This document shows positions 1 through 64,000 of a stretch of 64,000 bases of DNA, piece after piece. The notes under the pieces were generated by a model that saw nothing but the letters and a program-made list of their open reading frames with translations, searched no databases and was not told the DNA's origin. The stretch comes from Henricia sp. BOLD:AAB3569 (lineage: Eukaryota; Echinodermata; Asteroidea; Spinulosida; Echinasteridae). Position numbers and translations under genes: made by a program. Within the stretch, counting starts at the first letter, position 1; every line of letters begins with the position of its first letter. The stretch is taken from positions 310,001-374,000 of the forward strand of contig JBBELK010000005.1 of assembly GCA_037783545.1 (NCBI GenBank). Direction: 5' to 3'.

Positions 1-135
1 CACCTTTGTGTGTTGCCAAGGTTACTGGGTCTGCACAAAAACCAGTGAACTGTTTTCCCTGTGTTTAGCAATGGACGTTTCAGATTACCAATGACCCCAG
101 TTACCCTAGCAACTGACGTAACACTTTAGTAGTCT
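1..135 (+). repeat. Dispersed repeat, family A
   Basis: This segment recurs at 20196-20330 (+) and 55199-55320 (-) with the shared core 'agcaatggacgtttcagatt'. No coding frame or terminal repeat was recognised. The left edge may continue outside the window. Confidence 0.7.
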
Positions 136-229
136 ATTTTAGCTACGTACGTACGTACGTACATAGACACAGGAATGTTTTAGAAAACCTTTAAAATCCA
201 TGCATGTTTTTGTGTTCAGCAAGTTTTCT

Positions 230-588
230 TTAAAGTTGTTCAAATTTTACCAGAAAATGGATTTCGTTTTAACCTAACAATCATGTAAAATACCTCCCCA
301 AAATACTATCCATGGGAAGAATTTAACAGGAAATTTGAAATCTCCAATTTGGATGTGGAAGCAAAAAGGTTGGTGTAATCACTGCACTGTTTTATGTAAC
401 CGGATAAATTAGTTTACAAAACGTCGGTGGTTTTTTGACGATATTCTTGAAAATATGGGGATTGAAAGCGCAGAATTTCAGAATGGTAATGAGAAAAAAT
501 ATGATAAATGATATGGTATCAAAATCTCAACACCCATGGGAAAAATAGGGAAGGGGGTCCAAAATGTGATCAGGACACACTCTTTTAA
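230..588 (+). mobile_element. TTAA-flanked MITE, family F2 (copy a)
   Basis: The element is bounded by TTAA at 230-233 and 585-588. Other copies lie at 13047-13602, 46050-46641 (-) and 49676-49925 (-). Its right half is homologous to family F1 (for example 'ttgacgatat' followed by a GTGATC..GACACACTC end). It has no coding potential. The right-hand TTAA is shared with the next element (F7). Confidence 0.75.
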
Positions 589-1172
589 AGGGCCCCTTAT
601 TTAGGATTGTTATCAATGAAATCTATGCTTTAAAACCACTCTACTCAGTTAAAGTCATAAAAATCCTATTTGGAGCTTGCTTTGGGGGTTAAAACAAAGG
701 TTTTTAGTTTTTATGCTAATGCAAATATGCATATTCATGACCAAGGTCACTATGTCACAAGAGGCAAACACAGGGAAAATCACATTCAACTGTGCACAAA
801 AGATTCCACTTTTTTCTCAATTTTCCTGAAACTTTTGTAATCCATGGCTGTTTGAGTTTGTTTTACATGTTGCCTGCTGTAAGCCATGACAAAACTGGGG
901 GTAGAAACTGCAGCAATTTGCCACAAGTCCAACTTGAAGTCTTATGTTTTTTCTTAACTTTTCCCTTCTGTCTTCCTTATGTGATGCACTAAAAACAGCG
1001 CCCTCTGTCTGTGATTTATTGCAATGAAATCTTCAAAGTTGAAAAAGGCCACCTTTTATTGATTTTACATCTAAACGAACAATAGTACCGGTATGTCTTG
1101 CTGGACAAGTAATCCGTCATTATGAAGCAAAGCTTAGGCACAAAGTTGTTTAGCATGTAACAGGCCCTTTAA
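585..1172 (+). mobile_element. TTAA-flanked MITE, family F7 (copy a)
   Basis: It runs from TTAA-AGGGCCCCTTATTT at the left to AGGCCCT-TTAA at the right, 588 bp. A second copy starts at 16282 with the same left end. Open frames inside are short and not shared between copies, so I do not call genes. Confidence 0.75.
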
Positions 1173-1396
1173 ATAGCTTACCCCGGTACATCTGGATATT
1201 AATACAAATTGCTTATGACTACGTAATCACTTTTGCTGTGGCGAAGACAATAATAAGGCATTTAATATGCATACATGTTCATTACCGCATTAATGAAGTT
1301 ACGGTACATGTAGTTGGGATTTGCAAGACAAAAATGCAGAGATTGTTCGTTAAAATTGTGAAGAAAAAAAAGTGATGTACCCAACATGTTATTACT

Positions 1397-2021
1397 ATTA
1401 TTTCTCTATTTTATCCAATGGGGTGACACTTTTTGTGTAGAGAGCCCTATTAGGGCGACGCGCTTGGTTAGGGCGACAATTTGGTGTAGCCCCAATATTT
1501 TGGAAGTCAAAATCCATCTTTTTCAAATCGAGAACCATTTTTTTTTAGGTCTAGAAGCATTTTTATTAGGTGTGGAACCATTTTTGGAACCTCTGGGTAA
1601 CAGAAATTTGGTGTCCAATCGATGTCTTTTAGCCAAAATTTCGGTGGTCGTCTGGCAAAGTCTTACCGGCGTGTCGTCCCTTTGAAGCATTAAGTGATAT
1701 TATTTCTCTATTTTATCCAATGGGTCGACACTTTTTGCGTAGAGAGCCCTATTAGGATGACGCGCCCTATTAGGTCGACAATTTGGTGTAGGCCCAATAT
1801 TTTGGAAGTCAAAATCAATTGTTTAAGGTAAAAATCCATTTTTTTAAAATCGAGAACCATTTTTATTAGGTCTAGAACCATCTCTCTTAGGTCTGGAACC
1901 ATTTTGGGAACCTTTGGGTAACAGAATTTTGGTGTCCAATCGATGTCTTTTAGCCGAAATTTCGGTGGTAGTTTGGCAAAGTCTTTCCGGCGGGTCGCCC
2001 CTTTGCTGCATTAAGTGATAT

Positions 2022-2022
<1 letters not shown>
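1397..2022 (+). repeat. Two tandem copies of a ~310-bp unit
   Basis: Units at about 1397-1697 and 1698-2022 both start 'tttctctattttatccaatg' and end 'gcattaagtgatat'. They share 'ggtgtccaatcgatgtctttt'-type blocks. A third, shorter copy is at 26824-27090. In both places the unit is followed by (ATT)n and a SINE on the minus strand. Confidence 0.75.
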
Positions 2023-2062
<40 letters not shown>

Positions 2063-2155
2063 TGTTTCTGGTATTCATACCAAGGATTCCTCAATAGTGC
2101 TCATTGCACTGTCACTCGTAAGGGTGAGGAAACCCATGAAGAATTAGAATTAGAA
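2023..2155 (-). mobile_element. 3' end of a tRNA-derived SINE with (AAT)n tail
   Basis: An (ATT)n tract at 2024-2061 is followed by the reverse complement of the 3' tail seen at 5558-5650 ('gcaatgagcactattgagg'). Only the 3' end is present, as expected of a 5'-truncated insertion. Confidence 0.7.
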
Positions 2156-2189
2156 ATAATAAATACAGAAATAAGAAATAATAAATACA

Positions 2190-3173
2190 GTTAATTAACG
2201 AGTTGACAGGGAAAACCTTACTCAGAGTAAAAATTGAACTGGTAGCAACTATCCAATGAAATGTTTTCACACGATGATATAATTTTACCAGAAAATAGTC
2301 TATGAAGATTAAATTATTCAGATCGTTTGCAAACAATTTACTTCTCATCTGGGCGGTCAGAAATGGGCGCTGTGTACAACGTGTATGCTGTTCCAACGCT
2401 TGTAATGCATCGCTTGGGTCGCGCACACAGGCAGTATGACACGCGCCACAGAGTGCATGACGCGAGCAACAGAGTACGCGACCGACTGAGAACAAATATT
2501 TAAAACACCCCGCCAAGACCGGCAAAACGCATAGATGCATTTTGATGTTTTTAGAAGACGTGGTACATTTGACAGAGCAGAAATTTCTTCGGATGAGTTT
2601 GTTGATGTCTTTCTTTTGATTTATAATGGTTTTATTCCCAGAATCGCTCAAAAACAGATCATCTACAGGGCCTTTAACTGAGATGGGTATTATGTACATA
2701 TAGTACAATGTAACTCATCCGAAGAAATTTCAGCTTTGTCAAATGTACCACGTTTAAAAAAACCATGAAAATCCATATGCGTTTTCCTGGTCTTGGCGAG
2801 GTGTTTCAAATATTCGTTCTCAGTGGATCGGGTATACAGTATGTGGCTTGCGTCATGCACTCTGTGGCGCACATCATATACTGCTTGTGCGCGCGATCCA
2901 TAAAAATGCATCGCGTTGGAACACGCACACGCAGTACACAGCGCCCATGCATTTTGGACCGCGTAGATGCAAACCAAAAATAAGTAAATCGTTTGCAAAC
3001 GATCTAAATAATTTCATCTTTACGTATTATTTTCTGGTAAAATTATATCATTTTGAGCGGAAACCTTTCATTGGGTAGTTGCTATTAATTCAATCTTTAC
3101 TTTCAGAACTTTTCCCCTATAAACTCGTCGATTACTTTTTAGGGTCATTGCAAATGATCCACTGGGCCTTTAA
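2190..3173. repeat. Large inverted repeat with ~400-bp arms
   Basis: The left arm (about 2190-2595) and right arm (about 2709-3110) are imperfect reverse complements. Both carry 'tcttcggatgag', 'ggcgaggtgtttcaaata'-like and 'ccagaaaata' blocks. A related single arm lies at 33743-34030. The segment ends with GGGCCTTTAA. Overlapping open frames on both strands come from the arms and do not resemble known proteins. Confidence 0.65.
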
Positions 3174-3825
3174 CAAGACAATTCTCAAATGTGTGCATAA
3201 TACACAACTTATGCGTGTACATGAATTATATCAAAAAAATAAAATCATTTTGGAATTTATTCTAAATTTGACACTTCTGCTCAAAAACTGCATTTCTCAT
3301 AATTGTGCCAAAATGAAATCAGCCAAGATTAAAAGGGATTAAATATTCATCATCTGTCTAGCTGTTGATGAGTTTAAACCTTGAAGCCCTAGAAACAAGC
3401 CCGTTAATGCTAGCAGGTTTTTAGGGGCAGCTGAATCCAGCTGTCAGGTGGAGGGAAGGTCCTTTTGATTGCTCCATGTCAATGGTGGAGCTGTGGGCCC
3501 TCCATCAAGACGGCCTGCTTTAAAGGGGCATGCCGCTTGGATGAATAAATACATGTATGTTTAATTCAAGGGTTTCACAATTGATCAAATGACGTCACTT
3601 CCTACATGTACAGATTGCCACGTGCATCAGAGTCTTGAGCGTATATTTTTGTGACGCGCATCTGCTGCGCCGTATTCCGAACAAATATAGCATAACACAC
3701 ACTCGTGTTTGAAACCTCAAATGACTTGACACGACTCAGACTTTTTACTCAAGTCTGCCAAAAAATAAAATAGATCATCTATGCATTTCTTGTAATTTTG
3801 GGGACCGAATTGTATTTCAGCACGA
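3174..3825. other. Non-coding stretch, nothing recognised
   Basis: No exon, SINE box, terminal repeat or tandem repeat was recognised here before the minisatellite begins. Confidence 0.4.
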
Positions 3826-4352
3826 AGGTTGTTTGACTTGACTTGACTTGGGACTCGAAGGCAGTTTGACTCGACTTGATTTGGGACTCGAGGGCAGTTT
3901 GACTTGACTTGACTTGGGACTCGAAAGGAGGTTTGACTCGACTCGACTTGAGACTCGAGGGCAGTTTAACTTGACTTGACTTAGGACTCTAAGGCAGTTT
4001 GACTTGACTTGACTTGACTTGACTTGGGACTCCAAGGCAGTTTGACGTGACTTGACTCGGGACTCAAAGGCAGTTTGACGTGACTTGACTCGGGACTCAA
4101 AGGCAGTTTGACTCGACTTGACTTGGGACTCGAAGGCAGTTTGACTCGACTCGACTTGACTTGGGACTCGAAGGCAGTTTGACTCGACTTGACTTGGGAC
4201 TCGAGGGCAGTTTGACTTGACTTGGGACTCAAAGGCAGTTTAACTTGACTTGGGACTCGAAGGCAGCTTGACTTGACTTGGGACTTGAGGGCAGCTTGAC
4301 TTGACTTGGGACTCTAAGGCAGCTTGACTTGACTTGACTTGGGACTTGAGCA
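3826..4352. repeat. 28-bp minisatellite, small array
   Basis: Tandem units of roughly 'cagtttgacttgacttggga' plus 'ctcgaagg' with variable numbers of 'gactt' pentamers. The array ends in 'gagcagagggaga', the same flank that ends the large array at 62640-63958. Open frames across it (SPKSSQVK-type peptides) are a by-product of the repeat. Confidence 0.9.
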
Positions 4353-5309
4353 GAGGGAGACATTGTTAGTTACAACCCTACTTTCAAGTTGGCACATTTT
4401 GCATTGCTTACTGTATGGTTAAGTCTCTTTGAAACATCTAGAGTCCCAGTTAAAGGATAATCCCACTGCTTATGTTCATGCTCATGTACATGTAGCAGTG
4501 CTATGAAATTGGGTTGGGGTCTCAAACATTATATGCCAATGAAAGTCCCTTTAACGGATAAATTTATAAAGTCTGGCAAATGCACTATCTGCATTATTCA
4601 AACCCAATGGAATGGCTTGTGGTACATGTACATGTACATGTACATGTATTATGGTACATCCAATGTCAGTACATGTACATGTATAAATCACACCCACAAC
4701 GTGACCCTTTTAACACCGAACAGAAATATATGCTGGAAGAATTTCAACCATTTCTTTCAGCGTGGGTGAAAATTGCAACATTTAACCGCCTCCCCTAAAA
4801 CCATCACACACTACCATGCTTTGGAAGGTGTCTGTCCCTTTAATGTTCTGAACTGCCAGACCTTGCCTGGCCAGCCTAATGTAATAAAGGCAATATAAAA
4901 AGGCCAGTAGTTACTAAAAATCTAGTTGGTATTATGAAAACAACTGGAAACCGGGCAGAAAATGTGAGTAGTTTTATAAACCTACCGTACGAGTATGACC
5001 TGAAGGGGGGAATGTGCTTTGTGTAAATACTCAGCTCCGTGTCGATATTCAAAACTGTTAATTTTGCCAAAATTATGTTTACACTCAGCCCCACTGCCCC
5101 AAGTTACATGACTCAAAGATGACACAAATTGTTTTCTGACACTCTCTGATTACCAATAACGAGATTTTTTTTTGACATCATCATGGATGAAGGAAATTTG
5201 TCTCAAGAACATTGCGAGGCCAAGGTGTAGCAGATATATGTACACAGACAGACACTAGGACCGTAGGATACAGTACAGATTTTCAGGCCTATGCATGTCC
5301 AGTTTGTGG
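4353..5309. other. Non-coding stretch with TACATG hexamer tracts
   Basis: Short runs of the self-complementary hexamer TACATG occur at 4621-4650 and 4669-4684. I see no exon or defined element in the rest. Confidence 0.45.
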
Positions 5310-5650
5310 GGTACCATGGCCGAGTGGTTTGGGTCATTGACTCGCAATCATGGGTGAAAACTTGGGGATGCGGGTTCGAATCCGGCTGTGGTACCTGTGC
5401 CCTTGGGCAAAGCACTCAACCACACTTGCTCCATCCTTCGGAAGGGGTGTAAAGCTGTTGGTCTAGTGTGTTAGGTAATGGTAACACACTCTAAAGATCC
5501 TAGAGCGTTCTTTTGTGAAGAGCAAGGGGATTCTCCGGTGTCTCTGGCCATTTCTAATTCTAATTCTTCCTCACGCTTGCGAGTGACAGTGCAATGAGCA
5601 CTATTGAGGAATCCTTGGTATGAATACCAGAAAGAAATAATAATAATAGA
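5310..5650 (+). mobile_element. tRNA-derived SINE (S1), near full length
   Basis: A Pol III A box (TGGCCGAGTGGT) and B box (GGTTCGAATCC) give a Ser/Leu-tRNA-like head. A conserved middle follows ('gcccttgggcaaagcac', 'ccttcggaagggg'), then a tail ending in AAT repeats. Other copies: 16890-17125 (-), 25575-25860 (+), 27091-27396 (-), 49465-49670 (-) and a fragment at 2023. The middle resembles a core seen in SINEs of several marine animals; I cannot name the family. Confidence 0.85.
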
Positions 5651-5693
5651 ACTCTGTAGATTTCTCTCAACAAAAAATCTGTAATTCTTGACA

Positions 5694-6591
5694 TTAAAGA
5701 TACATACAGTAGGTTACGTACAGTCCGTGGTTCTCAGCAAATTTGATTTTTTTTTTCCAAACGAATTTTTAAAGCATTTACTTTATTTTAAAGGAGTGTG
5801 ACCAAATCACTTTTTTTTACCCATAACTCCCCGGGACTTATCTTATGGGTCATGAGATTTTTATATCATAACATCCGTTATATTTTTCTGATTACGAAAC
5901 TGAAACTCCCGCGTTTCTAGGCCGCATATTTCCGAGGATATCGTCGAAAATCCACCGATTATTTGTAAACTAATTTTCCAGTATCAACGTTTATCCACTG
6001 AAAGCCGACTCGATAGTTTTGTTCAATTTGTTACTGGAAATCGCGAATGTTTTCGGGTTTTTGGGACATGGGAGGTGTGTATGGGAGTTACTTGATAATA
6101 TTGGTAAGTTACATCAAAAACTATTTTCCAGAAACTCTGGTCATGCTCCTTTAACGACAAAACATCATATTTTGTATTTTAGACATCCTGTGTAAAACGC
6201 CGTTTTTATACGGCTGTTTTTTACTCCTTTCTTATAGACTTGCCAAGGTCTGACTTTCCGTGTTTGGTCTGTGGTGCAGTGCGTGCAACGCACTTGTGGC
6301 CTACTAAATCTCTTTCTGAGGAAACAGAAGAAAACAGATTGGACAGGCCACAGGTTCAGGTTCAGAGGGCGCACTATCAGTGTGCGCTGCGCGTTGCAGA
6401 CCGAGCACGGGAGGTCAGACTTGGGCAAGTCTATGCCTTGAATTATTGGCAGACCGCCAATAATAACTAAACATTGGTCGATTTTTTTCGTTGAGGTCTC
6501 ATTTGAAAGGAAATAATTTTTTATGTTTCTAAAAAACTTTTTATTTTTCGAGGTGCAACACCCAAAACGCACGGACTGTATATATCTTTAA
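5694..6591 (+). mobile_element. TTAA-flanked MITE, family F4 (copy a), carrying a nested F1
   Basis: Ends are TTAAAGATAC..ACAGTCCGTG and CACGGACTGTATATATCTTTAA-like, with TTAA at 5694-5697 and 6588-6591. Copies at 39674-40252 and 42465-43017 lack the insertion, so this copy has been split by F1 at 5788-6154. The interior has an imperfect palindrome around 'cagattggacaggcca'. Confidence 0.8.
5788..6154 (+). mobile_element. TTAA-flanked MITE, family F1 (copy a)
   Basis: TTAA-AGGAGTGTGACCA at the left and a matching inverted end (TGGTCATGCTCCT-TTAA) at the right, 367 bp. It interrupts F4. The unoccupied F4 copy at about 42525-42545 reads 'tttattttaacaaaaattc' with one TTAA, so TTAA is the duplicated target. 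Confidence 0.88.
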
Positions 6592-6639
6592 TACATGAAA
6601 AAATAAAATAAATGACCCATTTCAAATAAAACTAGAAAT

Positions 6640-7715
6640 GTGTTCGTTGAAAACGAACACATGGCTGTTCCCCTCCTTTTTATAAACATATGTGGTGTTC
6701 GGGATGACCTTTGTTAGTGATTGTATATGAATAAATCACGATCGTATGTCAAACGGTTGAGTTTTTATCGATTTTTAAATATTGAATATTATTACATGCC
6801 ACTTTAATCTGACATGTAGGGAAGGTCAAAGGTGTTGCTATATGTTTGGATACCCCACCCTAGTCGAAGTGTAACACAGTTGACCCCATCGTGATATATT
6901 GTACCCCTTTCAAATGGCAAGGCAAAATCTGTTTGACCAATAGGAAACGAGGTCAAAGGTCAAGCCATGTGCGCATCTTAAAGACATTTGTTAGTGATCG
7001 TATATGCAGAAGGAATCAAATTTGTAGGTCAAACGGTAGATTTTTTATTGATTTTTGAATATTTAATTACGTAATCATCTTGTCGCTAGAGGGCGCTATT
7101 TCCTACGATGACGTCATCACTTATATTTTTGGAAAGCTTAAGGGCCTCTGGTAATAACACCATTGACCCCATCTCAATACCTCCTTTCACTTTCAAACTA
7201 AGGGCCACTTCCGGTTTCGACCGGAAGTGAGCAAGGTCAAAGGTCACAAAAATATTTTTTAGATACCCCACCCTAGTCGAAGTGTAACACAAGTGACTTT
7301 GTCCAAATATCTTGCACCACTTTCAAATGGCAAGGCAAAATCTGTTAGACCAATAGGAAACGAGGTCAAAGGTCAAGGGGTGTGCGCATCTCAAAGACCT
7401 TTGTTAGTCATCGTATATGCCGAAGGAATCAAGATCGTAGGTCAAACGGTTGATTTTTTATTGATTTTTGAATATTTAATTGATTAAACTTCATGCCCCT
7501 TTAATCTGACACGTGATGACGTCATCATGACGTCATTAGTACTGTGCACAACTTAACATAGTGACCAATGTCCATGTGAAGTTTGAAGTCAATCATGAAT
7601 GTGCAAGTGCCCGAAATAGCGTGCGAAAAAAGTGGAAGAAGGAAAAGAAAAAAAAAAATAAAAAAAAAAAAAATCTTAACGAAAACAAAGGCTGTTCCCA
7701 ACCGTGTTGGAACAG
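6640..7715. repeat. Repeat with three direct sub-repeats
   Basis: A segment with 'aaagaccttTGTTAGT'-like and 'ggtcaaacggt..ttattgatttttgaata' blocks occurs near 6703, 6985 and 7390. A second block ('ccaataggaaacgaggtcaa') occurs near 6935 and 7350. Small hairpins flank it ('gttcgttgaaaacgaac' near 6645; 'ggctgttcccaaccgtg' near 7690). Function unknown. Confidence 0.55.
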
Positions 7716-7989
7716 CCAATAATTTTGTGGCAGAGAATTCGATTTTGTCAACTTCCATTTGGACCAAATATTGTTGATTTTTTCAATCTTTTTTTAGCCC
7801 CAATATTGCTAAATAACAAAATTATACAAAATGTGATTTGACTTGAGTTACTATAGAAAATACACCAATTTTTAAAAAAAGTTTTGTTCCAAGAAAAAAC
7901 ACTAGCCATAAGTAAGTGTAGGTCTGATGGAAAAAGTGAAATTTACACGTACATGTAGCTCAGAAAAATACAACTACCGGTACACTGTA

Positions 7990-8366
7990 TAGCCGTGTCC
8001 GCAGTGGACTAATTTTTGTAAAATGTTTACATTCCATCTTGGTCATGTTGGTACTGATAATTCTTCCGTGTGTCCGCACAGAATTGATTTTTGCCCCACA
8101 GAATGTCCTCCGCCACGTAAAACCTAGATGAAATGCATCACCTCATAATTCAGGTCCATACAGAAGTTACATGATCACATGTGTTCTGTTAGTTTTACAT
8201 TACAATGCCCGTCAGCACGGGACTTTCCAGCTCGCCCCGTAAAAATTACAATCGGCAGTCGACACTTTCGGGCATTTTCCGGCCGTCCGCATTGAACTAA
8301 ATTTTGTAAAATTTACGGAGATCTCCATAAGTTTTACAAAAATTAGTTCAATGCGGACGCGGCTTA
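7990..8366. mobile_element. Inverted-repeat element, ~34-bp ends
   Basis: Left 'AGCCGTGTCCGCAGTGGA' and right inverted 'AAGCCGCGTCCGCATTGAAC' are followed by the common CTAATTTTTGTAAAA. The right end also folds on itself (8281-8363). A related element with GTGTTCCCATTGGAC ends is at 15867-16278. Confidence 0.7.
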
Positions 8367-8500
8367 TGATGTTTTTACAAGGAGATGTTTTGTCCAAATG
8401 TTTCCTGTTTTTTAGAGTATGATATTACTAAAGTATAAAAGATGACATGCCAAATTAAAAAAATTTGATGAGCTGATAAAATTGTTGTAATTATTATCTA

Positions 8501-10099
8501 CACTCGACCAAAAAAGTTCTGTCACCAGTAAGACATTTGTAGATATTTATTATGAAATTGGATTTAATGTAGGAAAATAATATATCAAATTTTAGCTGAA
8601 CATATCCCTCAAAGGAATAGAGCTCAAGAGAGATCATGATGGCAAGCTTCACTGAACAGGAATGCAACAAAGGAGTGTGGGGTCAGAATGAAAAACACCA
8701 AAGAACAATGCAACTTGTGATTTGGGCAATTTGTGTGTAGACAATTAGGAATTGTTTTAGTGAGTTTGGATTTGTCAATGTCTTGTCAAAAACATCCAAA
8801 TCCAAATGGTTAAATTGTCCAATCTGAATCATGCCATTGCATTAGGTATGGTGGAAGCAAAATACTGAACTGTAACTCCCCTTGCTTTGAGTGCAATAAA
8901 GAAGGTGTTTACACTTGATCCCGAGCTCGGGATCAAACACCGAGCTCGGGATCAGCCCCGGATCACGAATACATGTAGGTGTAAACGCTCTCGGAACCAA
9001 ACTGGCCCCGGATCAGACCCCGAGATTTTGGTCTCGCGATGGCGGAGGGTTCGATCCCGAGCTCGGGCAATAAATATTCCCGACATCCTGTTGCGGGCTA
9101 AAGCGCGCGAAAATTCCAGGGAAGCCCGCGCTCGTATTATGTTCACGTGTACACGTAGTACATATACACGCACACAGCTGGGTACCACTGGTTCCATCTA
9201 TTGCAGGCATATATGCCATGACAAAATGCATGATACCCCGACGCGACTCATGTGATGCAAAGCTAGCTGAGAATCTCGATCGCTGGTGTCCGTTACGAAA
9301 ACACAACGTACTACAAACGTAATTGGTATCCTGCATTCAGCAATCTCTTTTGTGTGTCCGATACAAACTTCACACGTTGAGAAAAAGTGTTTCTGTATTT
9401 CCTCTACTTTCTGCAACTTCTCTACTTTCTGCAACTATCTAGCGACACTTTGTCATTATCATACAGCTTAGTTTTTAGTTGTTATATCAAGGATTTCGGA
9501 GTGTCATTCAACGATTTCCGACATAGCATAAGTTGACATTATTTCGTCGTGAAGAGAAGTTGACGAAGACGAAGTAGCCGAGTCGAGTTGTCTTCGTGTG
9601 AAAAGATGGCAAACGAAGTTCGCGGGCGCTCGTGGAGCAACGACAAACTGGCGAAGTTTTTGGACATTTGGGCCAGCGCAGAAATAATGGCTAAACTGGA
9701 CGGAACATCTCGGAATTCTGCTGCGTTAGCTTGACCTTTGACTGCAACTTCTGGCTCCGCGCTCGGGATCAACAACAGATATAAACGCGGCACTCGAGAC
9801 CATTGCGGTTAACCTCAACACATTCTTATCAGGGGGTCAATCTTGATCCCGAGCTCGGGACCAGTGTAAACACGGTGAAAGTTGACATCGTTGTTTTTTG
9901 GTGTTTTTCATTCTGACCCCACACTCCTTTGTTGCATTCCTGTTCAGTGAAGCTTGCCATCATGATCTCTCTTGAGCTCTATTCCTTTGAGGGATATGTT
10001 CAGCTAAAATTTGATATATTATTTTCCTACATTAAATCCAATTTAATAATAAATATCTATAAATGTCTTACTGGTGACAGAACTTTTTTTGGTCGAGTG
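8501..10099. mobile_element. TA-flanked element with ~205-bp terminal inverted repeats
   Basis: 8501-8706 and 9893-10099 are nearly perfect reverse complements starting CACTCGACCAAAAAAG. Each end is flanked by TA (8499-8500; 10100-10101), the target of Tc1/mariner elements. No transposase was seen. Most of the interior is another element (8904-9876). Confidence 0.85.
8904..9876. mobile_element. Element with GATCCCGAGCTCGGGATC palindromic ends
   Basis: Both ends read inward from GTGTTTACACT into the perfect 18-bp palindrome GATCCCGAGCTCGGGATC, present more than once near the left end. A second copy is at 29519-29983 and a one-ended fragment at 26629-26665. It is GC-richer than its surroundings and has no recognisable protein. 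Confidence 0.8.
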
Positions 10100-10101
10100 T
10101 A

Positions 10102-11177
10102 CTAAAGATTATGTGCATTTTGGTATGTGCTAAATGCAGAAAAATTGTATCTGTAGGCTAATAGATTTTCTGCATAGCACAAAGCTAAAAGTCATTTACT
10201 GAGTGGGCGAAAAAAAAGAAAAAAAATTGACCGCACGACCTTGAACATGTGTTTTCCAGATGATTACTAATTAAACGGTTGAAAACGTACATAAAGAGGG
10301 GTCGATTACAGCTGTGTGCAATACATTAGGGTTCTGAATCCGACATTTAGTAAAACATCAGTTTTTGTGCTTGCAGTAAAGTACTGATCAGAATTGAAAG
10401 AAAGAGACCAAAAAAAACCCTGACAACTTGCCTTTGTTTAGGTTGTGGCTTGTCTCTGTGGCTTGGTATTTACGAACATTTGAGTAAACGGTGGCAGGAG
10501 TAGGATACGGGTACTTGCATTAGGAAATAGCTGGCGAAAGCTTTGGAACACAGCCGTGGCACTTTGTGTGCGGTGGAATTCGCTATAAACCAAGTAGGCC
10601 CTTTGCTAAGGTCTGAGCTGAGGACGAGCCATGTTTTAAGATGAAGAATATCCCACAAGATGTTTCATTGTACGTATGGTCAACGAGGCTCTGTTGATTC
10701 TTGACAACAACCAAGTCACTGGTTCAAATCCTTTTCTTTTTCCTAGCCATACTGAATTGGCGCAAGCCGTGTTCCACCCGACACCCGTATTTGCCTCATA
10801 TGCGGTCATGCATGAAACATAATTTAATTAAACTGCTACCAAAAGACACAGGAGAACTTATCCAAAATACATCTCCAAACATCTCATTGGTATTGGTACA
10901 CTAAAACACAACAAGTAATTTCAAAAGTGTATAGGGTTTTTTACCCACACTGCACATGTATAAGTATTAAACTGAATGAAGCATTGGCCTGTTAAAATTG
11001 GCGACTCAACGAAATTTCAAAAATTAAAATAGACAAATCCCAAATTAACCAATTTGAGACCGGTCTGCGCACTTTCGGGTTTGATAACGAGGATCTTCGT
11101 GTTACGCAACTGAAGTCAACTAATGTACGCACGTTAATGCACAATCACTCCTAAATGCCACGCAGAAAAGCACACGT
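10102..11177. other. Non-coding stretch, nothing recognised
   Basis: No exon, SINE or inverted-repeat element was recognised in this interval. Confidence 0.4.
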
Positions 11178-11563
11178 GGGTAATTCCCAAAATTAGGGGT
11201 CCAAAAGTGTGACATGCTTTTTATTTTTATTTGAACAAATGCCCCCCAAATTTAATGTTTGTGTGTAGATATGGCACCAAGGTTAATGCAAACTCATTCT
11301 ACAGCCAATTTTCATTGGCGTAGGTAACCCGGGACACAAAACTCCTATCCAATACCATGGAACAAATTAAAAGCCTTTATGGTCTTTTGTTTTGAATATT
11401 TTTCAGGAATCAGAAAACAAAATATTGAAGAAAATGATGCTGCCCCCTATAACCACAGGCCATTACTGAGAATTTGTGGTCATAAGTGGTGATTTTTGAA
11501 CAGAGAGTGTCCTACGTAACTGGGACACCAAAAATTTTGGACCCCTAATTTTGGGAATTACCC
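11178..11563. mobile_element. Inverted-repeat element, GGGTAATTCCC ends (copy 1)
   Basis: Terminal inverted repeat of about 28 bp starting GGGTAATTCCCAAAATTA. A second copy at 50254-50700 is in the opposite orientation and has a 4-bp flanking repeat (AACT); here the flanks are ACGT/ACAT. The interior is conserved between copies but non-coding. Confidence 0.85.
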
Positions 11564-12184
11564 ACATACGATGCGATGATACAAACTACATTGTACATGT
11601 TCCGTACATGCATACCTAGAAAATGCCATATACGGTACATGTAGCAACATACTGTACATGTTTTATACATACATACATATTTGTATGTGTTTCAAATTTG
11701 CTAAGGTCATGAAAAACCAGAATTTAATTTTCTAAGCTTCAAAGTAAAACTGACATTTAGACGGCCTAGCTTTTTCTGACAAAAAAGTCTGACGAAAATC
11801 TGAAAAGGCCATGATTGTTAATTAGGGGAGAGTGTATATTCCCCTCCTGATGAAACAAGAATTGGTTCGTCATGGCAACCGACGCTGAATGCAATTAGGT
11901 TAATTCCATGGAAACCCCAAGGACTCTTGCCAACAGAATAAAACGTAATCTGATTTTTGAGCAATCGGGGCGGAAGAAAGTAAAGGAATTATTAACATAA
12001 CAGGAAAAATAGAAAATGGCAAAAGTGGCACATGAAACAGAACCCATAATTTATTTTGTAAATTCCTTTTTTCTTTTTTTGTGTGAGTTTATTTGTAGTC
12101 AGTGTTAAAAAGAAATTAGGTATTTTGACTTTCCCATAAAATGAAATTACCCCCACCCCCCAAAAAAATTAAGGCAAATTTGCA
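11564..12184. other. Non-coding stretch with TACATA/TACATG-rich patches
   Basis: Near 11590-11690 there are scattered TACATG/TACATA words. No gene or element boundary was seen. Confidence 0.4.
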
Positions 12185-13046
12185 GAATTTTGAATCCAGA
12201 AATGACCAAACATGGGATGGGGAAATGTTCCCAACCAGGATATGAACCAGAGACCTCTGACACACCGTTCAGATGCTCTACCAGCTGAGCTATGAGGCGC
12301 AGTGGTATACTCCCTCTGGTTTTCCCCAAGACCTCTGACACACCGGTCAGATGCTCTACCAGCTGAGCTACATGTATGAGGCACAGTGGTATACTTCTTA
12401 AGGTTTTTCCCCCAAGACCTCTGACACAACAGGCAGATGCTCTGCCAGCTGAGCTATGAGGCACAGTGGTATACTCTCTCAGATTTCCCCAAAGACCTCT
12501 GACACACCGGTCAGATGCTCTACCAGCTGAGCTACATGTATGAGGCACAAATGTATACTCCCTCAGGTTCCCCCAAGACCTCTGATACACCAGGCAGATG
12601 CTCTCCCAGCTGAGGTATGAGGCACAGTGGTACAATGTACACTCCCTCATGTTTTCCCCAAGACCTCTGACACACCGGTCAAATGCTCTACCAGCTGAGC
12701 TACATGTATGAGGCACAGTGGTATACACCCTCAGGTTTTCCCTAAAACCTCTGACACAACAGGCAGATGCTCTACCAGCAGAGCTATGAGGCACAGTGGT
12801 ATACTCCCTCAGGTTTTCCCCAAGACCTCTGACACACCAGGTACAGATGCTCTACCAGCTGAGCTACATGTACATGTATGAGGCACAATGGTATACTCCC
12901 TCAGATTTTCCCCAAAACCTCTGACACAACAGGCAGATGCTCTACCAGCTGAGCTATGAGGCACAATGGTAATACTCCCTCAGGTTTCCCCCCAAGACCT
13001 CTGACACAACAGGCAGATGCTCTACCAGCAGAGCTATGAGGCACAG
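12185..13046 (-). repeat. Tandem array of ten truncated tRNA-like units
   Basis: On the minus strand, 'TAGCTCAGCTGGTAGAGC' (a canonical tRNA A box) recurs about every 80-95 bp at roughly 12273, 12351, 12437, 12517, 12600, 12687, 12770, 12849, 12944 and 13019. Each is followed by an anticodon-arm-like TCTG..CAGA. Only the last unit in transcription order (12225-12245) keeps a B-box-like GGTTCATATCC. A single dispersed relative with B box is at 38328-38450. The open frames that run through it (AQLVEHLTG-type peptides) are tRNA sequence read as protein. Confidence 0.88.
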
Positions 13047-13602
13047 CTTGTTCAGATTTTTCCAGAAAAGAGATTCCGTTCTAACCTAACAATCATGTAA
13101 AATACCTCCCCCAAATACTATCCTTGGAAAGAAAACAGGAAATTTGCAATCTCCAATTTGGATGTGGAAGCAAAATGTTTAGTGTACTATAAAAGCCAAT
13201 ATTTTCGCGTACAGATATTTCCGCGCATTTCAACATCACTGACATTTTCGCGAGTTGTTATTTTCGCGGATGGAAATCATGTTTTGTTTCAGGGATCGCC
13301 ACAATTGTTGCAAACAATATTTTCGCCGGTTGTTATTTTCGCGGGCTCTGTCTGGTGCGCGAAAATAAAACCACCGCGAAAATTTCAGCTTTTACAGTAA
13401 TTACTGCACTTCTTTACGTAACCAGATAAAGTTTAAAAAACATCGGCGGGTTTTTGACGATATCCTTAAAAATACCTGTGGATTGAGAGCGCGAAATTTC
13501 AGAATGATAATGAGAAAATATGACAAATGATACGGTATCAAAATCTGAACACCCATGGGAAAAATGGGGGTGTCAAAAATGTGATCTGGTCACCCTCCTT
13601 TA
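13047..13602 (+). mobile_element. MITE family F2 (copy b), carrying a nested TA element
   Basis: Homologous to 230-588 throughout. The right end is TTAA at 13599-13602, preceded by GGTCACCCTCCT. The left end abuts the tRNA-like array and lacks TTAA. It is interrupted at 13187-13397. Confidence 0.75.
13187..13397. mobile_element. TA-flanked MITE with 'attttcgcg' interior
   Basis: Ends are CTATAAAAGCC and GGCTTTTACAG-type inverted repeats with TA on both sides (13185-13186, 13398-13399). The uninterrupted F2 copy near 373-385 reads 'ggtgtaatcactgcac' with a single TA, so this is a filled/empty pair showing TA duplication (Tc1/mariner type). The interior repeats ATTTTCGCG. Confidence 0.85.
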
Positions 13603-14264
13603 AGAGAAATAATTGTATGTGTGCGTACTTAGTCCCTATTGATTTAAGGCTACCCATTTTCTCTGAATTACAAAAACGTTGACGGTCTGCGGCAAACCAT
13701 GTTCGTCACATCCCGTGAAACACTCGTTGCGGTGCAGCTAGAGTCAGCGCACCCTGAATCCACATCAGCCATTAGCGCGGGGACAGAACAGAAATTGGTA
13801 ATTTTAAACCGACCCGCGGCCCGGACTCGCAGTGCAGTACGGTAAGAGTGCAGAGAGAGTTTTACCGCGCCCCAGGCAACGAACAGATAGCATCACAGCG
13901 ACGAACGGGAGAAGAAAAAAAAGAGAAAAAGATGATTTTTGTTTCCCTTAATGTCTCAATCTTTAGACTGTCTGTCTACCTAGAAACACTTGCATTACGG
14001 TACATCCGCATGACATTTCCTAGTGTGTGTTGTGGGGTGGGGGTGTGTGGGTGGGGGGCGGTGGTGGGGGTTGGGGGAATATCATCAGCTGCATTAGCTC
14101 AGTGTGACCGCTTTATTTTAATATTCAGACATTTACAGCAGCTGTTTTTAAGATTAGGCACAATTTAAGAAAATTTTAGTTGATCATTAACAATTTTAAC
14201 AACTTTCATTTCTGGCAGTAATTGATTTACCGTAGCTTGCGTCGGGAGAGTGAATTCATTTTTG
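13603..14264. other. Non-coding stretch with a G-rich tract
   Basis: 14030-14085 is almost pure G/T on the + strand, with several runs of four or more G, a possible quadruplex. The rest is unassigned and moderately CpG-rich near 13680-13850. Confidence 0.5.
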
Positions 14265-14637
14265 GTAATATTTCTGGCAATGACCCAATTTTGTCTTTCA
14301 TGAGTTGACAAGAAAAACATTACTCAAAGTGTTGATAGCAATGGTAACAAACACCACATGAATTCATTTCCATCCAAAATGGTATTTCATGCTGGAAATT
14401 GACAACCGAAGGTGGTTTTCTAAAATATTCCCCTGCACGGGACTTTTTTACAATTCACTTGAACACAAAATCCATATAGATTTTTAAGGTTTTCTGAAGC
14501 ATCGATGCATCTAAGTAGCTAAAGTTCCTTCAGGCTGGTCTACCAACATTCTTCCTTAGATATGTTAAACCCTTATTCCACGAATCTGTAAAAAGTTTTA
14601 TCTTGCAAATGATACATACATGTATTAGGGCCATTAA
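14265..14637 (+). mobile_element. MITE family F6 (copy c)
   Basis: It shares 'catgagttgacaagaaaaac' and 'aacaaacaccacatgaatt' with 51501-51874. The right end reads CTTGCAAATGATACA then TTAA at 14634-14637. The left TTAA is lost. Confidence 0.75.
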
Positions 14638-15197
14638 AGGATGTTATCATTAAAGAACTGTGCTCACGATCACAAGCAAATACAGAAATTCATACAATGT
14701 CTTTAAGGGTGCCTTTAAGGCAAAAAAATCCCTCAATTCCATTTATGCGATGGCCGCAACGCCATCGCGTGAGTGACACGGCAAACAGAGAGGAGCTTTT
14801 TCCAATTTTGTGTCGGGTTACACATTAACCCGTTTCTTGCATGGGCTCAATTAATTCATGCGCACGGACTCTCGCTTCGACGACGACGGGCAACTTGCAA
14901 GGAGGCCTTCTCGACAAAAAAGCATTTCTGAGGAATTTTAACCACGGCCAATATTAATGGTAAAAAGGACTTGGTCTTATAGCACTCTGTGGGTAATGCG
15001 ACCGGCTATAAATATTAATGATTTGTGGTACCGGTATGTTAGTAATTATGGAATACCGTAGATACAAATGCGAAATGTGGTCTTGAGAGCACTCGACTGC
15101 TGCGTGAATGCACATAAATACCTGTTTAATTGAACAAATATGCACAAACTAGGTGCTTTTTAACATTATGTATTATTACAATATGTACATTTATAAA

Positions 15198-15792
15198 GGG
15201 GTCATTCCATGAAGTTGAGGAACAAAGTGTGACATTTCTTCATTTCCACAAAAATGGTCAATAAGAGAGCAATGAATCACCATTTACACATGTATATAAC
15301 GATGTTGCATGATGTTACACTGTTTGGGGGTAATTTGGGAGTCTTCAGTGTTGACAAAGTGCTGCCATTTTGAACTACTGTACTTAACAAAGTGGTGGTT
15401 GTGGATGTAACTTGGAAACCAATACAGTTCAACTGCTTACACTTTTTTTCATGTTGAATTTGAAATAAACACACAGTTCTCAAACTAAACAATCATTTTT
15501 AATTTGAATTTGGAGGATTCTAGATTATATTTCTGTGTGATTCAAGAAAATCTGCTAAAAAGCACCAAATGTCACCTACATGTGTACATTTGAACAAAAT
15601 TATATTTACCGTAGTTGACATCTAAATTTAAATGAGGATTTTGTTACAAGTAATGAATGTTTTAAATTTCTCTCATCCAACAGCTTGAATTTCTGAATAG
15701 TATTGATTCACGGGGTTATCAAGGGCAAAAAAAAAAAAAATGGTTGTGGATGTAACACGGAAACAGTGTTACTCAACTTCATGGAATGACCC
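15198..15792. mobile_element. Inverted-repeat element, GGGTCATTCCATGAAGTTGA ends
   Basis: The ends (15198-15217 and 15773-15792) are inverted copies of GGGTCATTCCATGAAGTTGA. Internally 'ggttgtggatgtaac' is repeated near 15402 and 15743. No coding content. Confidence 0.8.
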
Positions 15793-15866
15793 ATAGCGCA
15801 CATTACATATGGATATTCACATACATTGCACACTACAAATAACAGTGGGTTTTATGAAACTAAGCG

Positions 15867-16278
15867 GTGTTCCCATTGGACTATTTTTTGTAAAACTCCC
15901 CTGGTTGTGCAGGAGAGTAACAAAATTTTGTCCAATAAGGACGCACGGAAAATTAGCGTCTCTGTAAAGTTACTGAGACCACAATGTAAAACTTACAGGG
16001 CGAGAAAGGCCGCGGAAACTTTCCGCTCAGCCGCGGGAGTTTTACAGGGCCCTCGAAAAGTCCAATGGAAACAGTTTCGCCCTGTAACATGAACACGAAC
16101 CTGCAGTAAACTATGGGCCTGCAGGGCAAAGGTTTACTGCAAGGTCGCGGTAGCTTTCCGCATTGGCACTGAAAGCAATTGCAAATGGGAACGCGTGGGA
16201 AGATTACACGAAGGAATGTTACCGAAGGTCGCGGTAACTTTCCGCGAGGCAGCGAAAAAGAAAGTCCAATGGGAACAT
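15867..16278. mobile_element. Inverted-repeat element, GTGTTCCCATTGGAC ends
   Basis: Left GTGTTCCCATTGGACT and right AGTCCAATGGGAACAT are inverted. The interior is GC-rich with repeated 'aactttccgc'. The adjoining F7 copy begins 4 bp further on. Confidence 0.75.
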
Positions 16279-16281
16279 GCC

Positions 16282-16866
16282 TTAAAGGGCCCCTTATTTG
16301 GGATTTTTATCAATGAAATCTATGCTATAAAACCAATATACATGTACTCAGTTACATGTACATTCATAAAAATCCTATTTGGAGCTTGTTTTGGGGGTTA
16401 AAACAAAGGTTTTTAGTTTTTATGCTAATGAAAATATGCATATTCATGACCAAGGTCACGATGTCACAAGAGTCAAACACAGGAAAATCACATTCAACTG
16501 TGCACAAAAGATTCCACCTTTTTTCTCAAACATCCTAGAACTTTTGTAATCCATGACTGTTTGAGTTTGTTCTACATGTTTCCTGTTGTAAGCCATGACG
16601 AAACTGGGGGAGAAAACCGCAGCAATTTGCCACAAGTCCAACTTGAAGTCTTATGTTTTTTCTTAACTTTTCCCTTCTGTCTTCCTTACGTGATGCACTC
16701 CAAACAGCGCCCTCTGTCTGTTGCAATGAAATCTTCAAAGTTGAAAAAGGCTACCTTTTATTGATTTTACATCCAAACGAACAATAGCATGTCTTGCTGA
16801 ACAAGTAATCCATGACATATGAAGCAAAGATTAGGCAAAAAGTTGTTTAGCATGTCATGGGCCCGA
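16282..16866 (+). mobile_element. TTAA-flanked MITE, family F7 (copy b)
   Basis: TTAA-AGGGCCCCTTATTT start, collinear with 585-1172. The right terminal TTAA is missing where a SINE-containing segment begins. Confidence 0.75.
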
Positions 16867-16889
16867 GACACATACATACATGTACCGGT

Positions 16890-17125
16890 AGGTGGGGGGC
16901 GCCATTGGCAGCCAACAGCCAGAGACACCAGGGAATCCCCTTACTCTTCACGAAAGAATGGTCTGGGATCTTTTAAGTGCATTACACAACAAACTGGACC
17001 GACGGCTTTACATCCCTTCTGAAGGATGGAGCAATTGTGTTTAAGTGCCTTGCTCAAGGGCACAGGTACCCCGGCCGGGTATCGAACCCACAACGCCAAG
17101 TTGAGAGCCAACGACCCAAACCACA
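16890..17125 (-). mobile_element. tRNA-derived SINE (S1), minus strand
   Basis: Reverse complement of the S1 head and middle: B box near 17085 ('gggtatcgaaccc') and 'gccttgctcaagggcac'. The (AAT)n tail is absent. Confidence 0.8.
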
Positions 17126-18442
17126 TGATCTCATTCATAGACATCCGAAGTGTGATGTGGGTTGCCATGGTAATTGGCTCTAAACATCATGGCCGTCAGA
17201 AAAAGTACCATTGGAAATGCACAGGGACATGGTTCAGTGAGAGACATTGCCTAGGCAACTAACAAAAGATGACATATATCACTTCGGCAGTCTATTGGCT
17301 CATGTGCAAAAATAGTGTCGGATTTGTTCGGATTTAACAGGGATGACCTGTATACACATGTGTACATACATACCATTTATTACTGTTTTAATAAAATTAA
17401 GGCTTTAATTAGTGCTGTTGTTTCAAAAAAAATAAAGCACATTTGCTATGACTTATAAAGAATTTTGTAAGCAAATTCGGTGACATTCCGTGGGAAATAA
17501 AAATGTACATTTACATGTAGCTGGATTTTTTTGTTTGTTTTTCATTTATTTATTTCACTTAAACCAATAAAATGCCCAATTTAAATTAATAAGCCACTAG
17601 ACTACATGTATGTCATATCACCTGATGCCCGCCTTTTTACCGTCGTTTAATTTAACGACACTGCGTGACCTTTAGTAGAATGAGCTTTCCAAATCGCCCC
17701 ATCTGGACCGAGAAATCTCGTTTAGCGCCTCCGCAGAAAATCTAATAAGACGGGTAAATATGCATAACAAGGACTAGCCAGAAATGGTGCCATAGACTTG
17801 ACTAGTCCCCTGAAGTCTAATGTGCATGTTTGTTGTAAGCATTTCAGAAAACCAAATGAATGCATAGTCCCGATTTTGCCCAGTTAACCCCGCCCCCTTG
17901 GATATTGTTGCTATGGCTCACACGCTATCGTCAAAATGGCGAGACACACTGCACAAACCAATGGGACTTTCAACGGAAAGCACAGATTCATTGGAGAAAA
18001 CTCAAAGGTATTCATGTTTCAGGGTCAACAGTTATCTTAGAACACACCGAGTAAAGGGCCAGTAATACAGGGATGTCATATCATGAAATACGTGCTTTCG
18101 TACCATTGAACAGCGAAACGACCGGCCTTGAAACCAAAAATTCACCCGGATCATCGCATACAACACTGTACAAATTGTATGGGGCAGAACATCGCGTGAT
18201 GTTGTTGCAAACATTGCACTTTGACCTATGTGGGTGATCTCTGCTAGCTCTGTTGTGATTGGTCGGCGGGTTCGGTTGATTGACAGGTCGGAACTATGCA
18301 TTGTGAGATTTTTGGGGGGAGGGGTGAGGGGGGTGGACCAGGGAGGGGGAAACTTGTAACCTGTATTAAAGGAAGACTCTATTTTATTAAACTGCATTCA
18401 AACACGTAGGCAAAAATTTTAGTACCATACACGATTTAGACC
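17126..18442. other. Non-coding stretch, no element recognised
   Basis: Short open frames around 17860-18397 do not resemble known proteins and lack matching partners. No repeat boundary was seen. Confidence 0.4.
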
Positions 18443-18806
18443 TTACCCCAATACATCATTTGCCATTACCAAAAATGCTGTATTTCACGAGTTGACAAGA
18501 AAAACCCTACTAAAAGTGTTGATAGCAATGGTAACAAACACCACATGATTTTTCCCGTGTAAAATGGTACCTTTGTGGGAGAAATTGCCAACGTGAAAAA
18601 AAATTGTCTGCAGACAACTTTTTCACCATTCATTCAACACAAAAAAACATGCATGGATTTTTAAGGTTTTCTGAAGCATTATTGCATCTACAGTATAACT
18701 TATAAGGCTCAAGTTTCTACAAGGCAGTTTATCAACATTATTCTTTAGTTATGTAATGCTGTTGTTCTGTTTATAAAAGTTTTCCAATCATTTAATCTGT
18801 CTTTAA
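18443..18806 (+). mobile_element. MITE family F6 (copy d)
   Basis: Collinear with 51501-51874 and 46893-47247 ('gttgatagcaatggtaacaa', 'catgcatggattttt'). Right TTAA at 18803-18806; left end decayed. Confidence 0.75.
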
Positions 18807-18829
18807 CATGTTTCTACAGTGTAGTGTGT

Positions 18830-18945
18830 TCACAGTACATAACATGTACGTACATACGGTACGTACGTACATGTACTACATGTACATGTATGTAGTACAG
18901 TACATGTGTACATGTATAGCTACATGTATTACATGTAAAGTATAA
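18830..18945. repeat. Degenerate TACATG hexamer tract
   Basis: Interrupted runs of ACGTAC and TACATG, a self-complementary hexanucleotide. Confidence 0.8.
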
Positions 18946-19392
18946 TGTTCACCCTCTCAGCCACAAAAGGTCAAGTGTTAGTAAATGGCTTTCACTGACA
19001 GCCCACGGAAATGAACATGTACATGTACATGTATGGCACTATGTGACCCCTTCGGACAGAATGCGAATTCAAATTTTTTTTTTTACAAGTTCACAAATTA
19101 TTTTGTAAACTATACATGTACGTTAATTATTTTGGGAAAAAAATCAACCTGACATTGTCACATGCACTACATACCATACATGTTCACACAGGTGCGAATC
19201 CACATACAATCACGGACGTCCCTTTGTTCCTCTTTTGTTTGGACATAGTCTATTTTTCCTTATACTCTCGTTGGTTTTGTACAGGAGCGAATCGCGGACG
19301 TTCGCTTGCCAATCGCGGACGATATTGTTCTCTTTGTTAGACCTCCCTAAAACGTCCACGATTGTTTGGGAGAACAAGCGCAGTACAGTATG

Positions 19393-19456
19393 TGTACATG
19401 TACATGTACATGTACATGTACATGTACATGTACATGTACATGTACATGTACATGTA
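19393..19456. repeat. Perfect (TACATG)n microsatellite
   Basis: About ten uninterrupted hexamers. Each unit is its own reverse complement, so all frames on both strands stay open (HVHVHV, TCTCTC and MYMYMY peptides) without being coding. Confidence 0.95.
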
Positions 19457-19671
19457 CCGGTACACTACCGGTATATAGGCACACTGTGTACAGTATCTAT
19501 GTATGTATGTATGTGGCATACTGTCGGAAGCATAAAATATTTATGGCACAAAAACAATCTTGACTGTGCTACTAAAATATGATCAACAAAGACAATTTTT
19601 TTCTTAAAAGACATGACGCATAGTGTGCTGCTTTCATTCAGTATTTTTAATACCGTGATTCAAGACCACCC

Positions 19672-19806
19672 GTTGGCTTCATAGCTCAATTGGTAGGGTG
19701 TCTGCACGTTTAATAAGCAGAAGGTCCGTGGTTCGAATCCAAGTGGAGCCAAGTCGTTTTTCACTGCATCCAGATTTCCCAAACTCATGGACATTTGTCC
19801 ACATTT
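19672..19806 (+). mobile_element. tRNA-derived SINE (S2)
   Basis: A-box-like TAGCTCAATTGGTAGG and B box GGTTCGAATCC, closing in GGAGCCA. A shared 3' body follows ('cactgcatccagatttccca'). The anticodon loop is 11 nt, so it is not a working tRNA. Copies: 38178-38315 and an inverted pair at 26336-26555. Confidence 0.85.
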
Positions 19807-20039
19807 GTATTGAGCTTTATTTTCACAAAGAATTTATGTTTTGCTGAACGACAGTTAATAGTCGTTAGTTTAAAATTGGTGGGCGACATGCTTTGTCGAC
19901 TTTGCGTAAATGATCATTATATTTGTATAGGTTAATTACATAGTTCTTTTCAATGTGCCGACTACAGTACATGTAGTTAATATATGACGACCTTACAAAA
20001 CGGACAACTTCCTTATTTTCCGTGGCATGATCCGGCCGT

Positions 20040-20160
20040 GGCATTTGCAGTGTTTACACAGGAAATAGGGATGGGGTGGGGGTAGGGGAGGGGCAAAGTG
20101 GATTGGGGGACCCAGGGGAGGGGCATGTAGATTGGGGCTGGAGGGGGGTTGGGTTAAGTT
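20040..20160 (+). other. G-rich tract
   Basis: Multiple runs of four to six G on the + strand, compatible with a G-quadruplex. No gene context. Confidence 0.5.
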
Positions 20161-20195
20161 TAATCCAAAATAGAGTACTAAAGTAAAAATGTCAC

Positions 20196-20330
20196 CCTTT
20201 GTGAATACATTGCCAAGGTTACTGGTTTCTCAGTGAACTGTTTCCCTGTGCTTTAGCAATGGACGTTTCAGATTACCAGTGAATGTTTAGACCCAGTTAA
20301 CCTGGCGACTGATGTCACACTGTAGTACTT
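20196..20330 (+). repeat. Dispersed repeat, family A (copy 2)
   Basis: Collinear with 1-135 including 'agcaatggacgtttcagatt'. Confidence 0.75.
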
Positions 20331-20560
20331 TTGGATGTCCAATTTTGGAGAATCAGGTTCGCGTAGCGGTTCTAATTTCCTCTCCTTCCACCTCTGTGGC
20401 CCTGGTTCGAATCCCGTCTTGAGTAGTACTTTTAGTAGTACATGTAGTACACTGTATGCCTATTGTACATGTGCAATGGATTGCGTTTTCAGTCCCTGCA
20501 ATACGTAATTCCATGGGATTTCCCCTACACGTGTAATTTCCCCTACACGTGTAAAGCTGT

Positions 20561-21250
20561 GGTTACACAGACCGATTGTTGTAAGTTGGCCGTTTTTTTT
20601 TATTTGGTCGACCGATTTTGTCTGCAGATTTCGAGAAAAACAGGCAGTGGTTACAGTGCATGTTTTAAATACGGCGCTCTGTGAGTGCCATCCCACTTGT
20701 TTAGATACCGAGACTCACCAAGTTGACTTATAACGTGGAATAAGTCGACTTGGCGAGATATTTTATATTGCCAAGTCGACTTCTTGCAATCAATAAGTCG
20801 TCTTGGTGAGATAATAAAAGTCAATTCGAGTTGGCAAAAAATTATTATTCTACGAAGTTGACTTATTGAATTCAGGAGGTCGACTTGGCAACATAAATTA
20901 TTTCGCCAAGTCGACTTAATATCTAGCAAAGTCTACATAACCCACGTTATGAGTCATGAGGATGGAACTCACAGAGCGCCGTATTATCGGGCAACTCGCT
21001 CGCCATGTTAACTTGACGTTGAAACACACTCAGTTAAATTGCGATTTGCACGTGCTTTGCGTAAAGTGTAGCGGCCGACGTAATCGACATCACGTTTACA
21101 CAGCCCGACACCGATTTTATCGACCGACTGGAGTCTGACATGTCAGACTCAAATCGGCCACCGATTTTGTCGGCGAATCGGCCCCTAAAAGTGTTTACAC
21201 AGGCCTATCACGACCAATTTTGTCGGCTGACAAAAATCGGTCTGTTAACC
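20561..21250. mobile_element. Inverted-repeat element, GGTTACACAGACCGATT ends
   Basis: Left GGTTACACAGACCGATT and right AATCGGTCTGTTAACC are inverted. The inner sequence repeats 'ccgattttgtcgg' variants. It is interrupted by the element at 20668-20981. Confidence 0.7.
20668..20981. mobile_element. Nested element of AAGTCGACTT palindromes
   Basis: The ends (ACGGCGCTCTGTGAGT and inverse) bound a core with about eight spaced copies of AAGTCGACTT or one-base variants, each within 'gccaagtcgacttatt'-like units. The core is therefore a series of short palindromes. Confidence 0.75.
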
Positions 21251-22030
21251 TATTTCTTCGTCTTCTCTTCACAGGCTTCTTCAGGCTTACAAGCTACATG
21301 TACAGTGCCTTGGTTTACAGTACCAGAAAGAAGTATTACACGTACAACTAACAACCGATGAACGTAATAATAATTTTGTTTGCAACCCGTTTTTCAAAGT
21401 ACACAAATCTGAACGGCCAATTTTCAGAGATGGAAAGGTTAAACCATACCCATAGTTCCGCCCTCGCCCCTTAAAACCCTCAGTCAACACTCCTCCATCT
21501 TAATACATGTATCTGACTCCAGAAATCTCTCAACGTTTGTGCGCGAGTCTCTTGCGTCCAGGACAAAAATTGATGGGTACTCGAAAGAGAAGGCACTTGT
21601 AAGCGAACAACCAATGGTTTCAACTCTGGCGAGTTTAATCAAATGCCACAAACGTACCGGCTAATATTTACCGGGGATGACTAACAAGTGTTCGAGCTGG
21701 CCCACGTTGCGGTTTGTGCGTGCTTGTATGGTTCCTTCAAAAGGTCAAATGTGCTCTTAAGTGTATGGTACAATATGTGGCTTGCATGATGAGGCCACAT
21801 GTATTGTACGAATATACATATAATATGTAGTATTTGAATATTGGCATATGGATAACAAATAGTTAAAATATTGTTGGCATTCGGAAATCAATTAAAAGCA
21901 TTAGTTATAATCACACATGTCATACATTGTTTATGTTTTCAAATTTATGAAATTATGTAGTATCTTCATTTGAAGAAAATTTAATGCCTTTTAATAATTT
22001 TTTAATGCAAGATTTTATGGTATTTTTTAT
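21251..22030. other. Non-coding stretch, nothing recognised
   Basis: No exon, tandem repeat or element end was identified; increasingly AT-rich toward the right. Confidence 0.4.
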
Positions 22031-22402
22031 ACATTGAACAAAGATTTTAAGGAAATTACATCCTGGAATCAACACATAATCCAATTCTAAGATATTCTTC
22101 CCACATGCACTTTTGTCGCAAATATTCCTTTTCTAAAGAAAAATCACATTTTCCTTTTTAAAAATTGCATTTAGTTAGGGCACAAGATAACCATTTACGC
22201 ACACATGCAGCGCCCTCTATTGTCGCGCTTACGCATGGAGCACTCGCGCCGTGATTTTGTCCATTACTCTCTGCAGTAATTTTATCATTTCTTTATCTCA
22301 AAAATGCAACATTTCCGACAGAAGTGCAAGTGGGAAGTATATCTTAGAATTGGATTATGTGTTGATTCCAGGATGTAATTTTCTTAAAATCTTTGTTCAA
22401 TG
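22031..22402. mobile_element. Foldback element with ~85-bp arms
   Basis: ACATTGAACAAAGATTTTAA at 22031 and its inverse ending at 22402 extend inward for about 85 bp with only a few mismatches. They surround a short CpG-containing core. Confidence 0.85.
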
Positions 22403-22614
22403 TTTACGGGAAAAAATACCGATTTTATGACCAATAAAATTGATCATAAACTTAAAATAATTCCTCTCGAATGTCCGACAGTGCAGAATGTTGTTGATCA
22501 TTGATTTTTTTCTTCTTAAATTGCCGTATGACGCGTCAGTACAGTAAGTGCAGATTTGATTTAAAAAAAAAACAAAATTAAGATTTTCACAGAAAACATT
22601 TTTTTTATTTTTCA

Positions 22615-22987
22615 TTAAAGGAGTGTGACCAGATCACTTTTTTTTACCCATAACTCCCCGGGACTTACCTTATGGGCCATGAGATTTTTATATCATAACA
22701 TCCGTTATATTTTTCTGATTACGAAACTGAAACTCCCGCGCTTCTAGGCCTCATATTTCCGAGGATATCGTCGAAAATCCACCGATTATTTGTAAACTAA
22801 TTTTCCAGTATCAACATTTATCCGCTGAAAGCATACTCGATACATGTAGTTTTGTTCAATTTTTTACTGGAAATTGCGAATGTTTTCGGGTTTTTGGGAC
22901 ATGGGAGGTGTGTTTGGGAGTTACTTGATAATATTGGTAAGTTACATCGAAAACTATTTTCCAGAAACTCTGGTCACGCTCCTTTAA
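22615..22987 (+). mobile_element. TTAA-flanked MITE, family F1 (copy b)
   Basis: TTAA at 22615-22618 and 22984-22987; ends AGGAGTGTGACCAGA and TCTGGTCACGCTCCT are inverted. Collinear with 5788-6154. Confidence 0.9.
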
Positions 22988-23690
22988 GTCTCGTATGTTT
23001 TGTAGACAAGGTCTGAAGCCATGATCAACTACTCAATTATTTTCTTGGGTTTTCCTAATGGTTTAAGAAAAAATACAATTTTGATTCCTTTAAAATAAAA
23101 AAATACCTATACCGGTAATATATCATTATAAAAAATATACCAAAAACTTATTTAAATCATCAACAACAAAAATCAACTGCTTAAAATATCCTTTTTTAAA
23201 AAGAAATTTGTAAAAATGTGTTGTACAACTGGATTGTTTTTTATTTTAAAATTTTTAAAAAAATAAAATTGCAAGAATTGAAGAAAAAAGTACGTGGTCG
23301 TGCACAGGGTGTCGGGTATGAAAATCTTTTGTGGAAATCTCCAAATAATCTGTTTTTTAAAACTCACAATTTGGCTCAAAGAAAAAAAAATCATGTGACA
23401 AATGTTACCAAAGTAAAATATTTTCAAAAATGAACCACTAAATCATATTTATCTGTAAAATTCATTTTATAATGGAGTTTGGTTGTTGTTTTGTCATGCA
23501 GGCCAGTAATGTCAACACAACAACTGTCCATACTGCACTGTACAGATGCTTATCACAAAGGCTTGGCAGACAACAAAAACATGCCCACACAAAGAAATCC
23601 GAAAGTCGAACCAAATCCACCGGCCAGCGAAATACAGGAAAACCCACAATCTTCTGAAATACACGTCTGGCAAGTCCAATAACCACATTT
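22988..23690. other. AT-rich non-coding stretch
   Basis: Long A and T runs, no recognised element. Confidence 0.4.
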
Positions 23691-24869
23691 CCCCCGAGGA
23701 ATATACATTTTCCGTTATATGAGAACTAAAAGATGGGTAAAAATGGGCACGGCGACTTTTGTTTTGTCGCGAAAACGCCGCGCCTTCGCACACCGAACAA
23801 AGCACCGTGTGTGCCCGCGGCCCGTCGCCGATAAAATACGGCCAAACACCGCGCTGAATCACGCACGCAAATTCCCCCATGATCAACATTCCCGACCCAA
23901 ACAATCCTACATTTCCTGATCGAAACCATCGCCATCATTATCAACGTAGTCAGAACAAGCTAAGTATATTCAGCCCAACCATGATGAGCATAAACATATC
24001 ATATAATCATCATCAACAATGATATTATTACATGAGATGTCAAATTAAAAATAAATAACACGTGCGCTTATAAATTATGATAATAATTTTAATAAGACCA
24101 AAACGCACTAATTACGATTCCGTCTACTTACCGAAAAGTCGCTGGCTTGAAGTTTGGCTAAATGAGATGCAAGTTGGACCGGGAGAAATGATGATAGGTG
24201 TGCTCCAATCTGTTGATTGTCTTAAATCCCCGGGAGTTCAGGCTGAAATCATGGGAGGAAAGAAGAGACAGTAAGAAAATGCATCGTCTGATCCAGGGTC
24301 CAAGCACGGAGCGGAGCCATCGCGGCCCTGCTCAGGCCCTGTTTTTCATAAATATCCGACTTCACAATAATCCACGTGCCACGGTCAATAAATTATGCTA
24401 ATTACTAACATGATTGGATCATTAATTCCGGCCCCGTTTGGTCTCCAGAATACCGCCGATCGGTTGATAAAAAGGGTGATAATTTTCGCGGCTGTACTCG
24501 CGGTAAAATTGGCGAGAAAAATCGGTAGAAAATGGGAGCCCGGTGTACGATTACAGGCATTGCATCGACTGTCTTGTGCGTTATGTTAATGAGCTATTAC
24601 GTATGCAGGCTGACCAACACGTCACGGCGTTATAATAATACGCTGAATATTTAAGTAGGACTAATTAGTCTAAGAAAACCAATAGATATCACATTCATTA
24701 ATAAATTAGCCCGTAGTTTATCAAAAATATAACACCAAATGCGCTAAATGTATGCCTTTCTTATGTATTCCAACTGGTGGCATAATTTGCCATCTCATGT
24801 TAAATTCTACTTGCGGATGAATAGTGTAAATTATTTACATGCAAATTTCTATAAATATTTAGAAACAAA
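23691..24869 (+). promoter_or_regulatory. Non-repetitive region upstream of VPS41 start codon (candidate promoter/regulatory)
   Basis: None of the repeat families of this window was found here. 23740-23880 is rich in CpG. 24380-24700 has several homeodomain-type cores (TAATTA, TTAATGAG, CTAATTAG). No TATA box was assigned and the transcription start is unknown. The regulatory call is inference from position and absence of repeats. Confidence 0.35.
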
Positions 24870-24923
24870 ATGGCGGAATCCAGTGAGCTGCAATCGGTTC
24901 TCGGCTGCCAGGAAGATTGGCAG
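24870..24923 (+). CDS. VPS41: VPS41 exon 1 (start codon)
   Basis: Codes MAESSELQSVLGCQEDWQ and ends CAG|GTAAAC in phase 0, joining in frame to the acidic exon 2. The MAE start fits the family, but exon 2 is 1.2 kb away and the exon is short, so transcript data could move the start. Confidence 0.6.
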
Positions 24924-27900
24924 GTAAACTCGGCTTTTTATGGTCTTTAGGTGGTCTTTGTGACCTTGATTGCAGATGTAAATTGAAGCTGAATGTAGTT
25001 TTTGCATGATTATCTGTAATAATGTTCGTAAAGGTTTGTACAAGTTGAAAATCGAGACTGTAAATCGAGGTGATCGTGCAGTCGCCGATTCGGGTGCGTG
25101 TGTGCAGAAACTCGGCCGGTCAACTCGGCCCCATATCCCCAATCATGTCTTTTCGTTCCCAGTTCAACTCGGTCCCAATTGTACTGCAGGTACGCAAGGG
25201 TATAATTTACTTTACACGCTTGGGTTTGTACAAAAGCAGAACTGTAGTGTATTGTGGGAAGGTTGTCAATGACCATCATGACAATGTCAGGACAGACTTT
25301 GCCCTGTTTTCCTTTCCACAATACAGTTCTGCTTATCTTATGGGGTGTAAACTCACCCAAGACAACGTAAATGTCGGCATAGTCACCAGGTCCGTGACCT
25401 CGCCATCCTATTTGTGAACAATGGCTAATGAATAGGGTGGCGGACCTGCAGCCGATTTCACGAAACTTTACGCAATTGCACAAATTATTGCGCAAGTAAT
25501 GGTGTAAGTGGACTTGCGCAATTGCGTAAAGTTTCGTGAAATCGGCTGCAGGTGACTATACCAACATTTACGTTATGGCGTACCCTGGCCGAGTGGTTTG
25601 GGTCACTAGCTCGCAACACTCGGGTGAAAACTTGGGATTGCGGGTTTGATACCCAGCCGTGGCACCTGTGCCCTTGAGCAAGGCACTTAAACACACATGT
25701 TCCATCCTTCGGAAGGGATGTAAACAAAAAAGCTGTTGGTCCAGTGTGTTGTGTAATTTAAAAGATTCCAGTGCATTCTTTTGTGAAGAATACATGTAAA
25801 TGGATTCCGGTGTCTCTACCCGGCCGTAGGCTGCCAATTTATGTATCTGAATAAATGTGCTGCCGCGCACTTGAACATATCAATATGGAATGTGCACTAT
25901 ATAAATGTAATAATTTAAATAATTTAAATTGTATTTGATAGAAACCTAAATTTAGGTGTGAAAACAATTATGATTTTCAAAAAAAAACACTTTAACCCGT
26001 CTCATAAGTTAAAAGTTCTAAAGCCATGGTCAACTACTCCATCTTTCTGACAAAATGTTTGGAGTTTTAAAAGTCCATTCAGCCTCAATCCTCCAAAGTG
26101 GCTCTTTCTTTCACCAGAAACGCAATTAATTTTACTCTTTTTGTTTTACAGGAGGAATCGGGAAGCGAGAATGAATCGGACGAGGATTCGGAAAGCGATT
26201 CGGGAGATGAGGACAGCATCGAAACAAAAGAACCCAAGCTAAAATATGAGAGAATTCGCAACACCTTGGAGGAAATACTGAGCAAAGATGCTGCTAGCTG
26301 CATGGCTGTACACACCAAAGTAATAACATTTTCAGAAATTTGTTACAAACGTGGACAAATGTCCATTAGTTTTGAAATCTGGATGCAGTGAAAAACAACT
26401 TGGCTCTACCAGGATTCTAACCGTGGACCTTCAGCTTAATGTGGTGGTTTTGAAACGGCAGAAGGCCCCGGTACGAATCCCGGTGGAGCCAAGTTATTTT
26501 TCACTGCATCCAGATTTTTAAAACTCATGGACACTTGTTCACATTTGTAACATATTAATTCACCCCGGCGGTCCCAGAGACATCACCTATTCATACAATT
26601 CCAGAAATTCTGATTTATATTTCACACCCTGTTTACACTTGATCCCGAGCTCGGGGTCGAACACTGATTAAAATTGATTTTCTGGAAAAATCTGAACAAG
26701 CAACTTTAATTTCATGTCTCCTTTAAACCTAACATCCCAAATTCAAGACTATTATCCACACGCCCTTAAGATTTAATTTTTAATTTATTTTACTCGCATA
26801 AGCGTCAAATTTAATATCTAGTATGTTATTTCTCTATTTTATCCAATGGGGCGACACTTTTTGTGTAGAGAGTCCTATTTTGGAAGTCAAAAACCATTTG
26901 TTTAGGTCAAATACCATCTTTTTAAAATCGAGAACCATTTTTATTAGGTCTAGAACCATTTTTATTAGGTGTGGAACCGTTTTTGGAACCTTAGGGTAAC
27001 AAATTTGGTGTCCAATCGATGTCTTTTTACGGTGGTCGTGTGGTAAAGTCATACCGGCGGGTCGCCCCTTTGCTGCATTAATTAAGTGATATTATTATTA
27101 TTATTATTATTATTATTTATTTCTGGTATTGATTTCATACCAAGAAATGGCCAGAGACACCAGGGAATCCCCTTGCTCTTCACGAAAGAATGCTCTGGGA
27201 TCTTTAAAGTGCATTACCGTTACCTAACACACTGGACCAACGGCTTTACATCCCTTCCGAAGGATGGAGCAAGTGTGGTTGAGTGCCTTGCTCAAGGGCA
27301 CAGGTACCGCAGCCAGGGGGAGGTTCGAACCCGCAACCCCAAGTTTTCACCTATGATTGCGAGTCAATGACCCAAACCACTCGGCCACGGTACTGGGCAA
27401 TATCTTTACACTGAATATTGAATTTCATATTTAAATATATGAATAATGTGCTTATTTGATGAGGTCTTTTATGTTATTTTGTCAGTTTATGGCAGTGGGT
27501 ACTCACTGGGGAATGGTACATGTTTTGGACCTGCAAGGGAACACAATTCAAGGCAAGGAATTTGGGAAGGTAAGCGTTTGTATAGACCTTATGCACGGCG
27601 GCCATGATGGGTCTATTGTCACATCATTTGAATATGAAAACCTGCCCTCTGTCATGGCCGCCATGCATAAGGTCTATACTGAACATAAAAAAAAATTATC
27701 AAGATATATATTTTATTTTTTTTTATGCATCTATGTTAAAATGTTTATGACTAAATGTCAATTTCACCTATTGAAATTTAGCGTGACTTGCTTGAGTGCC
27801 TCTCTATTTGTGAAATGCCCAATTTGACATTTCTGCCGAAAATAGAAAATATATCTTGATAATTTTCTTTTGACTTTCAGTATATGAATTTGTGAATAAT

Positions 27901-30900
27901 ATTAATGTAGCATCAAGCTTATGCCTATTACTTGTGCAAATTCACAAAGGCTAATGGAATTGCAGGTGTCGAAATTAGCACTGGTCCTGTGGTCCGAGAC
28001 CAGTAAAAAATCAGAAGGACCACTAGATCTGTCGAAAATGCTGGTCCGATGGACCAGTGAAAACATTAACTAACTCATTGAAACATTCCCGATACCTAAT
28101 CCACAGTAAACATTTCTTACTCAATGCGAAAATTCCTGGTTACTACAAACAATTCCTTATCACTTAAGACATTTTTTAGATAACTTCATTTCTTTCTCCG
28201 ATCTCTCCAGACATCCCCCAGTGCAATGCAATGCAAAGCAATCCCATCCATCCTGCACCCAATGACCTTAAACCAGAAAGTGTTTCTCAGTATATCTCAA
28301 GCACCAGGGGCCAATCTCATAAAACATGTTACGCTTAATCAAAAATTTGGATTAAGCATAGCAGGAATATTCGCTCAAGCAAGGGCGTATTTCATAAAGC
28401 TTGTTGTTCTAAGTGCGCAAAGAGAGTGCGCGCGCAACGCTGTCGTTTGTTTTGTTCGAACGCGTTCATCGTCTGCTTTCATAAGTAAACGTCAAAATGT
28501 TCAAATACCATCATCGGTTATGTTTCCATTTTGGGATGGTTATCACTACCACAGAAGACCCTTGCCTGTCGCTGACTGGAATATTTCAACAACAGCTGAA
28601 AGTTGTGTATCTGTTGGGAAATGTGTCTCGAATTTTGCCGAGAATGGCGAAGAAAAAAGATGGCGTCACGTTAGCAAAAAATCGGTAGGTTAGCATGCCG
28701 TTTGGTTTGCTAGTGCTTAAACAGTTTTATGAAATGGAGAGAGCGCTGCTTAATCAAAAATCGGGTGCTAACATGTTTTATGAAATTGGGCCCTGTGGAC
28801 CACCAAATTTTCAGCTGGTCCTTCTGACCAGCATGGAATTCAGGTTAATTTCGACCCCTGGATTGGATGACAAACATTGCCACTGAAGTGCGCGTAAACC
28901 TACAAAGTGGAGGCTAACTCGGCAACCTTTTCACTCATTTTCACGAAAACCAAAAAAAGTTCAGCTATCAATCTTTCAGCCTTTTTCAATCGAAACATAT
29001 AAAACATACTGACCAACATGTCCCGAAACAGAAAGGTCGCAAATGGGAGAAATATCACTAGGATCCCTTCATAGCGGAAAGGTTAATTTACTAAAAAATA
29101 CTTGGATTGTGTTTTTTTGTTACAGCACAGCACAACAGTGAATCAGATCAGCCTAGACGCAAATGGCGACTATCTTTCCAGCTGTTCGGATGATGGCCGG
29201 GTAAGTCACATGACAAGTCACATGACAAGTAACATTGGACATGTCAGAAGTTAATTAGACCTTTATCATGGTGCGGCCATCTTTCTTTTCCCTTGCAAGA
29301 AAAATAATTTGGTCCTGTGTTGAAATTGTTCATTGTGTGCATCACACGCGCAGTGTGTACAGTGATTCTCTTAAAACAAGAACGGGAGATTACACGCGCT
29401 ATTGCGGGGTCGCACATGCGCACTGATCATGCCCGACACGTACTTTGGGGAACAAGACAAAGATAGATGCACCGTGGTAAAGGTCAATTGCATGACAAGT
29501 TGCATTCCACCTGTCTAAGACCGTGTTTACACTGGTCCCGAGCTCGGGATCAAGATTGATCCCCTGATAAGGATGCGTCAGTGTTAATCGCAATGATCCT
29601 GAATGCCGCGTTTACATTCTGTAGTTGATCTCGAGCGCGGTGCCAGAAGTTGTAGTCAAAGGTCATGCTCTATGTGTGTATGTACTGATCAATGTGTGCA
29701 TGGGTTGTGCATGTACAGTGTACAAGGCCACTTGAATTTCGAGGGCTTTTCCCCCGCTACGGCTGTGGAGCGGATGCGGCAGGATGCGGTAAAGATTAAT
29801 TGCTTATTTAACTGCAAACTGATCCCGAGCTCGAGATCGAACCCTCCGCCAACGCGAGACAAAAATCTTGGGGTCTGATCCGGGGCCAATTTGGTTCCGA
29901 GAGCGTTTACACTCAGTTGTGATCCGGGGCTGATCCCGAGCTCGGTGGTCAACCCCGAGCTCGGGATCAAGTGTAAACAGGGTGTTAGTAGCATTACGGT
30001 AAGGGAATAAAATTGTGGTTAGCCAGTCTTAAAACTCGCCAAAATTATTCCACTCTAAACTTTTCTGTTTCGCCATTTTTTATTTTTTTCTACAGGTCTA
30101 ATCACACACGTCACATTCATTCAAAGTGCTGTCTATTGATCAGTTTGTTTTTCTTCGATCGTACAATCCGCCACGCATTACATGCTTTGCATACGCAATG
30201 GATGCGCTCGCTCATGACTTATCCCCACCTACGGACGTATATTCCCCCATTTTCCACTGTCGGCTATGGCCATTTTCTCCCAAGTTACTAGTTTGAGCGC
30301 CCTCAAGCATTCAGGATTATGGGCTATAGCACTTGCTGATAACAAGTAGTGTGTATTATTACTCCTCAGAGCTTTTTGGTAATGTTCCTTGTCCAGGTCA
30401 ATAACAAGAGTTATCCAATAGTAGCCACCCTTACTGAACACAATAATAGACCGATCCAGTAAGCTCCGCCCATTTAGAAATTGCCTAGCAACATGCCACA
30501 CATGTGAAGCACGTGTGCAGTAGAGTTGCGTGGCCGCGCCGTGCGTCAGCGTCCGCGCCCTGGTCAGCGTGTATTGAAACACGCACACGCACACAGAAAC
30601 TGCACGCTCGAAAGCAAAATGTGCACTTAAGTATCCGGTCGTGTGCGTGCACGTACAACAAGCCTGCATTACGCGTAACGCGCGCGATCAAACAAAAACA
30701 TCTCGACACACATCTAGAACGCAGTGAATGCAAAACATAGCAAAACGACAAGCTAATTTTGGTGAGTTTTTCCCATTTACACAAAAACACATTTATGAAG
30801 GGATTAAAAGTAGGTTAGGATAGTCTTATACAATCCGTTTTAAACAGGCTAGGGTCATCTGCGCTGATAAAACTGATGTTTATGGTGTTTTTGCGACACT

Positions 30901-33900
30901 CGTGCTGCATTTGCCGTAGCTCTGTGCACAAAATTTTGAGGACTCGGGTAACCAAACATTTTGGTTACCTGAACCTGAGGCTGTGATTGGTCAATTCCAA
31001 AATGGGCGGAGCTTACTGGATCGGTCTATTGAAAGAGGATGAGTCAAGCTATGAGTACATGCCTACCAATTGAGGGTGTGTTGAATTTCACTGAGTTGAA
31101 CATGGAAGAAATACAGGGCGGTTTTGAGCGCATTGAAGATAAAGCTGCGAGGCAGTTTTGGGCGCGTTGAGGAATAGTTGGTTAGGACCATCCACGTGAC
31201 ATGCTCTCGACCAATAGGAATGCATAAACTGTCTAGTATTTATGAATGGAAATTAATGTCCTACATGTAGTACTAATAGTAAAAATGTTATTCGTATTTT
31301 TTGTTTCCGCCCGTAGGTTGCAATTACAGGTCTTTATGAAGATGAATATAACCAGGTCCAGTCGTTTGATTGCCCTGTTAAGGTACGATTAGTTGATCTA
31401 AATAGCTATTTTCACCGTTATATCATGTATATAATCCATTTTTTACTTTGTGAATTGACCAAAAACGTTCTAAAAGTGTTGATAGCAATTCTAAATTTGT
31501 ACAATTTTGAAATTGTACTTTTTTTGTGGGAATTTATTAGCTGAAACCAGTGTGAACACTCAAAAACTATGCATGGATTTTTAAACAACAAAGACATGCT
31601 AAAGCACCTTTCGACTTGCACTCATCAGAGCAAAACGCAAGAATGGCGTGGTGACGCTAATGGACAATAGTATAAGGCTAAAGGCGGGAATGACGTGTTC
31701 AGAATGCTGAGCGCTAATTGGTCAGCAGCAGGGAGCACACTACAGTGCATGCGCAGTTAGATTACATGAAGCGTGTGTACAAATTCTTTCTGACGACACA
31801 GAATAGGTTTAGTGAAGTAAATGTACATGTATGTAGCCTAGAGCGTGCGCAGATGTATTATACTACGTGCTCTATACGGCCAGTACAGGGCTCGAATTTC
31901 ATAAAAAATTCTGCTAGACCACAGGGTTAGTAGCTTAAATCATTTACTGGACCGACGCTATTTTTACAAGACCAAACCCACAAGGAACGTGGATTTACTG
32001 TTTAAGAATGCACTGGACCACTGGTCTAGTACGGTAGAGAAAGCACTAGACCGAGGCTTAAATTACTGGCCTCGGTCCACCGGTCCAGTGGGTATTTCGA
32101 GCCCTGCAGTACAGATAACTGCTGTTCACTGTATTGTTTCGAGCATTCAAAATGTTTCAGTCTTTATTTTTTCTATCTAGTCACTAGCGTTGGATCCCCG
32201 GTTTTCCAAACAGAGCAGCGGTAGACAATACGTCACAGGCAGCGACAAGGTAAAGAATTAGTTTTAACGCACTAAAACTAAAAAATGTTAGCGATTTTTC
32301 ACTGTATACCAAAGTTCACCGCAATTTGTTAACATTGGCATTTTGCAGAATTTTTTGACATTTAAAGTTAGACAATGCCCCAAGTCTCAAACTTTTGCAT
32401 AAATTTACATAAATTTGAATAAATTTAAAATAGGTTTTGTTTGTAAAAAGGGCTGCTTCTGAAACCAGGTAGCACTATAAACCTTTCAAGGAACTTCAAT
32501 ATTCAATCTTTTTTTCCTTTCTGTTGAAATTGTCAGGTGTCGGAATTTATATGTACAATCAAAATTGTATTTAGTAGTCACCTCGGAACCGTAAAAAACT
32601 TGCCACTACAAACATGTGGCCACTGTATAGACCTTTCCCATAACCATGGAAACCTTCCCTGTGTGTTCGCCATAGCTGGGACGCGGTCAGTGCATGAACT
32701 ACATGCGTTATATGATGATGCTCATTGTGTCGTCACTTCGAACAATTCGCTGGTTTGTTGTAAATGCGATGCGCGTCGCTTTGAGACAAAGCGATGTGGA
32801 GGGAATTTTGAGTGAAACGATGCACTTAAAATCACTTAATCATGCAAACACTTTCCGTCCAATATGTCCAAGCTAATTCTGTAGTTTTTGATGCATTGTG
32901 TCACGCCAAATTCCATCCACAGAATTAGCTTCGACGGAAAGTATTTTTAAAATTTAGTTATTTTCAGTGCATCGTTTCAATCATTTAAAATTCCTCTACG
33001 TTGCTTTTTCTCAAAGCGACGCGCATGGCAATCATGCACAAAGGAGGCTCAATGTGAATTTGTGTTTGTGAAGAGCGTGTTGCGCGCGTCATGGATGCGC
33101 GGTGTTCGATTTAACGACAACATAAAACGCACAGTCTATGTACTGGAAAAAGAGCGTCCCAGCAATTGCGGACGTCTACGGGGTAGGTCTATAAAGGTCG
33201 CACTAGCATTTAATATACATATATGTCATTTGGGACCAAAGATGGGTGGCCACTATAAACAGGTGGCCTCTTTATCAAGGTGGCCTTAATAGCAGGTTTG
33301 ACTCTATCTAATTAAAATTTCAGTCAAGTTTCTATAAGCTGAAAGAGGGTTTGTTTGTTTGTTTTGCAGCTTACGCTACACGAGCGAGGTTTCTTCAGCC
33401 GTAGCAAGTCGACCATCCTCCACCAGGGGGAGGGGCCTATCCGAACCATCAAATGGAGGGGGTGTTTCATAGCATGGGCAAACGACTATGTGAGTAGTAA
33501 TTCTGCCTTCACGGTATTAGTAAATGTTTCATTCATTTCATGAGGGTTTTGAATACGATGCACTTCATTTAGGACCGTATCGAATAGCCGCCATTTCGTG
33601 GTGACTTTTGTTACTTAAACCGTTCAACAATGGAAGCACAATATGTGCAACCATGCATGTCCTCAAGGAACAAAGAAACTGCCCCACGAAATGGCGGCTA
33701 TTCGATACGGTCGATACATGATTGGCAATGTCCCAAAATTGTTATCAACCGTTTGACCAGAAAAACCTTACTCAAACGGAAGATAGAAGTGGTTCCAACT
33801 GTCCAATGCAATGATTCCGCTTAAAGGCACAGGCTCGTCAGCAATGCGCGCCCGCCAAATGTGTGCCACGCAATACGCAGCTCCATAGCAAAGGCATGGA

Positions 33901-36900
33901 GCTGCGTGTTTCGAGCACGAATTTGGCGCGCGCGCATTGCTGACGAGCCTGTGCCTTTAAGAGATATCTTTTCACGAGAAAACGATAATTAAAGATGAAT
34001 TTATATAAATGCGTCTGCACATGCATTTGTTTTTACAAGGGCGCCCTCATGTGAGCGAAACTAGCCCCCTGACTACCGTGGTACTATGGCCCTGGTTTCC
34101 ATGCAGTATAGCCTGGGAACCAGCCTAAATAGGACAGTGGCTTTGAACAATTTCTTGAAAGCATGGATACAGTTTTTCATTGTTTTTTTGGGGGGAATGT
34201 AGATGAGGTACTGAGCTGACTTATACACAGGTTGGTTTTTATCATACACATCCTCAATCACACACGGAGATAACGCTGTTTGTAACAGTTTCCAAATCTT
34301 GTGATCTGTATTTAAAAGTCGTATGAAATAGGATTTTTAAAAATATTTTCTTACTGTTGCATTTTTCATGCAGGGAGTCAAGGTATATGACTTGTCGTCC
34401 AAGCGTCGTATAACCTTCATCAAACGCGATCACGACGAAAACCTTCGGCCGGAGATCTACCCGTGTAAACTGTGTTGGAAAGATAACGTGACGCTACTTG
34501 TGGGCTGGGCTAACACAATTAAGGTGGGTGGGGCATAAGTTTTGAGCCAAAAAAAAGTCATGAAAAATGGAATAAACACTACCCATCAAAACTTTGGAAA
34601 CACTTTGAAAGTTTCAGGTTTTTTTTAAAGAAAACATATAATTTTGTGAATGTTAATTTTGTGAAAGCAAATGTACAGTTGTAGTCAGAAGTTTACATAC
34701 GACTGTGTTAAAACTGGTGTGCTTAAACTTGCGTTGTCACCATTTTTGTAACAGTCTTTACTAAAGTCGAGATTTTGTGGAATTCCTCACGTGCATGCAG
34801 TACTTAAAACATAGCTTGTACACCTTGCAATGGTTCGGGTAGTCCTGTTTACCATTTTGGGTGATGATGGTAGTGGTGTATATGTATGTAAACTTCTGAC
34901 TTCAACTGTAGGTGTATTCTAACAAAAAGCAATATATACATGTTAATTTTAGTGCCATCTTCGGCCTCAGCAGTGGGCTTTATCAACAATTTGGAAAGCA
35001 TGCAAAAAGAAACGGCTAAACTTGATGTTCATCAAAGAATCCCCCCTTAGCAGCTATGACAGCTACACACAATCTCTGCATCCTGATTGTCAGTTTCTCC
35101 AAACATTCAGTGAAAATACGCCTCTTTTAAGAGACTCCAGAGGTTTTCTTGGCTGGTTGGGCATTTCTTTCTGACCTTACGATCCAACTCCTCCCAGAGC
35201 AGCTCAATGGGATTGAGATCAGGTGACTGGGCAGGCCATTCCATGATGGACAGCACTCCAGATGACTGCTTTCTCTCCAGATACCCCTTACACCTCCGTT
35301 TGCTTTAATAGCTTGGGTTATTATGAATAAACAAAATAATACTTCCTTCTCAAAAACCTAAAACTTTCAAGGTGTTTTCAAAAATTTGATGGGTAGTGTA
35401 TCTGGTAAGATATTCTAATAAAAAAAAATGCCATTTTTAAAATATCAATTCTTGATCAGAACAGAAGTCTGTTGAATACAGTAAACTTGTGGATAACAAG
35501 ACACTGATCGACCAATCACTTTGGAATCGCTTTTAAGACTGTTCTGCTTCAGTGATTTCCTCCCGGTCCAAGAGGACCTGTTTAGAACAAAGTGATTCCC
35601 ACAGCAATAAAATGTGATATTTTCTGTTTCTGGGGGAATCCTTGTATTTCTTTTTTTTAATGAGTATGGATTAATTTTTTTTTTTCAATAGATTTGTGTC
35701 GTTAAAGAGAGACGACAACTTGAAGGAAAGGATATGCCAAATAGATATGTTGAAATTGGTGAGTAAACCAATATTTGAAATCAAAATGAAAATGCCTTTT
35801 TAACCATTTCAACTTCCTTTGCCAAGAGAGGGCGCCGTTTGTGTGATATCACTTTAGGAACCACTATTGAGGTCCGAGTTCGGCGGTCTGTTATTGACAC
35901 CGGTTAACTTGTTCTAGCGCCCGAACGACAGGAATATGACCCGGGAACACTGCACACTCGGAACACGATCACACACCACCTATCCATCGAGAACAAGTTA
36001 CCGTGTCAAGAACAGAGCGGCCGAACTCAACAGAATAGTAAAGATTTTCTTTGAAGGCAGTATACATCATTGGTAATCTCGAAAATCAGAAATGTTCACA
36101 GATTTACGACTAATTTACACAATATAAACATGATGACCGTAGAAAACTTCCCCTGAAATGGTTTTGTCTGAAGTGCTATAGTCTTTGAGAAATGAGTGAA
36201 ACAATTAGTTTTCGTCTCATGAGACGAAAATTCAATTCGCCCTAAAACCATTTCGCCCAAGTGCCGTTTCGCCCCAAACCACTTCGCCCGAGTGCCATTT
36301 CGCCCAAAATTACTTCGCCCAAACGCCACTTCGCCTCAAAACCACTTCGTGCACAGGCCGTGGTTCAGGGTGAAATGATTCAGGGCGAAGTGATTTTGGG
36401 GCGAAATGACTGCAAACCCTTTTTTGACTGTTTTCTCAAAAGTTAGACGAAGTACGGAGCTGGTTTTTGCTCAGGTTGGTTTTAATCATGCATATCTTCA
36501 ATCACACAGGGGGATAAAACTATTTGTAACAGTTTACCAATCATGTATACTATCTTTAACGAATAAGGAACTTTTAAACCAAGAAATAAAAAAGGATCAA
36601 AAAAGCATTAACAAACTGAAGAAAACAGAAGAGATATTTGTGCACAAAATTCCTATAGTATGGACACAGTAATGGCGGATGTGATAGTTGTTGACGTCAC
36701 ACGTATGGCACGCCAAAGCGGAAATAATTCAACACTTATAATTTTGCCATCAACCCTGAAAAACAAGGCCCAACATTTTTAAAAACTTGCCAACAAAAAC
36801 ACGGTATGCCAGTTTCAAACAGTCTATCAACATTTAAAAGTCATGCCAACCTTATTTTCCTGCGCAACATTTGCGAAAATATGCGTCAACGTTAAATTAT

Positions 36901-39900
36901 CAGTGTTGAATTATTTTCGCTTTGGCGTGCCATAGTATGGACACAGTAATGGCGGATAGCAACCGGTTGTCAAGAAAGTGAAACCCAAGAATACCATAAA
37001 ACCAAAAACATGAAATGGGCGTCAAAGTTAGTTTGATGACTAACTGAAATGAACAGTTTATACTTAGTTTATAAAAATCCTATTAAATAGGATATAATTT
37101 GGTATGATTTCTTTGCAGTTAGCCTGTTTACGACAGATTTCTATGTGTGTGGCCTTGCCCCAATGCAAGAAGACCTCATAGTCGTAGCGCACATTGCTGA
37201 CGAAGAATCTGAAGACGTAAGTTACTTTTGTTGTTCACACCTGTATACTCCTTGCACACACAAATTACTCGACCTTAATTTCCAATTTTGTTCGTCCTTC
37301 ATATTTTCAACAATAAATGATTTAATAAAGCATATCTGATGAGTGATAACGAGCCGGGCAGGGGTTTAGGCATCTTCCTTTCGCAAGGGTCTTTGCTGCA
37401 CACGTACCTAGTTTGCCAAGACCCTTGCTGAAACGAGTTGAGCTAGGCTGTATTGAGGAATATATATGAATATTGATTAGCCAGTGACAGTGATCGCAAC
37501 TGACCAATCACACGCCGCGCATGTTTCTCGGTCATCGCATGCAGTGCCGATATACTAAAGCGCGCGTGCACGTAGCACGTAGCGCGACATTCAAAATGCA
37601 TCATAGCTACGGACGCTGTTTCCAACAGCAAGAGCCAATCACGCGCCTCGCTCCGTTTAGTGGTAGCGTCCACTTTTACTAGGGGGTGGGGTCTAATGTT
37701 TAAATGAACAGTCATTGTAAGGGCGTTTTTTAATAGGCCTATCTTTATTCAGATGAACTGCGTTTAGCTTTTAGCGAAATATAGTAAGTCTTCCTTCAGT
37801 TACGAACATTTATACTGCGTGCAAGATAAAATGATATACATGTACATAAAAAGATCTCCCCCACACAAATTGTGGTAATTGCAGCCACGATGTTGCGAGA
37901 TAAACAACACGCGAGATGATTTTTCGAAACGGTTTATTAAAAGGTAAAACGTTCCAGGTCAAACGTTTTCCTTGTCTCTCATTGGTCGAACAGCAAGGGT
38001 CTTGGCAAACTAGGTACGTGTGCAGGAAAGACCGTTGCGAAAGGAAGATGGGGTTTAGGGTGTATCTTAATTGATCTCTGGGAGGGGTGGTTATCTCTCT
38101 GTAGGGCTTGCTAAGCTCACGTGATAGCCAATCCCAATCAGTGAGGAACAACTGCACTACCGTGATTCAAGACAACCAGTTGGCTTCATAGCTCAATTGG
38201 TAAGGCGTCTGAACGTTAAGCAGAAGGTCCGCAGTTCGAATCCCGGTGTAGCCAAGTTGCCTTTCACTGCATCCAGATTTCCCAAACTCACGGATATTGG
38301 TCCACATTTGTGTCATAACAAAACAAATTGTAAGGGCCTCATCAGGATTTGAACCCGAGACCTCTGACTCACCAGGCAGACGCTCTACCAGCTGAGCTAC
38401 ATGTATAAAGCACAGTTAGTATACATGTAGTCCCTAGGGAAAACCTGAGAATACAGAAGGAAAAATTCCAAACTCTGAAAAAATTGACCTTTTTTTACCT
38501 TTGACCTTTTTGACCTTTATTGACATTTGACCTTTATTGACATTTGACCTTTGACCTCAGGATGTCGAGGAAGAGGAGGGACCCCACAGACCGCAACTGA
38601 AGGTCATCACGCCGTTAGCCAACGATTATCACGTCGTGTCTAGCGACGCCATGTCGATTCGCGGCTTTCAGGAATACCGGCCCAGCGACTACCATCTTGG
38701 TAAATTCAGTACCGTCAAAAACCTGTGTATAAGACGCACTTTTTTCACCACGGCAAAACAAAATAAAAAGTTGGGGGTGCGTCTTATACATTGGTACGCC
38801 TGTGCCTTATATTTGAATCTTTCCACAGTAAAGGGGCCATTTTGGCAACACAGACCATATTTTCCAGAAAATACCTTTGTCTGGTCCCAAAATAAAAGAA
38901 ATAAGTTTCAGTTGTTCTGAAGAGATAACTTAGGCCCAAAAAGGGTTAGATAGTGCGACAACATGCCTTTCTAAAAACCCTGTGTACAAATTTCCAATAT
39001 ACGCTCGTAACCGGGACGGCCTAAAATGTAACAAGTGTCCGTCCCGGTTACGAGCGTATATTGAACATTTGTACACAGGGTTTCTAGAAAGCCATGTTGT
39101 CACACTATTTGTAACCCTTTTTGGGCCCAAGTTATCTCTTTAGAACAACTTAAACTTATTTCTTTTATTTTGAGACCAGACAAAGGTATTTTCTGGAAAA
39201 TAGGGTCTGTGTTGCCAAAATGCAACCTTTACCGTGGAAAGACTTACTTTATGTATAAGGCACATTATGCTAGCCGTATACAGTTGGAGGTGCGCCTTAT
39301 ACACGGGTGCACCTTTAATACACGGGATTTTACGGTAAATGGTATTCAAAGACCTGTTTAATTTCACATGTGAGTTCGAATCTGGGCCCTGCCATGATGT
39401 GTGAATTGGCTCTCTTCATTTCCTGGGTGGATAGATTTGTTTAATTCTATAGGTTTTAGGTTTGAATTCAGGCCATGACATGGTCTGTGTGTCCATGGGC
39501 AAGGCACTTTGCCACAAAATACCTCTCTCCACCCAGGACCAAATGGGTAGCTGTGAGGGTAGTGAAGATGCTGTGTGTTTGCTTAGCTCATGAGTGCAGC
39601 CGGGGCTGCGTACTCCCCAGGGAGCTGAGAAGTTTTAACAGAATGACATAATTTAATACAATAATATCAAATTCTTTATATACAGACCGTGGTTCTATTT
39701 TAATGACAAAATATCATACTTTGTATTTTAGACATCAGCAACCCTGTGAAAAACGCCGTTTTTATACGGCCGTTTTTGCGCCTTGCCTAGACTTGCCCAG
39801 GTTTGACTTCCCGTGTTTGGTCTGTGGTGCGGTGCGTGCAGCGCGCCCTCTGGACTGGTAGCCTGCAAATCTCTTTTCTTCTCAGAAGACTTTCTGAGAC

Positions 39901-42900
39901 GGAGGAAACAGAAGAAAACAGATTGGACAGGCCACCGGTCCGGAGGGCGCACTGTGCACTGCACGTTGCAGACCAAGCAAGTTTATGCCTTGAATTATTT
40001 GCGGACCGCCAATAATAATAATAATAATAATAATAATGAAAATTTATAATGCGCCGGTATCCATCAAAAAAGATGCTCATGGCTCATAATTCAAAATATT
40101 GACAGTAATTGTTCGATAACTAAATGTTTGGTTTTTTTGCTGATGTCTCATTTGAAAGCTAATAACTTTCACATTTCTAGAAGCTTATCAATTCAAAAAA
40201 TTGTTTTTGTTTTTCAAGGTGCCGTACCCAAAACACGGACTGTATATCTTGAATAAGTTGAATAAGCATTAAAGCGAACCTTTGTCTGTTTTCGTCTCTG
40301 TAGAATATTTAGAAGGCGAGGGAGTTTTCTACATTGTAAGCCCGAAAGATATTGTCGTGGCCAAAAAACGTGACAAAGATGATCATATAACGTGGCTTAT
40401 GGAGAACGGCAAATTTGAGGTATATCTAAACTTCTGTCTACACTCTAAGATTTTGGTCTGACAGAAATTGGTTTGACGTCGTCCACACTATCAGACAAGT
40501 CTGATGACGTTTGATGATTTTGTTCAATCCTGTGGCCAGTCAAAGGTCACATGTTATCAAACTGTCAATTGATTGGCTGTTGTCTGTTCAATCTTTTGGC
40601 AGACAAGTTTGATCGTGTCTGACATTGTCTGACGTGCAGTCCACACTCTCAGGTTTTTGTCTGACAGACGCGACAGACGGTGTCTTTCGGACAAAATATC
40701 TGATAATGTAGACAGGCCTTAAAGATAGTATACATGATTGGTAAACTGTTACAAATAGTTTTATCCCCCTGTGTGATTGAAGATATGCATGATTAAAACC
40801 AACCTGAGCAAAAACCAGCTCCGTACTTCGTCTAACTTTTAAGAAAACAGTAAAAAAAGGGTTTGCAGTCATTTCGCCCCAAAACCACTTCGCCCTGAAC
40901 CATTTCGCCCTGAACCATGGCCTGTGCACGAAGTGGTTTTGGGGCGAAGTGGCATTTGGGGCGACGTGGCATTTGGGCGATGTAGTGTTTGGACGAAGTG
41001 ATTTGGGGCGAAATGGCACTTGGGCGAAGTGGTTTAGGGCGAAATGGTTTTGGGGCGAATTTAATTTTTGTGTCATGAGACGAAAAATAATTGTTTTACT
41101 CATTTCTCAAAGACTAGCACTTCAGACAAAACCATTTCAGGGGAAGTTTTCTACGGTCATCATGTTTATATTGTGTAAGTTAGGCGTAAATCTGTGAACA
41201 TTTTTGATTTTCGAGATACCAATCCTGCCTTTAAGCGCCCCAAACCGTTTTTCTCTCAGTCTCAAACTAAAATCTCGTTGATATTTCCTCAGGAAGCGCT
41301 GGCCGAAGCGAAAGCTAACGCCAAGACACTTCAGCGACATCACGTCATAGACGTAGGAAGGACTTACATAAACCACCTAATTAGCAAGGGAGAATTTGAC
41401 AAGGCCGCAAGGTAAAATATATATTTTTGTTTAATTCATCAGGGCAGGGAGGGGTTGTAGTCCACAGGGGTGTAAAATTTCCGACTTTTAGCAGATTTCC
41501 ATTTTTTTTTTTTTTACTGAGCATAAACATAGCGCCCTCTATTGATTCATTAATTTTGTGAAGCAAACTTGCACAAGTCTCTTCGCCAAGCAAGTGCCAT
41601 GGCATACCGGTACCGCGCTTGTGTATGTAGTGTATGCTTAATGTGCAGTGGTGCAACAAATGGCTAGAGAGACTTGTACAAGTCTATTCCCTAAGCAAGC
41701 GCCATCTTTGCCTGCATGCTGCATCGCAAACCAATAGCGGCCGTGCATGCATCGTGCGTGTGTGTGATGTATGGGGAGCTTAGCTGTGGCGGCCAGAGCA
41801 ATCCATGCGCACGATGCATGTGGCAAGCAGCGGGCAACGAACCGATTTTACTGGCTGCTTTCAGTAGCCTGTCTTCAGCGATCGATGTTGCCTAGATTCT
41901 TTTTAATATTATCCACACTTGTACAAGGTAAATATTTAAAACAAAACTGGTTCTTGTGATAGTTAAAATGTTTTTTAACATTGCACAATTAATGATGGTG
42001 TTAATTTAAAAGATCCCAAAAGATGAAGCACTCATAGTCTGTACACGTCTCCCCCTGCCACCTCCCCCAAGTAAACCACGCCCCAAAGCCACGGCCCTTC
42101 CGATTTTTGTTAAATACTCCACTTAAACCCCTGTCACAAGCTATTTGTGACACTCCCAATTTTAAGCACAACTGTAGATGTGCTACCTTACATTTCTTAT
42201 GTGGTTATTTTCGTCGTTTTACAGCATGTGCGAGCCGATTTTGGGCAGACAGAAGGATTTATGGGAGCAAGAAGTCTTCCATTTTGCCAAGTTACATAAG
42301 TTAAAGGCCATCAGTCGTTACATCCCGCGAGGCGACCTGCGACTTAGCAAAGCTATCTATGAGATGATACTTAACGACTTCTTGCAGACAGATCTAGAGG
42401 TGGGTGTTTTGGGGGGTGGTTTGGAGGGGCGAAGGAGGGGGGCGGTCCCTAAACATGTTGCACTTTAAAGTTATATTGTCCGTAATTTTCAGCAAATTCG
42501 ATTTTGTTCTAACTAATTTTTTAAGCATTTCTTTATTTTAACAAAAATTCTTTGTATTTTAGATATCGCCAAACCTGTGAAAAATGCCGTTTTTATATGG
42601 CTGTTTTTTGCACCTTACCTAAACTTGCCCAAGTCTGACTTCAGGTGTTTGGTCTGTATTGCACAGCGTACAACGTGCCCTCCGGACTAGTGGCCTCTCT
42701 TTTCTTCTGTCTCGGAACATATTAGACAGGCCACTAGTCCAGAGGGCGTGCTGTACGCTGCGCATTACAGACGAAACACAGGAAGTCAGACTTGGGCAAG
42801 TCTACACCTAAGTTACCGTGAGTTGAATTATTGGTGGACTGCCAATAATTTGAAATATTGACAGTAATTGTTCGATAACTAAACCTTGGTCGATTTTTTT

Positions 42901-45900
42901 AAATTGATGTCAAATTAAAAGCAAATAACTTTCATGTTTCTAGAAAAATATCAATTCCAGAAAAAAAATTATTTTTCGAGGCGCCACACCCAAATCTCAT
43001 GGGCAATGCATCTTTAAAGATAGTATACATGATTGGTAAACTGTTACAAATAGTTTTATCCCCCTGTGTGATTGAAGATATGCATGATTAAAACCAACCT
43101 GAGCAAAAACCAGCTCCGTACTTAGTCTAACTTTTGAGAAAACAGTCAAAAAAGGGTTTGCAGTCATTTCGCCCCAAAACCAATTCGCCCTGAACCATTT
43201 TGCCCTGAACCACGGCCTGTGCACGAAGTGGTTTTGAGGCGAAGTGGCATTTGGGCGATGTAGTTATATTTCGACAAAGTATTTTGGGGCGAAATGGCAC
43301 TCGGGCGAAGTGGTTTGGGGCGAAATGGCACTTGGACGAAATGGTTTTTGGGCGAATTGAATTTTCGTCTCATGAGACGAAAACTAATTGTTTTACTCAT
43401 TTCTCAAAGACTATAGCACTTCAGACAAAACCATTTCAGGGGAAGTTTTCTACCATCATCATGTTTATATTGTGTAAGTTATGTGTAAATCTGTGAACAT
43501 TTCTGATTTTCGAGATTACCAATAACGTGTTCTAACTTTAAATAGTGTATCTGTAATCATTTTTGTTTGTTTATTTTGTGTGAAGGGTTTTCAAAACCTG
43601 ATAAAGTTGTGGCCGTCTGACCTCTATGACTTAAAAACCCTTGTGTCGGCCGTGAAAGACCGACTGCAACGTGATCCGAACAACCGCATTCTGATGCAAA
43701 CATTGGGGGAGCTCTACTCGTACGATCATCGTTACGACCAGGCGTTATCCATCTACCTCAAGTAAGACGTGAAATTTTTTACGGAGAAAATTTACTCGTC
43801 AAAAATAAAAATGCACTTTTTTTGCAACTGCTAATATTTTGCAAATTAGCCACCACGGAGCAGAGAAATTTCACACCATTCTTGTGAAGCATTGTAAATT
43901 TCATCTGCACCAATTGTCTGGGCTTGTGACCTTGTTCATCCTCTTGCAACAGTGCCCCTTTAACGCACTCCCTAACTCCTGCGTACAGTGGCCCTGTTGA
44001 AAAAGGCCCCATTTCGCGGTGGGACTAGCGACAGAAATCTTGTCGCCTCTGCTGGACCAATCAGGACGCTTGGCAGTGCATTGGAGCATGATTGCAGGCA
44101 TTCAAATGTAACGCGCGCAGATTGTAAACACCGTGCATGCATGTGATACATGTACTTGGTAATGCTGGCCGTTGTCCGCGTCGACGATTGGCTGCTATTT
44201 AAAGCATACTGGGGAATCCATTCCATTACATTCGTCAGCATGCATCCCTGTTATTAATTTGAAAAACTGCGGAGTAAATTAAGATCGTCGTTTGAAAGTT
44301 TGGTAGGAATGGGACAGTCATAAGGAACGGAACCCAATACAATTTCTGTAAAGTATAGAAATCGTTTCTTTTCGGCATAACATAACCGAATTGATTAAAT
44401 TACATCAAAATGACTCGGGCGTGAGTTGGCTCAAGACAACAGCCGGCTCACTCCACAGATTTGCGTGTGTTTCCTCAGGGTATTGTTACATCGCTTTGCA
44501 GAGTGGAAATTCCCTGATATCTCAGGATGGACCTTGTTGGGTCTGCCAGACATGTGTCACGTAACTTTTACGAATATCTCATAAACTTTCAGATGACAAC
44601 CCCCGTTTTTCCCATGGTTGTTAAGATTTTGATATCATTTGTCATATTTTTATCATTGCCATTCTGACATTTCGCACTCTTAATGCATATATGTGAGTCG
44701 CTCCACCGAAAGTAGGCGCTTGTCGCACAGGCCTGAGGTGCGTTCAATAGCGCAATACGTATACATACCGACAATACCTTCAACGGTGAAGGTATAGGAA
44801 AATACCCAATACCGGCGTACGTATTGTGCTATTGAACTCGCCCCAGAACTGAGATAATGGCTAATTTATGCATGTATGTCAAGTAGGGCATTTTTTATCG
44901 ATCGATACCAGGATTTCTGCATGAGACCACCTATTAAGTATCCATCTATCACCCAAAGAAGTTTAAGTGAATAAATACTCCCAGAAAACAGTTTTTTCAG
45001 TGTTTTTCTAAAGCATACCTTCATGAAACTAGGCTAAATATGACCGGCTCCAGCAAAACCCAACACTTGTGATGAAAATTCAAAATTTAAGTTTTGGTAT
45101 CAGCTTAGTGTGCATACAAAAAGGTCTCTTTTAAAACATGTTTGAGGAAATTCTGATAATTGTTGGCGAAGTTATGACCAATTAAAGTATGACAGATCAG
45201 AAAAAGTGAAATGGAGCTATTGGTCTTTAAAGTTTGACAAACTAGTTGATTAATTAATTTTTTGTCAATAATATGAGGAATTTTGAGACAGTTCAAACAA
45301 CAAAACAAATCTTGAATGTATCCCGATGTTGATTCTGCCAAATTTTCAAGTTGGTCCCAGAGGCCATTTTTTAAGGTTGTGGGCCCATATCACGTAATGG
45401 GAAATGCCGAGAAGCGTCGGGTTTTGCCAGAGTCGGTCACAAAATTACAACCTTCTACGCCATTTTTCTCTAAAGCGCTTCTTAAAACTCTTGGTCATCA
45501 CGGAAATTGTCATAACTTGCTCAATTTTTGACGGATTGACACAATGTTTGTAGTTTTGTGAAGCTTATTATATACTCTATCTGATGAAGTCATTAGCTCC
45601 ATTTTTATATTTTTATGCAAGAGCCTAATTTTGGTGGAGTGGCTCACATTTGTCATATGTGACCGACTCGGCATTTCCCATTACGTGATATGGGCCCACA
45701 ACCTTAAAAAATTGCCTCTGGGACCAACTTGAAAATTTGGCAGAATCAACATCGGGATACATTCAAGATTTGTTTTGTTGTTTGAACTGTCTCAAAATTC
45801 CTCATATTATTGACAAAAAATTAAATAATCAACTAGTTTGTCAAACTTTAAAGACCAATAGCTCCATTTCACTTTTTCTGATCTGTCATACTTTAATTGG

Positions 45901-48900
45901 TCATAACTTCGCCAAAAATTATCAGAATTTCCTCAAACATGTTTTAAAAGATACCTTTTTGTATGCACACTAAGCTGATACAAAAACTTAAATTTTTGAA
46001 TATTCATCACAAGTGTTAGGTTTTGCTGGAGCCGGTCACATATTTTTCTCTCTGTCATTTCGCACTTTTAATGGGTATATTTTCAAGGATATCACCGAGA
46101 ACCACCAATGTTTTGTAAACTAATTTATCCGGTTACTTAAAGGAGCGTGACCAGAGTTTCTGGAAAATAGTTTTCAATGTAACTTACCAATATTATCAAG
46201 TAACTCCCATACACACCTCCCATGTCCCAAAAACCCGAAAACATTCGCAATTTCTAGTAAAAAATTGAACAAAACTATCGAGTCGGCTTTCAGCGGATAA
46301 ACGTTGATACTGGAAAATTAGTTTACAAATAATCGGTGGATTTTTGACGATATCCTCGGAAATATGCGGCCTAGAAGCGCGGGAGTTTCAGTTTCGTAAT
46401 CAGAAAAATATAACAGATGTTATGATATAAAAATCTCATGACCCATAAGGTAAGTCCCGGGGAGTTATGGGTAAAAAAAAGTGATCTGGTCACACTCCTT
46501 TAAGGCAGTGCAGTGATTACGCTAACCTTTTTGCTTCCACATTCAAATTGGAGATTGCAAATTTCCTGTTTTCTTTCCATGGATATTATTTTTGGGAGGT
46601 ATTTTATATGATTTTTGGGTAAAATCTAGACAACTTCCTTTAGTTTGCTCATAATAATATTTTGTTCATTCTGGATTTTTGTTTTTGTTTTTCCCAGACT
46701 CGGACACATTGACGTGTTTCCCCTCATTCGCTGTTACGACCTTTTTGATTCGATTCAAGACAAAATAGTCATGCTCATGGAGTTGGACGAAAAAACAGCC
46801 GTCGACCTTCTGATTACGAACGTCAAAAAAGTTCCGGTGAGTTCCATTTTTTTGGGTCAATTTCCCCAAAAATCCCATAAAGTTGTTTCTAATTAAAGCT
46901 GCAATGCATCATTTGCAGTTACCCAAAATTTTACTTCGCAAGTTGACAAGAAAAAACAAAAAAATGCAGTATTTATAGCAATGGTAACAAACACCACATT
47001 ATTTTTTTTTTTTCGTGTAAAATAGTACATTTGAGAGAATATGCATTTTTAAAAAAAATAATCTGCAGACAATTTTTTTTACCATTCATTCAACACACAA
47101 ATCATGCGTGGATTTTTCAGGTATTCTGAAGTATTACTGCATATATGTGGCTGACATTTCTACAAGGCAGTTTATCAACATTATTAATTAGTTATGTAAT
47201 GCTGTTCCTGTTTTTAAAAGTTTTCCAATCATGTAATGTGTGTTTAATTTGCAGGTTAAAAATGTAGTCAAGCAGTTACACGAGCACCCAAAACTCCTCT
47301 ATTGTGTAAGTAATTTTTTAAAAGTTCCTGTACGTAATGGTTAAAGATAGTATACATGATTGGTAAACTGTTACAAATAGTTTTATCCCCCTGTGTGATT
47401 GAAGATAGGTATGATTAAAACCAACCTGAGCAAAAACCAGCTCCGTACTTCGTCTAACTTTTGAGAAAACAGTCAAAAAAGGGTTTGCAGTCATTTCGCC
47501 CCAAAACCACTTCGCCCTGAACCATTTCGCCCTGAACCACGGCCTGTGCACGAAGTGGTTTTGGGGCGAAGTGGCATTTGAGCGATGTAGTGTTTGGACG
47601 AAGTAATTTGGGGCGAACTGGCACTCGGGCGAAGTGGTTTGGGGTGAAATGGCACTCGGGCGAAATGGTTTTGGGGCGAATTGAATTTTCGTCTCATGAG
47701 ACAAAAATTGTTTTACTCATTTCTCAAAGACTATAGCACTTCAGACAAAACCATTTCAGGGGAAGTTTTCTACGGTCATCATGTTTATATTGTGTAAGTT
47801 TGGCGTAAATCTGTGAACATTTCTGATTTTCGAGATTACCAATGATGTATACTGCCTTTAAATTATTTTAGTTGTATGTACGAAGGTTGTGCACAAGACA
47901 GTTTTAGGGCCAACTTTAGAGGTCGACATTTAGATCAATTTTAAGCCCCAGTCCCATTTGGGGGAAAGTCTTTACGACTCGTGATGATTTTAGATCGCTG
48001 GTAGTCCTCGGGTAGTTGCAAGCTATTCGTAAAGACATTCGTAATCATTCGTTAACCATCGCTTGAAGTCGTAAAACGATCGTCGCATCGCTCTGAGTCG
48101 CCCGCCAATTTCAAAATGTTCAAAAACTTCGCAAGCTGAGGTAAATATGGAATTTTTCGTAATGATTCGCAATTGTATCGTAAATAATCGTAAACATGTC
48201 GTAACTATTCGTGAATGCATCGTAATGTCGTCGTCATGTTCGTAAGATAATCGCAAGTAATCTGCAAAAGCAAAATCCACGATTACGAATCAACGTCGTC
48301 GTTCTCATGCGGAAATCCAAAACACAAATTGGCGCTGCACGTCGCCACGTGACGACAATTTTTCACAACAGTGTCTAAACAGCATCTCAAATTCTTGTGA
48401 ACACGTCGTCAACCATCTCTAGTATTAACAAGCTATCGCAAGTGCTTCGCAAATAGTTGTAAGGGCATGGTAAATGCTCGTAAAGACTTCGCAAGTGTTC
48501 GAAAATCCTTCGCAACTAGTCGTAAATATTTGTAAAACTTTCAAGTTAAAAATTTGTTAAATTAGTTAAAGTTAGGCGAATCATTGCGACGCTAAGATCG
48601 CAATGATTCGTAACCGTTATCGCTCAAGTGGGACTCTAGCTTCGTTTTAGAAGTTCAATGGGTTAAGCTCCTTTTACACGTTTGAATTTACACTTTTGAA
48701 TTTACGATTTTGAATTTACGATTTTGAATTGTGAGCATTCGTAAGGGCATTCGTAAACATTCATCAAGACAATCGTAAACATTCTTAAACGATCGTAAAC
48801 ATTCTTAAACGTTCGTAATAATTCGTGTTGGTCGCAAAGTCATTACAAACGTTACGAATTTTCGTAAACGGTCGTATCTTCGCAACCGGTCGTGAGAGAT

Positions 48901-51900
48901 CGGAATCAAGTCTTAACAAGGTCGTAAATAATCCTAATGCATCGTGAAGGTTCTTAACCATTCCTTTTAAGATCTTTTAAGTTTTCTTTACGATTTGATA
49001 CGAATGTAATTAATTCACGTGATCGTCATAATTTCCAGGAAACCGCAACAGAAAATCGTAAAGAATCGCAAGCGATCGTAATGGCATCGGATACGACAGT
49101 AAAAGATCGCAGAAAGTCATAAAGCAAGCGGGATGCATTGTAAAACGTCGCATTTTGATCGCAAACAAGTGTTGTATCAGATTCGCATCAAAATCGCATC
49201 GAGGTCATACGGTATGTGGTCGTGAGCCGTCGTAACAGAATCGCAAAACGTCTTGTTGTTTTTTCGGTCGTGTCCGTCATGGTAATTAGACATTTCCAGG
49301 CTTTTTTCATTACGACGTAATGCGATTCTTACATCGTGTTGATTCATATCGATTCGTATCCAAAATCATGTAAGTTTAAAAGGGGCTTTATTAGAAACTT
49401 CAATTCACAGCCTGTAGGCTGAATTGCATTAAGCTTACAAGCATCTTCCACCTAAACATCGAGATACATAGGTGGGTGGTGCCATTGCCAGCCAACGGCC
49501 AAAGACACTGGGGAATCCCCCTACTCTTCCTGAAAGAATGCTCTGGGATCTTTTAAGTGTGTTACACAACACACTGGACCAATGGCTTTACATCCCTTCC
49601 GAAGGATGGAGCAATTGTGGTTAAATGCCTTGCTCATGGGCACAGGTACACCAAGTTTTCATCTGAACGTTGACTTTGATACCATATCATTCTCGCGCTC
49701 TCAATCCGTATACTTTCAAAGATATCGTCAAAAAAACACCAATGTTTTGTAAACTAATTTATCTGATTCCATAAAGCAGTGCAGTGATCACACCAACCTT
49801 TTTGCTTCCACATCCAAATTGGAGATTGCAAATTTCCTGTTTTCTTCCCATGGATAGTATTTTGGTGAGGTATTTTATATGATTGTTGGGTTAGAACGAA
49901 ATTCATTTTCTGGAAAAATCTTTAAATTTGGCTTTTTTTTTGGGCAGTATTTGGACGCCCTCTTCCGCACCCACCCTCACCTCACTCAAGATTTCCAAGC
50001 GCTCCTCGTCACGCTTTATGCCGAGTTTGACCGAGATAGGCTCCTACCGTTCCTGCGAAACAGCCAGCACTGCCCCATGGAAGTTGCGCTTCAAGTCTGC
50101 GAGCAGCGAAGTTTCATTCCAGAAATGGTCTTTTTGTTAGGTCAGCAAACTAACTCTTGTAACTTCAAAGCGGGGGAAACACTTGGGGCGAGTTTGTTTC
50201 ACGACAGATCCGAGTTTAATACCGCGCAGAAACAAACGAAACTGCTCTCAACTGGGTAATTCCCAAAATTAGGGGTCCAAAACTGTTGGTGTCCCAGTTA
50301 CGTACGACACTGTCTGCTTAAAAAATCACCACTCATGATCACAAATTCCCAGTAATGGACTGTGGCCTGTGATTATAGGGGCAGCATCATTTTTCTCAAT
50401 ATTTTGTTCCCTGATTCCTGAAAAATATTAAAAACAAAAGACCATAAAGGCTTATAATTTGTTCCATGGTATTGAATAGGAGTTTGGTGTCCCGGGTTAC
50501 GTACGCCAATGAAAATTGGCTGTAGAATGAGTTTGCATTAATCTTGGTGCCATACCTACCTACACACAAACATTAAATTTGAGTGGCATTTGTTGAAATA
50601 AAAATAATTAGTTTCTACTGGGAAACTAAAAACACTAAAAACACTTTGAAATCTTAAAAAGCATGTCACACTTTTGGACCCCTAATTTAGGGAATTACCC
50701 AACTAGGAATTCAAGTCACGTGAATTGGATCTGCGCAGATCTGAATCTGGATCCGTCCGAAACAAACTCGCCCTTGTTTAAAATTTATCAAAACAATTAT
50801 TTAAAAATGCTTTCTACAAAATGGGAAATGATAAATTTTGGGTCTTAAAGTTGCACTGTCCGTGTTTGGGTGAAAGGATTAAAATATTAATTTGCACAAG
50901 CGAACGAATTTAGAATGCTTACGTGTCTCCACCCAAAACTGAACTGATTTGCATATTAAACTCCACCCACAACTGTACTAATTTGCATAACTCCACCTCC
51001 CTCTTTGTAGGTCGAATGGGCAACACCACGCAAGCTCTGCGGCTAATTATTGAAGAGTTGCGCGATGTCAACAAAGCTATCGATTTTGCCAAGGAACACG
51101 ACGATACTGCGCTGTGGGATGAGCTTATCGATGCTTCGATGGATAAGCCATGTAAGTTTTTGTGCCAACACGACGCTTTTTTTTTTTTTTCGTCACCAAA
51201 CTTGGCAAATTTTGAAACACGCTAAACAGAAACCCAACTTTCAGCTGTTGTTGAAATATCCCAGTAAGCAACAGGCAAGGGTCTTCTGTGGTAGTGACCA
51301 TCATCTCAAAATGGAATCATTACCGATGATGGTATTTGAAAATTTTGCATTGATAAGCAAAGCAGACGATGATCGCGCACGAACAAAACAGACGACAGCG
51401 TTGCGCGCACAATTTATTCGCGTCCTTATAACATCAAGCCTTATGAAATACACTCATGCTTGAGCCAAATTTTCGTGCTATGCTTTATGACAAAGTCCAC
51501 TTAAAGGCCTATTGTATCATTTGCAATGACCCAATTTTGTTTTTCATGAGTTGACAAGAAAAACCTTACTCAAAGTGTTAATAGCAATAGTAACAAACAC
51601 CACATGAATTTATTTCCGTCCAAAATGGTATTTCATGTTGGAAATTGACAACCGAAGGTGGTTTTCTAAAAAAGTCCCGTGCACAGGACTTTTTTACCAT
51701 TCACTTGTACACAAAATCCATATAGATTTTCAAGGTTTTCTGAAGCATTGATGCATCCAAGTAGCTAAAATTTCTTCAGGCTAGTTTACCAACATTCTTC
51801 CTTAGATATGTTACACTCTTATTCCACGAATCTGCAAAAAAGTTGTATCTTGCAAATGATACATAGGCCTTTAAGTGTAACATGTTTTATTTTTTCAAAT

Positions 51901-54900
51901 GTTATGAAAACAGCCCAAATCATACTTAAATTTGATAATTCAAGATTAAATTTCCCATTTTTTTAGCATTTATCACTGGTCTCCTTAACAACATCGGAAC
52001 ACACGTGGATCCCATTATTCTCATCAAAGTAAGTTAAAATATACTTTTCCCAAAATAAAAGAAATTTTCTTAAAATATCAATAATTGTTCAGAACAGAAG
52101 TTTGTCGAATACAGTGAACTTGTGGATAACAAGGCACTGATCGACCAATCACTTTGGATTCGCTTTCATGACTGTTCTGCTTCAGTGATTTCCTCCAGGT
52201 CCAAGAGGACCTGTTTGAACAAAGTGATTCCCACAGCAATGAAATGTGACATTTCCTGTTTCTGGGAGAATCGTTTAGTTAAGGGCTCTCAGAAAACCAA
52301 TTTTGTTGCGTTATCAACCTGATTGAAACTGCATTGGATGAGCCGACCTCTGAAGCCACGCGTCTCCCAAACGGCCCTAGAAGTGCAGGAGCTCAGGGAG
52401 GCACTTCAGGCAGAGTGGCGCACCGTGCCTCAGTGGCTCTTACAGAGGCTGGTGCAGTCAGCCTTGTCACAAGAGGTGTTCATACACGTTACTGACCGAC
52501 GTTACTGCCCGATCTTTCGAGTATAATTTACGTTTCCTTTTTAATTGGAAATTTCACCGACAGCGAATCAAAGAAGGGATGAATATCCCAGGTCTACGAG
52601 ATTCTCTCGTCAAGATTCTGCAAGATTACAATCTTCAGATCTCGCTCCGCGAAGGATGTAAAAAGATTCTGGTCTCCGATTGTTTCGCTCTGATGGACAA
52701 GCTGAACAGAATACAAAAACGTGGAATCAAAATCGAAGGTAGGTCGCTTGACACTGCACCGGGGGTTGTAGTCAAGTCTATCACAAGTCCAGAGCCGATA
52801 AAATCACAAGTCCGTCACAAGTCCGTCACAAGTCCGTCACAAGTCCGTCACAAGTCCGTCACAAGTCCGTCACAAGTCCGTCACAAGTCCGCCACAAGTC
52901 CGCCACAAGTCCGTCACAAGTCCAGTAATAAGAAGCAAAGGATGAACACGCACAAAAGAATGCCTTTGTTGGAGTTCATTTGAATAGCTTGTCTTGAATT
53001 AAGACCCAGGGACTTAACATTTTTAAAAATTTATTTCCTTTTTTTATTTCAGAGGAACACCACTGCGGATGTTGCCATGCATCACTTTTGGTCGGCGGTA
53101 AGTATAGTATAGAGAGCTGCATTGTGATGTCATGTGGCAAAAATGCTCACTGTAAATGCACAGGGAAAAGTGCGGTGATTTTTGTACGTAGCCAGATCTT
53201 GACAACGTATAAAAATGTAAGGTTAGTTCAGACATTGTATGAATTTGTTTCTTTTGGTGTGTTTTGTTTTTGATAGTTTATCAATTTTTTTTGTAGATGG
53301 ACAGACTGGTCTAGTGATCTTCTATTGCCATCACATCTTTCATGAAGAATGTCTTTTAGCTCAAAATACGGTAAGAAAATTCATTAAGTCCAGGGGCGGA
53401 TTGCAATATGCGGTCTAAGACCGGTCTAAAGGCTTAGCCGGCTATCGCGGCGTCTACTAAGACCGGTCTATAATTATAGCACGCTTGCAATATCGTTGTC
53501 TTAAAGTTAGACCAGTCTTAAGATTTAAGCCCGTGGCGAGCAGGCTATAATTTTTCGACACCGTGCTACATCTCGTAATTTTGAACAAAACGCCCATTGG
53601 AGCCTTTTTAGTGCTATTTCATAACTTTCGCGGTCAGTTTCTCTGCAAAAAATGCATCACACACGCGCCATGAAGTGGCTTCGTGAGGACGTATGTTTGG
53701 CTTGAAATCACACAAGGATAGCCGGCTGTGTCACTTTCCGTTAAGATCTGCGTGTTTTTCGGCTGGCACAGCCGTACTTCAGTTAAACTGGTTTATTGCA
53801 ATGGGCTAAACCAGCGACTAAGCCGAGACTGGCTAAGTTGGATAGCCGGCTATGAAAGACCGGTCTTAGACCAGTGGCTAAGTCGATTTTATTGCACTCT
53901 GCCCCAAACTTAACATACAGCCTATAAGGTTATCGCTTTATGGAGTTTACCGATTGTCTTTCATAGTAAAAACACAAGGGTGTAGCGCCTGGTCCTGCGC
54001 AAAATGCTGCATCAACTCAATGCTTGATGGGTACCAGTGACCGTGCCCTGTGGGCTGGTTCCATATGGTCGACCAGACACGACTAACCATCGTTGACTAG
54101 ACTGCGTTCGGTTAGAAATAGTCGAACTATAGTTAAAGATAGTATACATGATTGGTAAACTGTTACAAATAGTTTTATCCCCCTGTGTGATTGAAGATAT
54201 TTATGATAAAAACCAACCTGAGCAAAAACCAGCTCCGTACTTCGTCTAACTTTTGAGAAAACAGTCAAAAAATGGTTTACAGTCATTTCGCCCCAAAACC
54301 TCTTCGCCCTGAACCACGGCCTGTGCACGAAGTTGTTTTGGGGTGAAGTGGCTTGGGCGAAGTAGTGTTTGGACAAAGTAGTTTGGGGGCGAAATGGCAC
54401 TTGGGCGAAATGGTTTTGAGGCGAACTGAATTTACCTCTCGCGAGTTGAAAAATAATTGTTTTGCTCATTTCTCAAAGACTATAGCGCTTCAGACAAAAC
54501 TATTTCAGGGGAAGTTTTCTACCGTCATCATGTTTATATTGTGTAAGTTAGGTGTAAATCTGTGAACATTTCTGATTCTTCGAGATACCAATCATGTATA
54601 CTGCCTTTAACTATAGTTGTGAATCGAACTTGTTACGAGTGTTCACGCCATTTTTCACCTCTACCGAAAGCCGATAACTCCGTTTTGGGGCAATAAAAAT
54701 TCAACTGATTTAATAGTTATCGCCTCGGTTATCGGCCCAAAGTTATCAGCTAAATTGAGCTGATAACTGGCCTTATCGTTCCACCATCCCACACACTCCC
54801 ATTACACTGCATGGTGGGTTAACGGTTTACGGTAGGATACCTGGAATTACACGGAAAATTCGTCACTCCGTTCTGTTTCTACTAGGCCCATGAACCGGTT

Positions 54901-55086
54901 CTACTCCGAATTACACGGCACTAGCTGGCAGAAAACATGCAGAATAAAAGCCCCTAAAATGCTCTAGATATGCAAGACTCCATTTTTATTTGGTTATTTT
55001 TGATTTTTGGCCCACCATAGGAGAACTGTATGATCTGCAACTCGCAACGCAAAGGGCTAGGAACGGCAAAGGCTGTTTTCAGATGA
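24870..55086 (+). CDS. VPS41: VPS41, HOPS complex subunit (complete gene, 24 coding exons)
   Basis: The joined exons give 873 residues with consistent phases and GT-AG sites throughout. VPS41 is the HOPS subunit that bridges late endosomes/autophagosomes to the lysosome and also acts in AP-3 and regulated-secretion routes. Residues 19-44 are acidic. Residues about 45-400 match the WD40-type propeller (for example KWRGCFIAWAND, LCWKDNVTLLVGW). Residues about 400-750 match the alpha-solenoid with its clathrin-heavy-chain repeat (LYAEFDRDRLLPFLR; FITGLLNNIGTHVDPI). Residues 817-858 form a RING-H2: C817-x2-C820, C838-x-H840-x2-H843-x2-C846, C855-x2-C858. Length is close to the ~854-residue vertebrate protein and all domains are present. 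The start ATG has A at -3 and G at +4, with an in-frame TAA 18 nt upstream. The most uncertain part is exon 1. Introns are mostly mobile elements. Confidence 0.95.
25445..25552. mobile_element. 108-bp palindromic MITE (VPS41 intron 1)
   Basis: CCTGCAGCCGATTTCACG at the left and its inverse at the right; arms of about 40 bp ending in GCAATTGCG-type sequence. Confidence 0.85.
25575..25860 (+). mobile_element. tRNA-derived SINE (S1), VPS41 intron 1
   Basis: A box TGGCCGAGTGGT and B-box-like GGGTTTGATACCC, then 'gcccttgagcaaggcac'. Tail degenerate. Confidence 0.82.
26152..26319 (+). CDS. VPS41: VPS41 exon 2
   Basis: Residues 19-74. Acceptor TTTTACAG|GAG, donor AAA|GTAATA. An acidic run is followed by EPKLKYERIRNTLEEILSKD, strongly VPS41-like, the entry to the propeller. 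An in-frame ATG at 26098 upstream of the acceptor is an alternative start only if exon 1 is wrong. Confidence 0.93.
26336..26555. mobile_element. Head-to-head inverted pair of S2 SINEs (VPS41 intron 2)
   Basis: A minus copy (26336-26437) reads into a plus copy (26453-26555). Both carry 'tggagccaagttatttttca' or its inverse and the 'ctgcatccagat' body. The transcript could fold into a ~100-bp hairpin starting 17 bp after exon 2. Confidence 0.8.
26629..26665. mobile_element. End fragment of the GATCCCGAGCTCGGG element
   Basis: CTGTTTACACTTGATCCCGA followed by GCTCGGGGTC, matching only one end of 29519-29983. Confidence 0.7.
26824..27090 (+). repeat. Third copy of the ~310-bp unit (VPS41 intron 2)
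   Basis: Collinear with the units at 1397-2022, with an internal deletion; ends 'gctgcatt..aagtgatatt' followed by (ATT)n. Confidence 0.75.
27091..27396 (-). mobile_element. tRNA-derived SINE (S1), minus strand (VPS41 intron 2)
   Basis: (ATT)n tail, body and head in reverse order: 'gccttgctcaagggcac', B box inverse 'ggttcgaaccc', A box inverse 'accactcggcca'. Exon 3 starts 90 bp further. Confidence 0.85.
27486..27569 (+). CDS. VPS41: VPS41 exon 3
   Basis: Residues 75-102 (FMAVGTHWGMVHVLDLQGN...), first WD40 blade. Donor AAG|GTAAGC; a palindromic MITE starts 10 bp after the exon end. Confidence 0.93.
27580..27679. mobile_element. 100-bp palindromic MITE (VPS41 intron 3)
   Basis: GTATAGACCTTATGCACG and its inverse; arms about 28 bp including GGCCGCCATG. 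It begins 10 bp after exon 3. Confidence 0.85.
27963..28860. mobile_element. hAT-like non-autonomous element (VPS41 intron 3)
   Basis: Ends CAGGTGTCGAAATTA and, inverted, CAGGGGTCGAAATTAA. The CAGGG-type start is typical of hAT ends. The interior repeats 'ctggtcc..ggaccag' near both ends. The 155-residue frame at 28226-28693 has no recognisable domain. Confidence 0.65.
29126..29200 (+). CDS. VPS41: VPS41 exon 4
   Basis: Residues 103-127 (VNQISLDANGDYLSSCSDDG), propeller blade. TTACAG acceptor and CGG|GTAAGT donor, both phase 0. Confidence 0.95.
29519..29983. mobile_element. Element with GATCCCGAGCTCGGGATC palindromic ends, copy 2 (VPS41 intron 4)
   Basis: ACCGTGTTTACACTGGTCCC at the left; inverse with GTGTAAACAGGGTG at the right. 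Shorter than the 8904-9876 copy, sharing both ends. Confidence 0.82.
30445..31030. mobile_element. Inverted-repeat element with ~29-bp perfect ends (VPS41 intron 4)
   Basis: AATAGACCGATCCAGTAAGC at the left continues CTCCGCCCAT; the exact inverse closes at 31030. GC-rich interior, non-coding. Confidence 0.88.
31317..31382 (+). CDS. VPS41: VPS41 exon 5
   Basis: Residues 128-149 (VAITGLYEDEYNQVQSFDCP), propeller. CGTAG acceptor, AAG|GTACGA donor. Confidence 0.95.
31410..31612 (+). mobile_element. Truncated F6 MITE (VPS41 intron 5)
   Basis: 'gtgttgatagcaatt' and 'actatgcatggatttttaa' match F6; both ends are degraded. Confidence 0.55.
31886..32106. mobile_element. hAT-like MITE (VPS41 intron 5)
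   Basis: CAGGGCTCGAATTTC and inverse (GTATTTCGAGCCCTG), 221 bp, ending 75 bp before exon 6. Confidence 0.75.
32181..32249 (+). CDS. VPS41: VPS41 exon 6
   Basis: Residues 150-172 (SLALDPRFSKQSSGRQYVTG), propeller. Acceptor CTATCTAG, donor AAG|GTAAAG. Confidence 0.94.
32626..33192. mobile_element. Imperfect inverted-repeat element (VPS41 intron 6)
   Basis: Ends TATAGACCT and inverse. Internal inverted blocks include GCGCGTCGCTTTGAGA (32772) against TCTCAAAGCGACGCGC (33011) and the 'gatgcactt..' pair near 32820/32965. Confidence 0.65.
33370..33489 (+). CDS. VPS41: VPS41 exon 7
   Basis: Residues 173-212. Carries LLLFERS-equivalent LTLHERGFFSR and the conserved GEGPIRTIKWRGCFIAWAND. Donor TAT|GTGAGT. 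Confidence 0.95.
33573..33712. mobile_element. 140-bp palindromic MITE (VPS41 intron 7)
   Basis: GACCGTATCGAATAGCCGCC and its perfect inverse, continuing CATTTCGTGG; 29-bp arms. Confidence 0.88.
33743..34030 (+). repeat. Single arm of the 2190-3173 repeat, split by F3 (VPS41 intron 7)
   Basis: 'accagaaaaaccttactcaa' and 'aaagatgaattta' match the arms at 2190-3110. F3 copy a (33821-33960) sits in the middle. Confidence 0.65.
33821..33960. mobile_element. TTAA-flanked palindromic MITE, family F3 (copy a)
   Basis: TTAA-AGGCACAGGCTCGTCA to its inverse-TTAA; the whole 140 bp is nearly one palindrome with CpG-rich arms (AATGCGCGC). Copies: 58409-58539 (right end decayed) and 61600-61740. Confidence 0.9.
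34070..34320. repeat. Partial F5-related fragment (VPS41 intron 7)
   Basis: 'acaggttggtttttatca' and 'gtttgtaacagtttccaaat' match one half of F5, without TTAA ends. It precedes exon 8 by about 50 bp. Confidence 0.5.
34374..34523 (+). CDS. VPS41: VPS41 exon 8
   Basis: Residues 213-262 (GVKVYDLSSKRR ... YPCKLCWKDNVTLLVGWA), among the most conserved VPS41 segments. Acceptor CATGCAG, donor AAG|GTGGGT. Confidence 0.96.
34676..34908. mobile_element. Tc1-type MITE nested in the Tc1 remnant
   Basis: Ends CAGTTGTAGTCAGAAGTTTA and inverse, TA on both sides (34674-34675, 34909-34910). The CAGTTG..AGTC.GAAGTTTACATAC end is the well-known Tc1-like terminal sequence of the Sleeping Beauty type. 233 bp, non-coding. 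Confidence 0.92.
35035..35296 (-). pseudogene. Tc1/mariner transposase, C-terminal fragment (broken)
   Basis: Reading down from 35296, the minus strand gives YLERKQ..., then MEWPAQSPDLNPIELLWEEL, the signature around the third catalytic acid of the DDE domain. A frame shift near 35116 separates it from a tail (RMQRLCVAVIAAKGGFFDE) that matches the usual transposase end. The N-terminal two-thirds are missing. Not functional. Confidence 0.9.
35455..35640 (+). repeat. Dispersed repeat, family B (VPS41 intron 8)
   Basis: Collinear with 52084-52273 in intron 20 ('cttgtggataacaag', 'tgatttcctcc..gtccaagagg'). Both copies are in the same orientation in the same gene. Confidence 0.75.
35692..35758 (+). 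CDS. VPS41: VPS41 exon 9
   Basis: Residues 263-284 plus one base (ICVVKERRQLEGKDMPNRYV). Donor G|GTGAGT, phase 1. Confidence 0.95.
36051..36559 (-). mobile_element. TTAA-flanked MITE, family F5 (copy a, VPS41 intron 9)
   Basis: Left TTGA (a decayed TTAA) with AGGCAGTATACATCATTGG; right end GTATACTATC-TTTAA. Middle made of alternating 'cgccc-aaacc-acttc' words forming a palindrome. Orientation opposite to the other four copies. Confidence 0.85.
37119..37216 (+). CDS. VPS41: VPS41 exon 10
   Basis: Residues 285-317 (VSLFTTDFYVCGLAPMQEDL ...). Acceptor TTTGCAG, donor GAC|GTAAGT. Confidence 0.95.
37371..38050. mobile_element. Inverted-repeat element with ~65-bp ends (VPS41 intron 10)
   Basis: Left CATCTTCCTTTCGCAA... 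through 'gtacctagtttgccaagacc'; inverse at 37985-38050 with a few mismatches. No transposase. Confidence 0.85.
38178..38315 (+). mobile_element. tRNA-derived SINE (S2), VPS41 intron 10
   Basis: TAGCTCAATTGGTAAGG A box, GTTCGAATCCC B box, closing GTAGCCA, then the conserved 'cactgcatccagatttccca' body. Confidence 0.82.
38328..38450 (-). mobile_element. tRNA-like repeat (S3) with intact A and B boxes (VPS41 intron 10)
   Basis: On the minus strand TAGCTCAGCTGGTAGAGCG, an anticodon-like TCTG..CAGA and GGGTTCAAATCC. It is the single-copy relative of the tandem array at 12185-13046. Confidence 0.78.
38561..38699 (+). CDS. VPS41: VPS41 exon 11
   Basis: Residues 318-363 (... SSDAMSIRGFQEYRPSDYHL), donor G|GTAAAT. 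The left arm of a 628-bp palindrome begins about 10 bp after the exon. Confidence 0.94.
38710..39337. mobile_element. 628-bp palindrome (VPS41 intron 11)
   Basis: Arms of about 300 bp run from TACCGTCAAAAACC to its inverse TTTTACGGTA and meet near 39030 around 'tcgtaaccgggacgg' and its inverse. The left end is 10 bp from exon 11. Confidence 0.9.
39365..39640 (+). mobile_element. SINE fragment of another family (VPS41 intron 11)
   Basis: B-box-like GAGTTCGAATCTGGGCC at the start, then 'gggcaaggcactttgcc' and 'tccacccaggacc', a core widespread in animal SINEs. The A box was not recognised. Confidence 0.55.
39674..40252 (+). mobile_element. MITE family F4 (copy b, VPS41 intron 11)
   Basis: Ends TATACAGACCGTGG and CACGGACTGTATATC; the flanking TTAA sites have decayed (right TTGA). 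An (AAT)n run lies inside. It has no F1 insertion. Confidence 0.78.
40304..40419 (+). CDS. VPS41: VPS41 exon 12
   Basis: Residues 364-402 (GVFYIVSPKDIVVAKKRDKD), end of the propeller. Acceptor CTCTGTAG, donor GAG|GTATAT. Confidence 0.95.
40436..40712. mobile_element. Inverted-repeat element, GTCTACA ends (VPS41 intron 12)
   Basis: GTCTACACTCTAAGATTTTG and an imperfect inverse at the right. The words GTCTGACAGA and 'cagacaagt' recur inside. Confidence 0.6.
40719..41234 (+). mobile_element. TTAA-flanked MITE, family F5 (copy b, VPS41 intron 12)
   Basis: TTAA at 40719-40722 and 41231-41234; left AGATAGTATACATGATTG, right end inverse of AGGCAGGATTGG. It fills most of the 873-bp intron and stops 58 bp before exon 13. 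Confidence 0.88.
41293..41411 (+). CDS. VPS41: VPS41 exon 13
   Basis: Residues 403-441 plus two bases (... IDVGRTYINHLISKGEFDKA), start of the alpha-solenoid. Donor AG|GTAAAA. Confidence 0.95.
42225..42399 (+). CDS. VPS41: VPS41 exon 14
   Basis: Residues 442-500 (LKAISRYIPRGDLRLSKAIY ...). Acceptor TTTTACAG, donor GAG|GTGGGT. Confidence 0.95.
42465..43017 (+). mobile_element. TTAA-flanked MITE, family F4 (copy c, VPS41 intron 14)
   Basis: TTAA at 42465-42468 and 43014-43017. It retains the uninterrupted 'tttattttaacaaaaattc', the empty site for F1. The right TTAA is shared with F5 copy c. Confidence 0.85.
43014..43541 (+). mobile_element. TTAA-flanked MITE, family F5 (copy c, VPS41 intron 14)
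   Basis: TTAA at 43014-43017 and 43538-43541, collinear with 47341-47861. Together with F4 copy c it makes up about 91% of intron 14. Confidence 0.88.
43586..43761 (+). CDS. VPS41: VPS41 exon 15
   Basis: Residues 501-558 plus two bases (LIKLWPSDLYDLKTLVSAVK; LGELYSYDHRYDQALSIYL). Donor AA|GTAAGA; the preceding acceptor is GTGAAG, weak in pyrimidines after element insertions upstream. Confidence 0.93.
44739..44841. mobile_element. Short foldback element (VPS41 intron 15)
   Basis: GTGCGTTCAATAGCGCAATA and inverse TATTGTGCTATTGAACTCGC surround a 'ccttcaacggtgaagg' hairpin. Confidence 0.75.
45039..46042. mobile_element. 1.0-kb inverted repeat with ~375-bp arms (VPS41 intron 15)
   Basis: Arms 45039-45412 and 45667-46042 are very similar reverse complements, running from TATGACCGGCTCCAGC to CTCGGCATTTCCCATTAC. 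The 254-bp loop is unrelated. Each arm holds the same 78-codon frame with three differences. The right arm alone also has inverted TGTGACCG ends. Confidence 0.92.
46050..46641 (-). mobile_element. MITE family F2 (copy c), split by F1 (VPS41 intron 15)
   Basis: Minus-strand F2 homology on both sides of 46137-46502 ('taatttatccggttac' then 'ggcagtgcagtgattac'). It ends 56 bp before exon 16. Confidence 0.75.
46137..46502 (-). mobile_element. TTAA-flanked MITE, family F1 (copy c)
   Basis: TTAA at 46137-46140 and 46499-46502; AGGAGCGTGACCAGA and inverse. It lies within F2 copy c, whose other copies are continuous here. Confidence 0.9.
46698..46836 (+). CDS. VPS41: VPS41 exon 16
   Basis: Residues 559-605 (DLFDSIQDKIVMLMELDEKT). 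Acceptor TTCCCAG, donor CCG|GTGAGT. Confidence 0.94.
46893..47247 (+). mobile_element. TTAA-flanked MITE, family F6 (copy b, VPS41 intron 16)
   Basis: TTAA at 46893-46896 and 47244-47247, collinear with 51501-51874. It occupies 355 of the 418 bp of intron 16 and ends 7 bp before exon 17. Confidence 0.88.
47255..47305 (+). CDS. VPS41: VPS41 exon 17
   Basis: Residues 606-622 (VKNVVKQLHEHPKLLYC). Its acceptor (TTTGCAG) lies 7 bp after the right TTAA of an F6 MITE. Donor TGT|GTAAGT. Confidence 0.92.
47341..47861 (+). mobile_element. TTAA-flanked MITE, family F5 (copy d, VPS41 intron 17)
   Basis: TTAA at 47341-47344 and 47858-47861; best preserved copy. The left end is 36 bp after exon 17. Confidence 0.9.
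47943..48642. mobile_element. TCGTAA-rich element, AAGC..AGTCCCA ends (VPS41 intron 17)
   Basis: AAGCCCCAGTCCCATTTG and inverse CAAGTGGGACTCTAGCTT. The interior is crowded with TCGTAA, TCGCAA and their near variants spaced 6-15 bp. Confidence 0.65.
48665..49388. mobile_element. TCGTAA-rich element, AAGCTCCTTTTA ends (VPS41 intron 17)
   Basis: AAGCTCCTTTTACACG and an inverse of AAAGCCCCTTTTAAAC; the interior has the same TCGTAA/TCGCAA word bias as its left neighbour. Confidence 0.65.
49465..49670 (-). mobile_element. tRNA-derived SINE (S1), truncated (VPS41 intron 17)
   Basis: Body only: 'ctttacatcccttccgaagg', 'gccttgctcatgggcac'. A and B boxes absent. Confidence 0.78.
49676..49925 (-). mobile_element. 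MITE family F2 (copy d, partial; VPS41 intron 17)
   Basis: Minus-strand F2 from 'tttgtaaactaatttat' through 'ccatggatagtatttt'; TTAA at 49922-49925. It stops 22 bp short of exon 18, leaving the host pyrimidine tract. Confidence 0.75.
49948..50140 (+). CDS. VPS41: VPS41 exon 18
   Basis: Residues 623-686 plus one base (clathrin-heavy-chain repeat region: TLYAEFDRDRLLPFLRNSQH). Donor G|GTCAGC is a weaker GT site, but reading frame and family match require it. Confidence 0.93.
50186..50773. mobile_element. Inverted-repeat element, GGGCGAGTTTGTTTC ends (VPS41 intron 18)
   Basis: GGGCGAGTTTGTTTC and its exact inverse at 50759-50773. Most of the interior is the nested element at 50254-50700. Confidence 0.75.
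50254..50700. mobile_element. Inverted-repeat element, GGGTAATTCCC ends (copy 2)
   Basis: Same family as 11178-11563. Flanked by AACT at 50250-50253 and 50701-50704, consistent with a 4-bp target duplication. Confidence 0.88.
51011..51151 (+). CDS. VPS41: VPS41 exon 19
   Basis: Residues 687-733 (RMGNTTQALRLIIEELRDVN; FAKEHDDTALWDELID). Acceptor TTTGTAG, donor T|GTAAGT. Confidence 0.95.
51501..51874 (+). mobile_element. TTAA-flanked MITE, family F6 (copy a, VPS41 intron 19)
   Basis: TTAA-AGGCCTATTGTATCATTT and inverse end (GATACATAGGCCT-TTAA), the most intact F6 copy. The inner palindrome 'agtcccgtgcacaggact' is near the middle. Confidence 0.9.
51967..52028 (+). CDS. VPS41: VPS41 exon 20
   Basis: Residues 734-754 (FITGLLNNIGTHVDPIILIK), nearly invariant in animal VPS41. 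Donor AAA|GTAAGT. Confidence 0.96.
52084..52273 (+). repeat. Dispersed repeat, family B (VPS41 intron 20)
   Basis: Collinear with 35455-35640. Confidence 0.75.
52564..52738 (+). CDS. VPS41: VPS41 exon 21
   Basis: Residues 755-812 (RIKEGMNIPGLRDSLVKILQ; LREGCKKILVSD). Donor G|GTAGGT; the frame stays open into the intron, through an 11-bp minisatellite, to a stop at 52981. Confidence 0.95.
52783..52925 (+). repeat. 11-bp minisatellite (VPS41 intron 21)
   Basis: About a dozen units of GTCACAAGTCC (some GCCACAAGTCC), starting about 45 bp after exon 21. Confidence 0.93.
53053..53097 (+). CDS. VPS41: VPS41 exon 22 (RING, first zinc ligands)
   Basis: Residues 813-827 (EEHHCGCCHASLLVG), with C817 and C820 as the first CxxC. 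Donor G|GTAAGT. Confidence 0.93.
53297..53370 (+). CDS. VPS41: VPS41 exon 23 (RING core)
   Basis: Residues 828-852 (VIFYCHHIFHEECLLAQNT): C838, H840, H843 and C846 ligands. Acceptor TTTGTAG, donor ACG|GTAAGA. Confidence 0.93.
53393..53905. mobile_element. Inverted-repeat element, GGGGCGGATTGCAATA ends (VPS41 intron 23)
   Basis: GGGGCGGATTGCAATA and inverse TATTGCACTCTGCCCC-like. Sub-terminal AGACCGGTCT and 'gccggctat' repeats occur at both ends. Confidence 0.8.
54133..54610 (+). mobile_element. TTAA-flanked MITE, family F5 (copy e, VPS41 intron 23)
   Basis: TTAA at 54133-54136 and 54607-54610. The flanks 'aactatag' and 'ctatagtt' are mirror images, so it entered the centre of a short palindrome. 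Confidence 0.88.
55021..55086 (+). CDS. VPS41: VPS41 exon 24 (last, with stop)
   Basis: Residues 853-873 (ENCMICNSQRKGLGTAKAVF-R, then TGA at 55084-55086). C855 and C858 complete the RING. Acceptor CACCATAG, phase 0 as required. Only 66 coding bases, 1.65 kb from exon 23, so automatic gene finders could miss it. Confidence 0.9.
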   Translation, partial: ENCMICNSQRKGLGTAKAVFR

Positions 55087-55198
55087 GGACGCCACATGGC
55101 TTTCTGCTATCACTAGAGGGCGCTGTTTCACATCCCAAATCGAACACTTGGTGTCGCACTTTATACACCTCGGTTAGAGTTCAATATTACTCTCAGTA

Positions 55199-55320
55199 AA
55201 AGTGTGACGTAAAAGGGGTTACTGGGTCTAAACAATCACTGGTAATCTGAAACGTCCATTGCTAAAGCACAGGGGAACAGTTCACTGGTTTTAGTGTAGA
55301 CGTTTTCACTTTAGTAGTCA
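55199..55320 (-). repeat. Dispersed repeat, family A (copy 3)
   Basis: Reverse complement of 1-135, about 110 bp after the VPS41 stop codon. It may lie in the 3' UTR. Confidence 0.75.
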
Positions 55321-55377
55321 ATAATCTAAACATTATCACCGTGCAGTTTTTGTTGTACGATTTTGATTGAAAGTTAG

Positions 55378-56244
55378 GCCGGGGTCACATGAGAAAAATC
55401 TCGTAATTACTCCATCATTATACGATTGTAATTGATTACTTTGCGTGACGTAGAACATCCGGGAATGTTTGGTGGTCAACGCGCCAATAGACGCACATGA
55501 ACACGCGTAAAAAATACTCACCAGTGTATTTTCATTCGAAGATACGTTCAAATTATTGAGCATGAACTCAGTTTGTAAAAACGAAAGTGCTTCTATTTGA
55601 TCGCGATTTTTAGCCTGGAGAAATACGTTTTTATCTTCATCGATACAACAGCCATGGCGCAACAACATAAAGCAAGGTTAAGCAACAGAGGTAAGTGCAA
55701 CCAATGCGCTTTTTGACGGTTATCACTCGAGCCACGTGCGTCATGAAAAATGACAACCAAAATGGTGGATGGAAGGCGTGATGTCACCGGAAAGCAATCA
55801 GTAGTTCCAACAACGAGTGGGGTCACACGACAAACTTATCATAATCGGATTTTAATTGTATTACAATAATGTGGGGTCACACTAATTACGAGGTCGTAAT
55901 CGACTTGTGGCCTGGACAAACATGCGCGTCTGCGTCGGACGCTCTGAATGCTCCGTCTGGATTGAGCGGCGCGTCAGAACAACGCTTGCCCATGCCACGC
56001 AGAACATCCCAGCGTCGTTTTCAAGCAGGGGCTTATGCGATTAATTACGAGATGGGGTCACACACGTGTTTTGCCATTCTATTGTGATACGATCACAATT
56101 GTATCACAATAGAATGATGAGAATTCTCGTCGTTGACCGATTGTGATACGATTACAATAGATTTGGGGTCACACAGACAAAATCTCGTAATCGTACTATA
56201 GTAATACTACAATAAATTGGATCTCGTAATTCGTGTGACCCGGC
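55378..56244. mobile_element. Inverted-repeat element, GCCGGGGTCACA ends (intergenic)
   Basis: GCCGGGGTCACATGAG at the left; inverse of GCCGGGTCACACGA at the right. The phrase 'ggggtcacac' recurs internally beside ATCTCGTAAT blocks, so it may be several nested copies. Confidence 0.75.
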
Positions 56245-56814
56245 TTTAGACTTAAATCTTCCATCCAAAATTTCGCAGAAATGGGATAGTGCTCTGTGGT
56301 GGAATGTAGGCATCACTTGATGTGTAAAAGATTTTTATTTTCCAACGGAAGAAAAATGGCTGAAAAAGTAAGCGCAGCGCTCGCACTCACATAACTGTCA
56401 TTGTGTTTGGAGAGTAGAGACGACTTTATTTTTGTCAAAAATAGCAACAGTGTCGACTTTCCGTATTGCTTTTTTAAGGATAATTTTTTTTTAAATATTT
56501 TGTTCGGCAATGTGGCATATTGTTTTGCAAGTTTGTTTTTTTCTGCTCGTAATAAAAATTGCATCGCCAAAATCTGGCAAAGAATTAAATTTACCGGTAT
56601 ATTGAATGGATGTAATATGCCACACACGCCATAGTATATACTAAAGTGCTCTTCCTGAAAACATGCTAAAAACGTGCTCAGCATGCTTGGGTGGAACTCG
56701 AAATAACAACCACCCGACCACGCCAAATGTTTGTCCAATAATGTAATTTGCTGGTATATGCAGTATGTACTAAGTACTACGGCTTGTGCATACAAACTAT
56801 CAAAAATGTACACA

Positions 56815-57352
56815 ATATATACTGACACACTTTGGAAACGCAAAACAGAAAATTTAGGCCTGCTTCAAACGTCACGCTTATGCCGTGTCGAATTAAATTC
56901 AACTTGATTTTTTTAATTCGACACGGCACAAGCACGACGTTTGAAGCCATTTGGCTCGGCAAAATGAGTTCGACACGGCAGAAGATTTTAGCTCGACAGG
57001 GTCTGCCGTGCTAACTCTATTTTTATTCGACACGGTATAAGCGTGACGTAGTGTAATTATTATGTAATGCAGGTAATAAGAATGATAAGGCCCAAAGAAC
57101 ATTTGTGAGAGGCATGCACAATCATGTTTAATGCAACGCACGTGCAACACGAGTACCTGGATGCATTAAAAGCAAGACAGAATCACGAGATGCCATGCAC
57201 TCCCATCATGCTACGGTTAACGGAAGGTGAGAGAGAACGAGCTTTGGGTATGGCAGGAACATCACACAGCAAGGTTGGGAGAACATTTAATGTCTATGTG
57301 ATATCATTGCATTCAAAACTCGTCTTGCGTTTCTAAAGTGTCAGTATATATA
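56815..57352. mobile_element. Inverted-repeat element, TATATACTGACAC ends (intergenic)
   Basis: TATATACTGACACACTTTGG and inverse (CTAAAGTGTCAGTATATA). A second, smaller inverted pair (CAAACGTCACGCTTATGCC) is nested at 56867-57050. Confidence 0.75.
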
Positions 57353-58408
57353 GCGCAGTGCTTTGAAAATACTAAAATGAAAATAAATCAATTAAAAGCG
57401 TGTAACCTTACATTTGATTAAACATTTATTTCTAAAACAATCGTAAAATTATTGTGCAAAACAATATTTTTTATATAAATTGCAAAAACCTTTATATGTT
57501 AAAATACATTCCTTTGGTGTAAAAAAAAATAAAATGTACATATTAAAATGAAACAGTGAAATTAAACAAATTCATGAAATACAGATTTTTGTTCCCTGTA
57601 TTTTGTTGATAATACTCGGTTATGCAGTGTCCATGTGCAACTTTAGCCTCTTAATACATTTCGGCCAGTTATAGCCGTTATCTATTGCACTGCATTGGTC
57701 CTTCAGAAGTGCGCTATGTCATTTCTGACAAAAAAAATTAAGATCTTCCCTTTATATAACTTGTTTGTCCTACGCCATGTCAAGGATCGACATATATACC
57801 AAGCCAGTAGCATATCTTGAAAACTTGACCAAGCTTATCGACGTTCTCAATGCATCATGGGATTGGATGACAAATATTGCCAGTGAAGAAGCGGAGGGCA
57901 ACTCAGCAAATTTGTTCACTCATTTTCACAAAAACCAAAAAGATTTCAAGAATCGACCTTTCACCACTTTTTCTCTGATATATATCAAACATGTCCTGAA
58001 ACAGAAATCATTGTCGTTTCTATTTTTTTAAAGGGTTTTGGCTGTAGTGTACACCAGTGTTATTTAATATTGAGCTTGTTTCTCTGAAATCCAACAAACT
58101 ACAGTTTATAATAGCCAACATATCGTGCAGCGGATGGGTAAAATTTGCTTTGAAAGAAACAAGTTTGATTTTATTTGGCTAATAGTTCAAATAATATATC
58201 GAACACTAAAAGTAAAATATTAACGAGGTGGAATGACTTGGGAAAGTGATATTTAGCACACACATTAAAAAATAAAACTGATACATGTACAATTTTTATT
58301 TACAAATAGTAAAATTTCAGAATACTTTGTGCGTATTTCATAAATTTAAGTTTTTTGTTCTTCAGCAGTTAAAGTCCTGAAAGATATATCGCAAATGCAT
58401 AATACATT
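57353..58408. other. AT-rich intergenic stretch
   Basis: No exon recognised. 57835-57990 resembles dispersed segments near 28861 and 62410 ('gggattggatgacaaa..ttgcca'), so it is a repeat fragment. Confidence 0.45.
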
Positions 58409-58539
58409 TTAAAGGCACAGGTTCGTCAGCAATGCGCGCGCGCTAAATTCGTGCCGCGAAATACGCAGCTCTATAGCAAAGGCATGGAGCTGTGTATTTC
58501 GTGGCACAGATTTGGCGCACTCGCATTGCGCCTGTAACT
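58409..58539. mobile_element. MITE family F3 (copy b)
   Basis: TTAA at 58409-58412 with AGGCACAGGTTCGTCAGC. The right arm is shortened, without TTAA. Confidence 0.8.
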
Positions 58540-58713
58540 TACAAAACTAACATAATCCCAATTCATCAACATTCCTGAGTATTTTTTTAACTTTTCGGCC
58601 TTTTACAATTATTTTTTCATTGAACATTAAAAGCCCATTGTATCATTTTCAGAAAATGAATTTCTTAAAGTTGGCTGCTGTGGTGAATTAGTCTTTTTAG
58701 TCGGATCATGTCA

Positions 58714-58760
58714 CTAATACCTGGACAATAGGTTTTGGAGTTCATTTTCTGTCGGCTTGC
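58714..58760 (-). CDS. Kelch gene, last exon
   Basis: After a pyrimidine-rich acceptor (TTTCTCCTCTTAG), 14 codons KPTENELQNLLSRY and a TAG at 58714-58716, in the phase required by the previous exon. Confidence 0.75.
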
Positions 58761-61700
58761 CTAAGAGGAGAAAAAAAAATATTTTGAGTGTAAAAAAGTT
58801 CCAAAGACCAACAGAACTTTGTTGCAACCTACCCGGGTACACAAACCAGAGGCTTGGTTTGCTTTTAATAGCAAGAAACATATTTCTGACATGATCCAAC
58901 GATCAGCTTTAGAAATCAGCAACCAAAGCTGATGAGTGATTATTGGTTGAACCCGTGATCGGGGCTGCGTTCCACTTTTATAGGCCTACGCAAATGTTGC
59001 CAATGTTCGCCACTAATTTGTTAGTGTTTCCCACGGCAAACACTTAAACCCAAAGAATCGTCTCAAGGCTGCCGTTAACCCGGTAATTCGTAACCCCGAG
59101 ATTTGCCGTGGGAAACAAGCCCTTAACCCGGCTAATCTCGGGGTAAAATTTTTCTGTTACCCGGGTTATCTCTGGGTTAAAGCGTCGTGGGAAAAGGCCT
59201 TTGTTATTCAAAATGCATGTTTGAATAAAATGGTCTGGTGCCTTACCTTGCACAATGCAACATTTCCACACTGACATAGGGCTGGAGTTCTGGTGGAGAC
59301 TACAGGAACCAGTCTCTTCCCCACCCATCAGATATAGAAACACAGGCCACGTCCACTTGTCCTAATAAATAATGTTTAAAAATTAGAATAATAATAGAGG
59401 TTCAGGCCAAACCAGGCAACTTCATAATCTAGGTTTTCCCGGATCCCGATAGGGAATCTTCTTACATGAACAATTTTCTTTCAAGACAAGTTATGTCATT
59501 GTTTGTGCAATGAACACCCTAGTTCATGAACCTGGGGTCGATTTCACCAAACTCTTTTGATCTCTGAGCATCTGCCCACATGAATTTTCTCTCGTGCCAT
59601 GTATTTCGAGCATTAAAAAAAGGGTACGCCCCCCAAAATGCATAATATGTACACAGCCACTGTCTAAAATGTTACTTTTTTACTCAAATGCTGTGGTACT
59701 TACATCTTCGTCACAACTGACTTTTTTCTGTTCCAGGCGTTTTCCTGAAAAATTTTCAGATTTTAATCCTAACGTCCGGGGTCTCTGTATATCTCCGCAG
59801 CTTTTATCGGCAAGACTTGTGATCGGCAATGTTTGTGATCGAATGTGAAGTTTAGATCTTTTGTTGTTGCACTCAGAAGATCCCAAATTGGACATTTCTT
59901 GGATTTTCACGTTTGGTGAACAGATAACTTTGCTGTATTCTTCAGCGGACATTTCCAAAATCTTGTCATTTGTGGGTTTCACAAGGATGACGTGGTGTTG
60001 AGAATCGGGTTCAAACTGCTTGGGCCGTGATTGGTGGATGAGATGATTCGCCGCGTCCGATTGGTCAGTGGTGCCATTCACAGTAAGCAACGGAGGCTGT
60101 GATTGGTTGTACGGATTGACATGTCCAGTGTGTGAATATAAGGTAGTTTCTGATTGGTTGGTTGGTTTATACACTCCATCTGATTGGTTGACAATTTTAC
60201 TCTCTGTTGTGTCGAGAGTGTTGACATTACTGGCGACATTGCAGGTGAAATCTTCAAACGACGAAACAAAAGCGTTGTTTACAAAAGTGGCGAGTGGTTT
60301 TTTTTCGTTTGAATGAAGTAGCTCTTGTTTGTCCACATGCTCTCCCTCGGTTTTAATACTTGAACTCTGAGAAAAATCTCCAACTTTATTGAGATGTCCG
60401 ACACGGAAAATGTCAGCTTTACTCGTGGAAGTTCGTTCTACAAGATTCTTTGGTTCTCGTGGATTTTGTTCAGTAAGGCATTCGGAAACACTAGTTTGTT
60501 CGGTATCAAAACAATTGCAGCTTTCAATGCAGGCAGAAGGGCGCTCTATAAAAGTGCTACAAAATTCACAAGAAACTTGTCCTCCGAAAATATCTCTTGG
60601 CAAACTGATTTTATTCTTGGAAATTTCTGGAAGATTGTTGCACATTTTGTCAGACTTGGAATTATCTGTTTCAAAACCGAGCAGGTCTGATGACTTACAT
60701 GCACACTCTATATTTGTGCTTGTAGCAATGCGATCTGTCGTTGTTCGTACGGGCGACGGTGGCTCACTCGGAACGTCTTCAAGTATCCATTCGTGGCTAC
60801 GCAAAGACGCATTAGATTTCTGCGTTTCGTGCTGACTCAATTTACTGACGTCAACTCCGTGAAAATGTTCAACGGTCGGTTTTTCGCTTGTGAGAATATT
60901 ACTCGTCGTTTGATCTTTTTCGTTGCATTGCTCATGTAATGTAGAGGATAAATCTGCCCAACGGCCATTTTCAGTCCAAGTTCCATAGATTGCTGCATCC
61001 TTTGCCATGGCCCACCTCCCACCTTCCATTTTTGTTCCGGCTTCCTCATTAGTACTGTTGTCAGTATTTGTATGAGTCGACACGTCATTTTCATCACGCC
61101 CGCTTTCGGTGTTAAGTTCTTTGTTTACTGAATCAAATCCAATCTTAGGATTTGTGTCTGTATTTTCAGTAGGAGTTGGATGAACCCTGTTTGTAAAATG
61201 GTGGATTGTGTTATGTCTATCGTTAGCCATGACGGGCGGGGACGAGTGCGGTCTTAAGACGAACAAATCTGCAAGGTGTCCTTTGGGGGTCGACAGCGCT
61301 CCATTGGGTTGCTGGCTGCTGGGGTGGGCTTGGGTGGGAGCCGATTGGGGTCGGGGGTCAGGCTGGGGTCGGGGGTCAACCGCAGAGGGGTACAGTCGGG
61401 ATTCTTCCATTTGGTTTGAGGGGAGAGATATTAAGACATGACGTGTGCATGAAGTGGGTGCGACTCGTCGATTCGGGGTTACGCTGTGCCAGGTACTGGA
61501 GCCTATAAAATAGAAATTTGAGACAAAATTCATCACATGGTCATCCAGGCTTATAAACACTCTGTCCTTTGAATCACGGATAGATGGAATAATTTACATT
61601 TAAAGGCAGAGGCTCGTCAGCAATGCGCGCGCGCCAAATTAGTGCTACGAAATACGCAGCTTCATAGCAAAGGCGTGGAGCTGCGTATTTCGTGGCACGA

Positions 61701-62358
61701 ATTTGCCGCACGCGCATTGCTGACGAGCCTGTGCCTTTAATTCAACATTCAATTTTTTTTTTGTGGGCAATTCCGGAAATTCAAATTTACACTTCAGAGA
61801 CTTTGAGGGCTTGTAATGCTTCACGTATTCAAGTTGTTTGATTTTAAACGCATGTTCTTCAAGCATCATTGATGGAAGTGTAATTCCTGAAAAACTGATT
61901 GTAATGCCATTCTCAGTAAGTGTGTAGGGTCCCCAAAACCCTCGGTTTCGGACGTACTCAATGAGTACGTCCGAAACCGAGATTTTTTTGGATGTACCGC
62001 GCATATTGAGAATGACATTACAATAAGTTTTTCAGGAATTACACTTCCATCAATGATGCTTGAAGAACATGTGTTTAAAATCAAACAACTTGAATACGTG
62101 TAAAATTGAATTTCCGGAATTGCCCTGTTTATTTGTTTGCTTTCTTTATAAATCTTTATTTATCTAAAAAAAGTTTTTAAATTAATCACGATCATTTCAC
62201 TTCCTTACCAAAGTCAAATCTCCACAGATCTTTCCTAAATGCCCCTTCGCCGTCCTCGCCACCAAATATGACCATACTGTTGGCGACGCAAACTGCGCTA
62301 TGGCCGTGCAGAAACCCAGGACTTGAACGACTTTTCACGCGGATCCACGTTCGCGACT
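58714..62358 (-). CDS. Kelch-repeat protein, 3' part of gene (four exons)
   Basis: Joined minus-strand exons 62358-62209, 61502-59704, 59361-59247 and 58760-58714 give about 702 residues with matching phases. The first exon and the start of the second encode a kelch blade (HGHSAVCVANSMVIFGGEDG ... DLWRFDF-GSSTWHSVTPN) with the usual GG pair and spaced W. The next ~570 residues are rich in S, T, N, P and Q and look disordered. The chain returns to a kelch-like strand (WTWPVFLYLMGGEETG) and ends NLLSRY-stop. Kelch propellers often act as substrate adaptors or scaffolds; this one's partner is unknown. Earlier blades and the start lie beyond 64000. No F-box or BTB is visible here, and I could not assign an orthologue. 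Confidence 0.85.
59247..59361 (-). CDS. Kelch gene, penultimate exon
   Basis: 38 codons: DKWTWPVFLYLMGGEETGSC ... VWKCCIVQ. Acceptor ATTTATTAG, donor G|GTAAGG. It contains a kelch GG motif after the long insert. Confidence 0.88.
59704..61502 (-). CDS. Kelch gene, 599-codon exon
   Basis: Starts by completing the kelch strand (GSSTWHSVTPNRRVAPTSCT), then continues as a long hydrophilic segment with little predicted order: PRPQPDPRPQSAPTQ near the start, many NQS-type residues, no transmembrane segment. Acceptor TTTTATAG, donor GAT|GTAAGT. Confidence 0.92.
61600..61740. mobile_element. TTAA-flanked palindromic MITE, family F3 (copy c)
   Basis: TTAA at both ends (61600-61603, 61737-61740), AGGCAGAGGCTCGTCAGC and inverse. 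It lies in the intron between the kelch exons, 97 bp upstream of the long exon's acceptor. Confidence 0.9.
61765..62125. repeat. 361-bp palindrome (kelch intron)
   Basis: GGGCAATTCCGGAA to its inverse. The centre is a perfect hairpin (CTCGGTTTCGGACGTACT and inverse, 61941-61981). The left arm has about 29 extra bases ('cagagactttgagggcttg'). Confidence 0.88.
62209..62358 (-). CDS. Kelch gene, first visible exon
   Basis: 49 codons plus partial codons: SRTWIRVKSRSSPGFLHGHS ... VIFGGEDGEGAFRKDLWRFD. Acceptor TTTTTTAG, donor G|GTAAGG. 5' neighbours must lie to the right of the window because 62640-63958 is minisatellite. Confidence 0.9.
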
Positions 62359-62639
62359 CTAAAAAAGGAAGGCAATTGGACAATAAATATCGTGCGCATT
62401 TGTAAAGCCTCATGGGATTGAATGATGCACATTGCCAGCGAAGCGTGCGTAAGTCTATGGGGCAGAGGCCAACTCGGCAACGTTTTCGCTCATTTTTATA
62501 AAAAACAATGGTTTCAAAAAAAAAATTTTTAGGATTTTTTCTTTGAAGCAGAAAAGTGCCGAATACCGCACATGAATGCAAGTTTCAGCATTTAGACTCA
62601 TTTTGAAATCAGCTTGAACAAATTTACTGTTGTGTCTAC

Positions 62640-63958
62640 TTGACTTGACCCGACTTGATCAACATGCTTGACTTGACTCGACTTGATCAACATGCCTGAC
62701 TTGACTCGACTTGACTTGACACAGTTTGACTTGACTTGGGACTCGAATGCAGTTTGACTCGACTTGGGACTCAAAGGCAGTTTAACTTGACTTGGGACTC
62801 AAAGGCAGTTTGACTCGACTTGGGACTCGAAGGCAGTTTGACACGACGTTTGACAAGACTTGGGACTCCAAGGCAGTTTGACTCGACTTGGGACTCGAAG
62901 GCAGTTTGACTTGACTTGGGACTCAAAGGGAGTTTGACTTGACTTGGGACTCGAAGGGAGTTTGACTTGACTTGGGACTCGAAGGCAGTTTGACTCGACT
63001 TGGGATTCAAAGGCAGTTTGACTTGACTTGGGACTCGAAGGCAGTTTGACTCGACTTGGGACTCAAAGGCAGTTTGACTTGACTTGGGACTCGAAGGCAG
63101 TTTGGCTTGACTTGAGACTCGAAGGCAGCTTGACTTGTCTTTGGACTCAAAGGCAGTTTGTCTTGACTTGGGACTCAAAGGCAGTTTGACTTGACTTGGG
63201 ACTCGAAGGCAGTTTGACTTGACTTGGGACTCGAAGGCAGTTTGACCTGACTTGGGACTCGAAGGCAGTTTGACTTGACTTGGGATTCGAAGGCAGTTTG
63301 ACTTGACTTGGGACTCAAAGGCAGTTTGACTTGACTTGAGACTCAAAGGCAGTTTGACTTGACTTGAGACTCAAAGGCAGTTTGACTTGACTTGAGACTC
63401 AAAGGCAGTTTGACTTGACTTGAGACTCGCAGACAGTTTGACTTGACTTGAGACTCGCAGACAGTTTGACTTGAGTTGGGATTCGAAGGCAGTTTGACTT
63501 GACTTGGGACTCGAAGGCAGTTTGACTTAAGACTCGAAGGCAGTTTGACTTGACTTGGGACTCGAAGGCAGTTTGACTTGACTTGAGACTCGAAGGCAGT
63601 TTGACTTGACTTGGGACTCGAAGGCAGTTTGACTTAAGACTTGAAGGCAGTTTGACTTGACTTGGGACTCGAAGGAAGTTTGACTTGACTTGGGACTCGA
63701 AGGCAGTTTGACTTGACTTGAGACTCGAAGGCAACTTGACTTTGGACTCGAAGGCAGTTTGACTTGACTTGAGACTCGAAGGCAGTTTGACTTGACTAGG
63801 GACTCGAAGGCAGTTTGACTTGACTAGGGACTCGACGGCAGTTTGACTTGACTTGGGATTCAAAGGCAGTTTGACTTGACTTGGGACTTAAAGGCAGTTT
63901 GACTTGACTGAGATTCAAAGACAGCTTGACTCTTGACTTGACTTGGGACTCGAGCAGA
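62640..63958. repeat. 28-bp minisatellite, large array
   Basis: About 45 units of CAGTTTGACTTGACTTGGGA plus CTCGAAGG, ending in 'ctcgagcagagggaga' like the array at 3826-4352. Long minus-strand frames (VKSNCLRVPSQVKLPSS) are the repeat translated. Confidence 0.95.
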
Positions 63959-64000
63959 GGGAGAATAATTTCATGTTACTTTTAAATGCCCCACTCACCA

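Follow-up and report, generated by a model that had tools for sequence, protein, structure and literature searches.

MITE copies in the window

The window, a stretch of 64,000 nucleotides, contains by our own count 27 MITE copies belonging to about 10 sequence families (three copies of A, four of A', five of B, three of C, two each of D, Lx, K and F, three of E and one of N). At least 22 TTAA-flanked copies had been proposed in the initial annotation, whose outer coordinates, 230 and 61740, are the ends of the first A' copy and of the last C copy. The copies are the following:

230..588, unstranded: A', left end TTAA-AGTTG, right end TTAA-AAGAGTGTG; the TTAA at 585-588 is common with F
585..1172, plus: F, 581-588 bp, left end TTAA-AGGGCCCC, right end TTAA-AGGGCCTG
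2197..2677, plus: K, truncated on the left, right end TTAA-AGGCCCTGTAGATGATC
2712..3173, minus: K, TTAA-AGGCCCAGTGGATCATTTGC at 3173, opposite end missing
5694..6591, plus: E, interrupted by A at 5788-6154
5788..6154, plus: A, 367 bp, lying inside E, either end TTAA-AGGAGYRTGACCA, empty site found
~13045..13603, plus: A', split by another repeat at ~13186-13400, left edge approximate, right end TTAA-AGGAGGGTG at 13603
14277..14618, plus: D, 93% to the D copy at 51501-51874, degraded ends
16282..~16864, plus: F, TTAA-AGGGCCCC on the left, no right end preserved
18449..18806, plus: Lx, right end TTAA-AGACAGATTAAATGATTGG
22615..22987, plus: A, TTAA at both ends
33705..34315, plus: N, one end only (right, TTAA-ATACAG), ~116 bp common to the B end, interrupted by C
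33821..33960, unstranded: C, 140 bp, near-palindromic, nested in N, empty sites found
36051..36559, minus: B, left tetramer TTGA
39696..40247, plus: E-like, without clear ends
40719..~41240, plus: B, right end approximate
42465..43017, plus: E, left end TTAA-AGTTAT, right end TTAA-AGATGC, right TTAA common with B
43014..43541, plus: B, 528 bp
46060..46626: A', in two parts (46060-46136 and 46504-46626) with A between them
46137..46503, minus: A, nested in the preceding A' copy, empty sites found
46893..47247, plus: Lx, 355 bp, TTAA at both ends, the right one continuing ACACAC
47341..47861, plus: B
~49689..49922, minus: A', partial
51501..51874, plus: D, 374 bp, its host repeat having an unfilled copy at 28319-28397
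54133..54610, plus: B, palindromic target AACTATAG-TTAA / TTAA-CTATAGTT
58409..~58530, unstranded: C, right end truncated
61600..61740, unstranded: C, TTAA at both ends

These elements show the features of the MITE structural class, being short (bodies of about 140-590 bp), bounded by similar inverted ends and present in many copies. TTAA was seen at both ends in 14 of the 27 (three A, one A', three B, two C, one D, one Lx, two E and one F). Insertions are nested or lie end to end with one common TTAA, and the copies are dispersed and of varied divergence. Open reading frames of 128-171 aa with alike translations extend across three B copies and were taken as incidental. Four large inverted repeats (8510-10089, 22028-22406, 45082-45996 and 61815-62107) have TTAA only inside their arms and were left uncounted.

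TTAA target and AG termini

TTAA was present at 35 of 36 window ends and AG came next to the tetramer at 33 of the 36, confirming the earlier description of TTAA-bounded elements that nearly all continue as TTAA-AG. This number of ends derives from 37 listed, from which 2680 was dropped for being an arbitrary query edge, while 229, listed one base off, was read as TTAA-AG at 230-233. The exceptions were TTGA at 36051 for the tetramer, and AA at 588, AT at 34315 and AC at 47247 for the following letters. Over 264 kb of the contig, TTAA was found under 84 of 95 listed ends, and the letters after the tetramer were AG in 86 cases, AA in four, AC in two, and GT, AT and TG in one each, the single TG corresponding to an arbitrary query edge. 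As background, AG follows 8.8% of the 3,742 TTAA sides in the same 264 kb.

Among the loci of family F examined, 27 of 28 are bounded by TTAA on the two sides, and their flanking sequences differ. Moreover, unfilled sister sites carrying one TTAA-like tetramer were identified for four window insertions (A at 5788-6154 and 46137-46503, C at 33821-33960 and D at 51501-51874), and likewise for one F copy beyond the window (C5:299496). Apparent empty sites for D at 117985 and for F at 119455 (264-kb coordinates) were discarded, as the matches fall on the ends of neighbouring elements. One 22-base end of family B, searched as a pattern without a TTAA requirement, has 5,369 exact occurrences in the genome and its control has 0. 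A naive count of TTAA pairs with similar inward 16-mers was rejected as proof of the insertion target: it gave 16 pairs, not above some other tetramers (AATT 23, GTAC 15, CATG 14), because long inverted repeats yield pairs for any tetramer. The case rests on the homology between copies, on what flanks them and on the empty sites.

Relations among families

The initial annotation considered the families to be unrelated-looking. Their terminal repeats are indeed different, but B, D, K and Lx share the subterminal motif ATSATTK, and A and A' have AGGAGYGTG in common. The pattern TTAA-RR-N5-10-ATSATTK occurs at 34 sites, versus 3 to 6 for each of six control tetramers; TAAA (31 matches) and TTTA (15) were left out of the controls because they overlap the TTAA-AG ends. 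At least five of the 34 sites (198646, 198912, 244621, 248566 and 250845; 264-kb coordinates) lie outside the mapped families and may be chance. We tentatively suggest, as a possibility with the odds against it, that one Kolobok transposase lineage reads AG plus about 8 bases plus ATSATTK and is able to mobilize four or more bodies that are for the most part different (B, D, K and Lx). Families would then originate when unrelated DNA is captured between end codes that they share, and not by internal deletion of one parent.

Transposases in the genome

A Kolobok-like transposase exon has 82 matches in the genome. When two match lists were compared by eye, 13 places had a THAP match on the strand of the exon and no more than 10 kb upstream of it. 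Places combining THAP and Kolobok-like matches include C599, C122, C195, C62 and C373, and the sole one of the 13 that was read (C921, locus L056) has a THAP exon and a PF20700 exon. PF20700 is named 'Mutator-like transposase' in Pfam; it and the GDGR-DSPGH block are presumed to be Kolobok in view of the THAP exon next to it, the layout of KolobokP and the DPSH motif. The initial annotation had remarked that no transposase is present. Within the 264 kb that surround the window, no Kolobok-like transposase was detected among frames of at least 170 aa, nor did three Kolobok-like pieces used as tblastn queries reveal one. The THAP proteins of loci L049, L050, L052, L059 and L060 presumably resemble ISL2EU transposases and were rejected as Kolobok candidates; L051, L053 and L054 were read as well and left unassigned. 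L059 and L060 also have an exonuclease-like frame on the opposite strand.

At another locus (L062), a Kolobok-like fragment shares 47% identity with the L056 exon across 43 residues, and at E 0.001 it had no match in Pfam. Of the 82 exon matches, 21 span roughly one and the same stretch of 36-39 residues with similar scores and are candidate copies of this fragment. Downstream of it, at about 1.3 and 2.3 kb, there are two B-type ends in right-terminus orientation and without a B body, the inner one having ATAA instead of TTAA; a left end was not found at this locus. B-type ends number 29 in 264 kb, and from this density of about 0.055 per kb per strand about 0.13 would be expected in 2.4 kb where two were seen, at a locus chosen after the fact. 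This vicinity is only suggestive of a link between the fragment and family B, and may be a coincidence.

KolobokP is also present. TTAA borders the array at C871:237404-250783 on its two outer sides, and its direct repeats of about 480 bp have short terminal inverted repeats. Its terminal repeat (GGGTGCACC) differs and its ends are GG as read; therefore this locus is not the direct parent of the elements.

As for piggyBac, all 116 scored matches (of 422 candidates) were above the Pfam cut-off. Most of them have open frames of about 420-760 aa; dozens have a frame of 538 aa and close scores, and a 527-aa frame is also present.

Probable assignment to the Kolobok superfamily

We assign these elements, with a probability of about 0.85, to the non-autonomous DNA transposons (MITEs) of the Kolobok superfamily, with a parent transposase element that we infer. 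Kolobok elements are described, in the part of PMC9587614 consulted, as producing TTAA duplications and having 5'-RR and YY-3' termini, unlike piggyBac, and this form of termini was found in the set of 95 ends from 264 kb. The initial annotation judged that AG ends fit Kolobok better than piggyBac, and the counts bear this out: AG is at 86 of those ends and CC at none, whereas CC[C/T]T is the piggyBac hallmark, described as necessary for transposition (PMC2872659, as excerpted).

The alternative that these MITEs depend on piggyBac, whose abundant population would supply a transposase tolerating AG ends, has in its favor the same TTAA target, with the duplication being present in the MITEs, and the many scored matches with mostly open frames, by which an active enzyme may be present. 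Besides the lack of CC ends, against it stands the one piggyBac locus inspected (L063), with no MITE-type end alongside, the best being 14/20 behind TTCA; we find this alternative quite improbable. The 3.3 kb examined at that locus contain no TTAA-CC pair, however, and this absence is a caution for the Kolobok reading. Another TTAA-specific superfamily, for example Sola3, or an undescribed one might move these MITEs, inasmuch as the superfamily rests on the ends and the duplication, no parent element with both terminal repeats having come up in the 264 kb or at L062. We consider this improbable too, since RR/YY ends with TTAA are Kolobok features according to the same excerpt of PMC9587614 and the genome contains transposases like those of Kolobok.

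The elements could instead be solo long terminal direct repeats that composite transposons of the KolobokP type have left behind, and not classical MITEs. KolobokP is in this genome, its roughly 480-bp repeats have short inverted termini within a TTAA-flanked array, and the elements of families B, F and E, at about 460-590 bp, are near the lengths of about 450 and 660 bp given in the consulted part of PMC9587614. The composite transposons described there share RR/YY ends with the window MITEs, but the end sequence GGGTGCACC differs, and KolobokP is said in that text to lack a strong target sequence preference. Furthermore, the lengths of C (140 bp), A (367 bp), D (374 bp) and Lx (355 bp) are below this range, none of the matches of one KolobokP stretch (C871) falls inside the listed elements, and no LTDR-INT-LTDR arrangement with these families was seen in the regions examined. 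We consider this origin unlikely.

Under the Kolobok assignment, a Kolobok-type transposase with a DDE catalytic core and the H2CH and C/DxxH motifs of the superfamily, in animals often accompanied by a THAP DNA-binding domain, would be made by a helper elsewhere in the genome. It would bind short terminal and subterminal signals of the MITE, which would be cut out beside TTAA and joined into another TTAA, the target thereby being duplicated. The Kolobok-like transposases of the genome are the presumed movers of these families; B, D, K and Lx, having ATSATTK, probably use the same or a closely related enzyme, and different enzymes may serve A/A', C, E and F.

Comparison with known MITE systems

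The proposed assignment places the elements in an already known kind, the TTAA-targeting Kolobok-type MITEs. Those of the T2-MITE and XKol families of Xenopus are alike, as far as the excerpted text of PMC6004289 describes them, in the TTAA, the AG termini, the several terminal-repeat families and the long activity, and ten Xenopus Kolobok elements in Table 5 of that work have AG ends with differing terminal repeats. When termini were compared by motif, the T2 motif AGGRR of the same source was present only in A and A' (AGGAG), the consensus ends of B (AGATA/AGGCA), C (AGGCA), D (AGGCC) and F (AGGGC) departing from it. The piggyBac CMITEs of corals, in the portion of PMC2872659 consulted, are also alike in TTAA, in families with different ends and in some tandem copies, but their ends are CC[C/T]T, unlike the AG of the window.

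The counts suggest that Kolobok-type MITEs are very numerous in this genome, with more than 5,000 exact ends from one family alone. The presence of these MITEs together with Kolobok-like, KolobokP and piggyBac transposases offers a natural setting in which to test partner choice among transposases having the same target.

Ends and target sites of the elements

Repeats were mapped and read first in the window (bases 310001-374000 of contig C5, in an assembly of 740.7 Mb), and 200 kb of adjoining sequence was then added, giving 264 kb searched in total; "big" marks a position in this stretch, the window position being big minus 200,000. In copies of families A, A', B, C, D, K, Lx, E and F the homology stops at TTAA and the DNA beyond differs. 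The initial annotation had described TTAA-bounded families nearly all continuing TTAA-AG, and this was right: in the 264 kb, 84 of the 95 listed ends lay on TTAA and AG came next at 86, against 8.8% of 3,742 background TTAA cases, although these are not 95 independent events because they take in the query copies (themselves cut at TTAA), a query edge set arbitrarily (window 2680) and copies that lie within duplicated segments (big 21421, 32505 and 63942). For family F, 28 loci, the window copy (L001) among them, were read from the 40 that scored best; TTAA was present at both ends in 27 and the remaining locus had a single-base change at its right end. Two of these loci (L018 and L028) had identical flanks. 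The B end AGATAGTATACATGATTGGTAA had 2,599 + 2,770 exact matches genome-wide and its control 0, counted irrespective of adjoining TTAA.

The duplicated target is TTAA. The flanks of 30 copies were joined around one TTAA and searched against the sequence analysed. This joined-flank search found a sister site for five copies and none for 23; matches for the other two were neighbouring element ends and were discarded as empty sites.

Insertions and their unfilled sister sites
A 5788-6154, nested in E: sister at 42486-42601
A 46137-46503, nested in A': 13 sisters, not counting the window read a second time
C 33821-33960, nested in an N/K repeat: sisters including 2994-3097
D 51501-51874: sister at 28319-28397, ATTAAGCG
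F copy at C5:299496: sister C5:298921-299001

The filled site of A 46137-46503 reads CTTAA and most of its sisters CATAA. Since several sister sites carry a tetramer other than TTAA, the sisters are better evidence for an empty site than for its exact letters.

Elements were also found end to end.

Pairs with one TTAA in common
Window 585-588: A' and F
Window 43014-43017: E and B
Big 21421, recurring in a duplicated segment: A' and Lx
Big 117985: D and Lx
Big 127128 and 192351: K and C

The window has 36 mapped ends and 460 TTAA sites, and at this rough estimate of about 8% a special preference for element ends is unnecessary. The target of B 54133-54610 is palindromic (AACTATAG-TTAA and TTAA-CTATAGTT). 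Minus-strand frames of 128-171 aa with similar translations (40588-41103, 47318-47704 and 54083-54469) overlap three B copies.

End groups and divergence

The end groups are fewer than the sequence families. The motif ATSATTK, about 10 bases inward from the end, is common to B, D, K and Lx, and AGGAGYGTG to A and A'; the families had been called unrelated-looking, which is not so of all of them, and C, E and F each stand alone. TTAA-RR followed by ATSATTK occurred at 34 sites, some by chance, the control tetramers TATA, ATAT, AATT, AAAT, TAAT and ATTA giving 3 to 6 each.

Divergence from the family consensus, counting substitutions only, was 0.8-2.2% in A (n=4), 1.6-2.7% in D (n=3), 1.8-8.0% in six of seven B copies (19% in the seventh) and 2.8-7.8% in seven of eight C copies (21% in the eighth). 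In F it was 0.7-2.8% in 29 of 31 copies and 7.3 and 9.5% in the other two, a sample skewed young because the best-scoring copies were taken. These sequence distances suggest several waves of insertion, some recent.

Other repeats were present in the window. A 28-base minisatellite is common to both its ends (62700-64000 and 3792-4393), and 33-base repeats lie at 3792-4391. At 12207-13053 a unit of 78-92 bases that holds a tRNA-like stretch (AGCTCAGCTGGTAGAGC, minus strand) is repeated in tandem about ten times; a single relative lies at 38354. Long inverted repeats without TTAA bounds (45082-45996, 22028-22406, 8510-10089 and 61815-62107) are probably other foldback or transposon families.

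Superfamily assignment and transposases

PMC9587614 gives TTAA duplication and RR/YY ends for Kolobok, with piggyBac differing in its ends, and PMC2872659 gives CC[C/T]T for piggyBac; the earlier suggestion that AG ends fit Kolobok better than piggyBac agrees with both. PMC6004289 shows ten Xenopus Kolobok elements that all have AG ends but differ in their terminal repeats, and proposes that T2-MITEs are mobilised by Kolobok transposases. Our elements are ordinary in kind, Kolobok-type MITEs with a well-supported anatomy; they are placed in the superfamily by termini and target, and a helper transposase would presumably mobilise them.

The window had been said to lack a transposase, and indeed neither a Kolobok-like match nor, among frames of at least 170 aa, a recognisable transposase of that kind was found in the 264 kb. 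Genome-wide there were 101 THAP and five PF20700 matches, four of the latter in an array on contig C871; the fifth adjoins a THAP exon on C921 (locus L056). The Kolobok-like L056 exon matched 82 places, 13 of them with a THAP match up to 10 kb upstream when the lists were compared. None of the 116 scored piggyBac matches fell on C5. Eight, with equal scores and open 538-aa frames, form a tandem array at C1249:1304-82721, neighbours being spaced 7,994-7,995 bases apart in four of the seven intervals. Loci L059 and L060 carry THAP transposases that we take to resemble ISL2EU, with an exonuclease-like frame on the opposite strand, and at L049:1282-1424 a C element lies between two open pieces of a transposase frame, presumably also ISL2EU-like.

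Transposase loci
C871:237404-250783 (L055, L057, L058, L061): KolobokP multimer
C210:40500-46300 (L062): Kolobok-like fragment at 2857-3111

The C871 array is most likely a trimer, (LTDR-INT)3-LTDR, of the composite transposon KolobokP. Its PF20700 matches mark three units of about 4.2-4.3 kb, one match being divided into two pieces. Four places are expected to hold a direct repeat; the repeats read there (at all but the third) measure about 480 bp and are 99% identical. One stop interrupts the L055 transposase frame. The outer flanks are TTAA-GGGTGCACC and GCAACC-TTAA; as PMC9587614 describes KolobokP without strong target preference, this TTAA flank is a single case.

A D-type end lies at position 2099 of L056. 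In L062, 4309-4422 and 5240-5388 match bases 1-139 of B (73% and 78%), both in right-end orientation and without the B body; the outer stretch ends TTAA-AGGCAGTATACATCATTGG and the inner ATAA-AGGCAGTATACATGATTGG. No left end was found within the 5.8 kb. About 0.13 B-type ends would be expected in 2.4 kb (0.055 per kb per strand) against two observed. L062 may link a Kolobok-like transposase to B-type ends.
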